From contig NZ_JAKRVX010000004.1 of assembly GCF_023638035.1 (NCBI RefSeq), positions 1 to 64,000 on the forward strand: 64,000 nucleotides of DNA, in the 5' to 3' direction. The notes under the pieces were generated by a model. That model made no database searches. It saw only the letters and a list, made by a program, of their open reading frames with translations, and was not told the DNA's origin. Each line of letters opens with the position of its first letter. Position 1 is the first letter of the stretch. Position numbers and translations under genes: made by a program. Below, piece after piece: positions 1-64,000 of this stretch. The stretch is from Natronocalculus amylovorans (GTDB lineage: Archaea > Halobacteriota > Halobacteria > Halobacteriales > Haloferacaceae).

Positions 1-168
1 CACGACCTGTATGCCTCAAGTGGGACGACCACAACTGGTCGGAGTTACCACGCTCAGTTCCCAACGAGGAGCATACGAACCCGCAAGTTGCCTCCGTGGG
101 TCGGTAACCGATATTATACCCCCAGCGTGAGGAAACCTCGCCGTTTACGGCGAGGAGGATGTCATGCT
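1..168 (+). mobile_element. Right end of an IS200/IS605-type element (remnant)
   Basis: No intact gene lies in the first 188 bases. Positions 136-143 and 148-155 form a perfect 8-bp stem around a TTTA loop, followed at once by AGGATGTCA (156-164). The same ending (GAGGATGTCA or a close variant) recurs near 36.35, 47.28 and 53.13 kb, so it looks like the terminus of one element family. Subterminal hairpins are the known ends of IS200/IS605 and IS1341-type (TnpB) elements. The open frames upstream (stops near 104 and 129) may be a TnpB C-terminus, but I cannot recognise it. The family call is inferred from the repeated terminus. Confidence 0.5.
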
Positions 169-188
169 TCGATTACGACAATAGCACT

Positions 189-803
189 TCACTGCTCGCC
201 GTCATTGGCAGAAGTGAACCGATCGAGATGAGCATAAATCGCGTTTCGGCTCGTTTCGATCGGGAATGAGCCATGCGTGGTGATACGGCGCATCCGAATA
301 CCGTGAAGCATCGAAAGCAATAGTTCGGCTTCCACTTCGGGGTCAATATCGCTAAATACGCCTGAATCTACGCCCGTATGCAGAATTTCGGTGATCTTCT
401 CTTGGAGCGTTTTATCAACCGTTGTGTACTGCTCTTTGTAGAGCGGGTGATGTGGCGCGTCGCTGCGGAGTTCGAGTAGCGCAATCTGTGCTTGATACGT
501 TTCTGTATCGATTGTTTCAGGGACGAGCCGATCGATGAGCGTCTCAAGTTGTGTTTGTGGATCAGTGGTTTCGACCTCAATCTCCTCAAGGAACGTGTTC
601 AGCGCGTATGCCAGAAATGCCGACAGCAAATCCGCCTTGCCGTCATAGTGGTAGTACAGCAGTGACTTGCTTTTTTCGAACTCGTCTGAAATCGCTTGCA
701 TGGTGAGATCGCTATAGCCGTGCTCAACGAGTGCTTGGTAGGTTGCTCGCATAATCTCCTTTTTGAGCGGCCCAATATCGGAGGAAACTGCCATCTCAGC
801 CAT
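189..803 (-). CDS. TetR/AcrR family transcriptional regulator
   Basis: A 204-aa DNA-binding repressor-type protein. Residues 15-60 form the TetR N-terminal three-helix domain, with the helix-turn-helix around LTMQAISDEFEKSKSLLYYH and the usual YYHYDGKADLL continuation. The remaining ~140 residues are helical and would form the ligand-binding and dimerisation domain. Length is typical of the family. An alternative ATG lies three codons in (794). The gene is followed on the same side by the molybdenum hydroxylase accessory genes, so control of that locus is a reasonable guess, but the inducer is unknown. A 14-bp palindrome in front of coxS (5346-5359) is a possible target for it or another regulator. 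Confidence 0.85.
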   Translation of the reverse strand: MAEMAVSSDIGPLKKEIMRATYQALVEHGYSDLTMQAISDEFEKSKSLLYYHYDGKADLLSAFLAYALNTFLEEIEVETTDPQTQLETLIDRLVPETIDTETYQAQIALLELRSDAPHHPLYKEQYTTVDKTLQEKITEILHTGVDSGVFSDIDPEVEAELLLSMLHGIRMRRITTHGSFPIETSRNAIYAHLDRFTSANDGEQ

Positions 804-871
804 TATGCTTCCTCGCAGAATAGGTACGGTATCGATCGTGACATTCGAGCAAACGTTCTCATGCAGGATAA

Positions 872-2044
872 TTAACTGTCTTCTTTTAATATCTCTGCTG
901 CAACGCGGCCATGAATCGGGCCTGCATGTGATTGTAGATGCGCTGGTTCCTGCTCGTTGTGCACCGCAAGGAGTTCCGCAACAATACTGTGGGCAATCTG
1001 ATACGGTGAGCCGCCACCAAGATTGAGGCCGATTGGCGTGTACACGCGGTCAAGCGCAGACGCCGTTACAGTTGCACCTGATTCCGAAAGCTCCCCAAGG
1101 AGCTGTTCGAAACGCTCTCGCGGCCCCATTAAGCCAATGTATGCTACTGGCGAATTAAGTAATGTCTCGATAGTTAAGAGATCATCAACAAAGTTGTGCG
1201 TCATCACGACTGCATACGTTCGGTCGTGAAGCGAGATGACGTCCTCGATTGAGCCGGGTGAGGTCGCGTATGTTTCATCAGCATATGGGAATCGTTCCGA
1301 GAGCGGGATACCGCCACGAAAGCCAACGACGGTAACGTGAAACTCGTTTTTTGCAGCCAATTCGGTGACGGGCTCCACATCGTGGCCGCTTCCAAAGATG
1401 ACCAGTTCCGGCCGTGCTGCCACTCCATCAATAAAGACGGTTAGCTCGTTACCGGCATCTGTGATCGTAAGCACAGTCGATCGCCCATGTGTTGCCATCT
1501 TTCGTGCAGGGTCTGCCAACGCATCCTCTGGCCAGTTGTCACTCCCACCTGCAGGGATGGTAAATCGATCGTCCACCGGGTCGTAGTATGCTCGATCGCC
1601 ACGGGAGTGCACGCCCGTTTCCGAGTCGATCACGGTTATAACGGCAATATCCTCTCGGTTAGCAAATGCATCAACTGCCGGTTGGTACTGTGCTGTGAGC
1701 GGTTCTAAAAGCACATCAATAATTCCATGACAGCCAATACCGAGTCCCCAGACATCATCGTCTTCCATCATATCATAGGTCACATACTGTATCGTCCCCG
1801 AGTCACGAACGTCAGCGGCTGCTTTCTGTAATGCATCCTCGAGACAGCCAGGAGTGAGACTCCCGCTGTGTGTCCCATCTGCGGCAAACAGCATCTTTGC
1901 GCCAGGGCGTCGGTAGGCGTTTCCCTCTACAGAAACAATCGTCGCGAGAACATCTTCGGTGGCCTCAGTAGCCGATGCTTCAAGCCGAGTACGGACGCGA
2001 TTCAACACTGCCGGTTCTGGAATATTCCAATCGTGTTCTGTCAT
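872..2044 (-). CDS. XdhC/CoxF family molybdenum hydroxylase maturation protein
   Basis: A 390-aa protein of the XdhC/CoxI/CoxF family, which handles the molybdenum cofactor (insertion or sulfuration) for xanthine dehydrogenase-type enzymes. The N-terminal XdhC domain shows ATIVSVEGNAYRRPGAKML and a GSLTPGCLEDAL motif. The C-terminal Rossmann-like domain shows ELVIFGSGHD, YIGLMGPRERFE and a conserved end around PIGLNLGGGSPYQIA. The open frame extends 24 codons further upstream, but the ATG at 2044 gives the normal family N-terminus. It lies downstream of the coxE/coxD-like genes on the same strand and opposite to coxSLM, as expected for accessory genes of a CO dehydrogenase-like cluster. Whether it serves only this enzyme cannot be told. 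Confidence 0.85.
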   Translation of the reverse strand: MTEHDWNIPEPAVLNRVRTRLEASATEATEDVLATIVSVEGNAYRRPGAKMLFAADGTHSGSLTPGCLEDALQKAAADVRDSGTIQYVTYDMMEDDDVWGLGIGCHGIIDVLLEPLTAQYQPAVDAFANREDIAVITVIDSETGVHSRGDRAYYDPVDDRFTIPAGGSDNWPEDALADPARKMATHGRSTVLTITDAGNELTVFIDGVAARPELVIFGSGHDVEPVTELAAKNEFHVTVVGFRGGIPLSERFPYADETYATSPGSIEDVISLHDRTYAVVMTHNFVDDLLTIETLLNSPVAYIGLMGPRERFEQLLGELSESGATVTASALDRVYTPIGLNLGGGSPYQIAHSIVAELLAVHNEQEPAHLQSHAGPIHGRVAAEILKEDS

Positions 2045-2142
2045 GATGGATGAGCGATCGACCGTCTCTGGATAAGAACGTCTCGACGGCAATTGCATCC
2101 AGTATGGTACCTGCACACAAAGTGGTTCCGTCGGTCACACGC

Positions 2143-3489
2143 TCACGGTGTGTTGGAGGTGGATGGTCCCCCATGACGACGGCGATCATAACGGTATCCG
2201 ATCGGTCCATGCAACCCTCGATAGCTCAGTTGGCGGGTCGCCTCGGTAAGGTCTGCTGCATCAGCAAACCCGAAGAGTCCATCGACGAACGGGAGACAGG
2301 TGGCCATCCCACGTGCAGTTGGCTCGTATGCGCGAGACACTGCAAGCGGGTTCAACCAGATGATCGCGGCCGATCGGCGCGCAATCCACGCAATTGACTC
2401 CGCAAGCACATCATCATCTCCAACATCGAGTCCATCACTGACCATAATCACTGCCGTCTGTCGATCGATCGCATCCGGTGCAGTCCGCTTGAGCGTCTCG
2501 AGTGAACGTCCAATCTGTGTGCCACCACCCCATGTGACCTCGGCGTTTCGAAGTGCAGTAAGCGGGTCTACATGCCGATCAGCGAATGCGTCTGTTGCTT
2601 CGGTTAGTTCGGTGTCAAATAGGAATACGCGTGCGTTCCGTGCTCGCTCAGTGACGGTGGTTACCAACAGGAGCAGTAGCTCAAGGTTGAGCGTGTCTAG
2701 TACGGAGCCACTGACGTCGATCAACACACAGCAGTTTCGCTCGGACGTGACCTGCGTTTGCATCGGAAGATCGATCGGCGCACCACCAGTTTGGATGCTT
2801 TTTCGAAGCGCCTGCCGGAAATCAGGACGCCGACCACTCGTTGCGGGGCGATGTCTGCGTCCGGCAAGCGTGACCACCGTCTCGACAAATTCGGTCACTG
2901 CTGCTTCGGTGGTGTCGTGTTGTGGCCCAAGCGCACGTTCGGGGTCGATCGATCCAGCCGGTCCCGTGGCGCTATACCCCCTGACAGCAGCGGCGTCATC
3001 AGTTGTGGTGTCATCTGTCGAAGTTGCTATTTGCTGGGTACTCGTGGGCTGTATACTGTCAGGCCCACTGGTTTCGACATCCTGTTCTGCAGATTCGCGG
3101 GGCTCATCCGCAGTCATTACAGAGAGTGAATCCGATCGGGAGAGAACGTGTGTCTCGGGTCGATCACCGGCTTGGGTGGGAGTCTCAATAGCTACCGCTT
3201 CCAGCCGAGCCCGAAGTCGCTGCCAAAACTCGGGGAACACCGCTGCAAATACCGTGTACTCATCGGGTGCAGAGAGCAATGTTGCCTGAAGCACAGTTTG
3301 CACTCGTGTTTTGTCGCTGAGTCCGACAAGTGAAAGCGCACGCGCAGCCTCAAGCGTCGAGACTGCAGGCAATGTGACACCTTGTTGGTGTAACTGGTCA
3401 GTGAACCAGTGTAGCTCAGCAAGCACATGCTTGTGTGCAGTCGTAAAATCAGCCGCCTCGATCGGCGTGGTGGGTGGGTGATCAGTCAT
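2143..3489 (-). CDS. CoxE-like VWA domain protein
   Basis: A 448-aa protein with a von Willebrand factor A domain in the C-terminal half. The metal-binding MIDAS motif is visible as DVSGS (within CCVLIDVSGSV), followed by a leucine-rich helix and later by VIMVSDGLDVGDDD. The N-terminal ~110 residues form a helical domain typical of CoxE, and the middle (~110-180) is a low-complexity Ser/Thr/Asp linker. CoxE works with the MoxR ATPase CoxD in metal-centre maturation of CO dehydrogenase. Its ATG overlaps the stop of the coxD-like gene (ATGA), so the two are translationally coupled. A long plus-strand frame opposite it (2300-3289) is a shadow. Confidence 0.82.
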   Translation of the reverse strand: MTDHPPTTPIEAADFTTAHKHVLAELHWFTDQLHQQGVTLPAVSTLEAARALSLVGLSDKTRVQTVLQATLLSAPDEYTVFAAVFPEFWQRLRARLEAVAIETPTQAGDRPETHVLSRSDSLSVMTADEPRESAEQDVETSGPDSIQPTSTQQIATSTDDTTTDDAAAVRGYSATGPAGSIDPERALGPQHDTTEAAVTEFVETVVTLAGRRHRPATSGRRPDFRQALRKSIQTGGAPIDLPMQTQVTSERNCCVLIDVSGSVLDTLNLELLLLLVTTVTERARNARVFLFDTELTEATDAFADRHVDPLTALRNAEVTWGGGTQIGRSLETLKRTAPDAIDRQTAVIMVSDGLDVGDDDVLAESIAWIARRSAAIIWLNPLAVSRAYEPTARGMATCLPFVDGLFGFADAADLTEATRQLSYRGLHGPIGYRYDRRRHGGPSTSNTP

Positions 3490-4436
3490 CTTGGCGTCTC
3501 TGCATCAGCAGCCACGGTAATGAGCTCAGAGAGTAGTGTTTCGTCAACGCGATCAAGATCTTCGATCTCTTTCAGCACACAGCCAAGCGTGCGTTGAATC
3601 TCTGCGATTGACAGCGGATCATCAGACTCTGGCGCCCGGAGTGTGTTAATCGCCCGTGCCCAATCGAGCGTCTCTGCCACACCGGGCTGTTTGAGAAACG
3701 GTTCTTCGCGGAGCCGCTCGATGATTGCACAGAGCTCTGCAGTGACTGTTGCTTGCAGCTCCGGCACTTTCTGTGACACAATCTGAAACTCTTGATCGAA
3801 CGACGGTGGCTCAATGTGAAGGTAGAGACAGCGGCGCTTGAGCGCATCGCTCAATGCTCGTGTTCGGTTCGAGGTTAACAGGACGACCGGTGGCTGTGTT
3901 GCTCGGATCGTCCCGAGCTCTGGAATGGAGACTTGAAAGTCAGAGAGCACCTCAAGGAGAAACGCTTCAAACGCATCATCCGCACGATCGATCTCGTCAA
4001 TCAAGAGGACAGGCGGGGTATGGCTGTCTGCAGAGATTGCGCGGAAGAGCGGCCGTTTGAGGAGATACGGTTCACTGAATACGGATTGTGTCGAATTTGA
4101 GGCGGCTGTGTCAACTGCACCTTCGTTCGATTGGACGGCAAGCAGCTGTTTCGTGTAGTTCCACTCATACAACGCGTTCTCCGCTGTCAACCCTTCATAA
4201 CACTGGAGACGAATGAGCTCCGTTTCGAAGCCGCTTGCAAGCACTTTCCCCAGTTCGGTTTTTCCACTTCCCGGTGGTCCCTCAAGTAAGAGCGGCTTCC
4301 CAAGCGTGAGCGAGAGCCAGACAGTCGTGACCACGTTCTCGGGTGCAACATAGTCCATCCGATCGAATATCGATTCAAGCTCCGATTCTGTGAGGTTCTG
4401 AAACGATGATGCGGTTCGATCCGAGGTCATAGACAC
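3486..4436 (-). CDS. MoxR-family AAA+ ATPase (CoxD-like)
   Basis: A 316-aa AAA+ ATPase of the MoxR group. Walker A is GPPGSGKTELGK at residues 53-64, Walker B is VLLIDEIDRAD near residue 150, and a sensor-1-like LLTSNRTRALSDALKRRC follows. CoxD ATPases act on the assembled apo-enzyme to insert or sulfurate the Mo/Cu centre in aerobic CO dehydrogenases, with CoxE as VWA partner. The downstream coxE-like gene overlaps by four bases. The gene is divergent from the mobA-like gene at 4593, with 156 bp between them carrying both promoters. MoxR proteins also serve other systems, but this neighbourhood makes the Cox role the best reading. Confidence 0.85.
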   Translation of the reverse strand: MSMTSDRTASSFQNLTESELESIFDRMDYVAPENVVTTVWLSLTLGKPLLLEGPPGSGKTELGKVLASGFETELIRLQCYEGLTAENALYEWNYTKQLLAVQSNEGAVDTAASNSTQSVFSEPYLLKRPLFRAISADSHTPPVLLIDEIDRADDAFEAFLLEVLSDFQVSIPELGTIRATQPPVVLLTSNRTRALSDALKRRCLYLHIEPPSFDQEFQIVSQKVPELQATVTAELCAIIERLREEPFLKQPGVAETLDWARAINTLRAPESDDPLSIAEIQRTLGCVLKEIEDLDRVDETLLSELITVAADAETPR

Positions 4437-4525
4437 CAGCGCTGTTCAGCGCAGAGATCGATTGCCCTGCCTCTCCACCGCTCGATCGAATCACACATAG
4501 AATAATTGAACGTAGTTCGGGTCGG

Positions 4526-4552
4526 CTATATACTTTTGTAACATGGTACCAT
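4526..4552 (+). promoter_or_regulatory. TATA-like box with a 10-bp palindrome before the mobA-like gene
   Basis: A TATA-like sequence (CTATATAC, 4526-4533) is followed by the perfect palindrome ATGGTACCAT at 4543-4552. It lies in the 156-bp gap between the divergent coxD-like and mobA-like genes. The placement suits a promoter plus operator. This is inferred from position and symmetry only. Confidence 0.35.
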
Positions 4553-4592
4553 TGTGACCAGCAGCGGTCCTAAATGGGGTCTAGAATCAGAT

Positions 4593-5240
4593 ATGAGTGA
4601 GAGCGACTCGGATACTCAGCTCCCGACTGTTGACCCGACGTGTGTTCCATCTGGGACACCGATGCCAACCGTTGTTGGAATTGTTCTTGCCGGTGGAACG
4701 AGCCAACGCTTTGGTGACACAAACAAGCTCCTTGCAGAAATTGACGGAGAACCGATCGTTCGGCACGCAACGCGAGGGGTGTGTAACACCGCAGTCACTG
4801 CGACGATTGCCGTGCTTGGTCACGATCGCAAGCAGGTTGAAACAGCACTATCCGGGCTGCCGATCGAAACCGTCGTCAATACAGCGTATCGTGATGGGCA
4901 GTCAACATCGGTTCAAACAGGTGTTCGAGCAGCGTATGAATTGGTTCCTGATGCCGATGCGGTCGTTATTGCGCTTGGTGACATGCCGTTTGTCGCTGTC
5001 GAGACAATCAACACACTCATCCAGGTGTACGCAACTGGTGAGTGGGATGCGCTTGCACCGAGTACAGACGATGTTCGAGGAAATCCAGTCCTTTTCAGTC
5101 GGGATCACGCTCCAGCATTAACAGACGTCACTGGGGATGTCGGTGGGCGAGAGATCCTGTTAGCTGGTGATCGGAGCGCTCTCGTTGCGGTTTCGGATCC
5201 AGGTATTCATCGAGACGTCGATCGGCCAAGCGATCTCTGA
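4593..5240 (+). CDS. MobA/MocA-like molybdopterin nucleotidyltransferase
   Basis: A ~215-aa nucleotidyltransferase of the MobA-like NTP transferase family. The N-terminal nucleotide-binding motif is LAGGTSQRFGDTNKLL, followed by the EIDGEPIVRHA segment, and the metal-binding region is VVIALGDMPFV. Such proteins attach CMP to molybdopterin (MocA) for xanthine dehydrogenase or CO dehydrogenase-type enzymes. An upstream GTG (4554) would add 13 residues; I prefer the ATG at 4593 because homology begins after a short acidic leader. It precedes coxSLM on the same strand and is divergent from coxD/coxE/xdhC, so it probably makes the dinucleotide cofactor for this enzyme. CMP versus GMP specificity is not readable here. 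Confidence 0.78.
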   Translation: MSESDSDTQLPTVDPTCVPSGTPMPTVVGIVLAGGTSQRFGDTNKLLAEIDGEPIVRHATRGVCNTAVTATIAVLGHDRKQVETALSGLPIETVVNTAYRDGQSTSVQTGVRAAYELVPDADAVVIALGDMPFVAVETINTLIQVYATGEWDALAPSTDDVRGNPVLFSRDHAPALTDVTGDVGGREILLAGDRSALVAVSDPGIHRDVDRPSDL

Positions 5241-5345
5241 AATTGTGTGCTCTGTATAGGCAGGCCACGGTCAGTCCTTTGGGTAGCTAGTCCACGATTT
5301 CGCACATATCTATTTACCACAACAGACAGTTGAATCATGTAGATA

Positions 5346-5359
5346 GATAACATGTTATC
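5346..5359. promoter_or_regulatory. Perfect 14-bp palindrome upstream of coxS
   Basis: GATAACATGTTATC is a perfect inverted repeat lying 52-65 bases before the coxS ATG, in the 170-bp gap between the mobA-like gene and coxS. It is a good candidate operator for the SLM operon. No regulator can be assigned with certainty; the TetR gene at 189-803 is the nearest candidate. Confidence 0.4.
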
Positions 5360-5410
5360 AATAACCATGAAAGTTGCTCTCAGTACAACGTATCATCTCG
5401 GAGTTGAACC

Positions 5411-5893
5411 ATGAGCAAACAAGAGATTACACTCTCGGTTAATGGGGCAACACACGAGTTGCACGTTGAGCCACGAACGCTCCTTGTTACAGCCCTCCGA
5501 GAGGAACTTGGCTACACTGGTGCAAACGTCGGCTGTGAGACGGCACGATGTGGTGCGTGCACGGTTCGTGTCAATGGAGATGCGATCAAATCGTGTATGC
5601 AGTTTGCTGTCCAGTTAGATGGAGCAGAGATTGAAACCGTAGAGGGGCTTGCAGAAGACGGCAACCTTGCACCGCTGCAGGCACAGTTCCAAGCACACCA
5701 CGGGCTCCAGTGTGGATTTTGTACGCCTGGAATGCTGATGACTGCAGATACGTATCTGAAAGACGCTGAGAATCCATCCCGTGAGGAGATCCGAGAGGCG
5801 ATTGAAGGGAATCTCTGTCGCTGTACCGGCTATCACAACATCGTTGATGCGATCGAAGCAACGCTTACTGAGGGGGCACCAACCAATGAGTGA
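5411..5893 (+). CDS. coxS: Molybdenum hydroxylase small [2Fe-2S] subunit, CoxS-like
   Basis: A 160-aa iron-sulfur subunit. The N-terminal plant-ferredoxin-type cluster is ligated by Cys42, Cys47, Cys50 (VGCETARCGAC) and Cys62. The C-terminal helical domain carries the second cluster through Cys101 and Cys104 (LQCGFCTPGM) and Cys136 and Cys138 (NLCRCTGYHNIV). All eight ligands are present. It passes electrons from the Mo site in CoxL to FAD in CoxM. It is the first gene of an S-L-M operon, and its end overlaps the coxL start by 8 bases. The subunit order and the CoxL signature point to a form II CO dehydrogenase-like enzyme, though other aldehyde or purine-type hydroxylases look alike in this subunit. 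Confidence 0.92.
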   Translation: MSKQEITLSVNGATHELHVEPRTLLVTALREELGYTGANVGCETARCGACTVRVNGDAIKSCMQFAVQLDGAEIETVEGLAEDGNLAPLQAQFQAHHGLQCGFCTPGMLMTADTYLKDAENPSREEIREAIEGNLCRCTGYHNIVDAIEATLTEGAPTNE

Positions 5894-8258
5894 CGCCGAA
5901 GATCGGTCCGATAAGCGAGTGTTTGGGAAAGCGATTAAGCGGAACGAAGATATTCCGTTGTTGACCGGCAGTGCAACTTACACTGACGATGTCATGCTTC
6001 GAGAGATGGTGCATCTTGCGATTCGGCGATCGGACCATGCACATGCCACGATTGTAGATATCGACACAAGCGAGGCAGAAGCGATGGACGGTGTCATCGC
6101 CGTCTACACCGGCGAAGATGTTGTCGAAAGCGGCGTCCCGAACACGATCCCAACCGCATGGATGCTCCCGGGACTGGTGACACCGCAGTATCGAATGCTC
6201 GCCGTGGACAAAGTCCGCCACGAAGGTGATGGAATCGCAGCGGTTGTCGCTGAGACACCTGAAAAAGCACGCGATGCACTTGATGCGATCGAAGTCACCT
6301 ATGAGAAACTCGAACACGTGACCGACCCGGTCGACGCAGTTGAGAGTGATGTGCCGCCAGTCCATGATGAGGCAGCGGACAATGTGGCGTTTGATTTCGA
6401 ACTCGGTGAAAAGGATGTTGTTGATGAGGCATTCGAAGCCGCAGATCATGTCGTGAGTGTCGATCTCCGACAGCCGCGGATAATCCCAAATGCAATGGAG
6501 CCACGGGCGGCTGTTGCAGATTGGGATCGTGGCACCGAAGAACTCCGAATCTGGATGACGAGCCAAAACCCCCATCTGCACCGAATGTTGCTCTCTGCAG
6601 GGACGCTCGGTGTTCCTGAGAACAAGATTCAGGTTATTGCCCCTGAAGTTGGTGGCGGCTTCGGTAGTAAGATCTACCACTACCCAGATGAAGCCGTGAC
6701 TGCGTGGTGCTCAATGCAGTTGGGTCGGCCAGTCAAATGGAAGGCCAGCCGTATGGAGGCGTACGTCACGGATTGTCACGGCCGCGATCACACTACGACT
6801 GCTGAGATTGCAGTCAACGATGATGGCACTGTCCAAGGCGTCCGCGTGGAGACGTACGCCGGCCTTGGCGCACAGCTATCGCAGTTTGCGACGGCCACCC
6901 CCTCGTACCTCTACTCAACAATCCTCTCCGGTGAGTATGCGATTCCTGCGATCTACTGTCGCGTGATTGGTGCATTTACGAACACGACGCCGGTTGACGC
7001 CTACCGTGGTGCTGGACGTGCAGAAGGAATCTATGTGATTGAACGGCTCATGGATGTTGCAGCTAGAGAGCTCGACATGGATCCTGCGGAGTTCAGACGC
7101 CGAAATCTGATTCCGGCCGACCAGTTCCCATATCAGACGGCTGCGGCAGTCATCTACGATAGCGGAGAGTACGAACGTGCTATGGATACCGCGTTGGAGC
7201 ACATCGGCTATGATGACCTTCGAGAGCGACAGAAAGCGCTCCGTGAGGAGGGGCGGTATCTCGGTATCGGCGTTGGAAACTTCGTCGAGTCTGCTGGCTT
7301 ATCACCATCCGGGCTTGCCGGCGATCTCGGTGCGCAGGCTGGTGGCTGGGAGAGTTCGATCGTCCGGTTTGATTCAACTGGAACCGTCACCGTCCTTGTT
7401 GGCACTGCTGATCAAGGGCAAGGCCATCGTACAACGTTCGCACAGATCGCAGCCGAAGAGCTTGGCGTCGATATTGATGCCGTAAACGTTGTCGAAGGAG
7501 ATACCGATCAGATCCCGCAAGGGATGGGGACATACGGCAGTCGAAGCGCCTCTGTTGGTGGTGGGGCGATCGCTCGTGGTGCCCGTGATGTACGAGAGAA
7601 AGCCCGCGAGATTGCGGCGCATCAGCTTGAGGCCAGTGTTGAGGACATCGGATTTGATGATGGGGAGTTCCATGTTGTGGGTGCACCCGACCGATCGATG
7701 CATATCCAAGCCGTGGCTGCACAAGCCTATCTTGGTCACAATCTGCCTGAGGAGATGGACCCCGGGCTTGAGTCAACAAACTTCTATGATCCGGAGAACT
7801 TCACGTTCCCATTCGGAACACACGTTGCCGTTGTCGAGATCGATCCAGAGACAGGGGCGATCGACCTCGAACGCTATGTTGCAGTTGACGACTGCGGGGA
7901 GATCATCAACCCATTAATCGTCGAAGGGCAAGTTCACGGCGGCATTGCGCAAGGAATCGGTGCGGCGCTGTATGAAGGCGCCGTCTATGATGATGACGGC
8001 CATCTCACAACTCGTCGAATGGACGAGTATGCCGTTCCGCACGCGACGTACCTGCCGGACTTCGAGACCGAGAATACGGTGACTCCAAGTCCACATAACC
8101 CGATCGGCGTCAAGGGTGTTGGCGAGTCTGCAACGATCGCTGCCGCGCCAACGATCGTCTCCGCGGTTGTGGATGCATTGGAACCGTTTGGAGTAACACA
8201 TCTGGACATGCCGATCACACCAGAGCGTGTCTGGCGGGCCATGGGAGGTGGTGACTAA
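5886..8258 (+). CDS. coxL: Molybdenum hydroxylase large subunit, form II CoxL-like
   Basis: A 790-aa Mo-binding catalytic subunit of the xanthine dehydrogenase/CO dehydrogenase family. Motifs seen are VGGGFGSK, the active-site loop AYRGAGR (residues 372-378) and the C-terminal catalytic glutamate Glu747 in GVGESATIAAAP. Form I CO dehydrogenase has AYXCSFR with a Cu-binding Cys at this loop; AYRGAGR marks form II enzymes, whose substrate is less certain (CO or another carbonyl/aldehyde). The frame is open 35 codons further upstream inside coxS, but the ATG at 5886 matches the family start. Its stop overlaps the coxM start (TAATG). The accessory genes nearby would mature its cofactor. Confidence 0.9.
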   Translation: MSDAEDRSDKRVFGKAIKRNEDIPLLTGSATYTDDVMLREMVHLAIRRSDHAHATIVDIDTSEAEAMDGVIAVYTGEDVVESGVPNTIPTAWMLPGLVTPQYRMLAVDKVRHEGDGIAAVVAETPEKARDALDAIEVTYEKLEHVTDPVDAVESDVPPVHDEAADNVAFDFELGEKDVVDEAFEAADHVVSVDLRQPRIIPNAMEPRAAVADWDRGTEELRIWMTSQNPHLHRMLLSAGTLGVPENKIQVIAPEVGGGFGSKIYHYPDEAVTAWCSMQLGRPVKWKASRMEAYVTDCHGRDHTTTAEIAVNDDGTVQGVRVETYAGLGAQLSQFATATPSYLYSTILSGEYAIPAIYCRVIGAFTNTTPVDAYRGAGRAEGIYVIERLMDVAARELDMDPAEFRRRNLIPADQFPYQTAAAVIYDSGEYERAMDTALEHIGYDDLRERQKALREEGRYLGIGVGNFVESAGLSPSGLAGDLGAQAGGWESSIVRFDSTGTVTVLVGTADQGQGHRTTFAQIAAEELGVDIDAVNVVEGDTDQIPQGMGTYGSRSASVGGGAIARGARDVREKAREIAAHQLEASVEDIGFDDGEFHVVGAPDRSMHIQAVAAQAYLGHNLPEEMDPGLESTNFYDPENFTFPFGTHVAVVEIDPETGAIDLERYVAVDDCGEIINPLIVEGQVHGGIAQGIGAALYEGAVYDDDGHLTTRRMDEYAVPHATYLPDFETENTVTPSPHNPIGVKGVGESATIAAAPTIVSAVVDALEPFGVTHLDMPITPERVWRAMGGGD

Positions 8259-9127
8259 TGTACGCAAACGATTTCGAGTACTATCGAGCAACGAGCGTTG
8301 CAGAAGCCGTTGAACTGCTGGTATCAAATGAGGGTGCAGAGCCGATGGCCGGATCACATGGGCTGCTCCCGCGAATGCGAACTGGTGAGGAAGCACCGCC
8401 TGTGCTCGTGGACATCAACGGTATTGACGGACTTCGGTCGATCGAGGAGACCGAAGCAGGACTGTCGATCGGAGCACTCACAACACATGCCGAAATTGCG
8501 CGATCGGAACTCGTACAGACGCATGCACCAGCACTTGCAGTCGCTGCACAGGCAGTTGGCGATATTCAGGTCCGAAACGGCGGGAGTATTGGCGGCAACC
8601 TTGCACATGGCGATCCGAGAGCGGACCTTCCTGCTGCAGTCCTTGCACTTGGTGGGTCAGTTTCGGTGACTGGACCGGATGGATCGAGTTCGATCGACGC
8701 AACCGAACTGTTTCATGGTGACTTCAAGACCGAAGTTGGTGATCATGAGATTGTGACCGCGGTTGAGATTCCAGTCGCAGCGAATACCGCGAGCACATAT
8801 GTCAAGTATCGAAATCCACTCTCCGGCTATCCACTGATCGGTGTTGGAACGTGGGTGCAGACGGACGATGGTGGTGAGACGATCGAAGCTGCTCGCGTTG
8901 CGGCGACCGGAAACCTTGTCCGTTCGATGCGGCTCGAGGAGGTTGAAAATGCGTTGATCGGCTCAGCAGTCGATAAATCGACGATTGATGCGGCCGTTGC
9001 AGAGGCAGCCGTAGATGAAGAGCTGTATCGACAGGATCCACAAGCGTCTGCGGCATACTGTAACCACCTGTTGGCTGTTCGGACAGCAGAGGCATTGGAT
9101 ACAGTGCTTGCGATCGAGACAAACTGA
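8258..9127 (+). CDS. coxM: Molybdenum hydroxylase FAD-binding subunit, CoxM-like
   Basis: A 289-aa FAD-binding subunit. FAD contacts are seen in the AGSHGLLPRM segment (variant of AGGHS) near residue 30 and in NGGSIGGNLAHGDP near residue 107. The C-terminal CO dehydrogenase flavoprotein domain starts after ~170. It accepts electrons from the CoxS clusters and delivers them to an unidentified quinone or carrier. The ATG overlaps the coxL stop codon, and the gene is last in the SLM operon, followed by a T-rich run. Length is normal for the family. Confidence 0.9.
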   Translation: MYANDFEYYRATSVAEAVELLVSNEGAEPMAGSHGLLPRMRTGEEAPPVLVDINGIDGLRSIEETEAGLSIGALTTHAEIARSELVQTHAPALAVAAQAVGDIQVRNGGSIGGNLAHGDPRADLPAAVLALGGSVSVTGPDGSSSIDATELFHGDFKTEVGDHEIVTAVEIPVAANTASTYVKYRNPLSGYPLIGVGTWVQTDDGGETIEAARVAATGNLVRSMRLEEVENALIGSAVDKSTIDAAVAEAAVDEELYRQDPQASAAYCNHLLAVRTAEALDTVLAIETN

Positions 9128-9134
9128 CTCATTC

Positions 9135-9141
9135 TTTTTTT
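9135..9141 (+). terminator. Oligo-T terminator after coxM
   Basis: A run of seven T residues lies 8-14 bases past the coxM stop codon. Archaeal RNA polymerase terminates at such U-tracts without a hairpin, so this is a plausible end of the SLM transcript. Confidence 0.45.
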
Positions 9142-9257
9142 AGAGTCTAGTGTAGCGGCGGTAGAGACATTGTACCGGTTCACGGGCTACAGTTTGTTCA
9201 CCACGTGAACAGCGTTCAGGGGTCGATACTAAATACCGGTGAGGTACATCTCTCTTA

Positions 9258-12200
9258 ATGAATCAAGAAAAACGAATTTCAGGTTTATTTGATGTTTTTA
9301 CAACACATTCTATTCCGTTATTGCTCCGGCGTCCGAAACGTAGTACGGTCGAAACAAAACAGCTGTTTGCGATCGTGTTCTCTATTTTACTCCTTGGATC
9401 GGGGATGTTCCCGTTTGTTATGGTTGGAGACGCTCGTGCACAGAGCAGTTCTTGTGACTTTGTTGTTCCAACCCACAGCTCGATACAGGATCGGCTTACT
9501 GCTGCAAGTCCTGGCGATACGGTTTGTGTCGATAGTGGTTTTTATAGTGGCGAACTTGTGATTGATACGCCGGGGGTGACTCTCCAATCAAGCAGTACCC
9601 AGTCGCAGCCGGTGCTCTCCGGAAGTGCAAGTGGCACTGCAATCACTATTGACGGGGCTGATAACGTCACTGTTCGTGGATTTGAGATTCGTGGGTATGA
9701 TACCGCATTCTCGGTTGAATCCAGCCCAAATGCGACGCTTGTATCGAACAGCATTCTCGAGAACAGTTGGGCGATTCGGGATCGAGATACACCATCCCAC
9801 GATCTAACTATTACTGATAATTTCATCCAAGATAATTCAATCAGAGCGATTTCAATCGAAGGGAGCGATCGGACACAAATTATCGGTAACCACATAGCGG
9901 AGAATTCAGGCTCTGCATCCGGACAGGGATATGCGATCTACATTCGGGGTGGATCTGGTGGTGCTGGCGTCGTTATTGAGGAAAATACAATCACCGCACA
10001 TGATATTGGAATCTCTATCTGGACACCGGATGCGGTAATTCGTGACAATACGATTACTGACCACTCAAATACGGCAATCAATCTTCGAACAGGGCTGTCC
10101 GGGCAAAATGGACATGATGCACTAATCGAAGGCAATAGTTTGGATAATGACGGGACAAACATTGCAGCACGATCTATCCGAAACCCCGAGATTCGTAACA
10201 ATACGCTCTTTGGTAGTGGAACAGACATCGACTTTGAATTTGTACGTGACGCAATCATCACTGACAACGAAATGATAACCGGAGTGATGATTGATGGCAG
10301 CTCGCGGTCCCACTTTGATCATGAGATTACCGGTAATACGATCGGTGGTGCACCGCTTGTGTATCTCAATGGTGAAACTGCACCGACGATCCCATCAACT
10401 GCAGGCCAAATCATTGTATATGATTCAACCGATGTTACAATCACTGAGCTTACTATTGATAGCCTTGCGGTCGGGATTCAGGTTGCATACAGCTCCGACG
10501 TAACGATCTCGAACAACACGATTGCACAGACGGCAGGCCCTGCGATCCTGCTTCGAGACGCTTCGGGTGCGACTATTGAACATAATATTGTAACCCACCC
10601 ACTTCGTAGCGCAGGGAGCTCCGACGCAGCAATCAGTGTTAGTGGCTCACCTGGGGCGACCATTGCACATAATGAGGTCTCAGACAGTGAGGGCCGATCG
10701 ATCGCGGTTACTGGCTCAGCAAATGCAGAGATACACAGCAATACACTCGTTGATAATTATGACGGCGCGTTCATTTCTAATTCGGACAGTGCTACTGTTT
10801 CAGACAACGTAATCACTGGCACACATCACGGTGGTGGGTCTGTTGGCAACTTCCGATCTGCAATCCTCGTAACTGGAAGTGAAGGGATCCGATTTGAACG
10901 AAACCACATCTATGACAACGCTGGAAATGGGATCCACGATAACCGTGGACAGGGTTCGCAAAATGCGGTGATGAGAGATAATATCATCACTGGAAACGGG
11001 AATGATGGATTCTACTGGGGCAATAGCCGCGGTGCAACATTTAGCAATAATACCGTTTCAGATAACGATCGCCGTGGAATCTTTGGCCCGACTCAAGCAA
11101 CAGTGACCGATAATACGGTCACAAACAATGGCGGTGCAGGTATTGACGTCTCTCACGACGCACACGTCAGCCACAACGAGGTGGAGAACAACGGGGGCCA
11201 CGGAGTGGAGGCGAACGCTCGTTCCGTTGTCCAAGATAACCGTATTACCAACAACGGAGGAAGTGGTATCTTCTTCCGATATTTTGACGGGCAAATCGTT
11301 CGAAACAATACGGTGGGTGGTCACCAAGTAGATCTTGTTATTTTTGAGACCGAGGAAGTCACCGTCGTTGATAATACGTTTGAGACTGGTGTCCAATTGC
11401 TCTCAAGCTCAAATCCATACACTACGCTTGAAGAAGATTTGACAACGCACTCATTTAGTGGGAATACGGTTGCTGGAAAAGACCTGTACTACGTCGATGG
11501 TGAAACAGCTCCAACAATACCTGCTGATATCGGACAGCTCATCATCGTCAATGCAACCAATGTCGTTGTTAGTGACCTCTCGTTTGACGGTGTCACCGCA
11601 CCGATTCAGATCGCATTTAGCGAGGTCACAGTTACAAACAATACAATTACGAATAGTGCAGGCTCGGCAATCCAACGAGGAGGGTCACTTACGCTTTGGG
11701 CTTCAGACGATGCGGTTGTTTCGGCAAATACAGTCACTGAAAGCGCAGCGACTTCGATTCGGATCGTCGAGAGCGATCGAGTTGAACTCACCAACAACAC
11801 AATTATAGACAGCGATCGGGGCGGGATTCTATTTGAAGGGGCGACAAACGCATCGATCGTTGATACACTGATCCGTGGAACAACATTCCGCGGGATTGAT
11901 GCAGAGCGCAGCCATGGGGCCTCCCTCGAACATGTAACGGTAAGAGATACCGGCAATGATGGTGTATATTTCACCTCATCAGACGGTGTGACCGTCCAAG
12001 ATAGCACAATCGAACGAAATTCTGGACATGGATTATATCTAAGCGGGTCGGATGTTACAGTCGAGCAAAATACGATCGCCGCAAACGAAGGCCACGGTAT
12101 TGCGACTGGAACTGTCCCGACGATTACCATCGCTGAGAATACGATTACTGACAACGATGATACTGGGATCAGTGTCGGAGGAACAAGTGCGACTGGCGTA

Positions 12201-15200
12201 ACCGTTACCGAAAACGAAGTTCACAGAAACGATATTGGGCTGCGTGTAACCAATGACGCACATGTAACGAATAATTCGATCACTGGCCATTCGAGCAGTG
12301 CAATTCAGATCTCTTTTAATCCCGACGACATTGTGATCACGAATAACGAACTGTCCAACAATGGCGTTGGAATTGAGTACGAGCGTGCAACATGGAGTAG
12401 CAGTGAGCCAGTCACTGCCACGAACAACTGGTGGGGTGCAGAAAGTGGCCCAAGTGGTGGTGTCACTGACCCGGCCACAGGTGTAATCGCAACTGGCGAT
12501 GGAGACATTGTTGATCAAAATGTTCGATTCGATCCGTGGCTCACAACAAGCCAACCTGACGATGAGACAGACAGCTCGTTCTTTGCGGTTGCAATCACAA
12601 CAACAAACTCACCTGTTATTCCCGGTGCAGACCTCACTGTTTCGGTCACTGTGACCAATACCGGTGCGGAGGATGGTACCCAGACAATCTATCTGGAAGA
12701 TATTTCTGGTACTGTTGTTGACTCTAGAAGTGTTTCTCTATCTGCCGCAGAATCCGTCGATGAAACGCTTACCTGGTCCACCGATGAGAGTACCGAGACG
12801 GAAGGGGATATTACTGTCCGAAGTGATAACGATGAAGCAACACAGCGGGTTCGACTCGCTGCGATCGGAGCAGAAACCGAGATTGCTGCGTGTACGGTTA
12901 TCACAACACCAGGAGAGTACACCCTTACAGGCGATCTTTCTGGAAGTCAAACATGCATCCAGATCGCAGCCAGCGACGTGACGCTTGATGGGATGGGGCA
13001 TACAATTCAAGGCCATGATCTCGTATCAGGAACACAGTATGGAATTCACGTATACAATCCGGATGAACGAGTAACAAACGTCACCGTCACTAATCTGACG
13101 GTTGATGGGTGGACATTTGGTGTCCGTCTCCAAGATACCGACGAAAGTACCGTTTCGAATGTGACTGCCCAACACAGTGGCTCCGGCGTGTCGTTGCTAC
13201 GTGCACATGCGAACGAATTTGTAAATATCAGTGCACGTGAGAACCGATATCGCGGGATTTTGATCAGTGGGAGTACGCAGAATACGTTCACAGAGATTGC
13301 TGTCGTTGACAATGAAATAGACTCCTCATGGCTGACTGCGAGAGGGACTGTCTATTTGAGCGGCTCAAGTAACAATGTGTTTGACCAGCTCACTGCCACA
13401 AGAGGCGGTGTTGGTGTTCGCGTGCTTTCTGGAACTGGAAATTCGTTTACAAACATCACAACAACCGATACACGGTTCCATGGTATTGAAATCCACAGCC
13501 ACAACCACGAGTTCGAAAACGTTGCAGTCACCGGGAGCGGGTGGGAGGGAATCCGCGTTGCAGAGGCGAACAACAACCAGTTCCGGAACGTAAATACAAG
13601 CTACAATGATGGGTCAGGAATCCGCCTTGCTGGGAGTACACGAGGATCCCCTGCTAGCTCCGGCAACACGCTCCTGAATATTACCGCGATCGGCAACGAT
13701 CCTTCCGGTGTTGCTCTGAGTGTTGCAAATAATAACGAGCTACATAATCTAACACTCGATTCCAACGTAGGCATTAGCCTTGACCTTTCGAGCCGAGCGC
13801 AAGGGAATGTTATTGATAATGTTACGATTGTTGATGGTGGAAGTTCGGCGGTCCAGTTTGGTCCTGATAGTGTTGCAAATACGGTGCGTAATAGTACTGT
13901 CACAGATACAAACGGTGTCGTGCTTTCGTTTAGAGCAAGCGTCTCCGGTGAAAATACAGGTAACATCGTCTCAGATATGACGGTGTCTAACAGCGGTACT
14001 GCGTTCGTTTCCTCTTGGGGGGCAACCAGTAATACCGTTACCAGAATGACGTACGATGATGTCACGGTTTCGTTTCGTGCACAAGACGTTGCGATTATGG
14101 GTACCGACAGTCTAAATGAGCTTCCAGCGTCGGTTGAACCGATCGGTGCATACCTTGATATTATCGCGGGACCGCAGTCACCTGTTGACACCTACGACCC
14201 GCGAGTCGAGTATCTCCAATTCTACTACGAAGATGCTGACAGCAGCGGTCTCAATGAGGACTCATTGCGTGTCTGGCGGTTAAATGAGACGTGGAACAGT
14301 CCGTCAGCAGAGTCATACTCATCAGGTGTGAACACGACTGCAAACTACGTCTATGCCGAAAATATCACTGGATTCTCGACATTTGGTGTGTTCGGCGAGC
14401 AACTCGCCGCGGAGTTAGAGATACAAAGTGCGTCCGTTAATACGACTGAGACGGCTTCGGGTTCGGACATACTTGTTAGTGCAACCGTTGAGAATGTTGG
14501 GCCAGAAGCAGGTGAACTCACAGTTCCACTGTCGATCAATGGAACGATCGCTGACACCCAAACGGTCACACTTGATCCGTCTGAGACGGAGGTGATTACG
14601 TTTACGCACACATTGACAGACCCAGGAACCTACAGCGTAGCGATTGGCAACACTGAAGCAGGAACCGTCACGGTTCTCGAACAGGCAGATATCATCCTCT
14701 ACAGAGGGTCAGTTGATTCGGTCGTAACCCCTGATGAGGAGGTAACGGTTACTGGTGACCTCTACAACCGCGGTGGCGTTAGCGGTGAATACACTGTCTT
14801 GCTCAACATCTCGGGCGAAACAGTTGCAGACACAACAGTCACTGTTGAACCGGGAATCGATCGCGGTGCTGTTTCACTCGAGTGGACGCCAACGATCGAG
14901 GACTTAGCCGGCGAGGACCGTATTGAGGTAGACGTCTACTTGAATGACTTCTTTGTCAAGACAGTTGCTGTCGAGAATCAGTACTCAGACATTAATGTGA
15001 TTGCGGCATCGGTTTCCGAAGTTGAGGTTGTTCACGGTGAAGAGCCGTACGTGATCGGATCGATCTACCAAGCAGGAACGATCGACGGTCCGGAAGTGAT
15101 CAAACTCAATGCAACAGACGAGTCGGGGAACACAGAGACGATCGGCCAGCAGGAAGTAACGCTCTCACCGGCATTCTATCACCTTGGCGCAATCAACATC

Positions 15201-18200
15201 ACGGCAACGTTTGACGGTCCAGGAACGTATGAACTCACCCTTGGTGATCGTAGTGCAGGCACGATCGAGGTGCTTGAAGCAGTCTCGGATATCCAAGTGA
15301 TTGCAGCGTCTCGATCGACAGACGAAGTGATTGAAAATGAGGAGTTCTACGTGATTGGGTCGATCTACCAAGCCGGCACGATCGATGGGCCACAGAATAC
15401 CACCCTGAATGCGACGCCGGTTGGTGGCGGAGAGACGATTGAGTTAGGGGTCGATGCGGACCGGACGCTTGCCCCAGGATTCTACCATCTTGGTGCAATC
15501 AATCTGACCGCAACGATCGACACACCAGGAACGTATGAGCTGACACTTGGCGATCGAGATGCAGGCACGATTGAGGTGATTGCAGCGAGTTCAGACATTC
15601 AAGTGATTGCAGCATCTCGATCGACAGATGAAGTGCTCGAAAATGAGGAATTCTACGTGGTTGGCTCGATCTATCAAGCAGGTAATATCGATGGGCCGCA
15701 AGACACCATCCTGACTGCAACACCAATTGACGGCGGTGAATCGATCGAACTTGGTGTTGATGAGGAACGGACGCTTTCTCCTGGGTTCTACCATCTTGGT
15801 GCGATCAACATGACCGCGACGATCGACACGCCAGGTACGTATGAGCTGACACTTGGGGATCGCAGTGCAGGCACGATCGAGGTGATTGAAGCCGTGTCGG
15901 ATATTCAGGTAATTGCCGCCTCTCGATCGACAGATGAGGCGCTTGAAAATGAGCCGTTCTACGTCATTGGCTCGATCTACCAAGCAGGCAACATCGATGG
16001 GCCGCAAGACATCTCGTTGACTGCAACCCCAACAGACGGTGGGGATCCGATCGAGATTGCGGTTGACGAAGATCGAACGCTTTCTCCGGGGTTCTACCAT
16101 CTTGGTGCGATCAACCTGACTGCAACGATTGACACACCAGGAACGTACGATATCGAACTTGGTGGGCGAGATGCGGGGACGATCGAGGTGATCGAAGCCG
16201 TTTCAGACATTCAAGTGATTGCAGCGTCGGCGTCCGAAGATACCATTGTCGAAGGTGACTCCTTCCACACGATCGGGTCGATCTATCAGGCAGGGACGAT
16301 CGACGGTCCACAAGATATCTCGTTGACTGCAACCCCAACAGACGGTGGCAGTCCGATCGAGCTTGGTACTGATAAAGATCGAATGCTTTCACCAGGATTC
16401 TATCATCTCGGTGCGATCAATATGACCGCGACGATAGACGAACCAGGGACGTATGAAATCACACTTGGCGATCGAAGCGCTGGTGAAATTGTCGTTGAAG
16501 CGGCAGTCTCAGATATCCAAGTAATCTCTGGGTCCGTCTCTGAGATGAGTCTCACTGTTGGTGAAGAGTTCTACACCGTTGGGTCGATCTACCAGGCTGG
16601 CAACATTGATGGGCCACAGGATATTACACTGACTGCGACGCCGACTGATGGCGGTGAGACGATCGAGCTTGCGACTGCAGAAGCAGTGCTTTCGCCTGGA
16701 TTCTACCATCTCGGTGCGCTCAATATTTCTGCGACGATCGACGAGCCGGGACAGTATGAACTCACCCTTGGCGATCGGGTGGTCGGAACGGTCGGTGTCG
16801 ATGAATCACCGTCAGATATCCAAGTGATTGCAGCATCGTTGTCTGAGATTGAGAAAATCGAAGGCGAAGACGCGTATGTCGTTGGGAGCATCTATCAAAA
16901 TGGGACTGCAAACGGTGGTGAGCCACTCTCCGAGGAGATTACACTCCGAGCAACCCCAACAGACGGTGGCGAAACGATCGAGCTTGGTAGCCAGACGGTT
17001 TCGCTCTCGCCTGGGTTCTACCACCTCGGTGCGCTCAACATCAGTTTCACCATTGACGAACCCGGGACATATGACCTCACATTAGGTGAACAAGATGCAG
17101 GGACGATCGAAGTGATTGAAGCAGTTTCAGACATTCGAGTGATTGCGGCATCGGCGTCTGAAGACACTATTGTCGAAGGCGACTCCTTCCACACGATCGG
17201 GTCACTCTATCAGGGAGGGACGATCGACGGCCCAGAAGATATTGCCCTGACTGCAACCCCAACAGACGGCGGTGACCCAATTGAGATCGGTCTTGATGAG
17301 GGCCGAACGCTCACCCCCGGATTTTATCACCTCGGCGCGGTCAACCTGACCGCGACGATCGACACACCAGGAACGTACGATATCGAACTCGGTGGCCGAA
17401 ATGCTGGGACGATCGAGGTACTGGAGGCTGTTTCGGATATTCAAGTGATTGCTGCATCCGCATCTGAAGATACCATTGTCGAAGGAGAATCCTTCTACAC
17501 AATCGGGTCACTCTATCAGGCAGGCACGGTCGGCGGTCCAGAAGATATTGCTCTGACGGCAACTCCAACAGACGGTGGTGACCCAATTGAGATTGGTCTT
17601 GCTGAAGATCGGACGCTTGCGCCGGGATTCTACCATCTTGGTGCAGTCAATCTGACCGCAACACTTGAGACGCCGGGAACGTACGAGATTCGCCTTGGCG
17701 GTCGAGATGCAGGCACGGTCGAAGTGCTGGCAGCGGTCTCAGACATTCAGGTTATTGCTGCATCCGCATCTGAGGACACGATCGTGCAAGGAGAGTCGTT
17801 CTACACGATCGGATCGATCTACCAAGCAGGCACAATTAGCGGCCCAGAAGATATCGCCTTGACTGCAACCCCAACAGATGGTGGCGAGCCGATCGAACTT
17901 GGTTTGGATGACGGTCGGACGCTTTCTCCAGGGTTCTATCACCTTGGTGCAATTAATATGACTGCGACGATCGACGAACCTGGAACGTACGATATCGCAC
18001 TGGGTGGCCGGGCTGCGGGGACAGTTGAAGTGCTGGCAGCAGCCTCCGACATCCGCGTGATCGCTGCCTCACCATCGGTGACAACGACGAGTGTTGGTTC
18101 GGAGTTCTACGTTATTGGATCACTCTACCAAGCAGGAACGATCGACGGCCCAGAGGACATCTCACTGACGGCAACCCCAACAGATGGTGGCAGTCCGATT

Positions 18201-20273
18201 GAGTTGGGCGTACAAGACGGAGTGACGCTCTCGCCGGGGTTCTATCATCTCGGTGCGATCAACATGACTGCGACGTTTGATTCGGCTGGAAGCTATGATC
18301 TATCGCTTGGCGATCGCAGTGCAGGCACTGTTACCGTCGAACCACCTGTTGTCGAACCACAAATAACCAATATCGATGGCTACTCGAGTGAATTTGATCC
18401 GGACCGTGACGTGGAAGTCGTCTACACGAATGAAGACACGCTCGTTTCGATCATGATCGACTCCGATCTTGCGATCGATCATGCCACCGTGCGCATTAGC
18501 TCGTTGCAGACATCGTATGTTACCTCGGTGGATGCGACACATCAGGGCGGCGATTACTGGGACGCAACAATCCCAGTTGACTCAATTCTCGATGACGGGT
18601 TGTACGAACTCACAGTCGTTGCTGCAGACGTACTGGGAACTGGTGGTATGAAAGATGCAGCGCAACTTCTCGCGATCGATCGCGATCAGCCATCACTGTC
18701 GGTCAGTATTACTGACGTTGACAGCAACGACGCAACAGTCATTGTCGAAAGCAGTGAGCCACTCTCTGGAACACCAACTGTCGAAGCGACTGTCTTTGTT
18801 GATGGATCTCAAGAGAGCGCGGATCTGGTGATGGATACAAGCGTTACACACGGAACAACGTTCACTGGAACGCTCTCATTCGATGAGAGTGGAGAGTACA
18901 ACGTCTCTGCGACCGGAGTCGATCGAGCAGGAAACGAAGCAACAGATACTGCATCCGTCACGATCAACACGGCGTTTAAGCTCAGTGCAGGCGAGATTAC
19001 CCTCACTAATAGCGGGACACAGATTATCTTCGATGTGAAAGATGACGCCGATAACGCCATCAAAAGCCAAGAGCTGTTCCTGGCACTCTCTGAGAATACG
19101 GTTAATCCACATCTCGACGGTGGACACACAGGTGTTGGGTTTGTTTCTGGAGAGCTTGATGGACTGTTCGATACGCTGATTGACGATGGTATTGTTGAAG
19201 GAATAACCCTCTCTGTCGCGGTTGATGATGCCGCGTTACCAACCGGAAGCGCGATTGAAGATGTCGAGATGCAGTACTTCGATACGGAGACAACCGCATG
19301 GAGTTCGGTTGAGTCAACATTCCAACAGGTCGGTGGCACAACGCATGTTGTCGCAGATGTGCCTGGATTCTCAACATACGGACTTGTTGTACCGGACACA
19401 AAGCCTCCAACGCTGACGCATGTTTCACCAACAGATGGAGACACACTCGATTCAGATCTCTCGGAGGCAACCGTCCGCTTCGAGTACGAGGATGATCTTT
19501 CGGGCGTGAACTCGAGTTCGATCGACCTCAAAATCAATGGTGTCTCAGTTGGAGGCGATGCAGATGGAGCAACACAGATCAACTCTGAAGCAGCCACTCA
19601 CACGCTCTCGGTGACTGCAGGTGAGTCCTACACTGCAACGCTCACGATCGAAGACAAGGCGGGTAATGCTGCAGAGTACGAGACGAGCTTCACTGTCGAA
19701 AGCGCTGACGACGATTCGGAGTCAGACACACGTCCGCCGTCACGGCCATCCGCATCGATCGATCTCAGCCACATTGAGCTCTCGACAAGTAAAGCAACGG
19801 TTGGCGAGCCAGTGAATATCGCTGGAACGCTCGAAAATACCGGCCGTACAAGCGGTACCTACACCGCAACGCTCTCAGTAGATGGTACTTCGATCGGGAC
19901 GCAAACGGTCACAGTACCTGCAAGAGACACTGTCTCGGTAAGCTTTACTCACCAGTTCGATACCGTTGGTGAGTACACGCTTGATATTGATGGACAAGTG
20001 GTGACGATCACCGTCTTTGAGCAGGAACAGACAACCGGTGATCATGCCGATAGCGACGATGACGCTACCAACACTGAGGTTGACCCATCAACAGACGATC
20101 GAGGCGAATCAGAGACAGACGAGACGAATACATCACAGCCGGTTGATGAGCCAGGAGGAGTTGCTGGACCGGATGCGGTGGAGACTGATTCAGTTATTCC
20201 TGGCTTCGGAATCACGATCGTATTGGTCACGATCGTACTGAGTGCGCTTCTCCTTGGTCGCCGGCGCCAGTAA
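9258..20273 (+). CDS. Giant PGF-CTERM cell-surface protein with beta-helices and eleven tandem repeats
   Basis: A 3671-aa exported protein. Residues 35-61 form a hydrophobic signal ending ARAQ after a long charged N-region. Residues ~66-1095 are NosD/PbH1-type beta-helix repeats (many ITDN/NNTI turns), with the GETAPTIP...GQ(I/L)I block occurring twice (~10.37 and ~11.50 kb). A CARDB-like module (~1100-1205), a second beta-helix (~1210-1620), a PGF-pre-PGF-like module ending GFSTFGVF, and two more CARDB-like modules follow. Eleven ~102-aa repeats occupy residues 1910-3031. Then come Ig-like modules, another PGF-pre-PGF-like module, a final CARDB module, an acidic Thr/Asp linker and a PGF-CTERM tail (VIPGFG, hydrophobic helix, GRRRQ). 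It should be exported, cut by archaeosortase and lipid-anchored. A role in adhesion or as an envelope shield is inferred; halomucin of Haloquadratum is a size analogue, not a shown homologue. Confidence 0.88.
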   Translation: MNQEKRISGLFDVFTTHSIPLLLRRPKRSTVETKQLFAIVFSILLLGSGMFPFVMVGDARAQSSSCDFVVPTHSSIQDRLTAASPGDTVCVDSGFYSGELVIDTPGVTLQSSSTQSQPVLSGSASGTAITIDGADNVTVRGFEIRGYDTAFSVESSPNATLVSNSILENSWAIRDRDTPSHDLTITDNFIQDNSIRAISIEGSDRTQIIGNHIAENSGSASGQGYAIYIRGGSGGAGVVIEENTITAHDIGISIWTPDAVIRDNTITDHSNTAINLRTGLSGQNGHDALIEGNSLDNDGTNIAARSIRNPEIRNNTLFGSGTDIDFEFVRDAIITDNEMITGVMIDGSSRSHFDHEITGNTIGGAPLVYLNGETAPTIPSTAGQIIVYDSTDVTITELTIDSLAVGIQVAYSSDVTISNNTIAQTAGPAILLRDASGATIEHNIVTHPLRSAGSSDAAISVSGSPGATIAHNEVSDSEGRSIAVTGSANAEIHSNTLVDNYDGAFISNSDSATVSDNVITGTHHGGGSVGNFRSAILVTGSEGIRFERNHIYDNAGNGIHDNRGQGSQNAVMRDNIITGNGNDGFYWGNSRGATFSNNTVSDNDRRGIFGPTQATVTDNTVTNNGGAGIDVSHDAHVSHNEVENNGGHGVEANARSVVQDNRITNNGGSGIFFRYFDGQIVRNNTVGGHQVDLVIFETEEVTVVDNTFETGVQLLSSSNPYTTLEEDLTTHSFSGNTVAGKDLYYVDGETAPTIPADIGQLIIVNATNVVVSDLSFDGVTAPIQIAFSEVTVTNNTITNSAGSAIQRGGSLTLWASDDAVVSANTVTESAATSIRIVESDRVELTNNTIIDSDRGGILFEGATNASIVDTLIRGTTFRGIDAERSHGASLEHVTVRDTGNDGVYFTSSDGVTVQDSTIERNSGHGLYLSGSDVTVEQNTIAANEGHGIATGTVPTITIAENTITDNDDTGISVGGTSATGVTVTENEVHRNDIGLRVTNDAHVTNNSITGHSSSAIQISFNPDDIVITNNELSNNGVGIEYERATWSSSEPVTATNNWWGAESGPSGGVTDPATGVIATGDGDIVDQNVRFDPWLTTSQPDDETDSSFFAVAITTTNSPVIPGADLTVSVTVTNTGAEDGTQTIYLEDISGTVVDSRSVSLSAAESVDETLTWSTDESTETEGDITVRSDNDEATQRVRLAAIGAETEIAACTVITTPGEYTLTGDLSGSQTCIQIAASDVTLDGMGHTIQGHDLVSGTQYGIHVYNPDERVTNVTVTNLTVDGWTFGVRLQDTDESTVSNVTAQHSGSGVSLLRAHANEFVNISARENRYRGILISGSTQNTFTEIAVVDNEIDSSWLTARGTVYLSGSSNNVFDQLTATRGGVGVRVLSGTGNSFTNITTTDTRFHGIEIHSHNHEFENVAVTGSGWEGIRVAEANNNQFRNVNTSYNDGSGIRLAGSTRGSPASSGNTLLNITAIGNDPSGVALSVANNNELHNLTLDSNVGISLDLSSRAQGNVIDNVTIVDGGSSAVQFGPDSVANTVRNSTVTDTNGVVLSFRASVSGENTGNIVSDMTVSNSGTAFVSSWGATSNTVTRMTYDDVTVSFRAQDVAIMGTDSLNELPASVEPIGAYLDIIAGPQSPVDTYDPRVEYLQFYYEDADSSGLNEDSLRVWRLNETWNSPSAESYSSGVNTTANYVYAENITGFSTFGVFGEQLAAELEIQSASVNTTETASGSDILVSATVENVGPEAGELTVPLSINGTIADTQTVTLDPSETEVITFTHTLTDPGTYSVAIGNTEAGTVTVLEQADIILYRGSVDSVVTPDEEVTVTGDLYNRGGVSGEYTVLLNISGETVADTTVTVEPGIDRGAVSLEWTPTIEDLAGEDRIEVDVYLNDFFVKTVAVENQYSDINVIAASVSEVEVVHGEEPYVIGSIYQAGTIDGPEVIKLNATDESGNTETIGQQEVTLSPAFYHLGAINITATFDGPGTYELTLGDRSAGTIEVLEAVSDIQVIAASRSTDEVIENEEFYVIGSIYQAGTIDGPQNTTLNATPVGGGETIELGVDADRTLAPGFYHLGAINLTATIDTPGTYELTLGDRDAGTIEVIAASSDIQVIAASRSTDEVLENEEFYVVGSIYQAGNIDGPQDTILTATPIDGGESIELGVDEERTLSPGFYHLGAINMTATIDTPGTYELTLGDRSAGTIEVIEAVSDIQVIAASRSTDEALENEPFYVIGSIYQAGNIDGPQDISLTATPTDGGDPIEIAVDEDRTLSPGFYHLGAINLTATIDTPGTYDIELGGRDAGTIEVIEAVSDIQVIAASASEDTIVEGDSFHTIGSIYQAGTIDGPQDISLTATPTDGGSPIELGTDKDRMLSPGFYHLGAINMTATIDEPGTYEITLGDRSAGEIVVEAAVSDIQVISGSVSEMSLTVGEEFYTVGSIYQAGNIDGPQDITLTATPTDGGETIELATAEAVLSPGFYHLGALNISATIDEPGQYELTLGDRVVGTVGVDESPSDIQVIAASLSEIEKIEGEDAYVVGSIYQNGTANGGEPLSEEITLRATPTDGGETIELGSQTVSLSPGFYHLGALNISFTIDEPGTYDLTLGEQDAGTIEVIEAVSDIRVIAASASEDTIVEGDSFHTIGSLYQGGTIDGPEDIALTATPTDGGDPIEIGLDEGRTLTPGFYHLGAVNLTATIDTPGTYDIELGGRNAGTIEVLEAVSDIQVIAASASEDTIVEGESFYTIGSLYQAGTVGGPEDIALTATPTDGGDPIEIGLAEDRTLAPGFYHLGAVNLTATLETPGTYEIRLGGRDAGTVEVLAAVSDIQVIAASASEDTIVQGESFYTIGSIYQAGTISGPEDIALTATPTDGGEPIELGLDDGRTLSPGFYHLGAINMTATIDEPGTYDIALGGRAAGTVEVLAAASDIRVIAASPSVTTTSVGSEFYVIGSLYQAGTIDGPEDISLTATPTDGGSPIELGVQDGVTLSPGFYHLGAINMTATFDSAGSYDLSLGDRSAGTVTVEPPVVEPQITNIDGYSSEFDPDRDVEVVYTNEDTLVSIMIDSDLAIDHATVRISSLQTSYVTSVDATHQGGDYWDATIPVDSILDDGLYELTVVAADVLGTGGMKDAAQLLAIDRDQPSLSVSITDVDSNDATVIVESSEPLSGTPTVEATVFVDGSQESADLVMDTSVTHGTTFTGTLSFDESGEYNVSATGVDRAGNEATDTASVTINTAFKLSAGEITLTNSGTQIIFDVKDDADNAIKSQELFLALSENTVNPHLDGGHTGVGFVSGELDGLFDTLIDDGIVEGITLSVAVDDAALPTGSAIEDVEMQYFDTETTAWSSVESTFQQVGGTTHVVADVPGFSTYGLVVPDTKPPTLTHVSPTDGDTLDSDLSEATVRFEYEDDLSGVNSSSIDLKINGVSVGGDADGATQINSEAATHTLSVTAGESYTATLTIEDKAGNAAEYETSFTVESADDDSESDTRPPSRPSASIDLSHIELSTSKATVGEPVNIAGTLENTGRTSGTYTATLSVDGTSIGTQTVTVPARDTVSVSFTHQFDTVGEYTLDIDGQVVTITVFEQEQTTGDHADSDDDATNTEVDPSTDDRGESETDETNTSQPVDEPGGVAGPDAVETDSVIPGFGITIVLVTIVLSALLLGRRRQ
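14985..18350 (+). repeat. Eleven in-frame tandem ~306-bp repeats in the giant surface gene
   Basis: Each unit encodes about 102 residues. It starts SDI(Q/R/N)VIA, has a central (V/I)GS(I/L)YQ and ATPTDGG, then (L/T)(S/A/T)P(G/A)FYHLGA(I/V/L)N, and ends ELTLGDRSAGTIEV or similar. Every one of the eleven units has an N-x-T/S glycosylation sequon directly after HLGA(I/V/L). Units 6 and 7 are the most divergent, and unit 7 has a short insertion. The fold looks like a CARDB-type beta-sandwich. The repeats are coding, so this is not a CRISPR or a satellite. Confidence 0.9.
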
Positions 20274-20440
20274 CCGCTCAGGTCCAATGATCGGGAGAGT
20301 CACGTCACCCGATCGATCATTATTATCCAGTACTAATCGTCAAAATATTCTTTGCTACACAGTCCCAATGTGTGTGTTGTTGAATAGTAGCTGACAATAA
20401 TCCGGATACCACACTCACACAACAGCGATACCGTCAAAAA

Positions 20441-20653
20441 GCCCTGCGTTGCACATACTGTCTCGTAATAGCTGGTGTTTCGAGACCCTCCTGTCCATAG
20501 TGTGGTGTTTCCCTAATTGAGCACACAATGAATACTCCCCGTTCAGATGCACCTGTTGTCGTATCGTCCAGCGGCTGTGTCACCGTTGAGCCGATCGCTC
20601 TCAGCCCGTTATCCATCAAATGTGCAATAAAACGGGGTGTCTCCGATGTGTAA
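20441..20653 (+). pseudogene. Possible decayed zinc-ribbon gene with an amber codon
   Basis: This lies in the 360-bp gap after the giant gene. One frame reads RCTYC, fourteen residues, then CP-stop-CG, that is a CxxC...CxxC zinc-ribbon pattern in which the usual aromatic residue of CPYCG is replaced by TAG (20498-20500). The frame stays open to 20653 and overlaps the ATG of the HalOD1 gene by 8 bases, as coupled genes do. No start codon is present upstream before a TGA at 20381. This could be a pseudogene or chance. The rest of the gap shows no clear feature. Confidence 0.3.
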
Positions 20654-20867
20654 ACTCACTCCAGATCTCCTCGGCTCCGCGATTGCTTCCCGGGTTGCGC
20701 GTATTGAGGGAATCGATAATATCGAATCCTCCGAACTACCGCCCGTTCAAGAGGCAATTGATTTGGATACACTCGCAAATGCGGTCAGGCATGAGAGTGT
20801 TACTGTCGCATTTGAATACTACGGGTACCAAATAGTTGTGTCAAAGGAAGCGATCGAAGTGCTCTAA
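20646..20867 (+). CDS. HalOD1 output-domain small protein
   Basis: A 73-aa protein (ATG at 20646; a GTG at 20637 is possible) matching the haloarchaeal output domain 1 pattern: an N-terminal helix (SAIASRVARIEG), SELPPVQEAIDLDTLANAV, then a beta hairpin SVTVAFEYYGYQIVVS. HalOD1 domains occur alone or at the end of receiver proteins and are predicted output modules of haloarchaeal signalling; their target is unknown. It stands alone between the giant surface gene and the MOSC gene, 150 bp before the latter. Confidence 0.7.
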   Translation: MCKLTPDLLGSAIASRVARIEGIDNIESSELPPVQEAIDLDTLANAVRHESVTVAFEYYGYQIVVSKEAIEVL

Positions 20868-21026
20868 CGCGGCGTGCACGACGGTAGTTTCGAGGTTCCG
20901 AACGGGGAAATTACGTTCAATCTGTCTCATCCTCAAAATATATCTTTGGTCTACGCATCGACCGAACTGGTTGTGTTGTGGACATATCACCCAAACAGCT
21001 AACTCGTCTTTGAGTAACAAACCAGT

Positions 21027-21518
21027 ATGCAACAGGGTATGGTGACTGGAGTGTATATCGCACCAGATAGTGGCGACCCAATGGAACCGAAAAGCGAAGT
21101 CGAAGCGGTTGCAAACCGCGGGCTTCGTGGCGATCGATACTTTGATAACAATGGCTTGTGGAATCTTCTGGATCAAGATCCAGACCGTGATATCAAAGGT
21201 GCAAGCGACGTGACCTTTATTGAGACAGAAGCGATTGCTGCGGCAACAGACGCTATTAACACAACAATTGAACCGGGGGCGCATCGAAGAAACATCACAA
21301 CCGAAGGCGTTGCGCTCAACCATCTCGTTGGTGAACGCTTCACTGTTGGTGAAGTGGTTTGTGAAGGAATTGAACTGTGTGAACCATGCGGATATATGCA
21401 GTCACTGATTGGTGAGTCAGAGCTGAGTGAGGCACTTGTCCACCGTGGCGGGCTTAATGCGACGATCGTTACAGCAGGTATCATTGCAGTTGATGATGTG
21501 ATTCGGTGGGACGTATGA
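21027..21518 (+). CDS. MOSC domain protein
   Basis: A 163-aa single-domain MOSC protein (molybdenum cofactor sulfurase C-terminal fold). Visible family features are NRGLRGDRYFDN, the PGAHRRNITTEGVALNHLVGE-type core, GERFTVGE and the conserved Cys in ELCEPCGYM (the Cys that carries persulfide or thiol in many members). MOSC proteins bind Mo cofactor and act in N-hydroxylated substrate reduction or sulfur transfer. It lies 12 kb from the molybdenum hydroxylase genes, so a functional link is possible but unproven. The downstream small gene starts in its stop codon (ATGA). Confidence 0.82.
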   Translation: MQQGMVTGVYIAPDSGDPMEPKSEVEAVANRGLRGDRYFDNNGLWNLLDQDPDRDIKGASDVTFIETEAIAAATDAINTTIEPGAHRRNITTEGVALNHLVGERFTVGEVVCEGIELCEPCGYMQSLIGESELSEALVHRGGLNATIVTAGIIAVDDVIRWDV

Positions 21519-21778
21519 TCCGCCTTGATCTCGGTGATGGACTCTCCGTCTCGATCGAAGATGGAGGTGAGAAACCGTTTCAGTACACCATTTCCCTGCA
21601 TGGTGGGCACGTAATTAGCTATCAGACAAGTGCAGATGTACGCAAACCTGCTGGTCGTGTTGGAGTCCGAAACATGGTCTGTCGACACGTTACTGACCGC
21701 TCGAAGGCCAACGTTGAGGAGCAAATCCAGAAAGAAGCCTCAAAACAGGCGTCTGCGATCGAGACGATTTGTAAATAG
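21515..21778 (+). CDS. Small conserved-looking protein coupled to the MOSC gene
   Basis: An 87-aa protein starting MIRLDLGDGLSVSIEDG; the ATG at 21515 overlaps the MOSC stop codon, which favours it over the in-frame ATG three codons upstream. The first half looks like beta strands. The second half is a charged helix (NVEEQIQKEASKQASAIETI). No transmembrane segment or known motif is seen. The tight overlap implies co-expression with the MOSC protein. Function unknown. Confidence 0.55.
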   Translation: MIRLDLGDGLSVSIEDGGEKPFQYTISLHGGHVISYQTSADVRKPAGRVGVRNMVCRHVTDRSKANVEEQIQKEASKQASAIETICK

Positions 21779-21935
21779 ACAAATACCTATGTGTATTGGT
21801 GTTTGTTATTTATGATATGAAGAATAGTAGGAAGTAATGAATATTGGATATCCATTCTCCTGTAGAATACACGCTCCCTTTGGGCGATCTGTGGAGGCAT
21901 AGCTGGTGTCGTTGAATCCATCGCGTATACCAGCA

Positions 21936-23549
21936 ATGGCGGCGATCAAGGAGCCGATTTCACTGCTCTTGATTGATGATGACGAGCGGTGGCTCTGGGT
22001 AACCGAGCAGCTGTTGTCTGAGCAACACGACTTGTTTGTAATTGAGACTGCTACAGGGTTTCACAGCGGACAACGGAAAATCGAGGCGATCGATCCGGAC
22101 TGTGTTGTCTGTGATTATCAACTTGGGGATGGAACTGGACTTCAGTTGCTTACGTGGGTTCGAGAACGCGACCGAACACAGCCATTTGTGCTGATTACTG
22201 GCCGTGGAAGCGAAGACGTTGCAAGCGACGCGATCAGCAAGGGGGTCACAGAATACCTCTCGAAATCGGAGAACAACAACTGCGAATTGCTTGCAAGATA
22301 TGTACTGAACGCAGTCACGCAGCACCGAACAGAGCATGCACTGCAACAAGAGCAACGTACGAATAATCAGATTCTCGAACTTGTTACCGCAACAACCGAT
22401 CACGAAGCAATCCTGCAACAGTTGTGTCAACTACTGGTTGATGAGTATGATTATCGGTGCGTATGGATCGGTCGGTTTGGTTCGGAGGTTCACATTCATC
22501 CACAGGCGGCTGCTGGTGACACTCGGTATCTAGATCTGCTTCTTGATACTACTGGCACCCCGCGTGTTGATGATGATCCTGTGTTGTTGGCGCTTAGCTA
22601 TGGTGAACAGACCGCTGTGTCAGACATCCACAGCGCGACAAACGCAATTAACTCATCGATCGCAGAGGGAGCAGATGGTAGCATAGACCGTTCATGGACG
22701 TCGTTAGCAACGCAGTGTGGAATCTCGTCGGCTGTCGGCGTGCCGATCGAACGAGATGGTGTCTGTATCGGTGTTCTCGGTGTGTATTCTGAGGAGACGG
22801 CAGGTGTGAGTGACGCACAAAAACAACTGCTTGTTGCACAAGCAAATATCGTGGGCTACCTCTCGCGCGTCAGTGGGTGGAAACAGTCGCTGCTCTCAAA
22901 CGAGATGGTTCGGGTTGATATTACAATCAAAGACGACCGTGTTCCGTTGCTTGCAGCAGCAGCGAGCCTCCCAAACACTCCCCGTCTTGAGGTACAGTCG
23001 GTCAACATACGTGAGAATGGACGGCGGATCTATCTTGTGACAACTTCTGATCCCGTTGACTGGTCTCAACTCTCACAGACAGCTGTTGAACTTATTGCCG
23101 TCTCGACACAGCCTCCAGTAACGGCCACAATCGCAACAGAAACTCTGATTCCCGAAGAGGTTGCTGTTGATAATGGTGCCACGTTCGATCGAAGCGTCAT
23201 CGAGAACAATTCGATGGTACTCTCGATACGAATTCCCAATGGTGAGAAACTGTCGCCGATCGTCGATGCATTGCGATCGAAGTTTGGAAGCGTAAGCGTG
23301 TCGCGAAAATGGCGAGATAATATAATGAGTATCGCTGCCACCGGCCAAAACCCAATCGAGACACTCACTGATCGACAGCGCGAAGTGCTACAACATGCGT
23401 ACTATGGTGGCTACTTCAACTTTCCACGGGGGATCTCTGCAACTGAGATTGCAGAACAACTTGGTGTTTCACAACCAACCGTCTCACAGCACCTCCAAGC
23501 AGCAGAGAAAAAAGTGTTTTCAAGCCTCTTTGCAGAGAGATACGAGTGA
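21936..23549 (+). CDS. Receiver-GAF-HTH_10 response regulator (Bat-like)
   Basis: A 537-aa regulator from the ATG at 21936 (a GTG at 21906 would add ten residues). Residues 8-125 form a receiver with the acidic cluster IDDDE, phosphoacceptor Asp60 (VVCDYQLGDG) and Lys110 (YLSKS). A coiled segment leads to a GAF domain (~145-310), then a Bat-associated region, and the C-terminal HTH_10 shows LTDRQREVLQHAYYGGYF and ISATEIAEQLGVSQPTVSQHL. This order is typical of bacterio-opsin activator-like regulators. The histidine kinase gene starts within ten bases of its stop, so the two probably form a two-component pair. Confidence 0.88.
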   Translation: MAAIKEPISLLLIDDDERWLWVTEQLLSEQHDLFVIETATGFHSGQRKIEAIDPDCVVCDYQLGDGTGLQLLTWVRERDRTQPFVLITGRGSEDVASDAISKGVTEYLSKSENNNCELLARYVLNAVTQHRTEHALQQEQRTNNQILELVTATTDHEAILQQLCQLLVDEYDYRCVWIGRFGSEVHIHPQAAAGDTRYLDLLLDTTGTPRVDDDPVLLALSYGEQTAVSDIHSATNAINSSIAEGADGSIDRSWTSLATQCGISSAVGVPIERDGVCIGVLGVYSEETAGVSDAQKQLLVAQANIVGYLSRVSGWKQSLLSNEMVRVDITIKDDRVPLLAAAASLPNTPRLEVQSVNIRENGRRIYLVTTSDPVDWSQLSQTAVELIAVSTQPPVTATIATETLIPEEVAVDNGATFDRSVIENNSMVLSIRIPNGEKLSPIVDALRSKFGSVSVSRKWRDNIMSIAATGQNPIETLTDRQREVLQHAYYGGYFNFPRGISATEIAEQLGVSQPTVSQHLQAAEKKVFSSLFAERYE

Positions 23550-23558
23550 GTGCGACGA

Positions 23559-25262
23559 ATGGACCACACTGCACTCATCTTCTCCAGTTTTGAAGCGGCA
23601 TTCGCGATTGTAACGATTATCATTGTACAGATATCGTGGCGCTATCGCGATCGAGTAACTGGATTTCCGTTGTTAGTGACGGCGGTGAGTGCAGCCGCAT
23701 ATGCGATTGCGAGTTTTATCATGCCATTTGTGTCCGATCCGCTCACGTGGCATTTGGTGAACAATATCCGATATCCGCTTGGTGCACTGATTGCAACGGG
23801 CTCGTTCTTTATTGCGGTTGAGTTCACGCAGAACGAACAGTACAAACATCCGATTGTAATTGGTATCTTTGGATTTCTCGTGTTATTGGATGCGACAGTT
23901 GCACTCACTGATCCGATACATCGGCTGATGATTGCAGATCAGTTCGTCACTGAGACTGGAATTTACGCGGCCGTTCTTGGGCCGTTGTTTTGGGTACACG
24001 TTATTGTTGGACTTGGAATCGGCTCAGTAAGCATTAGCATATTATTGTCAAACCTCCGGGAGGCACGAGGTGTCTATCGAACACAGAATGTCGTGCTGGT
24101 TGTTGCCCTCGGTATCTTAGCGATCTTTTTTGCCGTCCAATCAGTTGCGGCAATCAACGATCGATTCGATCTTGCAACGGTTGGCATCGTTGGATACTGT
24201 AGTCTCATCCTGTGGGGCCTGTTTAGAGCAGACCTGCTCAAGACGGTCCCCGTTTCAAGAGAGACACTATTAAAAAGCATGGATGATCCCGTTATCGCAC
24301 TCAACGAGAATGATGTTGTGGTTGATCTAAATGCGGCTGCGATCGAGTTATTTTCCGTCGATGACACTGCAATCGGGAGTGATGTGGAGGCGGTGTTCGC
24401 TGAGTATCCTGCACTCAAAACACGGGTTGGCAGAGTGGAGCTTGAAGCAGAGACACGAGATGAAATTACCCTCTCACGCAACGGCGTCACACAGTATTAC
24501 GATCTATTGGTCTCACCGATCGTGTCCCGAGATACAACCAGTCCGACCGTTAATGGGACGCTTGGTCGGATTGTCGTGCTTCGGGACATCACCGACCGAA
24601 AGCAGTACGAAACCCGAATTGAAACTCATAACCGAACGCTCGAACGGCTGGCAAATGTGATCTCTCATGATCTTCGCAGCCCGATGGCGACTGCTCAAAA
24701 CCTCGTTACGATACTGAAACTGAATATTGATGAGCCAAACGAATCAGCCGAACGATCGCTTTCGGAGTTAGAGGCGTTAATTGGTGATATTGAAGCCTTT
24801 GCAAGCCATCTTCCTGCGCTCGCTCGCGAAAGTACCTACGTTGAGCATCCAACGGAGTTTGAGCTTGCCCCAATCGCAGCTGCTGCGTGGCGGGCGGTTG
24901 ATACTGATGGCCTGTCGCTACTGGTTGCTGATGAGATCACGCTTTCCGGTGATCCACGGCGACTCAGACAGGTGCTACAGAACCTGTTTCAAAATACGGC
25001 CCAACACGCACGACCAACCGCAACCACAGTGACGATCGGACACCTAGCCGATCGGGATGGGTTCTTTATCGAGGATGACGGCCCTGGAATTGGGGCTGCA
25101 CAAGACAACGAGATATTCGATTATGGGATGAGCACCGGTGATGGCACCGGTATCGGATTAGCAATTGTGCGAACGATCGTCGAAGCACACAGTTGGCGTA
25201 TCTCCGTAACGCATAGCGATCGGGGTGGCGCACGGTTTGAGATCGATACGAATCCAACCTGA
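23559..25262 (+). CDS. 7TM-PAS sensor histidine kinase
   Basis: A 567-aa membrane sensor kinase. The N-terminal ~225 residues are seven hydrophobic segments of the 16TM/7TM histidine-kinase sensor type, followed by a PAS domain (MDDPVIALNENDVVVDLN). The HisKA dimerisation domain has the H box VISHDLRSPMATAQ. The HATPase domain shows the N box NLFQNTAQHA, G1 EDDGPGIG and G2 TGDGTGIGLAIV, so all catalytic motifs are kept. An upstream GTG (23550) is possible. It follows the Bat-like response regulator directly and is its likely partner. The signal sensed is unknown. Confidence 0.88.
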   Translation: MDHTALIFSSFEAAFAIVTIIIVQISWRYRDRVTGFPLLVTAVSAAAYAIASFIMPFVSDPLTWHLVNNIRYPLGALIATGSFFIAVEFTQNEQYKHPIVIGIFGFLVLLDATVALTDPIHRLMIADQFVTETGIYAAVLGPLFWVHVIVGLGIGSVSISILLSNLREARGVYRTQNVVLVVALGILAIFFAVQSVAAINDRFDLATVGIVGYCSLILWGLFRADLLKTVPVSRETLLKSMDDPVIALNENDVVVDLNAAAIELFSVDDTAIGSDVEAVFAEYPALKTRVGRVELEAETRDEITLSRNGVTQYYDLLVSPIVSRDTTSPTVNGTLGRIVVLRDITDRKQYETRIETHNRTLERLANVISHDLRSPMATAQNLVTILKLNIDEPNESAERSLSELEALIGDIEAFASHLPALARESTYVEHPTEFELAPIAAAAWRAVDTDGLSLLVADEITLSGDPRRLRQVLQNLFQNTAQHARPTATTVTIGHLADRDGFFIEDDGPGIGAAQDNEIFDYGMSTGDGTGIGLAIVRTIVEAHSWRISVTHSDRGGARFEIDTNPT

Positions 25263-25357
25263 GTGTGTCAATTTTCGCTCCGAGATCGCTTGAGGGATCG
25301 ATCGTCGGTGAACCGTTTACGGATTTAAAAAGGACTGTATACGGGTTGCATATCTCG

Positions 25358-25981
25358 CTACCAGTGGCCAACCCAATAGTTTGCTGTAAGAACCGCACCG
25401 CCGAGCCAAATTAAATGGTCATTGCTATTCGTCAGATCGATATTGAGTGCCTCGTTCTGTGCACTTCCTACAACACGTATCTTTGCATTCTTCGCAGCGT
25501 CATCATGAAACCAAAACCCAAATCTTAAAGGTAGTGTCCAATCGTAAAGTTCATCGCCATTGTCATCGGTGACTGTTGCCTCCATTACATATCCTCCAAG
25601 ATTCACGCACGCAAGTGTCAGGTTCATCCGATTAGGATCAATCGACCCGTATCGTTTGGACTGATCGTCGGAGACAAAGAGGAGAAAATCGTAGATTCTA
25701 TGATTGTAATCGTTAACATCGAACCAGCCTCGGAAGCGCATATTGTGGGCGTCAATCCAATCTGGCTCTCCGGCCCCAGTCGATCCAGCAAGGTCACTCC
25801 CACCAGTGGGCTCTTCAAGATCCTCCAAAGACTCAATTCTGATCTCCCCAGCCTCTGGAGACTCATCTGAAGCGTCTGGTTCACCTGATGCGGGTGCACC
25901 GATACAACCTGCAATGGCCGCACTAGTCAGTGTTGCGCCAGTTGCGAGAAATGCACGTCGAGAGTGCCACGGTTTATTCAT
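25358..25981 (-). CDS. Tat-exported lipoprotein, paralogue 1 of 6
   Basis: A 207-aa member of a six-gene paralogous family in this window (others at 26070, 42949, 43598, 45476 and 46281). The N-terminus has a twin-arginine motif SRRAFLATGA and lipobox AGC (Cys26), then an acidic linker ending GGSDLAGS. The mature core shares DAHNMRFRGW, GSAQNEAL, IDL and a C-terminal GAVLTANYWVGHW with its sisters. It is the most divergent copy and has an insertion after the RGW motif (DFLLFVSDDQSKRYG), while the last residues are HW rather than RW. Function unknown; a membrane-anchored extracellular beta-rich domain is inferred. Its promoter is almost identical to that of the next copy. Confidence 0.8.
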   Translation of the reverse strand: MNKPWHSRRAFLATGATLTSAAIAGCIGAPASGEPDASDESPEAGEIRIESLEDLEEPTGGSDLAGSTGAGEPDWIDAHNMRFRGWFDVNDYNHRIYDFLLFVSDDQSKRYGSIDPNRMNLTLACVNLGGYVMEATVTDDNGDELYDWTLPLRFGFWFHDDAAKNAKIRVVGSAQNEALNIDLTNSNDHLIWLGGAVLTANYWVGHW

Positions 25982-26010
25982 GATGTACAGAATAGCTAGG
26001 TAACGGATAA

Positions 26011-26034
26011 GTCAGATACCTATACATCATGGTA
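26011..26034 (-). promoter_or_regulatory. Conserved lipoprotein-family promoter, copy 1
   Basis: On the minus strand this reads TACCATGATGTATAGGTATC and onwards. The TATAGG core is about 40 bases before the ATG of paralogue 1. The 57 bases from here to the start codon are identical to those before paralogue 2. It is read as a TATA-type promoter because the same core sits at the same distance before all six paralogues. Confidence 0.6.
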
Positions 26035-26069
26035 GTAGGGGCTTTCTTCGAGGAGCGGTCGATCCTTTG

Positions 26070-26639
26070 TCACCAGCGGCCGATCCAATAGCTCGCAGTA
26101 AGAACCGCCCCGCTGAGCCAAATTTCATGGTGTCTGCCCTCCGTAAGATCTATTTCGAGCGCCTCGTTTTGGGCACTCCCAAGAACGCGAATTTCAGCAG
26201 TCGTCGAGCTATAGCTTCTGATCCACCAAGCTTGTGCAAAGTTTCGACGTTTCGTATACAATGAGTTTCCGTCTTCATCAAACAGTTTTATTTCGACTGT
26301 ATATCCTGCTCTATTGACAATCGATAGTGAAATGTCTTCATTATGATATGGCATGGCCGGATTGTACCGATCCGCATCATACCAGCCTCGGAACCGCATA
26401 TTATGCGCATCAATCCAGTCGGGTTCTCCGTCTCCAGCAGTTCCTGCAAGATCACTGCCACCACCAGGCTCTTCGAGATCGTCCGCAGATTGTATTCTGA
26501 TATCTCCCTCTCCGGGTGAGCGATCGGAGGCCTCTGTTTCTCCAGAGGCAGGCGCACCGATACACCCTGCAATAGCCGTACCAGTTAGTGTTGCGCCAGT
26601 TGCGAGAAACGCACGTCGAGAGTGCCACGATTTGTTCAT
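26070..26639 (-). CDS. Tat-exported lipoprotein, paralogue 2 of 6
   Basis: A 189-aa lipoprotein with the twin-arginine signal SRRAFLATGATLTG and lipobox AGC at Cys26. An acidic linker (ASDRSPGEGDIR) leads to GGGSDLAGTAGDGEPDW and the invariant DAHNMRFRGW. The middle part (YDADRYNPAMPYHNEDIS, VNRAGYTVEI, FDEDGNSLY) aligns with copies 3, 4 and 6. The end GSAQNEALEIDL...GAVLTASYWIGRW is fully typical. It is separated from paralogue 1 by 88 bases that carry that gene's own promoter, so the two are probably transcribed independently. No catalytic motif is seen; function unknown. Confidence 0.82.
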   Translation of the reverse strand: MNKSWHSRRAFLATGATLTGTAIAGCIGAPASGETEASDRSPGEGDIRIQSADDLEEPGGGSDLAGTAGDGEPDWIDAHNMRFRGWYDADRYNPAMPYHNEDISLSIVNRAGYTVEIKLFDEDGNSLYTKRRNFAQAWWIRSYSSTTAEIRVLGSAQNEALEIDLTEGRHHEIWLSGAVLTASYWIGRW

Positions 26640-26668
26640 GATGTACAGAATAGCTAGGTAACGGATAA

Positions 26669-26692
26669 GTCAGATACCTATACATCATGGTA
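26669..26692 (-). promoter_or_regulatory. Conserved lipoprotein-family promoter, copy 2
   Basis: The same 57-base block as before paralogue 1, with the TATAGG core about 40-45 bases upstream of the ATG at 26639. The identity stops sharply beyond the promoter (TAGTAGG versus TTGTGG), which marks the limit of the duplicated block or of the conserved promoter. Confidence 0.6.
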
Positions 26693-26710
26693 TTGTGGCG
26701 GCGGTGCTTG

Positions 26711-27421
26711 CTAACTCTTTTCGGGAGGCACAGCGGCACGCAAATCTGGCTGTGTCCGAGTCAGTTGTCGATACCGGCGCAAGAATACCCACAACACAAG
26801 ATATGAAACCAGCCCGCTTGCGATCGCAACCGGTCGACCGAACACCTCGAAAAGGACGATCAAATTAAACAGTGCGTGCAGTAAGACCGCGAGGCAGTAG
26901 CCGTAGACAACAAACAGCGGCCAAAAACCGAACTCATCGAGCGTCCCATTATATAAATGATACAGCGTGACACCGATGACTCCAGTTGCGGTGCCGTGCA
27001 TAATTGTCGTTGAGACGCTGCGTGTGATAACATACTGCGTCAGTTCAATCGTCGCAAGGTCTTGTGCACGGATGAGAAACGAAAAGTTCTCGACGAGGCT
27101 GAAACCGAACCCAACAAAAATTGCGGCCAGAATGAACTCATGTCTCGCGAGGTAGCGACGAGCGGCGATCGCAACGGCAAACAGCGGCAGCGCCTTGAGG
27201 AACTCTTCAACGATCGGCGCAAACTGAATCTGTAGATCTCGCGTTGAGAGCCGGAACATGAACAGCAGTTCCGTATTAATTTCCGATGCGAGAAAGCCAG
27301 CGATCGCACCCCAGACAAAGAATAACAACAGAAAGCGTGTCTGGGGGTTATCGACAAGCAGAATCAGTAACAACAGTGGAACCGTAATTGCAACCGACAG
27401 CGCAAGCATCATCGGAGCCAT
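26711..27421 (-). CDS. PrsW-family intramembrane metalloprotease-like protein
   Basis: A 236-aa polytopic membrane protein. The PrsW signature is present: EEFLKALPLF (the EExxK motif), then GFSLVENFSF (the ExxxENF-type motif), and His residues in TIMHGTATG and LLHALFN. PrsW proteases cut membrane-bound anti-sigma factors in bacteria; archaeal members have unknown substrates. The gene overlaps the preceding membrane-protein gene by 13 bases, so both are in one operon. A degraded fused copy of the two genes lies at 36371-36561. The C-terminal tail is cytoplasmic and charged. Confidence 0.8.
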   Translation of the reverse strand: MAPMMLALSVAITVPLLLLILLVDNPQTRFLLLFFVWGAIAGFLASEINTELLFMFRLSTRDLQIQFAPIVEEFLKALPLFAVAIAARRYLARHEFILAAIFVGFGFSLVENFSFLIRAQDLATIELTQYVITRSVSTTIMHGTATGVIGVTLYHLYNGTLDEFGFWPLFVVYGYCLAVLLHALFNLIVLFEVFGRPVAIASGLVSYLVLWVFLRRYRQLTRTQPDLRAAVPPEKS

Positions 27422-28152
27422 CCCTCCTGTTCATATCGTAGCAATGAAGCTGCAATCAGTGTCGCAGACACATACCAGACTGGATCAAGAAACTCTACTG
27501 TAAGCTGTGGTGTAATAATTGCAATTGTCGTATATGTAATGTCTGATATTGCAAAGAGCGCGACACCGATTGCAATCCCCCGAAACCGATGTGACAGCAG
27601 CAGGTTTGTTGCAATCGCCAGCGAAGCGCCCGCGAGTGTCACATACCAGAGGCTATAGACAAATCGACCGATCGGGATCGGTTGGCCGATCGTTGCAACG
27701 GCAAGCAACACTGGACCCGCAATGATAATCGGCACAAGCGATCGTCGAAGTCTAATCTCGGCATGTCTGTGAAGATACAGCAACGTTGGGAGTATTAACA
27801 GATAGAACGCCTGAAACCCGAGTTCTGCAACGGATGGGTACGTGATCGGAACGCTCGCAAGATAGACATACAGCGTCCAGTACACGTGGGCTAGTGTCCA
27901 GCCGCTAAGTGCTAATCCAGCAACTAACAGCACTAATCGCTGGTAGTGATAATAACCGACAAATAACAGCGACACTGCGAGCATAAAAAATCCATTCATC
28001 AGCAAGTAATGTAGATCCAAGAAGACCTCACTGAACAGTGTTGTCCCACTGAACGTATCGGTAAGCAGTACCCCTCCGACCCCGATCGCTGCAATGATCG
28101 CACAGGCGAACACCGCGAGTGACACAGACTGGAGTGGATGTTCGCGAATCAT
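27409..28152 (-). CDS. Uncharacterised 8-TM membrane protein, operon partner of PrsW
   Basis: A 247-aa protein made almost entirely of about eight hydrophobic helices, with short loops such as RHAEIRLRRSL. I do not recognise a family motif with certainty; the shape resembles lysoplasmalogenase-type or sensor 8TM domains, but this is weak. The end overlaps the PrsW-like gene by 13 bases, so the pair is coupled. Upstream is the ~600-bp gap before the subtilase gene. Its first 19 codons survive in the fused remnant at 36371-36561, which shows the operon existed in two copies. Confidence 0.6.
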   Translation of the reverse strand: MIREHPLQSVSLAVFACAIIAAIGVGGVLLTDTFSGTTLFSEVFLDLHYLLMNGFFMLAVSLLFVGYYHYQRLVLLVAGLALSGWTLAHVYWTLYVYLASVPITYPSVAELGFQAFYLLILPTLLYLHRHAEIRLRRSLVPIIIAGPVLLAVATIGQPIPIGRFVYSLWYVTLAGASLAIATNLLLSHRFRGIAIGVALFAISDITYTTIAIITPQLTVEFLDPVWYVSATLIAASLLRYEQEGWLR

Positions 28153-28769
28153 CTATAGGATATACGGACTGTCGCGCGGCTTAACTGATTGGGTTGTTGT
28201 GATACCAATTGTCGCAGATATCTGTCTGTTCCTTGCCAGTGAACTCTCATCGTATATGACTGCTGAGTCAATCGTTGTTGATTGGGTGTGTATCAAAAGC
28301 GTCTAAGAAAAAACAGCGAGAGGTTCACAGGTCAGGTGACCTGTGGTCGTTTGCAACAGGGCAAGTTACTTATCCATCAATCATAGCACGAAATAAATTG
28401 TGTGGAGAATATGACAAAAGAGAGATATTAAAAATGCAATGATTAGATTGTGCGCAAGGAATATTTACAATATTACATCTGATTCGACTATTTATTATAT
28501 TATAAATTTTTAATTAACTTACAGCTATTTTCAGATATTAATTTTCGGCTCTTACTAAAAATGTGATTGGTTAGATACATATATAGAAATTTGAATTTTA
28601 GCTTGATAATGGTAGAGACAAAGTTATTTTTAAATGTAGCATTACTGATAATTTTTAACAAACGAATAAACTCGATACATTTTTTCAGCGGTTTATTAAT
28701 TATTTGCACACTATTCCTTCAGGAAAAGATATAAGTCAGAATAATATACAGTTACAGTTGCTAACGCAC
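28153..28769. other. AT-rich 617-bp intergenic region
   Basis: Divergent gap between the 8-TM gene and the subtilase. Bases 28326-28345 hold a perfect palindrome (CACAGGTCA, GG, TGACCTGTG). From about 28380 to 28760 the DNA is much richer in A and T than the rest of the window, with many short A/T runs. The only open frame (28500-28709, minus) is Lys/Ile/Asn-rich and looks like a by-product of composition. It would hold the promoter of the subtilase gene. Confidence 0.6.
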
Positions 28770-31700
28770 ATGAATTATTCCCCAAAATTTAGTACAGTAC
28801 TCGCAATCTTTTTTGCAGCCATTATGCTCACCACACCGGTAGCAATGGCTGCACCTGGTGTCGACTCCTCCAATTCAGGAGAAATTCCAGATGCGAGTCT
28901 AGATGAAGTACAGACCCAATCTCCAGATGAGGTTGAAGTCTCATCTGAGCTTGAATCTGAGGATTCAAACGGAGAAATAACCGAAGTCTTAGTCAGATTA
29001 GATGCTGACTCATCACAGTTCCGCAGTAATGTGGAAGATGAGGTTGACTCCGTCTCAGATGAACAAGAACAACTCAAACAAGACGCAGAAATTACTCAAC
29101 AAACCCTCGAAAGATATGCAGAGTCGGATGAGGGAATCGAGATCATAAACAGTTTCTGGCTTGTTAACGCCGCACTTGTCGAGATCGACACAGAAGAGAC
29201 TGATCTCGATGACATTGCATCAGTTGATGGTGTATCCGAGCTTCATCCAAACTACAACGTAGAGTTGGTTGAACCAGATGGTGACGTCGATTCAAATGAA
29301 TTTGGCGACGCAGACTACACGTATGGGCTGGAACAAATTAATGCTCCAAACGTGTGGGACGATTTTGATACACAAGGTGAAGACACATCTGTTGCAGTTG
29401 TTGATACTGGTATCAATGCAGATCATATTGAGTTCGCCGATCGTGACGAAATCGATGATAATTGGGCTGCATTCGACTTCAACGGTCTAGAAATGGACAC
29501 CGAACCGTTTGATGAGAATGGTCATGGAACACACGTTGCTGGAACTGTTCTCGGTGGGGACGCCTCCGGAACCAGTATCGGTGTCGCACCCGATGCAGAA
29601 CTGATCCCGATCAACGTGTTCCCTGATCCAGACGGTGGAACGACGCTTGCCGCAATTATTGGTGGGCTTGAGAATGCAGTCGAGCAAGGAGCAGATGTTG
29701 CGAACTTCAGCCTCGGTGGTGCTGGGTTTGCCGCAATCTACATTGATCTTGTAAAGAACGCCAAAGAAGCTGGAACGCTCATAGTCTCCTCTTCAGGTAA
29801 CGACGGGCCAGGCTCTGATGGAACGCCTGCGAATGTGTTTAACAGCTCTGCGATCGGTGCAACCGATGAAAACGCGCAAGTAACTGACTTTTCGACCGGA
29901 TCGGAGGTTGATACGGAGGCAACATGGGGAACAATCGCCCCAAGCAGTTGGCCTGATGAGTACGTTACTCCTGACTTTTCTGCACCCGGTGCGGATGTTA
30001 TGAGTTCGTATGTCCCTGGCGATGATGAATACACTGCACTCAGCGGGACGAGTATGGCTGCCCCACACGTTGCCGGGGCTGCAGCACTTCTCATGTCCGA
30101 ACATGACCTCTCACCATCCGAGGTGAAAGACCTGCTTGAAGAGACCGCAACGAAACCGAACCCATCCGAGATTAGTAGTGCGACGATCGGAGATGCTGAA
30201 ATGGTCAGTAGTGGACAAGGAGACAATCTCTTTGATGATGATGTTGCTGATGTCCGATACGGCTACGGAATTGCCGACGTGTATGCAGCGTTCATCTACC
30301 TTGATGAAAACACTGCCACGATCGAAGGCGAGGTAACCGATGGCGAGGACGCAGTCGGTGAACAGATTGTTGACGTTGACGATCCTGGTATTCGAAGCGT
30401 CAAAACGGATGACGATGGAGAGTTTGTCGTTGACGTTGTCGCTGGAGAATACGAATTCTCCGTCGACAGCTTTGGTGAAACGGCCAGCGAAACCGTCTCT
30501 GTCGGTGATGGTGAAACTGAAACAGTATCGCTCGAACTGAGTAACGTTGCTGCTGTTGAGCTACTCCAATCGCAGCCACCAGAGGTTGCGTCTGGAGATG
30601 GCTTTGACATTGCTGTCAATGCAGCAAACATTGAAGAGATTATTGTCGACTTTGGCGAGGATTCCACAGTTTCAAAAGAGAATGTGACTGTGATGCTCGG
30701 TGAAGACGAAATCGAACTCGGAGTGCCAACAGACCTTACTGATGAAGAAGATCTCTTTACTGGTGAAGCAGTAATCAGCGTCACAACAGATGCTGATGCT
30801 GGTGAAAGTCTAGAGCTCGTACACACATTCACTGGCTCTGGTTCGGATATTGAAGACGTCTCATCAGGTGTGACTCAAGTACTTGCTGAGGATGCTGAAC
30901 CAGAAAACGTCGAACTCGTTGAGTTTGACGCGGCTGATGAAGTTATCCCGAGCCAGCCATCGCTTGCTGGAACTGTCACTCTCGAAAACCCAGGTGACTT
31001 TACTCAAGACGTTACTGTCGCACACTCAATTATTTCGCCACCACTCGGTCTGTTCCCAGAACAAGTCACTGTTGGGGCAGGAGAGACTGTTGAGGTAGAT
31101 ATCGGACCATATAATTGGTTTGTTATTGGCGATCCTGGCATAAGTATTAATCACAGGGTAGATGTCTTCCAAGACGGCTCTACGGTTGAAAGTGGTGTCG
31201 AAACAACGGAGTTTGTTGGCGCAACCGGCTCAGCCGGTACTGTCACTGATGTAGATACTGGTGAACCGATCGTCGGTGCAACTGTAACCGTCACTGACCC
31301 TGCCGGTGAAGAGTTCGTCGGCATTAGTGGTGTATCAGGTGAATATGATGTTGGTGGTCCCGAACTACCAGGAACATACACTGTCGAAGTTGCACACGAT
31401 GGATACGTAACCACAGAAACAGAGGTTGATGTTGAAGATGGACCAGTCCAAGCAGATGTCGAACTTGTAAGCGATCCTGTCTATGAGTTCTCGATGGATG
31501 CTGACGAGGTCTACTCGATCGGTATTCCAGGCCCAATTGAGGGTGATACTGTCGGTGACGTAATCGAGGCAGATACTGAAGGAGTCATCTACGCATACGA
31601 TCCCGAAACTGGTGGTTGGACACAAGCAGCAGTTGATGACAGTGTTAGTGCACTCGATGCACTCGTCGTCATTCCAACTGAAGACGCAAATGCATCGATC

Positions 31701-34325
31701 GAACTCGCGGGTGATGCTGGCGATAGCAGCACTGCAGCGCCTGTCGATCGGAACATCGAAGAAGGATGGAACTTCATTGCACCATCCTCGTACAATACAC
31801 CAGATAATGCGTTTGTGACCACTTCAGAGGAACTCCGTATCCTCCAGATAGGATCACACACTGAACCAGCCTCAGGAATGGCGATCGACGGTGAGTTCAG
31901 TGATGGATCGCTGTTCGATGATGTTGGGTCCGAGGTTGTAAACCCATTCTCTGGATACTTTGTCTTCGTTGATGATGACGGTGTCCACTCAGGAGAGCTG
32001 TACGACGGTCTCTCCCTTGCAGACGCAAATGAACGACTGAACCTTGATACAGAGGCGTTCTCTGTTGATATTGTCGGTGAGAATAGTGATCAGCTTATCA
32101 CTGATGCATCTGTCACTGTTGAGAACACGTCATTTGCAACTGTGAGCACAGATGCTTCAACTGGGTCTGATGGTATCATTGGTTTGAACCACCTTCCAGA
32201 AGATGAAGAACAAGTACTTTCGATTGAAGCAGACGGCTTCGTTGATGACCGTGTAACAGCAGATAATGATAGTTCCGTCACATTGCAAGAAGAGCGGTTC
32301 TTCCAAATTGATGACTTTGAAATCAGTGAAACAACACTCGAACCAGGTCAAGAGTTCGAGGTTGAATACACAGTCACCAACGTTGGGGCTGAAACAGCAA
32401 TGCAGGCTGTTGAGGTTGAATTCGGACAGAATGTCCAACTAGCACGATCGGAGATGGATACATTTGCCATTAGCTCACAGATGATCGAGCTTGAACCGGG
32501 TGAATCCGAAACCGTGACTGTCACCGATGTTGTCTCCGAACAGCAACCAGTTGCACCACAAGAGGTTGCGGTCATCACGAACGCAGCAGGAGCTGACCTC
32601 CAAGATACCGAAGCGATCGACGTTGAGGTCATTCCAGAAATCGATGAGGTTGAGCTTAGCTTCAACGAACAGGCAGTCGGTGTTGATGAAGAGGGTGACC
32701 AAGCAGTCGTTGTTGAAGATGTGACTGCAGAAGCTGGTCAGTACGTTGTTATTACTGAAGACGGCGAAGACGTCACAGAAGTTGGCGCGGTCCAACTTAA
32801 CGACAGAGTCGTTGGTGAAGATGTTGTTGTTCCAGTCGATGATGCAACACCTGGCACGCATGTCGCACACATTGTAGAAGATCTCTCCGAATTTACGGAT
32901 GAATCAGCAGACACAAGCGACGAGGAATCGGTCCTTGTTACTGACGATGCTGATGTTCTCGATGCAGTATTGACATTTGAAGATGATAGCTTCGACAGCG
33001 AAACTGATGTTGTGACTGTCGAGGAAGCATCTGTCTTTGATGGAGCGGATGATGAACGGAACTTCACCGTTGATCTGCACCCAACAGATGCAGATGGAAA
33101 CATCATCGCGGATGAGGCAGTCGGACAATCCGCAAACCTCACTGGCGAAAACACTGATGTGAGTATCGATCTTGACGAGAATATCACGGCAACTGACGAG
33201 TATGTTGCAATGATCCATCTCGGCGACTCTGAAGAACCTCTTTCGACACCTGCACTCACCGCTGCAGCAGGGAGTGGATTTGCACCAGTTGTTGATTCAG
33301 CTGAGGTAGAGATTGTCCCTGATGTAGGGTTCATGATCGAGTCGCTCGACGCACCTGAGTCAGTCCTTCTTGGACAGAGCTTCGAGGCAGAAGCGACGAT
33401 CAAAAATGTCCGTGACGACACTGCAACACAAACTGTGACCTTCGAGTTTGATGGAGACGAGATTGCAGCGGAAGATGTTGAAATCGAAGGCGGAGAAACA
33501 GAGACCATCGTCTTTGGTCCTGTTGATTCCGAAGATATCGGTGCTGGTGAGTTCGAACACCGCGTCTCAACTGACGATGATTATGAGACCGCACCGATCG
33601 AAATCACGTCGACAAACGTTGAGCTAAACGAGCAAGCACTTGGCACTGACGCTGACGGCGAGGATGCAATCCTTGTTGATGATGTAAGTGCCGGTGCTGG
33701 TCTGTATGTTGTCGTGACTGATACAGATCTCAACGAAGTTGGATCGGTACAACTCGAGGAGTCGCTTGCAAACGAATCCGTTACAGTCCCAGTCGATTCG
33801 ACGGCGGGAACACATGTTGCGCACGTTACGAGCAATCCAAATGATCTCGAATCAATGGATACCGACAGCAGCCAGGAGAACCTTCTCGTGAACGATGCTG
33901 CATCAATCTTTGCAGCAACACTCGAGTTCGGCGATCAGGATGTTGATGCCGGTGCTGAGGAAGTGAACGTCTCTGTCGCCAATTTAGTTGATGGAATGGA
34001 TGATGACACGGAATTTGTCGTTGACCTACATCCAACAACCGAGGATGGGGACATTATTGGTGATGAGGCCGTTGGCCAATCAGAAACAATCACTGGTGAA
34101 AATGAGGAAGTAACGATCGAACTCGAGGAAGAACTCGAGGAATCCGATGAGTTCGTTGCAATGCTCCACGTAGGGCCAAGTGGCGAGCCGCTCTCAACGC
34201 CACCGATCTTGACGCTTGATGGTGATGAGCTCGTACCAGTCGTTGATTCAGGAGAAGTTACAGTTGACGACGATGAGCAAGCGTCGATGACTGCTCCAGC
34301 AACGGTTGCTGTTGCAGGACTCTAA
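28770..34325 (+). CDS. Large secreted subtilisin-like serine protease
   Basis: An 1851-aa protein from the ATG at 28770, which begins a clear Sec signal (VLAIFFAAIMLTTPVAMAAP). A propeptide-like region (~70-190) precedes a peptidase S8 domain with all three catalytic residues: Asp212 (VVDTGIN), His252 (NGHGTHVAG) and Ser428 (SGTSMAAPHVAG). C-terminal to it are carboxypeptidase-regulatory-like modules (~520 and ~820), CARDB-like modules, and two copies of a DUF7282-like module (VxLNEQAxG...DDVxAxAGxYVV...GTHVAH...EAVGQS) at about 32.64-33.33 and 33.60-34.26 kb. The end (MTAPATVAVAGL) looks like the first turn of an anchor helix that is cut short, and no PGF-CTERM is present. Probably processes or degrades extracellular protein. 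Confidence 0.9.
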   Translation: MNYSPKFSTVLAIFFAAIMLTTPVAMAAPGVDSSNSGEIPDASLDEVQTQSPDEVEVSSELESEDSNGEITEVLVRLDADSSQFRSNVEDEVDSVSDEQEQLKQDAEITQQTLERYAESDEGIEIINSFWLVNAALVEIDTEETDLDDIASVDGVSELHPNYNVELVEPDGDVDSNEFGDADYTYGLEQINAPNVWDDFDTQGEDTSVAVVDTGINADHIEFADRDEIDDNWAAFDFNGLEMDTEPFDENGHGTHVAGTVLGGDASGTSIGVAPDAELIPINVFPDPDGGTTLAAIIGGLENAVEQGADVANFSLGGAGFAAIYIDLVKNAKEAGTLIVSSSGNDGPGSDGTPANVFNSSAIGATDENAQVTDFSTGSEVDTEATWGTIAPSSWPDEYVTPDFSAPGADVMSSYVPGDDEYTALSGTSMAAPHVAGAAALLMSEHDLSPSEVKDLLEETATKPNPSEISSATIGDAEMVSSGQGDNLFDDDVADVRYGYGIADVYAAFIYLDENTATIEGEVTDGEDAVGEQIVDVDDPGIRSVKTDDDGEFVVDVVAGEYEFSVDSFGETASETVSVGDGETETVSLELSNVAAVELLQSQPPEVASGDGFDIAVNAANIEEIIVDFGEDSTVSKENVTVMLGEDEIELGVPTDLTDEEDLFTGEAVISVTTDADAGESLELVHTFTGSGSDIEDVSSGVTQVLAEDAEPENVELVEFDAADEVIPSQPSLAGTVTLENPGDFTQDVTVAHSIISPPLGLFPEQVTVGAGETVEVDIGPYNWFVIGDPGISINHRVDVFQDGSTVESGVETTEFVGATGSAGTVTDVDTGEPIVGATVTVTDPAGEEFVGISGVSGEYDVGGPELPGTYTVEVAHDGYVTTETEVDVEDGPVQADVELVSDPVYEFSMDADEVYSIGIPGPIEGDTVGDVIEADTEGVIYAYDPETGGWTQAAVDDSVSALDALVVIPTEDANASIELAGDAGDSSTAAPVDRNIEEGWNFIAPSSYNTPDNAFVTTSEELRILQIGSHTEPASGMAIDGEFSDGSLFDDVGSEVVNPFSGYFVFVDDDGVHSGELYDGLSLADANERLNLDTEAFSVDIVGENSDQLITDASVTVENTSFATVSTDASTGSDGIIGLNHLPEDEEQVLSIEADGFVDDRVTADNDSSVTLQEERFFQIDDFEISETTLEPGQEFEVEYTVTNVGAETAMQAVEVEFGQNVQLARSEMDTFAISSQMIELEPGESETVTVTDVVSEQQPVAPQEVAVITNAAGADLQDTEAIDVEVIPEIDEVELSFNEQAVGVDEEGDQAVVVEDVTAEAGQYVVITEDGEDVTEVGAVQLNDRVVGEDVVVPVDDATPGTHVAHIVEDLSEFTDESADTSDEESVLVTDDADVLDAVLTFEDDSFDSETDVVTVEEASVFDGADDERNFTVDLHPTDADGNIIADEAVGQSANLTGENTDVSIDLDENITATDEYVAMIHLGDSEEPLSTPALTAAAGSGFAPVVDSAEVEIVPDVGFMIESLDAPESVLLGQSFEAEATIKNVRDDTATQTVTFEFDGDEIAAEDVEIEGGETETIVFGPVDSEDIGAGEFEHRVSTDDDYETAPIEITSTNVELNEQALGTDADGEDAILVDDVSAGAGLYVVVTDTDLNEVGSVQLEESLANESVTVPVDSTAGTHVAHVTSNPNDLESMDTDSSQENLLVNDAASIFAATLEFGDQDVDAGAEEVNVSVANLVDGMDDDTEFVVDLHPTTEDGDIIGDEAVGQSETITGENEEVTIELEEELEESDEFVAMLHVGPSGEPLSTPPILTLDGDELVPVVDSGEVTVDDDEQASMTAPATVAVAGL

Positions 34326-34345
34326 AAAAACGCCCATTTTTATTT
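34326..34345 (+). terminator. A/T-tract terminator after the subtilase gene
   Basis: Directly past the stop codon come seven As, a short ACGCCC stretch and a TTTTTATTT run. This is a plausible transcription end before the next gene at 34388. Confidence 0.4.
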
Positions 34346-34387
34346 ATACAACTTATCAATGAGAAAAATAATGGAGACTGATAATAC

Positions 34388-36223
34388 ATGAGCGGGCAAC
34401 ACAAGCGCTTGTTTACAGTTCTGATAGCGATCGCAATGCTGCTCTCTGTCGTTGCAGTTGGCGGAGTTGGATCAGTGGTTGCACAGGAAGATAGCCCAGA
34501 ACCAATTCCTGCAAGCTACTACGGGCAAGCGACGATCGGTGGTGAGCCAGTCCCAGAAGGGACCGTAATCACCGCTGAAGTCAATGGCGAAGAACGTGGG
34601 TCAATCACCGTTACTGAAGACGGAGCGTTCGGTGGACCTGCAGTAGGTGACGACAAACTGGTTGTTAACGCAAGTGATGATGAAGCAGGCGAAGAAGTGA
34701 CGTTCCTAGTCGCAGGTGAAGAGGTAGAAACTGATCCAGACTCCGTGACGTGGGAATCTGGCGCAGTTGAAGAGATTACACTCGCTGGCGATGATATAGA
34801 CATTCCTGTGTTCGACCTAGCGCTCGATGAAGACGATTCGACACTCGCCGTTGAAGAGGGCGAGACAGCAACGGTTGCGGTCTCAGTCACGAATACTGGT
34901 GATTCAGGAAGTGACACGCTCTCATTTGAAATCGATGGTGACGAAGTCGATACCGAGACGATCGATATTGACGCAGGCGATACTGAAACCGTAACGTTCA
35001 CTGAAACGCTTGATACCGTTGGTGAGATCGACGCAGCAGTTGTGTCTGCGGCTGACAGGCTTGATGTGACACTCGAAGCCGAAGAAGCAGATGACGATGA
35101 TCCAGCACCATCGCCACCAAGCGATCCATCACCACCGCCTGCTGACGATGACGATGACGATGCAGACGAGGCAGATGAAGAGGGCGAGGATGATCCAGCA
35201 GACGATCCTGAAGAGGATGTTGTCGACCCCGTTAGCTCATCCACAGCAGCGGTAAGCGTTGATACAGAGACAAACCGATCGACTGCACGGTTTGAGAACG
35301 TCTCAGTCTCATCGGTCTCGTTCGACTCTACTGAGATCGTCGGAGACACCACAGTCGAATCCTTTGAGCGTGCACAGGATAGCGACCCTGACGCATCAGA
35401 TCCACCAGGCTCAACCGGTACTGTGCAGCGCATTACCGTTCCTGACGGTGCTGAAGACACCGCTGCACTGATTAGCTTCTCGGTCGATCTGGATGCGGTT
35501 CCAGATGCAGATCCAGAAGACTACACACCTTACCGTCTGGCATCCGGTGAGTGGGAGCAACTCGACGTTGAATCACGCGATATTGGTGACGACACGGTGA
35601 CGATAGAAGCGGAAACACCTGGTTTCTCAACATTCGCTGTGAGTGCGGTCGAGACACCTGACGCAGTTGCAGCAATCGAGCCAACGGAGATTGCAGCCGG
35701 AGACACCGCGACGCTTTCGGCTGCAGAATCAACCGATCGATATGGTGAGATTGTTTCGTACGAGTGGGTGATTGACGGCGACGTTGTTGGTACAGATGAA
35801 ACAGTCGATGTCAGTCCTGACGCAGGCGAGTACGACGTAGTGCTCACGGTGACGAATGATGCAGGTGAAGAAGCGACAGACACCGCAGTGTTGAGTGTCG
35901 ATGCCGGTGAGCAACCGGTGACCGTTACCGTCACTGATGAAGACGACTCCGCGATCGCGGATGCAACCGTCACGATCGACGGACAAACCGAAACAACCGA
36001 CGAAAACGGTGATGCAATCTTCGAACTCGCTGACGGTGACTACACTGCATCGATCGCCGCTGATGGCTTTGTCGATGAGGACGTTGCAGTCACAGTTGAT
36101 GGTGAAACCACGGTAACCGGAACGCTCGCTATGGAGACTGACGATGGAATTCCTGGATTTGGAATACCTGTTGCGCTCACTGCGCTCTTGCTTTTGACGA
36201 TCGGTCTACACCGACGGCAATAG
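34388..36223 (+). CDS. PGF-CTERM surface protein with PKD and regulatory-like domains
   Basis: A 611-aa exported protein. Residues 7-32 form the signal (LFTVLIAIAMLLSVVAVGGV...VAQ). Next come a beta-rich domain of the GQATIGGEPVPEGTVI type (~40-135), a CARDB-like module (~140-225), a Pro/Asp-rich linker (PAPSPPSDPSPPP then acidic runs), a PGF-pre-PGF-like domain ending TPGFSTFAVSAV, a PKD domain (SYEWVIDG...DVVLTVTNDAG) and a carboxypeptidase-regulatory-like domain. The tail DDGIPGFGIPVALTALLLLTIGLHRRQ-type segment is a PGF-CTERM archaeosortase signal. It should be lipid-anchored outside the cell. It follows the subtilase by 62 bases; co-expression is possible. Confidence 0.88.
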   Translation: MSGQHKRLFTVLIAIAMLLSVVAVGGVGSVVAQEDSPEPIPASYYGQATIGGEPVPEGTVITAEVNGEERGSITVTEDGAFGGPAVGDDKLVVNASDDEAGEEVTFLVAGEEVETDPDSVTWESGAVEEITLAGDDIDIPVFDLALDEDDSTLAVEEGETATVAVSVTNTGDSGSDTLSFEIDGDEVDTETIDIDAGDTETVTFTETLDTVGEIDAAVVSAADRLDVTLEAEEADDDDPAPSPPSDPSPPPADDDDDDADEADEEGEDDPADDPEEDVVDPVSSSTAAVSVDTETNRSTARFENVSVSSVSFDSTEIVGDTTVESFERAQDSDPDASDPPGSTGTVQRITVPDGAEDTAALISFSVDLDAVPDADPEDYTPYRLASGEWEQLDVESRDIGDDTVTIEAETPGFSTFAVSAVETPDAVAAIEPTEIAAGDTATLSAAESTDRYGEIVSYEWVIDGDVVGTDETVDVSPDAGEYDVVLTVTNDAGEEATDTAVLSVDAGEQPVTVTVTDEDDSAIADATVTIDGQTETTDENGDAIFELADGDYTASIAADGFVDEDVAVTVDGETTVTGTLAMETDDGIPGFGIPVALTALLLLTIGLHRRQ

Positions 36224-36267
36224 CACGGTCTCCTCCGACGATTCCTATCTTTTTAACGAGAGAAACC

Positions 36268-36359
36268 CGGCGTTTACGCCGTCAACAGAACGCTTAGCTT
36301 CTGGTTACCCACCAGATGCGCTGCGACTTGCAACGCCGCGTTCGGCGGGGATGTCACTC
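36268..36359 (+). mobile_element. Two decayed IS200/IS605-type terminal hairpins
   Basis: Hairpin one (36268-36281) is CGGCG, TTTA, CGCCG, preceded by GAGAGAAACC, much like the hairpin at 136-155. Hairpin two (36334-36347) is CGCCG, CGTT, CGGCG and runs into GGGATGTCAC, matching the element end seen elsewhere in the window. A third weak stem (TCTGG/CCAGA) lies between them near 36300. No transposase is left. It abuts the PrsW-operon remnant. Confidence 0.45.
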
Positions 36360-36370
36360 CGAAGACAGAC

Positions 36371-36561
36371 CGGCATGCAACTCTGACTGTGCCTGAGTCA
36401 ATTGTCAATACCGGCGCAAGAATACCCACAGGACAAGGGACGAGATCAATCCATTTGCGATCGCACAGGCGAACACCGCGAGTGACACAGACTGGAGTGG
36501 ATGTTCGCGAATCATCCAGAGAATATCCGGACTGTCGCGCGGCTTAACTGATTGGGTTGTT
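36371..36561 (-). pseudogene. Collapsed second copy of the PrsW/8-TM operon
   Basis: Positions 36371-36464 match the 3' end of the PrsW-like gene (26735-26827), and 36458-36561 match the start and upstream part of the 8-TM gene (28095-28198). The two are joined in the order expected if about 1.3 kb between them was deleted. The junction falls on a shared GATCGCA present in both parents. The fused frame begins at 36515 as the 8-TM protein (MIREHPLQSVSLAVFACAI) and continues into the PrsW end (LVLWVFLRRY), then meets a TGA where the intact gene has CGA. This is a scar, not a working gene. Confidence 0.85.
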
Positions 36562-36579
36562 TTGAAGCAACGCTGTGAG

Positions 36580-38373
36580 TTAGGGCTGTGCGACCGTTTG
36601 GTTCGGGAGCTGTATCCTGACGATCGTCCCTTGTGGCTCATTTCTCTCCACATGGAGGGTGCCACCTGCGTTTGTGACGACCCAGTGAACAAGCCAGAGT
36701 CCACTGCCGCTGCCATGAAAGAGTTGCTCCTCGGTTTGACCTAACACGGCGATTTCGTCTTCCGGAATTCCCGTGCCCTGATCGGAGACTGCGATCGTAA
36801 CGGTGTCATCGGTATGTGTCCCAGCGAGTTCAACAGTTGCTTGTGCGGAGGTGTGTTTGATGGCGTTCGTAACGAGTTCGAAAACAGCATGCTCTAATTC
36901 AGGAGTCACCGTAATTGAGAGGTCATCTGGTGCTGTGATCGTGATTGTCGCCGTCGTGTAGATCTCTTGGATATCATCTTTGACTTCGGTGAGCATCTGT
37001 TTAAGATCGAACGTCACGGCTTCATGATTTGTATTGATTTGGGCTGCAATCTTCTGTTGCTTTTCCGTGAGGGTCATCACCTTATGACCGACATCAATGA
37101 TCGTTTCGGCGTGTGCTGCTGGCTCGCCGTCGGTTTTGGAGATAATGAGATCGGCATACCCCATCATAATATTTAGATCGTTGCGAAGGTTGTGCCGGAG
37201 GACGCGATTGAGCACGGCAAGCTGTTGTCCACGCTTTTTTCGATTGGTGATCTCCTCTGCGAGGCCAACAAATCGATACGGGTTCCCATCCGCGTCAAAC
37301 ACCGGAATTCCGCGATCGTGTATCCACCGAATCGATCCGTCCTGATGGACAATCCGATACTCGATATCATAGTGACCTTTCGCTTTGTTTTTCACGGTCT
37401 CTCTGACACGCGGTTGATCGGCTTTGTGAACCGAGTCAATAAATGAGAGCGGGTCTGCATACAGAGAGTCTCTCGATCGACCCCACACTTTCTCGTACTC
37501 CGGATTCACGTAATGCATCGTTTCGGTTTTTGCGTCGCTTACCCACAACACCTCCGTGAGATTCTCTGCAAGCTCTCGAAAGAGGACTTCGCTCTTTTCG
37601 AGTTCGTCAACGTACGTCCTGCGCTCGATACCACCTTTGAGCAGCGTCACAATTGTAACGCAGAATGATTCTTCTTCAGAGAGAAATGGCCCATAATCAG
37701 CGATCGGTTTGGGTTCGGTATAGACAACGTCTAACCGAATCTGTGTTCCAGTTGCGGTGTCCGCAGCAACGCTAAGCATCTTTTCGCGCTCTTGAAAATG
37801 AGGCGTTTGGACGGTGGTAGACCCAACTGTGAGCCGCACCTCCGCGGCATCGGGATACTGAAACGCTTGGGGGAGTTCTGTCGCAACGTCTTCAAGAATA
37901 TCTCTGACTGCACGTGAGGTTGGGTCTTCCAAGAGTCTTGCAACGGTCCGGATCCCATGGAGCTCTTTGATCCGTTCATGAAGGCTCGCAATGGGCCACT
38001 GCTGCTCGATCGCATCTTGAATTGTGGCCACAAGGTCGTCGATGTGACCTGCAGCCTCCGAATATGAAATGTATTCGGTGACGTTTGCAGTAATTGCCTT
38101 CTTTGCGATCGCTTCCGAACTGTCTGTTGGATAGAGGACAACTGCGAGCTCCGGGTATGACTGGGTGAGTGATTCGATGAATTCGAAGACGTCCGTATTC
38201 GGGAGCGTCTCGGGGAGTAATAGACACTGAATTTCCGATTTCTTCGAAAGCAGCTCTGTGGCTTCCGCTGCCGTCGAGACGGCACGTACCTCGTAGGCAG
38301 GTTGGTGTTTGAGTTTTGTTGTCACCGATGTGGCATGTGGCTCGTCTCCGGTCACATAGAGTATCGGCGTCAT
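36580..38373 (-). CDS. PAS sensor histidine kinase with degenerate receiver-like N-terminus
   Basis: A 597-aa soluble kinase. Residues 1-125 look like a receiver fold (ILYVTGDEPHA, LAVVLYPTDS), but the phosphoacceptor position reads LLLPETLPNTD without an Asp, so it may not be phosphorylated. A GAF-like region (~145-250) and a PAS domain with PAC (~265-390, VNPEYEKVWGRS and RIVHQDGSIRWIHDRG) follow. HisKA has the haloarchaeal H box VLRHNLRNDLNIMMGYA. The ATPase domain has ELVTNAIKHT, SDQGTGIPEDE and HGSGSGLWLV. No transmembrane segments are present. Its partner regulator is not adjacent. It sits downstream of the PrsW-operon scar on the same strand. Confidence 0.85.
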   Translation of the reverse strand: MTPILYVTGDEPHATSVTTKLKHQPAYEVRAVSTAAEATELLSKKSEIQCLLLPETLPNTDVFEFIESLTQSYPELAVVLYPTDSSEAIAKKAITANVTEYISYSEAAGHIDDLVATIQDAIEQQWPIASLHERIKELHGIRTVARLLEDPTSRAVRDILEDVATELPQAFQYPDAAEVRLTVGSTTVQTPHFQEREKMLSVAADTATGTQIRLDVVYTEPKPIADYGPFLSEEESFCVTIVTLLKGGIERRTYVDELEKSEVLFRELAENLTEVLWVSDAKTETMHYVNPEYEKVWGRSRDSLYADPLSFIDSVHKADQPRVRETVKNKAKGHYDIEYRIVHQDGSIRWIHDRGIPVFDADGNPYRFVGLAEEITNRKKRGQQLAVLNRVLRHNLRNDLNIMMGYADLIISKTDGEPAAHAETIIDVGHKVMTLTEKQQKIAAQINTNHEAVTFDLKQMLTEVKDDIQEIYTTATITITAPDDLSITVTPELEHAVFELVTNAIKHTSAQATVELAGTHTDDTVTIAVSDQGTGIPEDEIAVLGQTEEQLFHGSGSGLWLVHWVVTNAGGTLHVERNEPQGTIVRIQLPNQTVAQP

Positions 38374-38487
38374 AACAAACTCATCTACTTGTATTGTTGG
38401 ATTTGTGTTAGGATAACAGTGCTGATATCACGGTGTCGTCTTCGAAGCCACCGCCAGCAAGGACTGCCAGCGCTGGTAGCGATTCGG

Positions 38488-41400
38488 TTACAATCCAAGG
38501 AACCCTTCGATCGTTGCGAAGAGTGCACTGGTGTCGAACAGAATCCCACTTAACAGTGCGGCAAGCACGACAAAGGTGATTTTTCCGTATCGGCTGATGA
38601 GCACCCGTGTCGATGTTGGCAGCCGAGCACGCACCGGTGGGAGCGTCATAAACCCTAAGAATATGCTTAGCGAGCCTGCGAGGAGGTTCTCTTGCACGTT
38701 CGAGAATCCGATGTAGAGGACGAACGTTCCTGCGGTGTATGAGAGAATCTTGCCCTTCTTGAGCCAGATCTGGTTGAGAAGCCCTGTTTTCGTCCCTTCA
38801 TCAATTGCGTCGTCCGTCTCGTCTGTCTCGTCCGTCTCATCTGTCTCTTCGATCGGTTCGCCTCCAACTTCGACCGTCACGTCTGTGGCATCGGTCTCAC
38901 AGTCGATCGTAAAGCCAAGCGACTTTCCAGCGTCCTCCGGTTTTACCTCATATTCAAGCTGTATCGGCTCCGTTTCATGTGGCTCAACCTCGAGCGCTTG
39001 TGAATCTTCCTCCTCATTTAATGCAAGCGAAATCATCCGTGCACCCACGATATCTCCCTTATTTTCGATCGCGATCGTGAATGTAATCGTCTCGCCAACT
39101 TCGACGCCGTCGTCAGCACCTCCCACACTCACTGCACCGACCACAAATGCAGCCTGTTCAGGCTCTGCAAGCAGTGCCGATGCGGCACCTGGAACCGCGG
39201 CGACCGCTTTGGCAACGCTCTCTGGTGCGGCTGCTGCAAACAGCTCCGTCCGTGAGAAGAGCACAATGCCAAGCCAGCCTGCCGCTGCTCCAGCACCCCC
39301 GCCAACAACGACTCTTGATGCATTGGTCCATCCACTACTCGTTGGTGGAACCGCTGCGGCTTCCTGTGGTGTCTCCGTTTCATTCTCGGTTGGTTCTGGC
39401 GTCTCCGTCTCCGTTTCCGTTGATGCGTCTGTCAGTGACGACTCTTCCGTTGGGATTGGTGTTTCAGTTGGCGTTGGAGTTGGTGTTGGCGTCTCAGTCG
39501 GAGTTGGGGTTGACCTGCTCGGTCGAGGGGTGCTCTGGCTTGGTGTGGACGTTTCTTCGATCGTGAAACTGCCGGTTGCAGTATCAGTTGCACCAGTATC
39601 TGATTGAATTGATGCAGCCCACGTGTACTCACCTGATGACAGCTCATCAGTGACGTATTCTCTCGTTATGCTGCCGGTTTCTGGGGGCAGATAATCGTCG
39701 GTTAGAACGACTTCATCATCAAACTCAAATTCAACCGTCCCTTCAGTGAATGCGCCGTTCGGGTCTGTGATTTCAATTGTGAACGTCACGGAGTCATCCT
39801 CTTCTGGGGCAGATGGATCAAACGAAACCGAGACCTCCACAGATTCAAAGACCGTAATATCTGCGACAGCACTAAACCCGCTGGCTTCTGCAGTGAGTGG
39901 TACGGTCCCAGCACTTTCTCCAGTGATCGACCCCTGATCGGTAATACTTGCGATCGTAGAATCGTCGCTTACATACGATGCGGGTTCAGTTGCGGTAACG
40001 CTCCGATCGGCAAGGAGTTCGACTGTGACTGCTGCTTGTGCTGTTTCTTCGACGGCGATCTCTGCTGGGTCAAGTTCGACGCTGTAATCTAAGACGTGGT
40101 CAACGAGTTCTGGGTACTCGTCTGTTGCAATCCACGTAGGATTAAATGAAAACTCCATCTCTGTTAGACTTGACTCGCCTTGCATCTGGTCTGTGGTCAA
40201 ACCACTCACTGACTCAGTAGTACCGTCACCAAGCGCATCTTCGACACCACTTGCAGCAGTATCCCAGTAGACATCAGTGATATCTGGTTCAGCGTTGAGT
40301 TCACCAGCAAATCCGCCACCACCATCTGTGACGGCTCCTGCTGCGTATGATGTTCGAACAATACCTTCATCAATAGTTCCAATGAGGCCACCATACTGTG
40401 AGTCTCCATCAACGTCCCCAACAGCGTACGTGTTCTCGATCGTTCCAAGTTCATTTAGTCCGACTAGACCACCGATACTGGTGTCTCCAGAAACATCACC
40501 ACGTGCGGAGGAGTCTGTAACTTCACCCCCACCACTGACTTGTATATTCTGTCCGATTAGGCCTCCAACATTTGTCTCACCAGAAACGTCACCTGTCGCA
40601 GTCGTATTGAGAACGATTCCGTCATTTCTTCCGACTGCACCACCGACATCATCCTCACCGTTTACTGAGGCAGTTGAAACAGCGTTAACAACATCGCTTG
40701 TTGTCCTACCAACAATCCCACCAACCGAATTTTGACCGTTCACATCTCCTGCTGCAACGACATTAGTTACTACAACCCAATCTGATGCGGTTCCAATAAT
40801 TGCACCAACATCATCGGAGTCTGTAGCCGTTACCTCAATGTCTACTTGAACCGATTGGATTTGGTCAACTTCGCCAGCAGCGTCTTCACTATTTGCACTT
40901 GTACCAACAACACCTCCAATCCCATCGCCACCATTACTTTGAACTGTCCCGGTGGCAGTCACATCAGTGATATTCCCTAGATTACGGCCAATAACCCCAC
41001 CGATCGACTCCATGGAACCCTCGTCTCCGGTATCCAACTCTTCTGCCCCTGTAACGACAACGTCTGCCTCAACATCGGTTACTGATGCACCGGTGGCTGT
41101 AACCCCAACGATACCACCCACTTGAGTAAACCCTGTTGTCTCACCTTCATAATTTATGTTTGATATAGACCCATCTAGGAAACCAACTACTCCCCCAACA
41201 GCATTGACGCCAGTCACTGACGCTTCAACAAGGCTGAGATTAGATAGTTCACCAGTCTCTGCAACTGTTGAAAAGAATCCAACTCCATTATCTCCATCCC
41301 GATCGATCGACAGCCCTTCAATCATGTTCCCCTGTCCATCAAATGAGCCACTGAATGCGGTCTCTTGACCGATCGGCATGAATCCTGCGCCATCATTCCA

Positions 41401-42645
41401 CAATTCTGTCTCACTCGCATCGATCATTGTCTCGATCGTGTAGCTTGCAGTCAGTGCGGCTTCGATCGCTTGGAGGTCATACACATCACCAAGGACGTAT
41501 GGATCTTCAGTCGATCCATCACCGGATAGTTGTCTAAAGAACTCCCCGGTGAGTTCAGGGTACGAGTCCGTTGGAATCCATGTGTCATAGAACTCGAAGC
41601 CGTCGAGACCATCCATCGCCGTTACGTTCATCCCAGTCATTCGATCGGTTGCTAGCCCAGTTCCGAAGTCGTTTGGCGTGGTAACACGATCACTATCCCA
41701 GTAGACTGTTTGGAAATCAACGTCTCCTGGATCAACTGGCTCAAAACCGGGATCTTCAGCGCCCCCAACTGCACCACCGACGGCGCTTTCATCGATCGCG
41801 GTTACACTGGCTGCTGCGAAGGATGTGTTGAGCTGTGGAGAGCTTTCAGGAACAACAAAGAGACCAACAAGACCACCGACGTTTTCGCTGCCGTTTATTG
41901 AGCCAACGACTCTTGTGTTGGTGATTTCTCCGCCAACATCATTAACACCTGTAATTCCACCAACATTCGATTCACCGTCGATCGACGCATCTACCGAAAC
42001 GTTTGTGATAAGACCATCATTCAAGCCGGCGATCGCACCTGTTGTATTCGGCGTCCCAGCAGCGTTTCTTGCCTGAATATTTACTGTAAGTGAAAGATTG
42101 CTAACTGTCCCTTCGTTCAATTCAAACAGGCCAATACCGGTGGTATCGCTGTGCGATCTGTTAATATATAGATCCGTAATGCTGTATCCATCACCGTCTA
42201 ATGAACCAGTAAATGGTGTTTCGCCTGAACCAGTAAATACTGTTTCGCCTCCAATTGGGTTGAACCCAGACCCACCGTTCCATGATTCTGTCTCGCTTGC
42301 ATCAATATCGTTTACAAGCCGATAGTCATCGTCAAGCCCGTTCGACTCGATACCGTTCAGCTCGATACCGTTCGACTCGATACACTGCAGTTGGGAGACG
42401 TTCTCGATGAGATAGGTTTCGCCATCTTGTTCATAGGTTACGATCTCACACTCAGGTGCTGTCTCTGCGATCGCAGTCCCTGCAAAGACAGTGAACCCGA
42501 CCAACAAGAGACTCCCCACAAATAGACAGGCAATAAGAAACTGCTGCGATCGTGGTTGATGGGTGCCGTCGATCGAGTCGCGGTTTTGTGTGTACGTGCG
42601 TGTGTGCGTAGAGTTGTCATTGGAAAGTCGTGGTTGAATAGCCAT
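38488..42645 (-). CDS. GLUG-repeat surface protein with C-terminal membrane domain
   Basis: A 1385-aa exported protein. A long N-region precedes a hydrophobic signal near residues 36-60 (LIACLFVGSLLLVGFTVFAG). Residues ~75-870 contain many GLUG-type repeats (GG-x-VG-x-N/L, for example VGGLVGL, VGGAVGRN, IGGVVGTS) that should form a beta-helix. A Big_2-like domain (~890-960), a beta domain, a Thr/Pro linker (TPTPTETPTPTPTPTE), a hydrophobic segment (~1125-1145), a CARDB-like module with an acidic TDETDE run, and two or three C-terminal transmembrane helices follow. It lacks PGF-CTERM, so it is held by helices instead. A short tandem repeat lies at 42340-42385 (SNGIELNGIESNG). Adhesion is the likely role, by inference. 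Confidence 0.82.
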   Translation of the reverse strand: MAIQPRLSNDNSTHTRTYTQNRDSIDGTHQPRSQQFLIACLFVGSLLLVGFTVFAGTAIAETAPECEIVTYEQDGETYLIENVSQLQCIESNGIELNGIESNGLDDDYRLVNDIDASETESWNGGSGFNPIGGETVFTGSGETPFTGSLDGDGYSITDLYINRSHSDTTGIGLFELNEGTVSNLSLTVNIQARNAAGTPNTTGAIAGLNDGLITNVSVDASIDGESNVGGITGVNDVGGEITNTRVVGSINGSENVGGLVGLFVVPESSPQLNTSFAAASVTAIDESAVGGAVGGAEDPGFEPVDPGDVDFQTVYWDSDRVTTPNDFGTGLATDRMTGMNVTAMDGLDGFEFYDTWIPTDSYPELTGEFFRQLSGDGSTEDPYVLGDVYDLQAIEAALTASYTIETMIDASETELWNDGAGFMPIGQETAFSGSFDGQGNMIEGLSIDRDGDNGVGFFSTVAETGELSNLSLVEASVTGVNAVGGVVGFLDGSISNINYEGETTGFTQVGGIVGVTATGASVTDVEADVVVTGAEELDTGDEGSMESIGGVIGRNLGNITDVTATGTVQSNGGDGIGGVVGTSANSEDAAGEVDQIQSVQVDIEVTATDSDDVGAIIGTASDWVVVTNVVAAGDVNGQNSVGGIVGRTTSDVVNAVSTASVNGEDDVGGAVGRNDGIVLNTTATGDVSGETNVGGLIGQNIQVSGGGEVTDSSARGDVSGDTSIGGLVGLNELGTIENTYAVGDVDGDSQYGGLIGTIDEGIVRTSYAAGAVTDGGGGFAGELNAEPDITDVYWDTAASGVEDALGDGTTESVSGLTTDQMQGESSLTEMEFSFNPTWIATDEYPELVDHVLDYSVELDPAEIAVEETAQAAVTVELLADRSVTATEPASYVSDDSTIASITDQGSITGESAGTVPLTAEASGFSAVADITVFESVEVSVSFDPSAPEEDDSVTFTIEITDPNGAFTEGTVEFEFDDEVVLTDDYLPPETGSITREYVTDELSSGEYTWAASIQSDTGATDTATGSFTIEETSTPSQSTPRPSRSTPTPTETPTPTPTPTETPIPTEESSLTDASTETETETPEPTENETETPQEAAAVPPTSSGWTNASRVVVGGGAGAAAGWLGIVLFSRTELFAAAAPESVAKAVAAVPGAASALLAEPEQAAFVVGAVSVGGADDGVEVGETITFTIAIENKGDIVGARMISLALNEEEDSQALEVEPHETEPIQLEYEVKPEDAGKSLGFTIDCETDATDVTVEVGGEPIEETDETDETDETDDAIDEGTKTGLLNQIWLKKGKILSYTAGTFVLYIGFSNVQENLLAGSLSIFLGFMTLPPVRARLPTSTRVLISRYGKITFVVLAALLSGILFDTSALFATIEGFLGL

Positions 42646-42948
42646 GTGTAGGTCGGGCGCACCGAATCGAATCGACCCTACAGAGGAGAACCCTCACAGA
42701 GAAATATCGCAAACGGAGCGTTAGTACCGTCTACTAACTATCTGTATATAAGTTCAATACCTATACTTATAAAATAGTACACTCTTACTGATAACAACCG
42801 AGATATATATATTGTAATTTTGACAATATGTTTGCGTACAATGGTTTGTTTTGTTCGAGACCACTCTCTGTCTCACCTTCACATTGTGTTGCTCCCCTAT
42901 CACTAAATTCACATGTCGAAATAGTACCATTTCGCCAACGAGCGATCG
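42646..42948. other. 303-bp intergenic region with a lipoprotein-type promoter core
   Basis: On the minus strand 42757-42765 reads TATAGGTAT and is followed by TGAACTTATATAC, close to the promoter shared by the six Tat lipoproteins. It lies about 112 bases before the ATG of the GLUG-repeat gene, so the leader would be long. The rest of the gap is A/T-rich and shows no gene. Confidence 0.4.
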
Positions 42949-43518
42949 TCACCAGCGGCCGATCCAGTAGTTGGAAGTAAGAACCGCACCACCAAACCAA
43001 ATCTCATGTTTTTCACCCGCAGGTAGATCGATGGTAAGTGCTTCGCTTTGTGCACTTCCTACGACATTGATTTCGACCGTTGCCGCTTCTGAATAGTTGA
43101 ACCACCAACTGTAGGCAAAGTTAAGACGGTTGTCAGTTATCCCGTTTCCGTCCTCGTCAAAGGCTGCAATATCAACAGAGTATCCTGCGGCGTTAACAAA
43201 TGCTAGTTGGATATTGCGTCTTTCATACGGCATTGCAGGATCATACTCATCCGCATAGTACCAGCCTCGGAATCGCATATTGTGTGCATCAGTCCAATCA
43301 GGCTCTCCATCACCAGCTGAGCCAGCAAGGTCACTGCCACTACCAGGCTCTTCAAGGCTATCTTCGAGACTTGTATTGACCTCCCCCTCATCTGCAAATT
43401 GTTCTCCAGCATCCGTTTCTCCGGTTGCAGGTGCTCCAATACAACCTGCAATGGCTGCACCAGTTAGTGTTGCACCGGTTGCAAGAAACTTTCGTCGAGA
43501 GTGCCACGATTTGTTCAT
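42949..43518 (-). CDS. Tat-exported lipoprotein, paralogue 3 of 6
   Basis: A 189-aa lipoprotein with SRRKFLATGATLTG and lipobox AGC (Cys26). The linker is GETDAGEQFADEGEVN. The core has SGSDLAGSAGDGEPDW, DAHNMRFRGWYYADEYDPAMPY, VNAAGYSVDI, FDEDGNGI, then VVGSAQSEALTIDL and the end GAVLTSNYWIGRW. It keeps the same length and order as copies 2, 4 and 6, with most change in the middle strands. The next paralogue lies 79 bases upstream on the same strand, and each has its own promoter. Function unknown. Confidence 0.82.
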   Translation of the reverse strand: MNKSWHSRRKFLATGATLTGAAIAGCIGAPATGETDAGEQFADEGEVNTSLEDSLEEPGSGSDLAGSAGDGEPDWTDAHNMRFRGWYYADEYDPAMPYERRNIQLAFVNAAGYSVDIAAFDEDGNGITDNRLNFAYSWWFNYSEAATVEINVVGSAQSEALTIDLPAGEKHEIWFGGAVLTSNYWIGRW

Positions 43519-43547
43519 GATTTCTGAATGGTTGGATTATGTATAAG

Positions 43548-43570
43548 TCAGGTGCCTATATATCAAGGTA
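43548..43570 (-). promoter_or_regulatory. Conserved lipoprotein-family promoter, copy 3
   Basis: The minus strand reads GTACCTTGATATATAGGCAC then CTGACTTAT, with the TATATAGG core about 40 bases before the ATG at 43518. It differs from copies 1 and 2 at only a few positions. Confidence 0.55.
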
Positions 43571-43597
43571 CTACGAAATTTCCTCAGCTAAAAACAG

Positions 43598-44167
43598 TCA
43601 CCACCGGCCAACCCAGTAGCTCGCAGTGAGGACCGCGCCACTGAACCAAACCTCATGCTGTGCACCCGACGCAAGATCAATTTCGATTGCCTCACTCTGT
43701 GCACTTCCGAGAACACGTATTTTCGCAGTCCGAGCATTCAGATTGCTGAAATACCACCCGTTAGCAAAAGGCAGGCGGCGATCATGTAATGTATTTCCAA
43801 TATCATCTAGGACTTCAATGTGAACAGTGTAGCCTGCACGATTGACAATGGCCAATCTAATATATTGTCGGTGGTATGATATGCCTGGTTCATAATTATC
43901 AGCATAGTACCAGCCTCGGAATCGCATGTTGTGTGCGTCGATCCAATCGGGTTTTCCGTCGCCAGCCGAGCCAGCAAGCTCACTGCCACCAGCGGGTTCT
44001 TCAAGGCCTTCTTCGAGGGTTATATTATCACTCTGGCTGTCCGGGACCTCTTCCCTAGTTTCTGTTTCTCCTCTCGTAGGTGCTCCAAGACATCCTGCAA
44101 ATGCTGCCCCAGTCATCGCTGCGCCTGTTGCTAATATATCACGTCGTGAATGTAACCGGCTATTCAT
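43598..44167 (-). CDS. Tat-exported lipoprotein, paralogue 4 of 6
   Basis: A 189-aa lipoprotein starting at the ATG at 44167, which places SRRDILATGAAMTG correctly and gives lipobox AGC at Cys26. The frame is open 16 codons upstream through the promoter, but that extension (MMYRYRSYPV...) is read from promoter DNA. The core contains GGSELAGSAGDGKPDW, DAHNMRFRGWYYADNYEPG, VNRAGYTVHIEVLDDIGN, VLGSAQSEAIEIDL and GAVLTASYWVGRW. It is closest to copies 2 and 3. Upstream lies the IS-derived segment at 44273-44570. Function unknown. Confidence 0.82.
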   Translation of the reverse strand: MNSRLHSRRDILATGAAMTGAAFAGCLGAPTRGETETREEVPDSQSDNITLEEGLEEPAGGSELAGSAGDGKPDWIDAHNMRFRGWYYADNYEPGISYHRQYIRLAIVNRAGYTVHIEVLDDIGNTLHDRRLPFANGWYFSNLNARTAKIRVLGSAQSEAIEIDLASGAQHEVWFSGAVLTASYWVGRW

Positions 44168-44198
44168 ACTTATATAACAATTGTCTACCGGATAGCTT

Positions 44199-44220
44199 CG
44201 ATACCTATACATCATAGTAT
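44199..44220 (-). promoter_or_regulatory. Conserved lipoprotein-family promoter, copy 4
   Basis: The minus strand reads ATACTATGATGTATAGGTAT then CGAAGCTAT, with the core about 40 bases before the ATG at 44167. Confidence 0.55.
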
Positions 44221-44272
44221 CGTGGCTGTGGCGGTGCTCTCCATCAAGTTCTACAGAGATACAGCGAGAGTG

Positions 44273-44570
44273 CCTCGGGGCTTGACCCCGAGGGTGAATC
44301 GTGTAAGCTTTATTGCTAGTTCCACCATATTAACGAGTACAGTTGCGAGGAATGCGATACCTCTCAAAACCCGCGCTCTTGGCGTGGTGAGACGGGTGTT
44401 GTCGGGTCGTGGTGGAGCGACCGGCCCTCACGGACACAACGGGTGTTCGGGTGTTAATTCCAACCGACCCATTTCGGGGAGGTCGAGGGGAATTAAATTC
44501 GCCTGCGTCCATCCGTCCGTTTCTGGACAGCATGGACAAAACGGTGAAGCCTCGGGGCTTGTCCCCGAGG
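44273..44570 (+). mobile_element. IS200/IS605-type remnant bounded by two near-identical hairpins
   Basis: The hairpin CCTCGGGG, CTTGA, CCCCGAGG lies at 44273-44293, and CCTCGGGG, CTTGT, CCCCGAGG at 44550-44570. The second extends into outer GTGAAG/CTTCAC arms. They face the same way, 277 bp apart. The ~255 bp between is open in one frame (VERPALTDTTGVRVLIPTDP and onward) and may be the last part of a TnpB gene, but no zinc finger or catalytic motif remains. Two nested or tandem element ends, or a MITE, would explain it. No intact gene lies in the 437-bp gap 44168-44604. Confidence 0.45.
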
Positions 44571-44604
44571 TACTTCACACCCTGCCTTCCCAAGCGACTT
44601 CGAC

Positions 44605-45174
44605 TCACTTGATCCGAACGTCGATTAAATTTCCAATTTCATGTGTGGGGGGGTCGTACTGGATGTAAAATCCTGAGTTGTACGACTTCTCAAGACACTC
44701 TTCAGTCCGTTCAACGTTGACCGTGACAGTAACGGGACCATCCCACGGGGGAAGAACTTCTTCTGTACGCCCGTCTTTGATTGCTTGTTCTGCCTCTTCC
44801 CGAGTCAATTCATCATATTCTTCCAACCACCACTTTCGCGATGCATTGATATCAACAACACAGTATTCAGGTTGTTCGTCAACTGGTTCGGTGTACACGA
44901 CTGCGGGGTCAATACCCACTCGATCTAATTCATCCATCCCGATTTTTGCAAAGCACATGAGCGTTTGGCCCTCGTCTTCGACGCTAGCACGCCATATTGT
45001 TGCGTTCAGTGTTGCCTTTGGAAGTGTATCTGTTTGATACGATGACCCGTTGTATTTCGACATCGGGGCGCTCATCGGTCCATCAAACCGAAGGACCACA
45101 TCCCCTCTTTCGGCTTCACAGAGTGTTCGAACGATCGAGGCAGTCCGATCGGAATCGTTCGTTGTATTATTCAT
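44605..45174 (-). CDS. Hypothetical protein, second gene of a coupled operon
   Basis: A 189-aa acidic soluble protein, starting MNNTTNDSDRTASIVRTL. The ATG at 45174 is chosen because GGAGGA lies six bases before it, inside the preceding small gene, whose stop overlaps this start. Notable segments are ERGDVVLRFDGPMSAP, a DINASRKWWLEEYDELTREEAEQAI helix region and a VTVTVNVERTEECLE strand. There is no signal peptide, membrane segment or known motif. It lies between the IS remnant and paralogue 5 of the Tat lipoproteins. I do not recognise the family; the position suggests imported accessory DNA. Confidence 0.6.
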   Translation of the reverse strand: MNNTTNDSDRTASIVRTLCEAERGDVVLRFDGPMSAPMSKYNGSSYQTDTLPKATLNATIWRASVEDEGQTLMCFAKIGMDELDRVGIDPAVVYTEPVDEQPEYCVVDINASRKWWLEEYDELTREEAEQAIKDGRTEEVLPPWDGPVTVTVNVERTEECLEKSYNSGFYIQYDPPTHEIGNLIDVRIK

Positions 45175-45322
45175 ATTTTTCTCCTCCATATTTTGAGACT
45201 CGATCGGCTTTCGCGTTTGTTCCACACCAGCGTTGTACGACGCGACCGTGGGCGCGGTTCCAGAATGGTTTGACCGTTGCGTCAAGAGCTTCCTCGCGAT
45301 CGATTCCAATACGCTTCGACAT
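45167..45322 (-). CDS. 51-aa basic small protein upstream of and coupled to the 44605 gene
   Basis: Reads MSKRIGIDREEALDATVK and ends KYGGEKYE, with one Trp-Cys-Gly (RWCGTNAKAD) in the middle. It is basic, unlike most proteins here, which would suit nucleic-acid binding. A TATA-like TTATATTG lies about 30 bases upstream of the ATG (around 45353-45360). Its final codons contain the ribosome-binding site and the start codon of the next gene, an eight-base overlap. Small antitoxin- or regulator-like genes often have this layout, but no family match is evident. Confidence 0.45.
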   Translation of the reverse strand: MSKRIGIDREEALDATVKPFWNRAHGRVVQRWCGTNAKADRVSKYGGEKYE

Positions 45323-45423
45323 ACTCGTGTGTCTCTTTCTGCGTGGACAAGCAATATAAGACGAGTGCCTCTGTGTTTGTCCCTGAGGTACGCCACTCAA
45401 AATCGTTGCTAGAAATCGATCGC

Positions 45424-45443
45424 CACCATGATATATAGGTGTC
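45424..45443 (+). promoter_or_regulatory. Conserved lipoprotein-family promoter, copy 5
   Basis: CACCATGATATATAGGTGTC, with the TATATAGG core about 40 bases before the ATG at 45476. The following ~30 bases, up to the start codon, are also shared with copy 6 (GAGAGATATTCAT). Confidence 0.58.
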
Positions 45444-45475
45444 AAGGTTATAGTGTGAGAGATATTCATGTTTGT

Positions 45476-46102
45476 ATGAATGACCGATGGTACTCACGGC
45501 GTGATCTATTGGCAGCTGGAGCTGCAGTAACTGGAACCGCACTTGCAGGCTGTCTTGGTGCGCCAGCATCTAGTGAGACAGATCGATCGGAGCAGCCCAC
45601 AGAAAATGCAACTGAAGATGGCGATATTCAGACTCCAGATGGGTCAGAGGAGCCCGCTGGAGGAAGCGAGCTTGCAGGATCTGCTGGTGGTGACGCACCT
45701 AGTTGGGTCGATGCACATCGGATGCGATTCCGAGGTTGGTATGATGCGGATGAGTATGAACCGTCAGCACCATATCATACGCAAGATGTTAAATTATCAG
45801 TAATAAACAAGGGCGCATATGTAATTGAGACTACACTGGTAGATTTTGATGGTAACAGATTTTCTGGCAGACCGAGACCCATAGATGGTGCCGGTTCGCG
45901 TTTTCAATTATTTCATGAGCGCTATTTTTGGTTTCGTAACCCCAATGTATATGCTGATGATCCTATTGCAGCAGCTGAGATTCGTGTTGTTGGAAGCGCA
46001 CAAAACGAACGCCTCACGATCGATCTCACTGAGGGCAAACACCACGAGGTTTGGTTCAGCGGTGCAGTGCTCACAGCCGGCTACTGGATCGGCCGGTGGT
46101 AG
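45476..46102 (+). CDS. Tat-exported lipoprotein, paralogue 5 of 6
   Basis: A 208-aa lipoprotein with SRRDLLAAGAAVTG and lipobox AGC (Cys26). The linker is longer (SEQPTENATEDGDIQTPDG). The core has GGSELAGSAGGDAPSW, DAHRMRFRGWYDADEYEPSAPYH, INKGAYVIETTLVDFDGN, then an extra loop (RPIDGAGSRFQLFHERYFWF) not found in copies 2, 3, 4 or 6, and finishes VVGSAQNERLTIDL and GAVLTAGYWIGRW. His replaces Asn-Met as DAHRM, a change shared only with copy 6. With copy 6 it forms a plus-strand pair opposite to the others. Function unknown. Confidence 0.82.
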   Translation: MNDRWYSRRDLLAAGAAVTGTALAGCLGAPASSETDRSEQPTENATEDGDIQTPDGSEEPAGGSELAGSAGGDAPSWVDAHRMRFRGWYDADEYEPSAPYHTQDVKLSVINKGAYVIETTLVDFDGNRFSGRPRPIDGAGSRFQLFHERYFWFRNPNVYADDPIAAAEIRVVGSAQNERLTIDLTEGKHHEVWFSGAVLTAGYWIGRW

Positions 46103-46228
46103 GTACTGCTGTTTTGTATTTTCTCTGTGAGATATAATAACGATACGTCACCTGTTTCCGTCACATACCTCTCAAATCGCTGGTTTGAGGCATTTTCTCT
46201 GCGATCGCTATGACCACAAATTGACGAC

Positions 46229-46248
46229 TACCATGATATATAGGTATC
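46229..46248 (+). promoter_or_regulatory. Conserved lipoprotein-family promoter, copy 6
   Basis: TACCATGATATATAGGTATC, with the core about 40 bases before the ATG at 46281. It is the best match to the consensus of all six copies. Confidence 0.58.
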
Positions 46249-46280
46249 AAGGTTATGATGTGAGAGATATTCATCTTTGT

Positions 46281-46850
46281 ATGAATGATCGATGGCACTC
46301 ACGGCGTGATCTATTGGCAGCTGGAGCTGCAGTAACTGGAGCCGCACTTGCAGGCTGTCTTGGTGCACCTGGATCAGCGGAAACTGACGCTTCAGATGGA
46401 CCGCCAGAAAATGGGGATATCAGAATTCAATCGACGGATGTGATAGAAGAGCCTAGTGGCGGGAGCGATCTTGCGGGGTCTGCTGGCGATGGCGAGCCTG
46501 ACTGGGTTGATGCACATCGGATGCGATTCCGAGGCTGGTACTACGCGGACGAATATGACCCTGCGATGCCATATCACAGAGAAAACATTACAATGTCGGT
46601 GTTCAATATGGGAGGATACGTTGCTGAGATAACCGTCAGAGATGGCACTGATGACGAGCTCTACAGTTGGAATAAGAGCTTTGAGCGTGGACAATGGTTT
46701 AGAAACTCTGATGCCGCCTCCGCAGAAATCCGTGTCATTGGCAGCGCTCAAAACGAACGTCTCACAGTCGACCTTACCGAGGGTGCACACCATGAAATAT
46801 GGCTCAGCGGAGCCGTGCTCACAGCAGGCTACTGGATCGGTCGCTGGTAG
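46281..46850 (+). CDS. Tat-exported lipoprotein, paralogue 6 of 6
   Basis: A 189-aa lipoprotein with SRRDLLAAGAAVTG and lipobox AGC (Cys26). The core contains GGSDLAGSAGDGEPDW, DAHRMRFRGWYYADEYDPAMPYH, FNMGGYVAEITVRDGTDDELY, VIGSAQNERLTVDL and GAVLTAGYWIGRW. The first ~40 codons are nearly identical in DNA to paralogue 5, which shows a recent duplication or gene conversion. The upstream in-frame extension (from 46185) runs through the promoter and is rejected. Function unknown; a membrane-anchored extracellular domain is inferred. Confidence 0.82.
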   Translation: MNDRWHSRRDLLAAGAAVTGAALAGCLGAPGSAETDASDGPPENGDIRIQSTDVIEEPSGGSDLAGSAGDGEPDWVDAHRMRFRGWYYADEYDPAMPYHRENITMSVFNMGGYVAEITVRDGTDDELYSWNKSFERGQWFRNSDAASAEIRVIGSAQNERLTVDLTEGAHHEIWLSGAVLTAGYWIGRW

Positions 46851-47105
46851 GAACAGTCGATTTGTGTTGCAAACACGAGTCACCACGCTTTGTCTGAGAT
46901 TCTGTGTTTGTGACAGAGAACATTTTTGCATTACGTGCTCAAATTTCCACACTCGATCGGTCGAACATCTCGTCGATATCCACCCCTCTGCAGGAGTCTG
47001 TCTTGGATTCGATCGGAGACAAATACCTGCCTACGTGATACGACTGTCGACGGTTCGCTCCAACTCCGTCGCTTCTTTCGGGTCAAGGAACTCAAACCCA
47101 TCCCG

Positions 47106-47228
47106 CTAATCAGTTTGTGCCTCATCCAAGAGACGGTCAACAAGGTCTGTGAAACTTTCTCCGTCTCTTTTCCGGGCCTTCAGACGGTCATATACATCCT
47201 CTTTGACTCCAATTGTTTTCGTCCCCGG
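47106..47228 (-). pseudogene. VapB-type antitoxin fragment lacking its start
   Basis: The frame reads GTKTIGVKEDVYDRLKARKR then DGESFTDLVDRLLDEAQTD, the pattern of haloarchaeal VapB-like antitoxins, which begin at the equivalent of the GTK segment. The expected ATG is CCG here, and upstream sequence is taken over by an IS-type end (47262-47287). The open frame continues to an ATG at 47333 only through that foreign DNA. No complete VapC toxin follows; the ~255 bp down to 46851 has only short open stretches. It is probably a dead remnant. Confidence 0.55.
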
Positions 47229-47261
47229 TTTGTGTTTATCGGATGAACAGGTGCAAAAATT

Positions 47262-47287
47262 CGCCTTCAACGCGAGGAGGATGTCAA
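47262..47287 (+). mobile_element. IS200/IS605-type terminus
   Basis: CGCCTTCAACGCGAGGAGGATGTCA resembles the ending at 141-164 (CCGTTTACGGCGAGGAGGATGTCA), although the stem is weakened. It lies 35 bases in front of the broken antitoxin and may have displaced its start. Confidence 0.4.
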
Positions 47288-47443
47288 CAGCCGATAAAGC
47301 GAATACCTCGAGTCGATTCGCGTCCACGAGCAATCGTCAACTCGGTCGGTATGACGGTTTCTAGTATTGTATTCATCGTCGATCGGCAGGACATACAGCT
47401 GTTTGGTGTTGATGCGACTACGCAGCCATCTAGTCAGTGACGG

Positions 47444-47977
47444 TCACGATTCGGGTGGTGAGTCCGCTGCGTCGTCAATCAATGTATACGCCTGTTGGCG
47501 AAGACTCCCCGTCATATGGAGTCCGTTCGAATCGATCCGATCAATGATGTCCCGTCCGGTCTGTGCAGAGACGCCCGTAGAAACGGCTCGGACAACCACA
47601 CCGATCGTCCCAGTCACTGTGGCACCGAGTCCACGCGCAACCGTTCGGACACGGCGATCGTCTGAGACAACACCAACTGATTGTGTATCAGCAGTGTGAC
47701 CAAGTACGGCTGCGATGATGTCAACATCTCCATTTGGCGTCTTTTCTCCAAGTGTTTTCATTGACTGCTCACGGAAGGACGCAATATGTGGGTCTGTCTG
47801 AGCGATATCGTACCTCGAAATGAATCTTGAAAGATTTGTCTGTGCAGGCTCTGTCGTGACTTCGTGTTGGACGCGTGGTACCACGACAAGGTCGCCAGAA
47901 AAGTTTGTGAGAAGCGCAAGCTCTCCGATCGTCCCGAGAGCGATGAGGGTGGTTGCATCAACAAAAATACGCGTCAT
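47444..47977 (-). CDS. PIN-domain toxin-like protein
   Basis: A 177-aa PIN-domain protein of the DUF3368/VapC-like type. Acidic positions expected for the Mg-dependent RNase site are seen in MTRIFVDATTLIALG (Asp7), a glutamate in VQHEVTTEP, GDVDIIAAVLG and VVSDDRRVR. Such proteins cut RNA and are held in check by a co-encoded antitoxin. Its ATG overlaps the stop of the upstream RHH/HTH gene by four bases, the standard antitoxin-toxin order. The C-terminal ~60 residues (GVVVRAVSTGV...) are longer than in minimal VapC proteins. Confidence 0.75.
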   Translation of the reverse strand: MTRIFVDATTLIALGTIGELALLTNFSGDLVVVPRVQHEVTTEPAQTNLSRFISRYDIAQTDPHIASFREQSMKTLGEKTPNGDVDIIAAVLGHTADTQSVGVVSDDRRVRTVARGLGATVTGTIGVVVRAVSTGVSAQTGRDIIDRIDSNGLHMTGSLRQQAYTLIDDAADSPPES

Positions 47978-48276
47978 AACTCACGCGCAGCTGCCGCGTC
48001 CTCATCCAAATCAGCCGGTGCTAGTTGCGTCGTCAAATTATGTTCACGAGCGATCGTCAGCCAGTCTGCAAGACTCACACCAGCAACTCGTGCTGCTTGA
48101 TTCACAGATATCTCCCCAGACTGGTATTGCTCGATTGCAACCCGCTGGCGGAGTGATTGTAAGCCCTCAGAGAGGGCCTTCCGGATGACCGTACTCTTTT
48201 CTTCATCCAAGAGTTGAATGACTGCTTCGAGTTCTGCGTTATCGTCATCCGGAATTCTGGCGCTGATTGAAGGCAT
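47974..48276 (-). CDS. UPF0175-like antitoxin
   Basis: A 100-aa protein. The N-terminal MPSISARIPDDDNAELEAVIQ with STVIRKALSEGLQSLR is a ribbon-helix-helix-type DNA-binding half. The C-terminal EQYQSGEISVNQAARVAGVSLADWL is the UPF0175 helix-turn-helix motif. It lies directly before the PIN toxin-like gene and overlaps it, so it is the likely antitoxin and autoregulator. Upstream is A/T-rich (TATTATTATTCTG near 48285), suitable for a promoter. Confidence 0.75.
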   Translation of the reverse strand: MPSISARIPDDDNAELEAVIQLLDEEKSTVIRKALSEGLQSLRQRVAIEQYQSGEISVNQAARVAGVSLADWLTIAREHNLTTQLAPADLDEDAAAAREL

Positions 48277-48439
48277 GTATACATATTATTATTCTGTATA
48301 CAAAAGGTTGTCTGCGAGTATTCCCAGAGCCTATTGATAACACGATCGGCGATCGATCAAAATGCACTGGCACAGCATTTTCTACGTTAGTATAGCAATC
48401 TGCAAATTATTATACTACGCTACCGTATGTTATCACACG

Positions 48440-49024
48440 ATGCCCGAGGATACGCCCCCACCCGAACACGATGATGTGAACGACGCTGTTGTAGCGGAGT
48501 GGATTGAGGAGACCACACCGTTTGAACGAGTATACGAGATCATCCGCCATACCTACACTCCCGTGTCTGCAACGGAGATTGCTGATCGCGCCCGTGTCTC
48601 GCCAACCACTGCACGGAAACATGTGCGGACACTCACGAACTCGGGTGAGGTAACGACATCTCAAGACGGGCAGACGACACTGTACCGCCGATCGGAGACT
48701 GCGATCGTCACCGAACACGCACAGTCGCTGCTTTCGGAACTAACGCCCGAAGAAATCGCCTCTGGGATCACTGACATGAAAACAGAAATACGAGAATGGC
48801 GTGAAGAATACGGTGTTGAGTCACCCGAGGAGTTTGCTCGAGAGCTGGATATAGATGATGCCGACAGTGACCAGGGCACAATACTCACCACCTGGCAAAC
48901 GACCCGACGCAACCTCGCACTCGCACACGCTGCACTCGCGATTGGTGAGGCGAGTCAGAGTGGTCATCTCACTGGTGCGGATGCAGACGACGATGGTAAC
49001 GGCGATACATACGTTACCGTATGA
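48440..49024 (+). CDS. Winged-helix DNA-binding protein, putative antitoxin or regulator
   Basis: A 194-aa protein from the ATG at 48440; the frame extends 26 codons upstream through an A/T-rich promoter area (ATTATTATACTAC near 48405). Residues ~28-85 form a winged helix (YEIIRHTYTPVSATEIADRARVS...TTARKHVRTLTNSGEV). The C-terminal part is a charged helix (DMKTEIREWREEYGVESPEEFARE) followed by an acidic tail. It resembles the DUF7342 group of haloarchaeal regulators. The next gene starts in its stop codon (ATGA), which gives a toxin-antitoxin-like layout. Confidence 0.65.
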   Translation: MPEDTPPPEHDDVNDAVVAEWIEETTPFERVYEIIRHTYTPVSATEIADRARVSPTTARKHVRTLTNSGEVTTSQDGQTTLYRRSETAIVTEHAQSLLSELTPEEIASGITDMKTEIREWREEYGVESPEEFARELDIDDADSDQGTILTTWQTTRRNLALAHAALAIGEASQSGHLTGADADDDGNGDTYVTV

Positions 49025-49476
49025 CTGACGGCGATCGACCCGCTCAGAATCCTCCACCCAGAGATCACTCCGAGACGTTTGGTCCAATTGATGCTGGCGC
49101 ACTGCGCGAAATTCGAGATCTGTTCCTCGAAATGGAACCGTTAGTCACTTCGGCGTCACTGGATGATCCAGTCAATCCACATACCCTCTCGATCGAACTA
49201 TCTGACGGGATTGGAAACGCAACGGCTTGTCGTATCGACGTGCGGTGGAGTCTGACAGGGAACTACGCCGCCCACTACAGCGACTCCCACGATCGGAATT
49301 TCCGATTCGACTGTCACCCCAAACCGAATGCGCCAAGACGACACTTCCATCCACCACCGGATGCTCCAACTCGCCCTGTTGAGCGTTCCTGCATCACGGT
49401 CTCTGCAATCACGCTCGTCACGCGAGCAATACTTCAGCGATGGCGGTATGTGTACACGAACGGAACAAATCGATAA
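49021..49476 (+). CDS. Small protein coupled to the winged-helix gene, TumE-like candidate
   Basis: A 151-aa protein. The centre reads IDVRWSLTGNYAAHYSDSH, then FRFDCHPKPNAPRRHFHPP. This resembles the Tyr/His pattern of TumE-type (DUF6516) toxins, where a strand ends in D-x(n)-P-H-x-H. The C-terminus VSAITLVTRAILQRWRY would be a helix. It overlaps the winged-helix gene by four bases. I judge the TumE link only moderately likely; it may instead be an unrelated haloarchaeal partner protein. Confidence 0.5.
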   Translation: MTDGDRPAQNPPPRDHSETFGPIDAGALREIRDLFLEMEPLVTSASLDDPVNPHTLSIELSDGIGNATACRIDVRWSLTGNYAAHYSDSHDRNFRFDCHPKPNAPRRHFHPPPDAPTRPVERSCITVSAITLVTRAILQRWRYVYTNGTNR

Positions 49477-49661
49477 CCCCGCGCACGGTGGCGCGTGGAA
49501 CCCTCCTTGCTACCAGTTTGAACCCATTGAGACCGATCGTACAAAGACGGATGTTTATAATATCGTAATGACATTTTCGTATCTGGGTCTAATCAAAACC
49601 TTCCCACTGATCAGAAAATATTCATCAGTACAACTTATAATTAAAATTGATCTCCCTCTCC

Positions 49662-51107
49662 ATGCGCCTCGGACAAACGTCGGCGATTTATTTCGTCTCT
49701 AAACTCGTCGGCTCTGCTCTTGGATTCCTCGCAACAATCTATTTTGCTCGGGAACTCGGTGAGGTAGTCCTCGGTCAGTATGCGTTGGTGCTAGTGTTAG
49801 TGACTTGGCTTGGGGCTGCTGGCAAGTTGGGCTTTTCGAGTGCGATTACAAAACGAATAAGTGAAGGTAATGATCCAGAGAAGTTCATCGGCGCAGGGAT
49901 TGTTGTAATGAGTGTGCTGATCTCAACGATGAGCCTTCTTGTGATCATTTTTCGCTCGCAAATTAACGCTTATGTTGGTGCTCCGATCGCAGGCTTCGTT
50001 GTTTTACTACTGTTTGTCACGCTGTACAAATCGTTTGTCAATGCATCACTCAAAGGAAACCATCTTGTTCATGTCGATGCAATTCTATCAAGTACGAAAC
50101 AGGTAGTTAGGGCAATCATTCAAATCTTGCTCGTTGTGGTTGGCTTTGGCCTCTCTGGAATGCTTTGGGGATACGCAGTTGCTTATATTATAACCGCTAC
50201 CCTTGGCCTCTGGATTCTCGGGCTACGACCGGCGATTCCACAAAAACATCACGTTGTTAGCTTGTTCAATTATGCTAAATTTTCTTGGCTGGGAACTATG
50301 CGTAGCCGAACTTTTGACAGTGTTGATATTGCTGTCCTCGGAGTATTTGTTACGCAAGGATTTGTTGGTATCTACTCTGTTGCGTGGTCGCTCAGCAAAT
50401 TTTTGGATATCTTCGGAAGTGCAATTAGTACGACACTATTCCCCGAAATGAGTAAAATATCTGCCGAGAAGAGTGCCCATGCTGCAGCTGGCTTGACTGA
50501 AGATGCTCTCACGTATGGTGGGCTTATTCTTATTCCGGGTCTTGTTGGCGCGTATTTTCTTGGCGACCGGCTCATGTTGATTTATGGTGAAGCATTTGTT
50601 GCTGGAGCTGAAGTTCTCACCCTCCTCATAGCGGCATTACTTATTTATACATACAATAAGCAACTTCTTAACACACTCAATGCGATTGATAGACCCAACC
50701 TCGCGTTTCGAGTCAACGCAGTGTTCATCATTATCAACGTTATTCTCAATTTTGTCTTGATCTGGCAGATCGGTTGGGTTGGTGCTGCAATTGCTACCCT
50801 CGTTTCCGCTTCGATTGGTCTTGTCTTCGCATTCTATTACACACAAAAGCTTGTACCATTCTCAATTCCGTATGCTGAAATCATGCGTCAATGGGTTGCA
50901 GCGCTTAGCATGGGTCTCATGATTTTTATAGCCCGGAGAACGACTGAGGCCAACTTCACGTGGCTAGACAGCTACAATACAGCATTCATCATAGTATTAG
51001 TAGCTCTCGGCGCTACAGTCTACTTTACGATCCTCCTTGGGATTTCTACCCGATTCAGAACCACCATAAAAAACAATCTACCGTTCGACATCCAGCTTCT
51101 CAATTAA
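49662..51107 (+). CDS. Polysaccharide flippase (Wzx-like, MOP superfamily)
   Basis: A 481-aa polytopic protein with about fourteen hydrophobic helices. The opening MRLGQTSAIYFVSKLVGSAL and FARELGEVVLGQYALVLVL is typical of Wzx/RfbX-type exporters, as is the GYAVAYIITATLGLWILGL central part. Such proteins turn lipid-linked glycans across the membrane for envelope or N-glycan assembly. The ATG at 49662 is preferred over one five codons upstream. It opens the glycosylation island and is followed by a decayed IS end. Substrate unknown. Confidence 0.85.
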   Translation: MRLGQTSAIYFVSKLVGSALGFLATIYFARELGEVVLGQYALVLVLVTWLGAAGKLGFSSAITKRISEGNDPEKFIGAGIVVMSVLISTMSLLVIIFRSQINAYVGAPIAGFVVLLLFVTLYKSFVNASLKGNHLVHVDAILSSTKQVVRAIIQILLVVVGFGLSGMLWGYAVAYIITATLGLWILGLRPAIPQKHHVVSLFNYAKFSWLGTMRSRTFDSVDIAVLGVFVTQGFVGIYSVAWSLSKFLDIFGSAISTTLFPEMSKISAEKSAHAAAGLTEDALTYGGLILIPGLVGAYFLGDRLMLIYGEAFVAGAEVLTLLIAALLIYTYNKQLLNTLNAIDRPNLAFRVNAVFIIINVILNFVLIWQIGWVGAAIATLVSASIGLVFAFYYTQKLVPFSIPYAEIMRQWVAALSMGLMIFIARRTTEANFTWLDSYNTAFIIVLVALGATVYFTILLGISTRFRTTIKNNLPFDIQLLN

Positions 51108-51233
51108 TCCACGATCACATCACAGGTTCTCGAGCCGTCTCATTGCACATGATGGTTAGATACACTTTGTCTTGTTCTTCGAGGTTGGGTCTGTCAAACC
51201 GAGACCTTGTCTACCAGAGTTGCAAGGAGGAAG

Positions 51234-51253
51234 CCCACGACTTCAGTCGTGGG
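51234..51253 (+). mobile_element. Orphan IS200/IS605-type terminal hairpin
   Basis: A perfect 8-bp stem, CCCACGAC, TTCA, GTCGTGGG, preceded by AAGGAGGAAG and followed by TTACTGACAC. This is the common right-end structure of IS1341/TnpB elements. No transposase is left in the 189-bp gap between the flippase and the glycosyltransferase genes. Confidence 0.5.
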
Positions 51254-51296
51254 TTACTGACACAAAGTCATGATACCTTATTGTAAGATTGCTGGA

Positions 51297-52205
51297 TTAT
51301 CGTCGGATTTTGGGGATTGTTTCTACACCGTCATGTTCCTCACCCCTAACATATTCTTGGTAGTAGCCTTGGCCACGAACACCCGTGAGAAAAATGGAAA
51401 TTATACTGAATTCAATACGTTCTTTCAGTTGTAGATTCTGATCAGGGCGTTTGATCCCACTCGGACGTGGTGGGATTCCAGGTGTACCGTACCGATCGGG
51501 GTGATAACGCTGTAGCTGACAGAGGCCACTACCGACCCGCCGATCTTTTTTTATTAGTTCACGGAGAGAATTCCGGGTTGGGTGATAAGCGGTTACATCA
51601 GGAAGGAAGACCAATTTGTATCCGGCATTTTTGACACGGTTGCCAAACTCGAGGTCTTCAGCCGCAGTCAATCGATCGTCGAAGAGACCGATATCGAGAA
51701 ACACACTGCGGCGGACAAAGAGTGCACAGGTCGGGGCATACTCATGATATTTGATATACTCTTTCATTGGAAAGCCCGTGTGTTTATCAAAACGCGCAGC
51801 AATCGTTTCTTTTCCATCCGGGATTAACAATTCAACATCGCAGCCAGCATAGTCGAGTTTGTCTGCTTCCATGTTTTGAACTGCAGATTCGACATATCCC
51901 TTCTCGACAGTCATATTGGAATCAAGAAAACAGAGGATACCACCATTTGAGTCTCTGATAGCTGCGTTCCGTCCTGCTGCGGGTCCTGGGGTTTTTTCTG
52001 TAACAACAGAAACGGTACCTGAATTAGATCTTGCAATTGACTGAGCGACCTCGATCGTAGCACCGTCTGCAGGAGTGACTGCGACGATGACTTCCAAGTG
52101 GGTGTAGGTTTGAGTGAGAACGGTTTCTAATGTATCGCGTAAGCCAGAAGGGTCGTTGTAGACTGGAATAATAACGGATACGAGTTGGGGATCGCTCACG
52201 TGCAC
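51297..52205 (-). CDS. Family 2 glycosyltransferase
   Basis: A 302-aa GT-A glycosyltransferase. The opening VSVIIPVYNDPSGLRDTLETV is the family 2 nucleotide-sugar-binding start. GPAAGRNAAIRDSNG and the metal-binding FLDSNMTVEK (DxN variant of DxD) follow, and EDLEFGNRVKNAGY is the ED-type catalytic-base region. There are no transmembrane helices; the C-terminus is a charged tail (YYQEYVRGEEHDG). It faces the flippase gene and should add a sugar to a lipid-linked glycan. Sugar specificity cannot be read from sequence. Confidence 0.85.
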   Translation of the reverse strand: MHVSDPQLVSVIIPVYNDPSGLRDTLETVLTQTYTHLEVIVAVTPADGATIEVAQSIARSNSGTVSVVTEKTPGPAAGRNAAIRDSNGGILCFLDSNMTVEKGYVESAVQNMEADKLDYAGCDVELLIPDGKETIAARFDKHTGFPMKEYIKYHEYAPTCALFVRRSVFLDIGLFDDRLTAAEDLEFGNRVKNAGYKLVFLPDVTAYHPTRNSLRELIKKDRRVGSGLCQLQRYHPDRYGTPGIPPRPSGIKRPDQNLQLKERIEFSIISIFLTGVRGQGYYQEYVRGEEHDGVETIPKIRR

Positions 52206-52374
52206 ATTCTCATTTTCTACACGCCTTCTAATATACTCGGGGTTACGATTACGTCATGAGTTTATTTCGAATTATAACACAGTACCGGGAGAGTGTACAT
52301 GGATTTACCTAGGTAGAAACAGTAGTGGTAATACGATTTCAATTGTAGAATATTATGGATGGAATAATACACGT

Positions 52375-53142
52375 ATGAAACCGACCTTTCCAATTACTCA
52401 GGTAGATATTGAATTTTGGTGTCACAAACATATTGGCCCATATATTCCTCAGTACCCTCGTCTGACAGAGATAATCACTAGGTATGGAAATAGACTCTCG
52501 AATCAGCAGTTCACAGATGCGGATCCATTTAAGATCATTTGGGTTAGTCCTTCTAACATAACACATTATGTCATCCCAAATGCCCGTGTTTTTGGTCGTG
52601 TCTACGGTGGATCGTGGGATAAAGAGATCTCCGAATTTAATACCAGAGAACGAGTGAAGTCAATAAACAGACATTTTTGTGATGGTGTTGCTTGGGAAGA
52701 TACTGACTATTATCAAACGGAGATGGAACTGTTGCAAACACGTGGGAAGACACGGTACAATTGCACGACGCCAACCGAAGTTGATCAACATTTTACATCG
52801 GTTGATCAATTATACGAGACAATTTATTCTGATGGTTATTTGTCTCAACAAGAGCTACTATTATTTAATCCACATAAAACACGAGCTGCAAACAATGATG
52901 AGCCTTCTACATTGATGAATGAAATTGGTGTGAATATTGGACGCTCGGGTGAACTCTTATTTTCTCGGTGTGGAATTCATCGCTTAACAATTGCAAAACT
53001 CTTAGATTGCGACCGAGTACCAGTAAACATCCGTGTTCGACATCGGAAATGGCAGCAACTCCGGAATGAAATTATACATTCACCATCACGATCACCGATC
53101 AGCCATCCAGATCTATCTGATTTGACATCCTCGCCGCCCTGA
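52375..53142 (+). CDS. ParB-like domain protein, C-terminus replaced by an IS end
   Basis: A 255-aa protein. The C-terminal third has a ParB-like pattern, MNEIGVNIGRSGELLFSRCG then HRLTIAKLLDCDRVPVNIRVRHRKWQQLR, known from conserved haloarchaeal proteins in glycan clusters. The N-terminal part (WVSPSNITHYVIPN, VYGGSWDKE) matches no known domain I can name. The usual R in the DGRHR motif is replaced (RCGIHR). The last codons (DLTSSPP) are read from an IS-type terminus at 53123-53156, so the native end is lost. It may still be functional. DNA-binding or nuclease activity is not established for this group. Confidence 0.65.
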   Translation: MKPTFPITQVDIEFWCHKHIGPYIPQYPRLTEIITRYGNRLSNQQFTDADPFKIIWVSPSNITHYVIPNARVFGRVYGGSWDKEISEFNTRERVKSINRHFCDGVAWEDTDYYQTEMELLQTRGKTRYNCTTPTEVDQHFTSVDQLYETIYSDGYLSQQELLLFNPHKTRAANNDEPSTLMNEIGVNIGRSGELLFSRCGIHRLTIAKLLDCDRVPVNIRVRHRKWQQLRNEIIHSPSRSPISHPDLSDLTSSPP

Positions 53143-53156
53143 AAGACGGGTTTTAG
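53123..53156 (-). mobile_element. IS200/IS605-type terminus within the end of the ParB-like gene
   Basis: On the minus strand, CCCGTCTTTCAGGGCGGCG runs into AGGATGTCAAA, the same GAGGATGTCA ending found at 154-164 and 47277-47287. It supplies the final codons and stop of the ParB-like gene. The gap to 53285 contains only A-rich sequence and a CTCTCACAGAGA motif, with no gene. Confidence 0.5.
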
Positions 53157-53285
53157 CCTTATATATCAAAAAAACAACAACCGGATTCTCTCACAGAGAT
53201 ACCGCAAAAGTAGCTCAAGATGCAGATATGATGTTCTACGACCGCGTTCTTGCATCACCATGCAGCAACCGATTAAGTACAAGTA

Positions 53286-54125
53286 CTACGATTTTTTATT
53301 AGTGTCCCAAACAAAACGGCTACCATCACTAATCAGTGATTTCAGCCCTTCTTTTGTATATTTATCATTCGCCATCTGTGCAAGACGTTTCAATCGATAT
53401 GCACGGCTATTTTCGATCACAGAAATGTGATTTTGTAGTTTTCGATCGATCGTCGGTTTGTACACCCGTCGTCCCTGAGGAGTATTTAGCTTGTTTGCAA
53501 CTTGCTCAAGTGGCTCAGCGCAGCGGCCATGAACTATTTTGGCGTCATGTGCAAGATACCCGTGCCGAGGAACTCGACAGTTGTATTCTCTTGATAATAC
53601 GAAATAGTCAGGTTCGTAATTATGAATTGCATGGGTGAACGATGGCTGATTCCGTTCAATCCCTTCTTGATTTAATAACTGTTCGTGCACTTCTTGCCAC
53701 TCGTGAAAAAACCGATCCATGCTTGCAGATTTCGAGTAGGCAACGACGCCAGTATTAAATTCGATCCAAGGATCAGGCAATCCAGGGACTGATTTTCGCC
53801 CAGGACTCAGAGTAAATGCGATGTCGTGGCTTTCAACCACATCAAATAGCTCATAAACAGGTTCTGTTATGTACGTATCGCTATCCAGAAATAACGTTCG
53901 GTCAAATGGTGACATGCCTGGCTGTATCGTTGAGATTCCAGTGTGTGGATACGATTTTGAGAGATCAAGAACCGTATCAAATTGACTATCACTCACATTT
54001 ATTTTATCGTCCGTTACTATGGCAGTCTCTACATCGGGCATGTGATTTTTAACGCTATTTACCGACAGAGTTGCTTCTTTGATATACTGCTCCCCGCTTG
54101 CGATGTACAAAACGCCGTCACTCAT
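53286..54125 (-). CDS. Nucleotide-sugar glycosyltransferase, GT8-like
   Basis: A 279-aa protein starting MSDGVLYIASGEQYIKEA; the frame is open 37 codons further but homology begins at the ATG at 54125. The nucleotide-sugar fold is seen in VNSVKNHMPDVETAIVTDD and in the DxD motif FDRTLFLDSDTYI, followed by FNTGVVAYSKS and HGYLAHDAKIVHG. These match GT8-like or related glycosyltransferases of haloarchaeal glycan clusters. The C-terminus is basic (SRAYRLKRLAQMANDKYTKEG). It probably modifies the same glycan as its neighbours. Confidence 0.75.
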   Translation of the reverse strand: MSDGVLYIASGEQYIKEATLSVNSVKNHMPDVETAIVTDDKINVSDSQFDTVLDLSKSYPHTGISTIQPGMSPFDRTLFLDSDTYITEPVYELFDVVESHDIAFTLSPGRKSVPGLPDPWIEFNTGVVAYSKSASMDRFFHEWQEVHEQLLNQEGIERNQPSFTHAIHNYEPDYFVLSREYNCRVPRHGYLAHDAKIVHGRCAEPLEQVANKLNTPQGRRVYKPTIDRKLQNHISVIENSRAYRLKRLAQMANDKYTKEGLKSLISDGSRFVWDTNKKS

Positions 54126-54151
54126 TACTGAATTCGTTTTAATTGTTTTGA

Positions 54152-54286
54152 CATGTACTTTTTGATCGGTTGACTTCAATACCAACAGATCTTGTACTTG
54201 AGGCTGCTGGTGCGATCGAAGGCTTCCTCGGTGCATTCTTGATTGCCTTACTGGTGTTTACGCTCACCCGATCGATCCATCGATAA
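54152..54286 (+). pseudogene. C-terminal fragment of a membrane protein, perhaps an ion channel
   Basis: The frame from just after a TGA at 54149 to the TAA at 54284 reads FDRLTSIPTDLVLEAAGAIE then GFLGAFLIALLVFTLTRSIHR. The last helix plus EAAGAIEGFLGA resembles the end of ion-channel or pore proteins, where the final helix begins EA-x-x-G. No start codon is present and upstream sequence is the glycosyltransferase promoter. It is a gene tail left by a rearrangement. The rest of the gap up to 54502 shows no feature. Confidence 0.4.
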
Positions 54287-54502
54287 CTGGTGCAGTATGA
54301 TTCCTCTCCGTAGACAGTTGGTGTCCACGGACGCACATCCCCACCACGTCCCTTACACTGACCGACGACGACCGATCGATCGACGGACTACACAGTAACG
54401 GTACCGCGTATAGAGAGTCGATCGGTGTGAATGGGTTGGGATAAGCAGTGAGAGTCCCGCTTGGGAGTTGAGATACGTTGTTAGATTACTCGGTGGACAC
54501 TC

Positions 54503-55339
54503 CTACCCGTGGACACCAGCTGTCTCTGGCGTATCCCTACCGAACTCACCGGGAATTGCCGCATCGGTTGGCAGGATAACCCGCCGCTCCGTGTAGGAGA
54601 GGCCGTTCTTGCGTTCTTTCTTTCGTCGGAGTGCAATACGGTTCTGTGTGAGGTCTAACAATGCGTCGATCGTTCTGGAGACGAGTTTCTTTGCATAGCT
54701 GTCCGAAACGCCAGGGTCTTGTCTTCGTATCCAGTGTTTGAGATCGCTTGCTTTCACGAACTCGCGAATCGTTTGTGAGCCGCTCTTCCACGGGTTATCA
54801 CCAACAGTGTCGTCTGCTCGTGCTCGCCACAGTTTCACAGCCAAGCGGGCTGGACGCGAAGAGGTTGCCGATCGCAACATATCATCATCCAGTCTGGCGA
54901 GTTGTTGGACGGGCAAGAGGTCACTATGTGATAGTCTGATCTGTCCGCCGCGATCGAGTGGGTCCTCCCCGTTCGGGAGTCTGAAATACTGATTGCCGTC
55001 CTCTTTCGTGAGTTTCTCTAACCGATCGGTATGCACGTCGATCGATCGCGTATCTACATGTTCGCGCTTGAGATGCGCACCCTTCTCTAACTCTCGTGAT
55101 TGGATCTCCGTAATTCGGTCTTTGTTCAGTTGGGACTTCTTCGCGATCGCATCTGTTTTCGCATCGGTTGCCTCGATCTGACGCTCTTGTTCGGCCAGTT
55201 GCTCTCGGAGTCGATCGTTCTCTCTTTCAAGTTCTTCGACTCGCTCTCTGAGTTCAGTGTTTTCGTGAGCCGTCTGTTCAACGTCTGTGAGCCGATCGGT
55301 GAGTTGCTCGATCGTTGCGTGGAGGCGATCGATCGACAT
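54503..55339 (-). CDS. Coiled-coil protein with C-terminal helix-turn-helix-like domain
   Basis: A 278-aa protein from the ATG at 55339 (24 codons inside the open frame). Residues 1-75 form a strong coiled coil (heptads in TELRERVEELERENDRLREQ). The middle has QYFRLPNGEDPLDRGG and LSHSDLLPVQQLARLDDDML. The C-terminal half is Arg/Lys-rich and looks like a winged-helix (REFVKASDLKHWIRRQDPGV...YAKKLVSRTIDALLDL...YTERRVIL). DNA binding and dimerisation are inferred. Such proteins occur on haloarchaeal plasmids and proviruses as well as chromosomes. No partner gene is adjacent. Confidence 0.6.
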   Translation of the reverse strand: MSIDRLHATIEQLTDRLTDVEQTAHENTELRERVEELERENDRLREQLAEQERQIEATDAKTDAIAKKSQLNKDRITEIQSRELEKGAHLKREHVDTRSIDVHTDRLEKLTKEDGNQYFRLPNGEDPLDRGGQIRLSHSDLLPVQQLARLDDDMLRSATSSRPARLAVKLWRARADDTVGDNPWKSGSQTIREFVKASDLKHWIRRQDPGVSDSYAKKLVSRTIDALLDLTQNRIALRRKKERKNGLSYTERRVILPTDAAIPGEFGRDTPETAGVHG

Positions 55340-55897
55340 TATCGCTGGCCCTCCTGTTCGATCGTGGTCACTCGATGTTGTGTGTTGTTTTGGTAAGAGA
55401 TGATCGCACAAATCGATCGATGTGTGTTCGAAAAACTAGTCGAAACGGTTTCCTGTTGGTGTGTCGTAGCTGTCATTGCCTGATCACAGGCACAGGTCTG
55501 GTGGTGCAAACACCAGGCCACATTTTCGTGGCGTACTGTGCCGTTCTGTTGTCAATAACGAGTGGGTTCTGTATAGATGTGTTGGTCTCTTCTGTGGGTT
55601 CTGGGTGACGGGAAAGCGATCGGCAGTCGATCGGTTCGTTGAATGGTGTGACAAGGATGTGGTATCTGCTGATCTGAACTGGGTTATGGCCGTCCTGTGG
55701 GGAATCTGTAATCGTAGTTATGTGTGTCTTGCGCCTGTGTGACGAATGATCACTCGAATTTATTATACTTCAGCATCAACTGCAACGTAACGGTATCCAT
55801 TCGGTAACAAGTGAGTTCGGAGAGAATTGATCTCTCAATTGCCCTTGGAAATGGGCTCTCATAAAGCCTTGTTCACCGGTGAACCGTGGTTGAATAT
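55340..55897. other. 558-bp intergenic region with two abutting hairpins
   Basis: At 55498-55516 CTGGTG pairs with CACCAG around GTGCAAA, and directly after it 55517-55532 GCCAC pairs with GTGGC around ATTTTC. They could be part of a transcript leader or an element end. Open frames on both strands are short and not convincing. From ~55740 the DNA is A/T-rich and probably carries the pilin promoter. Confidence 0.35.
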
Positions 55898-56398
55898 ATG
55901 AAACTGAAACAACTATTCACAAACGATCGGGCAGTATAGCCAGTCATCGGTGTAATCCTAATGGTTGCTATTACAGTCATCCTCGCGGCTGTGATTGGAA
56001 CCTTTGTGATCGGTCTCGGTGACGATCTGGGTGATTCAACACCACAAGCAAGTATCTCTGGAGAACAGCTTCTGAGTGGAGAACAAGATGACCCGATTGC
56101 TGATGATGAAGTGCTTGTTCGATTTACCCACAATTCTGGTGATGGGATCGACAACGATAGCATAAGTCTAAGTTGGAATTTGGATGCTGATAGTCTTGGA
56201 GAGGGTGACTTTCAGCGGTCTGGAAATAATCGGTTCTCAGCAGGACAACAGATTGATATCACATTAGTCAATGAAGCTGGTTCGGAAGATACAGTATTTA
56301 CAGATGGCGACTCTGTTTCATTGATTTTCGATGATGGGTCACGGTCGGCAACACTTCGCTCAGTCGACCTTGACGCACTTTCAGTCGCTGAGCAATAA
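55898..56398 (+). pseudogene. Type IV pilin-like gene with in-frame amber codon at codon 14
   Basis: The frame starts MKLKQLFTNDRAV, then TAG (55937-55939), then [20 protein letters not shown] and TFVIGLGDDL. In haloarchaeal pilins this stretch is normally [22 protein letters not shown], so one Ser codon (TCG) has become TAG by a single change. The rest (GDDLGDSTPQASISGEQLLS, acidic beta domain, 145 codons after the ATG at 55961) is fully open and looks preserved. A start at 55961 would lack the prepilin-peptidase site. It is either a young pseudogene, a readthrough case or a sequence error. All other features match a pilin. Confidence 0.7.
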
Positions 56399-56807
56399 AC
56401 GACTGTAGCGAAACCTGCTACCATTTTTATTTATTAAATACCAGCAAAAATCATAAATAGAACGTGTTTTTGAAACAGAAGATCGGTTATTAGTTTCAGA
56501 CGCGTTGTTGAGCAATGAGTCTAAATACTACTGATATTGAGCGCCCGAAAATTCATAATCTGCTAGCAAGACGTTATGTTGTATTCTCTGAATCTCAAAT
56601 TGAGTGATTACAATATAACAAATCAATCAATTGTGCTGAAGTTACGATTATATTTTTGTAACTGTCGCATTCTCAATCAGTATATATACTAGACTGTACA
56701 TCTGCTGTGAGTGATATAGTAGTACTCGTTGATTTGCTGGTTCTATCACTTTCGATCGGTCAGCCCAATAACAAGTACTATTTTTACGGAGTTATGTACA
56801 AAAGAAT
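56399..56807. other. 409-bp intergenic region, A/T-rich
   Basis: No gene or repeat is seen. Short A/T runs follow the pilin frame (TTTTTATTTATTAAAT near 56424-56440), which may terminate it. A TATATATAC near 56681 could be a promoter element. The leader before the aglF-like gene is A/T-rich with no strong ribosome-binding site. Confidence 0.4.
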
Positions 56808-57554
56808 ATGCAAGCAGTTGTACTCGCGGGCGGTAAGGGGACCCGGCTTCGGCCACTTACAGAAGACAAACCTAAAGGAATGGTTGAGGTCGATGGACAG
56901 CCGATCTTGACCCACTGTTTTGAACAGCTCATCGAGTTAGGAGCCGATGAGTTGGTTGTCGTTGTGGGCTATCTCAAAGAAGTCATTATCGACCACTATG
57001 GGGATGACTTCGAGGGCGTTCCGATCACCTACACACATCAACGTGAACAGAAAGGGTTGGCACACGCATTGTTGACCGTCGAAGGCCAAGTTGACGATGA
57101 CTTCATGCTCATCCTTGGGGACAACATCTTCCACGCAAACTTAGCGGATGTTGTTCGACGCCAACAAGAAGAGCGTGCAGATGCAACCTTCCTCGTTGAG
57201 GAAGTGCCATGGGAAGATGCAAGTCGATACGGTGTCTGTGAAACTAACAAATACGGCGAAATTACAGACGTCGTGGAAAAGCCAGACGAGCCAAAATCGA
57301 ACTTGGTGATGACTGGCTTCTACACGTTTACGCCTGAGATTTTCCACGCCTGCCACCTCGTCCAGCCATCGAACCGTGGCGAGTACGAGATCAGTGAAGC
57401 GATCGACCTGTTGATCCGATCGGGCCGGACGATCGATGCGATCGGTTTGGATGGCTGGCGGATGGATATTGGCTATCCAGAAGATCGTGACGAAGCAGAA
57501 CGTCGACTCCAAGATGCGGAATCCGTAGAGCAGCCTGCCTCTGCAGACGACTAA
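56808..57554 (+). CDS. aglF: Sugar-1-phosphate nucleotidylyltransferase, AglF-like
   Basis: A 248-aa nucleotidylyltransferase. MQAVVLAGGKGTRLRPLTED is the nucleotide-binding start with the G-x-G-T-R-L-R-P-L-T motif; KPKGMVEVDGQPIL, EQKGLAHALLTVEG, LILGDNIF and VEKPDEP are family motifs. It closely follows the pattern and length of Haloferax volcanii AglF, which makes UDP-glucose from glucose-1-phosphate for the N-glycan of the S-layer. The epimerase gene faces it, 30 bp from its end. The product would feed the glycosyltransferases at 51-54 kb. Confidence 0.85.
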   Translation: MQAVVLAGGKGTRLRPLTEDKPKGMVEVDGQPILTHCFEQLIELGADELVVVVGYLKEVIIDHYGDDFEGVPITYTHQREQKGLAHALLTVEGQVDDDFMLILGDNIFHANLADVVRRQQEERADATFLVEEVPWEDASRYGVCETNKYGEITDVVEKPDEPKSNLVMTGFYTFTPEIFHACHLVQPSNRGEYEISEAIDLLIRSGRTIDAIGLDGWRMDIGYPEDRDEAERRLQDAESVEQPASADD

Positions 57555-57567
57555 ATACCGAGAGAAA

Positions 57568-57577
57568 AGCTGCTTTT
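57568..57577. terminator. T-tract between convergent aglF and epimerase genes
   Basis: A run of TTTTTT (57572-57577) with AAAAG just before it (57564-57568) lies in the 30-bp gap between the two convergent stop codons. It can serve as a terminator for aglF; the A-rich side would serve the opposite strand. Confidence 0.4.
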
Positions 57578-57584
57578 TTGGTCG

Positions 57585-58571
57585 TTAGGAGTTCAACACG
57601 AGCGGTTCGTACCAATCACGATTCTGTTCGTACCAGCTGATGAACTCACTGACGCCCTCTCGAATGTCTCTGGTTGGCTCATAGCCAATGAGCCTGGTTG
57701 CTTTCTCGATATTTGCGTGCGTATGCTCGGCGTCACCATCGCGAGCATCTGTGTATTTGATGTCGAGTGTTGGATCGATCGCATCGCGAACGGCTTCAGC
57801 TAATGCCGTGATTGAAATGTTGTCCGTCGATCCGATGTTCATTGCCTCCCCATCAGCGCTGTCGTCTGTGAGGAGCCGGTGGTTTGCGTCAAGGATATCT
57901 GCAATGTACGTGAAGTCACGAGTCTGCTCACCATCGCCATATATTTCGGGTGGCTCACCGCGCATGCATCGAGAGACAAAATTACTGATTGCCATGTTTG
58001 GCCGCATTCGCGGTCCATACACGGTGAAGTACCGAAGCGAGACGGTTGGGAGTCCATACACTTCGTTATACACACGTGCGTAGTGTTCGACTGCAAGCTT
58101 GGACGCCCCATATGGAGAGACTGGCTCGTTTGGGTGGTCCTCGTCGTATGGAAGATACTGTGGCTTTCCATAGACAGATGAGGACGATGCATTCACAACC
58201 CGATCGATGTCGTGTTTTCGAGCGGCCTCAAGGATAGTTTGTGAGCCGTTGATATTGTATTTGGTTACCTTTGTTGGCTCCTCAACGCTTGCACGAACGC
58301 CAGCTTGAGCTGCTTGGTGGTACACAACATCTGTTTCCGCCATGAGCCGATCGACCAGTTCTGTATCCGTAACTGATCCTTCAACAAAGTTGTAGCCCCC
58401 ATCTGTGTTCTCGGCAGCGTATTGTGCGACCTCTATATTGTGTTCTTTCAACCCGATATCATAGAAGGGCTCGAGAATATCGATCGCCGTGACGGTGTGG
58501 CCATCAGTGACAAATGACTCGGCCAAATGCCCGCCGATAAAGCCGGCCCCACCAGTGACGAGAATGTTCAT
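57585..58571 (-). CDS. NAD-dependent sugar epimerase/dehydratase
   Basis: A 328-aa short-chain dehydrogenase of the extended type. NILVTGGAGFIGGHLAESF is the NAD-binding glycine motif, SSSSVYG and YGASKLAVEHYAR give the catalytic Ser/Tyr/Lys (YxxxK), and RYFTVYGPRMRPNM and GDGEQTRDFTYIADI are the UDP-sugar-binding parts. The closest known types are UDP-glucose 4-epimerase and UDP-glucuronate epimerases. The ATG at 58571 is chosen over an upstream one eight codons away because it starts the Rossmann strand. It probably converts the UDP-sugar made by AglF. Confidence 0.83.
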   Translation of the reverse strand: MNILVTGGAGFIGGHLAESFVTDGHTVTAIDILEPFYDIGLKEHNIEVAQYAAENTDGGYNFVEGSVTDTELVDRLMAETDVVYHQAAQAGVRASVEEPTKVTKYNINGSQTILEAARKHDIDRVVNASSSSVYGKPQYLPYDEDHPNEPVSPYGASKLAVEHYARVYNEVYGLPTVSLRYFTVYGPRMRPNMAISNFVSRCMRGEPPEIYGDGEQTRDFTYIADILDANHRLLTDDSADGEAMNIGSTDNISITALAEAVRDAIDPTLDIKYTDARDGDAEHTHANIEKATRLIGYEPTRDIREGVSEFISWYEQNRDWYEPLVLNS

Positions 58572-58616
58572 ACACAGACATGACTGAGTGTCCAAAAAGC
58601 AGTTTTGATTCAGTGG

Positions 58617-59444
58617 CTAGACAAGAATGGAGACGAGACCGCCGCCAACGATCGCCAATCCACCGAGTCCAAAACAGATGAGCCAGAACGGAAGGCGTTC
58701 AACGATTTTCATCAGCGCATCGATCGTCAGATAGCCCACGATTGCGCTGGTGATAGTTGCGAGAAATGCTGCAGTGGGGCTGATTCCAGGGAGGCCACCA
58801 GCTCCAACAACAGTAAGCGCAGCAGCACCAAGGCTCGCAGGGATCGATAGTAAGAATGAGAGTTGAAACGCGGCTGGTGGATCGTAGCTACGAAACAGGA
58901 GTGCACTCGTCGTGATACCCGATCGAGAAATGCCGGGGAGAATAGCGATTCCTTGGGCAGCACCGACCAGACAAGCATCGACAAAGGTTGGCTCCTCGCG
59001 AAATCCCATTCCAACAGACTCGGATGCGAGTTGGAGGACTCCAGTCAAGATTAAGAGCACACCAATGAGTGCAATGAAGATGCCGCCTGTAAGTTCGCTT
59101 GCAAAGTCAACAGCGTAGATATACAGTGGAATGCCAACAATCCCGGTTGCAAGACAGGCCAGAATAACAAATGAGACAAGGGCATTCTGGGGTGCAAACG
59201 CGGCTTGTGGCTGCCAGCCAGGAATCGATCGGGTTGCAGTTGCGATCTCATCGCGATAGTAGCTTGCCGCCGAAATCGTCGTTCCAATCTGTAAAAAGAG
59301 CGCGAGCTGCAGTGCAACATCTGGTGAGGTTCCGACGAATGTCAAAAACAGTGCCAGATTACCCTGGCTCGAAACCGGAAGCCACTCAACAACACCTTGA
59401 ACAGCACCTGCAAGAATCGCAACAGCCAGCTCTGTGTAACTCAC
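58617..59444 (-). CDS. uppP: Undecaprenyl-diphosphatase-like protein (UppP/BacA)
   Basis: A ~275-aa membrane protein with the two UppP signatures: EWLPVSSQGNLAL near the N-terminus and GISRSGITTSALLFR in the second half, plus about eight transmembrane helices. It hydrolyses polyprenyl diphosphate to the monophosphate lipid carrier; in archaea the substrate would be dolichyl diphosphate used in N-glycosylation. A GTG at 59444 (VSYTELAVAIL) is taken as start; an upstream ATG at 59552 would add 36 residues with no match. It lies between the epimerase and VanZ genes on the same strand and completes the glycan set. Confidence 0.83.
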   Translation of the reverse strand: MSYTELAVAILAGAVQGVVEWLPVSSQGNLALFLTFVGTSPDVALQLALFLQIGTTISAASYYRDEIATATRSIPGWQPQAAFAPQNALVSFVILACLATGIVGIPLYIYAVDFASELTGGIFIALIGVLLILTGVLQLASESVGMGFREEPTFVDACLVGAAQGIAILPGISRSGITTSALLFRSYDPPAAFQLSFLLSIPASLGAAALTVVGAGGLPGISPTAAFLATITSAIVGYLTIDALMKIVERLPFWLICFGLGGLAIVGGGLVSILV

Positions 59445-59512
59445 TGACAGGTACTTTTTGAGTAAGAATATAATAGGTGTCGATCCACCGTTTAGCGTGA
59501 TACTCGGACGGG

Positions 59513-59944
59513 CTATTTGGCGAAGCCAATGACACGATCGGTGAGGTGCCACAGTGCAACGCCGGTTGCAGCGCCGATCGTATTCACCAGAATATCTACC
59601 AGACTAAATGTTCGGGTAGGGAGTGTGTATTGCAGCAGTTCGATGAGTGCCCCAAATCCAACGGTGATAAAGAAGACACCAATCAGCAGTTGTGATCGTG
59701 AGTAATCCAGATGAAAGGTTGCATATGAGAGTGCAACAGCAAGCCCCATGTAGCCAAGAAAATGCAGCCACATCGAGTATGGGAAGATGCCAAAGGGGCC
59801 AGACGAGATGCCACCGCTCCCTGGGGCGGGGACGATCGAATAGTACAGGAGGAGCAAAATTGCAGCCGTCGCAAGAAAGACTCGCACTGAAAACGGAAGC
59901 ACTGGAAGGCGAATGCTGTGTTTCTGTTTAGGCGATCGGTCCAT
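59513..59944 (-). CDS. VanZ-family membrane protein
   Basis: A 143-aa protein with four transmembrane segments (VRVFLATAAILLLLYYSI, MWLHFLGYMGLAVALSY, LLIGVFFITVGFGALIELLQ, LVDILVNTIGAATGVALW). The pattern IEL-x-Q and S(L/V)VDI-x-VNT-x-G is characteristic of VanZ-like proteins. The start at 59944 places MDRSPKQKHS before the first helix. VanZ-like proteins are found in cell-envelope clusters but the biochemical role is unsettled. It is divergent from the transglutaminase-like gene at 60077. Confidence 0.75.
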   Translation of the reverse strand: MDRSPKQKHSIRLPVLPFSVRVFLATAAILLLLYYSIVPAPGSGGISSGPFGIFPYSMWLHFLGYMGLAVALSYATFHLDYSRSQLLIGVFFITVGFGALIELLQYTLPTRTFSLVDILVNTIGAATGVALWHLTDRVIGFAK

Positions 59945-60076
59945 GGAGGTCTGTCTACTGTTTTGAAATGACTCAACACCCAAAGCAGTTCGTGATTTGA
60001 ATTCGCGTTGTCAATTGGTCGCGGAAGAGCACTCGGTGAGTTTATTATGCGCAAAGCTACAATCGTCAATAGATAG

Positions 60077-62536
60077 ATGAGTGCATCGAGTGGGCCCCGA
60101 CAAGATCGTCGGGTCGGAGATTTTGTGATTGCTCTCACGTGTTTGCTTGCGCTTGGACTGCTTGCAGTCTCATTTACGGGCGGCGCAACACTCGGTGCAC
60201 CAGGAACTGGGGATGAAACAGACACCACGACAGCGGCCGTTGAGCGAGTTGATCATCCTGGGCTTGTTGGCGGTGGGAGTCTGGGTGGTGCTGCAGAGAA
60301 CCCGATCGGAACCGGTGTGGCAAACGAATCGAATCCGTTCACCAACAGCTCCGATGAATTGCAGTTTGTGGTAGAAACCACCCAGCCGAGCTACTGGCGT
60401 GTTGATGGCTACACCACATACGAGAATGGAACGTGGGTACGGACCGGTGACTCCGAGCGGTACAGCGACACACTCGCTGCGACTGGACGTATCAGTGATG
60501 AGGTGTCTCACCAAATAACACTCACACGACAGGCAAGTGCAGCACCAACATCCTGGCAGCCAGCGACGATCGAGAATCTCGATGATGTTGGCGTGGATGT
60601 AAGTTCTGAAACCGGGCTGTTGCTTGTTGAGCCAACACCAATCGGCCGTAATTACACTGTCGAGACATATCAGTACGAACCGGACCTCCAACAGCTTCGA
60701 AGCTCACAAGAAAACTATCCTGCCTCAATCCGACAGCAATACACCGCCCTGCCGGATGACCTTCCAGACCGTATCTCGGTGTTAGGTGATGAGCTAACTG
60801 AAGAGACCGAAACGCCGGTTGAAGCGGCCTGTGAGATCGAATCGTGGATTCAAGACACGCATGACTACGATCGATCGGTAACCCATGATGAAGCAGGGGC
60901 AGACCCGATCGAACAGTACCTGTTTGAGATGGACGCTGGGAACGCAGAGTATGCTGCATCGAGCATGGTCGTGTTGTTGCGATCGCAAGGCATCCCTGCT
61001 CGGTATGTCACTGGCTATGCGCCAGGTGCGATTGACGGAGATGGAACGTATACAGTACATAGCGTGCACTCACACGCATGGGTTGAGGTGTATGTGACTG
61101 GTCATGGTTGGATTCCGTTCGACCCAACCGATCCTGCCGATCGGATGGCTGTTGAGTCGGACGCGCTCGGTCCAGATACTGAGATGGCAGATGTTATGCT
61201 TCCATCCCAGTGTGGGGAGCCGATCGAGGCTGAAGAAGATGAAGAGAGTACACAGGACGACGATACAGATGATACTGAAGACGGCTCAGGTGGGACTGAA
61301 GATGGCTCCACAAACCAGACGGAAGAGAATGAGGAGGGAGACTCTGAAGAAGAAATCCAAGAGAGCGAACTAGAGATCACGGTCTCAGTTTCACCAGAGC
61401 CGCTTGTTATTGGTGGCGACGCAACGATCGGCACAGAGATCGAGAATGAAAATGATTCACTGTCGGGAGCGACAGTGATGCTGAATGAGAGCGTTGTTGG
61501 CGTCACAAATGACAGTGGTGGGCTTGAGTTTACAGTTCCATCATCGATCGACGAGGGTGAGACTACCCTTCGGATCACAGATGAAGATCGAGAGATCGAC
61601 CATGAGCAGACGGTCACTGTTGGAGAGTTACGTCTCACCAGCGATTCCGAAGAGGTATTGGCGCTGCCGGGTCAGAACATCTCTGTAATAACAACCGTCG
61701 GCGAGGAGCCAGTCGAGAACGCGACGATCGCCCACGACGGTTCGACGCTTGCACAGACGGATTCGGATGGAGTCGCTTCGATCCCGATCTCAGCAACCGG
61801 CGTCACGGTGTCGGCTGAATACGTGGGGCAGTCTGTGACGCTCTCGGTGACGAATCAGTTCTTGCTTTTGACGGGATTGGGTGTGTTTATTCTCATTCTT
61901 GGCACCGTTGGTACAGTACTCTCATCCCGTGAATCGGATACAATTAGTACCGCACAGACACGGATTAGTGGGCTTAGCGATCGGATCGAGCAGCGACTCA
62001 TCAATGCGATCGCATGGATCGAGGCAACACTCACACGCCCGGAGCTGCGCACTGAGACATCACTTGGCGCAAAACTGTGGTGGGTGGTTACTGCACCAAT
62101 GGTTCTGCTCCGTGCAGTATGGAAGCGCCGCCCTGATTCGATCGTCAGCGCAATCTGGACATCTGTGTACGGATTCTATACGTTCATTCGTGGACTGTTT
62201 GGACGGGGAACAGAAGCAGAGACAGATCCAACAAGTGAGAATGCATCCGATCGAGATTCGACGGGATCGTCAGATCCAGAAGCGCAGGGCCGATCCATCG
62301 GTTCGATCTGGCGCTCATTCATTCGGGTCGTCTTTGGCCGTATCTCTCCGAACCAAACAGCAGGCGAGCTTGCACAGCAGGCAATTCAGAAAGGATTCCC
62401 ACGAGAACCCGTGATTCGAATTACAACTGCGTTCCGTGAAGCTGTGTATGGGCCACGTCGAGACGGGCAGGATATGACAGAGGCGGCGACCGCACTGTCT
62501 GCGATCGAGCAATCACAATCGGAGGAGACAGAGTAA
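60077..62536 (+). CDS. Transglutaminase-like/DUF4129 membrane protein, catalytic Cys absent
   Basis: An 819-aa protein with an N-terminal membrane segment (residues 14-36). A TgpA-type transglutaminase core spans ~245-350: VEAACEIESWIQDTHDY, GNAEYAASSMVVLLRSQGIP and ARYVTGY, HSHAWVEVY and GWIPFDPT. The His (333) and Asp (349) are present, but the Cys expected in the GxCEYFA position is Ala290. An acidic linker (~375-440), CARDB/Big-like domains and a membrane helix (~595) follow. A C-terminal DUF4129-like domain (TAGELAQQAIQKGFPREPV, FREAVYG) completes the TgpA order. Its stop overlaps the next start (TAATG). Enzyme activity is doubtful. Confidence 0.8.
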   Translation: MSASSGPRQDRRVGDFVIALTCLLALGLLAVSFTGGATLGAPGTGDETDTTTAAVERVDHPGLVGGGSLGGAAENPIGTGVANESNPFTNSSDELQFVVETTQPSYWRVDGYTTYENGTWVRTGDSERYSDTLAATGRISDEVSHQITLTRQASAAPTSWQPATIENLDDVGVDVSSETGLLLVEPTPIGRNYTVETYQYEPDLQQLRSSQENYPASIRQQYTALPDDLPDRISVLGDELTEETETPVEAACEIESWIQDTHDYDRSVTHDEAGADPIEQYLFEMDAGNAEYAASSMVVLLRSQGIPARYVTGYAPGAIDGDGTYTVHSVHSHAWVEVYVTGHGWIPFDPTDPADRMAVESDALGPDTEMADVMLPSQCGEPIEAEEDEESTQDDDTDDTEDGSGGTEDGSTNQTEENEEGDSEEEIQESELEITVSVSPEPLVIGGDATIGTEIENENDSLSGATVMLNESVVGVTNDSGGLEFTVPSSIDEGETTLRITDEDREIDHEQTVTVGELRLTSDSEEVLALPGQNISVITTVGEEPVENATIAHDGSTLAQTDSDGVASIPISATGVTVSAEYVGQSVTLSVTNQFLLLTGLGVFILILGTVGTVLSSRESDTISTAQTRISGLSDRIEQRLINAIAWIEATLTRPELRTETSLGAKLWWVVTAPMVLLRAVWKRRPDSIVSAIWTSVYGFYTFIRGLFGRGTEAETDPTSENASDRDSTGSSDPEAQGRSIGSIWRSFIRVVFGRISPNQTAGELAQQAIQKGFPREPVIRITTAFREAVYGPRRDGQDMTEAATALSAIEQSQSEETE

Positions 62537-63285
62537 TGCAGATTGATTTCAATCTGGATCGTGACCAGACGATCGCTCGTATCCAACAGGTTGGCCCGAT
62601 CGCGGCTGCAGTGGTATTACTGCTTGTTGGCGGATTGCTTGCCTTCTTTAGCGGTCCACTGCCATCGGCCATCGCTGATCGGGTTATCACTGTGATTCCA
62701 TCGCCGGTAACGACAGTACCGATCGTGTTAGCACTCCTTTTGGGGCTTGTCATGAGTGTCTATCTTCGGTCGGGACACACAGACCACCCTGGTGGATTAG
62801 TTGATCGTGACTCGCCACCCGAAAAACCACGCACAGCACCAGTTCGCGTTGGTGCTTCGTTTGAGTCGACACTCACAGAGGCAACAAACACGGTTCGCCT
62901 CAAAGACGTCTCATACCAAGAAACGGAGCCGTACGAACAACTCAGAGAAACAGCGATCGAGCGACTCCGACTCACACAGACACTTGATCGCGAGGAAGTC
63001 GTCACAATGCTTGAAGAAGGTCAGTGGACAGAGACCGCGGTCGCACAAGCATTCTTTGCCGAGACGCAGGCGTATCCGCCCGGGTTTCAACTTCGACGTT
63101 GGGGTGAACCAGGGGCTGCATATCAGGAGGCAATTAGACAGACAACTGTTGCGATCGGCCAGATTGGGACCGAGCGTGCTACTGAAGCGGAGTCAGACGC
63201 ATCGATGACGTGGAGACAGCGCCTTGCGTCGGCAGTGGGAGTGGAAGCCACAACAGCAGATGAGCAGGTGACAGAGAATGTTTGA
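62536..63285 (+). CDS. Two-TM membrane protein of the transglutaminase/DUF58 operon
   Basis: A 249-aa protein. Helix 1 is GPIAAAVVLLLVGGLLAFFSG (residues 18-38), and helix 2 is SPVTTVPIVLALLLGLVMSVYL (~56-77). The cytoplasmic remainder is charged, with RETAIERLRLTQTLDREEVV and ETAVAQAFFAETQAYPPGFQL. Its start is in the preceding stop codon (TAATG), and the DUF58 gene begins eight bases before its end. The gene type (often called DUF7269 in haloarchaea) is always in this position with transglutaminase and DUF58. The function is not known to me. Confidence 0.65.
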   Translation: MQIDFNLDRDQTIARIQQVGPIAAAVVLLLVGGLLAFFSGPLPSAIADRVITVIPSPVTTVPIVLALLLGLVMSVYLRSGHTDHPGGLVDRDSPPEKPRTAPVRVGASFESTLTEATNTVRLKDVSYQETEPYEQLRETAIERLRLTQTLDREEVVTMLEEGQWTETAVAQAFFAETQAYPPGFQLRRWGEPGAAYQEAIRQTTVAIGQIGTERATEAESDASMTWRQRLASAVGVEATTADEQVTENV

Positions 63286-64000
63286 ACGATCGACTCGCTG
63301 GCGGGTTGCGATCGCGATCACGATCGCACTCAGTGCGGTTGGGGTCTGGCTTGGCCAGTCGCTGTTGTTTGTGGCTGCAATGGTCCCGATCGTGTTTGTA
63401 GCGTACAGTGCATTGACGAGTGCACCTGCAATAGATGAGCAACTCGTACTGACACGCACCATTCGGCCACAGTATACGTATGCTGGTCGAAGCGTCTCAG
63501 TAACGCTCACCGTCGAAAATCAAAGTGCGCAGACAATTCCAGACCTTCGGATTGTCGATGGCGTCCCAGCGGAGTTGGCTGTGGAGGATGGCTCACCACG
63601 TGCAGGGTTGACGCTCCGTAGCGGAGAGACAGCGACTATTGATTATACGGTTCGGTCCCGCTACGGTGAGTTTCAGTTCGATCCAGCAACAGTCCGAACA
63701 CAAAGTCTCTCCGCAGCAAGCATCTATACGACGACGGCTGCTGTGTCGGGTGACACGCAACTCACCGCACAGTTCGATCCACAGCAGTACCCACTGCGAG
63801 ATGAGACAACGGCACTGTCTGGTGGGTTAGTTTCGGATCGAGCCAACGAAGGCCTTGAATTCCACAGCATCCGTGCGTACCACCCTGGCGATCCAATCGC
63901 ACGGATTAATTGGCGACAGTATGCTCGCGAGCGGGTGCTCTCAACGATCGACTACCGAGAAGAAGAAGCCACAGAGGTCATTCTCCTTGTCGATGCTCGT
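63278..64000 (+). CDS. DUF58 domain protein (5' part; continues past the window)
   Basis: 241 codons of an open frame that runs off the window. Two transmembrane helices at the start (VAIAITIALSAVGVWL and SLLFVAAMVPIVFVAYSA) are followed by a beta-rich part (QYTYAGRSVSVTLTVENQS). The DUF58 signature is RAYHPGDPIARINWRQYARERVLSTIDYREEE, then the first strand of a VWA-like fold (EVILLVDAR). DUF58 proteins usually pair with a MoxR ATPase and transglutaminase. The start overlaps the previous gene by eight bases. Confidence 0.85.
   Translation, partial: MFERSTRWRVAIAITIALSAVGVWLGQSLLFVAAMVPIVFVAYSALTSAPAIDEQLVLTRTIRPQYTYAGRSVSVTLTVENQSAQTIPDLRIVDGVPAELAVEDGSPRAGLTLRSGETATIDYTVRSRYGEFQFDPATVRTQSLSAASIYTTTAAVSGDTQLTAQFDPQQYPLRDETTALSGGLVSDRANEGLEFHSIRAYHPGDPIARINWRQYARERVLSTIDYREEEATEVILLVDAR

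Follow-up and report, generated by a model that had tools for sequence, protein, structure and literature searches.

Regulated intramembrane proteolysis by the PrsW/RsiW system of Bacillus subtilis is a close described parallel to the locus that we analyse here, in that a PF13367 protease (EExxK, transmembrane histidine, HxxxN) lies beside membrane signalling genes. The candidate partners of the protease in our locus are however lipoproteins and a seven-transmembrane (7TM) protein, and the protease scores 17.2 bits against the NCBIfam equivalog of the B. subtilis enzyme (NF033739), below the cut-off of 225; to our knowledge, archaea have no sigma/anti-sigma system. A second parallel is offered by agr/ComD-type circuits, which use short peptides, a multi-transmembrane histidine kinase, a response regulator and a membrane peptidase. 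Our locus likewise has the last three of these, side by side with small exported proteins, but these proteins are predicted folded lipoproteins of 164-183 mature residues rather than short peptides, and the kinase does not always accompany them. In the haloarchaeal TatLipo set of Storf et al. (2010), the twin arginine and the lipobox cysteine obey a spacing rule of 12-21 residues (PMC2945643). The lipoproteins described below share with this set the twin arginine, the [IFL]AGC lipobox and the spacing, but differ from it in a mature domain without family, in their multiple copies and in a private shared promoter-like box. PrsW-type proteases do occur in haloarchaea, with a function given as unknown in a 2022 review (PMC9263693).

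We examined a window of 64,000 nucleotides, by which we mean the whole stretch of DNA analysed. Our leading reading, to which we assign a probability of roughly 0.4, is that six lipoproteins encoded there form the exported, membrane-anchored, multi-version arm of a rare, horizontally moving PrsW/7TM module.

Six predicted Tat lipoproteins with a shared domain

25358..25981, minus strand: lipoprotein w1, 207 aa; 18 residues are inserted behind the first conserved block
26070..26639, minus strand: lipoprotein w2, 189 aa
42949..43518, minus strand: lipoprotein w3, 189 aa; nearest Natronoglomus copy m2 (74.5% amino acid identity)
43598..44167, minus strand: lipoprotein w4, 189 aa
45476..46102, plus strand: lipoprotein w5, 208 aa; the middle carries two insertions
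46281..46850, plus strand: lipoprotein w6, 189 aa

The initial annotation had proposed a six-gene family of Tat lipoproteins at these places, and all six open reading frames were indeed found there intact, each encoding SRR at residues 7-9 and a cysteine at residue 26 within [IFL]AGC. The twin arginine precedes the cysteine by 16 residues, inside the 12-21 rule, and w1-w6 display the complete set of haloarchaeal Tat-lipoprotein features (S/T-R-R, a hydrophobic stretch, [LIF]AGC and the 12-21 spacing); judged by these features, we infer that they are Tat-exported and lipidated. Their mature parts are acidic (pI 4.05-4.86). The common motif plan holds, with small exceptions in the genes at 26070 (LAGT), 42949 (SGSDLAG) and 46281 (VDL). 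A genome-wide profile search recovered w1-w6 at E < 1e-95 as the sole copies in the genome, the remaining hits being matches to the signal-peptide region only (E > 8e-5). Large surface proteins were found beside both gene clusters, as had been claimed.

The family was thought to have no characterised relative, and our searches agree. The mature domain has no relative above cut-off in Pfam, NCBIfam or PHROGs and no match below E=0.03 among PDB sequences, and PADLOC profiles matched none of three lipoproteins, PrsW and the 7TM protein that were searched. AlphaFold2, run on nine sequences, predicts at medium confidence (pLDDT 68) an all-beta domain with some ten strands. Foldseek searches with this model gave transthyretin-like proteins (transthyretin/HIUase) as best matches, at E-values no better than 1.4e-3, with 5-13% identity and TM-scores of 0.37-0.54 (0.37-0.48 when normalised to the query), which is a resemblance of fold class and does not establish membership. 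The model thus supports a generic beta-sandwich and nothing narrower, and a strong structural or profile match to a characterised family, the result that would have contradicted the initial annotation, was looked for and none was found.

The ends of the proteins were also said to be fixed and the middle variable, and a codon comparison of the six copies bears this out: mean pN is 0.12 for residues 58-90, 0.42 for residues 91-149 and 0.16 for residues 150-189, while mean pS is high throughout (0.63, 0.81 and 0.68 respectively). Because synonymous sites have diverged along most of the gene, the fixed ends are kept by purifying selection; gene conversion as their cause is ruled out by the high pS in these parts (0.63-0.68). 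The idea that the middle varies through selected diversification found no support in the same comparison. At a pN/pS of about 0.5, the variable middle is, on these codon counts, a region of relaxed purifying selection, with no sign of positive selection among the six copies. As a separate observation, the part encoding the signal peptide looks recently homogenised in w5/w6 (pS 0.05) and in w1/w2/w3.

PrsW, a seven-transmembrane protein and a conserved gene order

26711..27421, minus strand: PrsW-family intramembrane protease (PF13367, E=3.8e-21), immediately upstream of w2 and read in the same direction
27409..28152, minus strand: 7TM membrane protein, 247 aa with seven predicted transmembrane segments; its gene shares 13 nt with that of PrsW

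PrsW proteases are recognised by EExxK, a transmembrane histidine and HxxxD-or-N (PMC4602095). The protein in the window belongs to PF13367 and has all of these active-site motifs intact, and its residues E72, E73, K76, H142, H182 and N186 are invariant across three genera. The 7TM protein has no Pfam family, and its AlphaFold model is unusable (pLDDT 48).

Searching with the full-length lipoproteins gave hits in 112 of 148 genomes, almost all of them to Tat signal peptides. The count of carriers is based on the mature domain only, and the rerun left three true carriers among 392 genomes of the order, each in a different genus: the window's own genome (six copies), genome G020 (same family, another genus; three copies) and Natronoglomus mannanivorans G430 (another family; three copies). 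A fourth candidate, genome G307, was treated as a chance match (E=0.007, part of a 1524-aa frame). Congeners of G020 and of Natronoglomus G430 are without the family, which is a sporadic accessory trait. A wide haloarchaeal occurrence with lineage-specific copy numbers, as first expected, is not supported by these figures; local expansion is supported by the six paralogues in the window.

The 7TM protein is present in the same three of the 392 genomes and in no others, a coincidence that random placement would produce about once in 10 million if shared ancestry is ignored. At E<=1e-10, PrsW of this subtype was not found outside the carriers among 293 genomes, a sample that left out Natronoglomus G430, which does carry it. 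The order 7TM protein, PrsW, lipoprotein(s) is kept in the window, in Natronoglomus and in G020. The membership of the lipoproteins in a PrsW/7TM module is well supported. In an alternative account the association is accidental, a single genomic island having moved among three lineages with the lipoproteins serving an unrelated role: the known carriers number just three, and neighbours are kept together by horizontal transfer alone. G020 speaks against this account, since the same order is found there despite deep divergence (lipoproteins 33-39% identical, PrsW about 71%), different surrounding genes and a transposase gene inserted between those for the 7TM protein and PrsW. The insertion appears to have cut the G020 7TM gene near its 3' end, a point against our own reading. 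We consider an accidental link quite unlikely.

A shared upstream box and the neighbouring signalling and surface genes

26015..26032, minus strand: box CCATGATGTATAGGTATC, 33 nt before the w1 ATG
26673..26690, minus strand: box, 33 nt before the w2 ATG
43551..43568, minus strand: box CCTTGATATATAGGCACC, 32 nt before the w3 ATG
44200..44217, minus strand: box with one mismatch, 32 nt before the w4 ATG
45426..45443, plus strand: box, 32 nt before the w5 ATG
46231..46248, plus strand: box, 32 nt before the w6 ATG

An 18-bp box, CCWTGATRTATAGGYRYC, lies 32-33 nt before the ATG of all six genes and has no other site at two or fewer mismatches in the 3.26-Mb genome, where the reversed pattern gives two chance matches. 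With up to three mismatches allowed, seven sites are found in the window against 0.6 expected. The pattern was drawn from the six upstream regions and is present there by construction; the independent evidence comes from the lack of further sites, the constant distance to the ATG and the related boxes that precede all three Natronoglomus copies. The G020 module was also searched and gave no match. We rejected the possibility that the box encodes an N-terminal extension of the proteins: in w1 and w2 it lies in another frame than the gene, and in-frame stops follow it in w3 and m3. The box resembles a TATA-region element that carries additional conserved bases and suggests joint control of the six genes by one factor. 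Their co-regulation is well supported.

21906..23549, plus strand: response regulator with receiver, GAF, BAT and HTH_10 domains; Natronoglomus partner 72% identical
23550..25262, plus strand: histidine kinase with 7TM sensor (HisKA_7TM) and PAS domain; Natronoglomus partner 84% identical
9258..20273, plus strand: giant beta-helix/CARDB PGF-CTERM surface protein, 3671 aa; homologues flank the Natronoglomus module

The response regulator, the histidine kinase and the giant PGF-CTERM proteins are common to two of the three carriers, the window and Natronoglomus. Because the kinase next to the G020 module is a different one (a hybrid without 7TM domain) and relatives of the sensor also occur where the module is absent, the two-component pair is no fixed part of the module and the kinase is optional. 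Homology between the 7TM protein and the 7TM domain of the kinase was considered and is unsupported by hhalign (probability 1.2%).

With a membrane peptidase, a two-component pair whose histidine kinase is of the 7TM type, and multi-copy exported proteins that share an invariant C-terminal YW[IV]GxW lying together, the locus invites comparison with a pheromone or quorum-type system of the agr/ComD kind, in which PrsW would cut lipoprotein precursors and the kinase would sense the conserved fragments. We consider this reading very improbable: the kinase is not constant, the C-terminus is modelled as a strand of the folded domain, and its sequence is shared between genera, unlike the segments that act as pheromones, which tend to diverge.

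In the main rival to our reading, the lipoproteins would serve the structure or assembly of the giant surface proteins. The lipid-anchored beta-sandwiches would then be accessories of envelope structure or adhesion that assemble, anchor or cap PGF-CTERM proteins, with PrsW and the 7TM protein acting in processing or quality control and no signalling involved. Homologous giant beta-helix/CARDB proteins flank the module both in the window and in Natronoglomus (C-terminal part 34% identical over 716 aa, E=1e-77), further surface genes are found between the lipoprotein clusters, and the flank of G020 encodes, from our reading of its sequences, a signal peptidase and TasA-like exported proteins that depend on SipW. 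The surface neighbours nevertheless vary, from giant beta-helix proteins in two carriers to TasA-like proteins in G020, and a purely structural role leaves the strict link to PrsW and the 7TM protein unexplained. Whether the giant protein is itself a member of the module is uncertain. We hold the structural explanation to be doubtful.

The initial annotation had left the role of the lipoproteins among receptor, defence, adhesion and envelope structure, and had missed the context. PrsW, the 7TM protein, the two-component pair and the shared box make a module for signalling or processing a better reading than a receptor or adhesin acting on its own. In the mechanism that we favour for the PrsW/7TM module, the lipoproteins would be exported by Tat, lipidated and displayed as small beta-sandwiches on the outer face of the membrane. 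Their conserved ends would dock on shared membrane partners, while the divergent middle strands and loops may each recognise another envelope cue or partner, the neighbouring giant surface proteins being one example. PrsW could then cleave a lipoprotein, or a membrane partner that the lipoprotein gates, and/or the kinase pair could be engaged, so that the signal would be passed on, and one regulator or one initiation factor acting at the shared box would set the six genes jointly. The conjectural steps of this scheme are sensing, docking and cleavage. Against it stand the optional kinase, the lack of a box match in the G020 module and the medium confidence of the fold model.

Transfer between families and retention of distinct versions

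The window and Natronoglomus belong to different families of the order, and yet their PrsW proteins are 93.5% identical (pS 0.33) and their 7TM proteins 85.8% identical (pS 0.28). The low pS values suggest horizontal transfer of the module between families. Since PrsW and the 7TM protein differ by a pS of only about 0.3 and the lipoproteins of the two carriers are at most 74.5% identical, the latter are the fast part of the module. Copies from the window and from Natronoglomus interleave in the tree, in the groups (m3,(w5,w6)) and (w3,w4,m1,m2), with moderate support. Several paralogues therefore appear older than the separation of the two carriers and retained since; from this branching, they would predate the transfer between families, with several distinct versions kept over time.

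A rare, patchy and apparently mobile distribution together with several divergent paralogues would also fit a role in defence or competition, in which the variable lipoproteins would counter halocins or viruses, either as immunity proteins or as decoy receptors. PrsW belongs moreover to the CPBP/CAAX superfamily, some members of which are putative bacteriocin-processing enzymes (PMC4602095). Several results weigh against this, namely the empty PADLOC search, the lack of positive selection in the diverged middle and the fact that no toxin gene was recognised beside PrsW and the 7TM protein. In addition, plasmids and phages searched by tblastn, and viral contigs scanned with the lipoprotein and 7TM families, yielded no relatives. 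Defence strikes us as very improbable.

The boldest form of our reading would make the locus a new archaeal transmembrane signalling module, in which co-regulated, diversified lipoproteins built on one docking frame serve as interchangeable extracellular sensors for the PrsW/7TM pair and are moved with it as a unit between haloarchaeal families. We regard this stronger version as unlikely. By tying one PrsW subtype to a 7TM protein and several lipoproteins, the PrsW/7TM module nonetheless provides a small, testable system for archaeal intramembrane proteolysis and lipoprotein function, and the genome-unique shared box gives a handle on the regulator.

We also noted that the window has a G+C content of about 50%, which is low for haloarchaea.

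The giant surface protein and a putative hydroxylase cluster

Window 9258-20273: giant surface protein, 3671 aa
Window 872-9127: putative molybdenum hydroxylase cluster, from sequences read by eye

In the giant protein, NosD-like beta-helix blocks precede a large number of CARDB-like repeats, which are arranged in tandem and about 90 aa long, and the end is PGF-CTERM-like. Its homologue in Natronoglomus, a carrier genome from another family, has 3691 aa and lies divergent from the gene for the seven-helix membrane protein (7TM). The putative hydroxylase cluster would comprise large, medium and small subunits together with XdhC-like, MobA-like, MoxR and VWA proteins.

Carrier genome G020 and related histidine kinases

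L067 11958-13124 (G020): transposase gene, between the PrsW and 7TM genes
L067 679-8122 (G020) and L103 1-4378 (G161): related-type histidine kinases with their neighbours

At the transposase gene, the 7TM reading frame of G020 lacks its normal C-terminus. In both G020 and G161, the kinases have a signal peptidase as a neighbour, along with exported proteins of the SipW-dependent, TasA-like kind, and a wider link between histidine kinases of this type and surface fibres is possible.

Genes in and beside the second lipoprotein cluster

Window 44605-45219: ORF of about 200 aa, between the two gene pairs of the cluster
Window 47444-48276: two small overlapping genes, a putative toxin-antitoxin pair, from reading the two sequences by eye

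The ORF had no match in Pfam, NCBIfam or PADLOC. Of the overlapping genes, which adjoin the cluster, one resembles a PIN-domain toxin and the other a UPF0175-like antitoxin.
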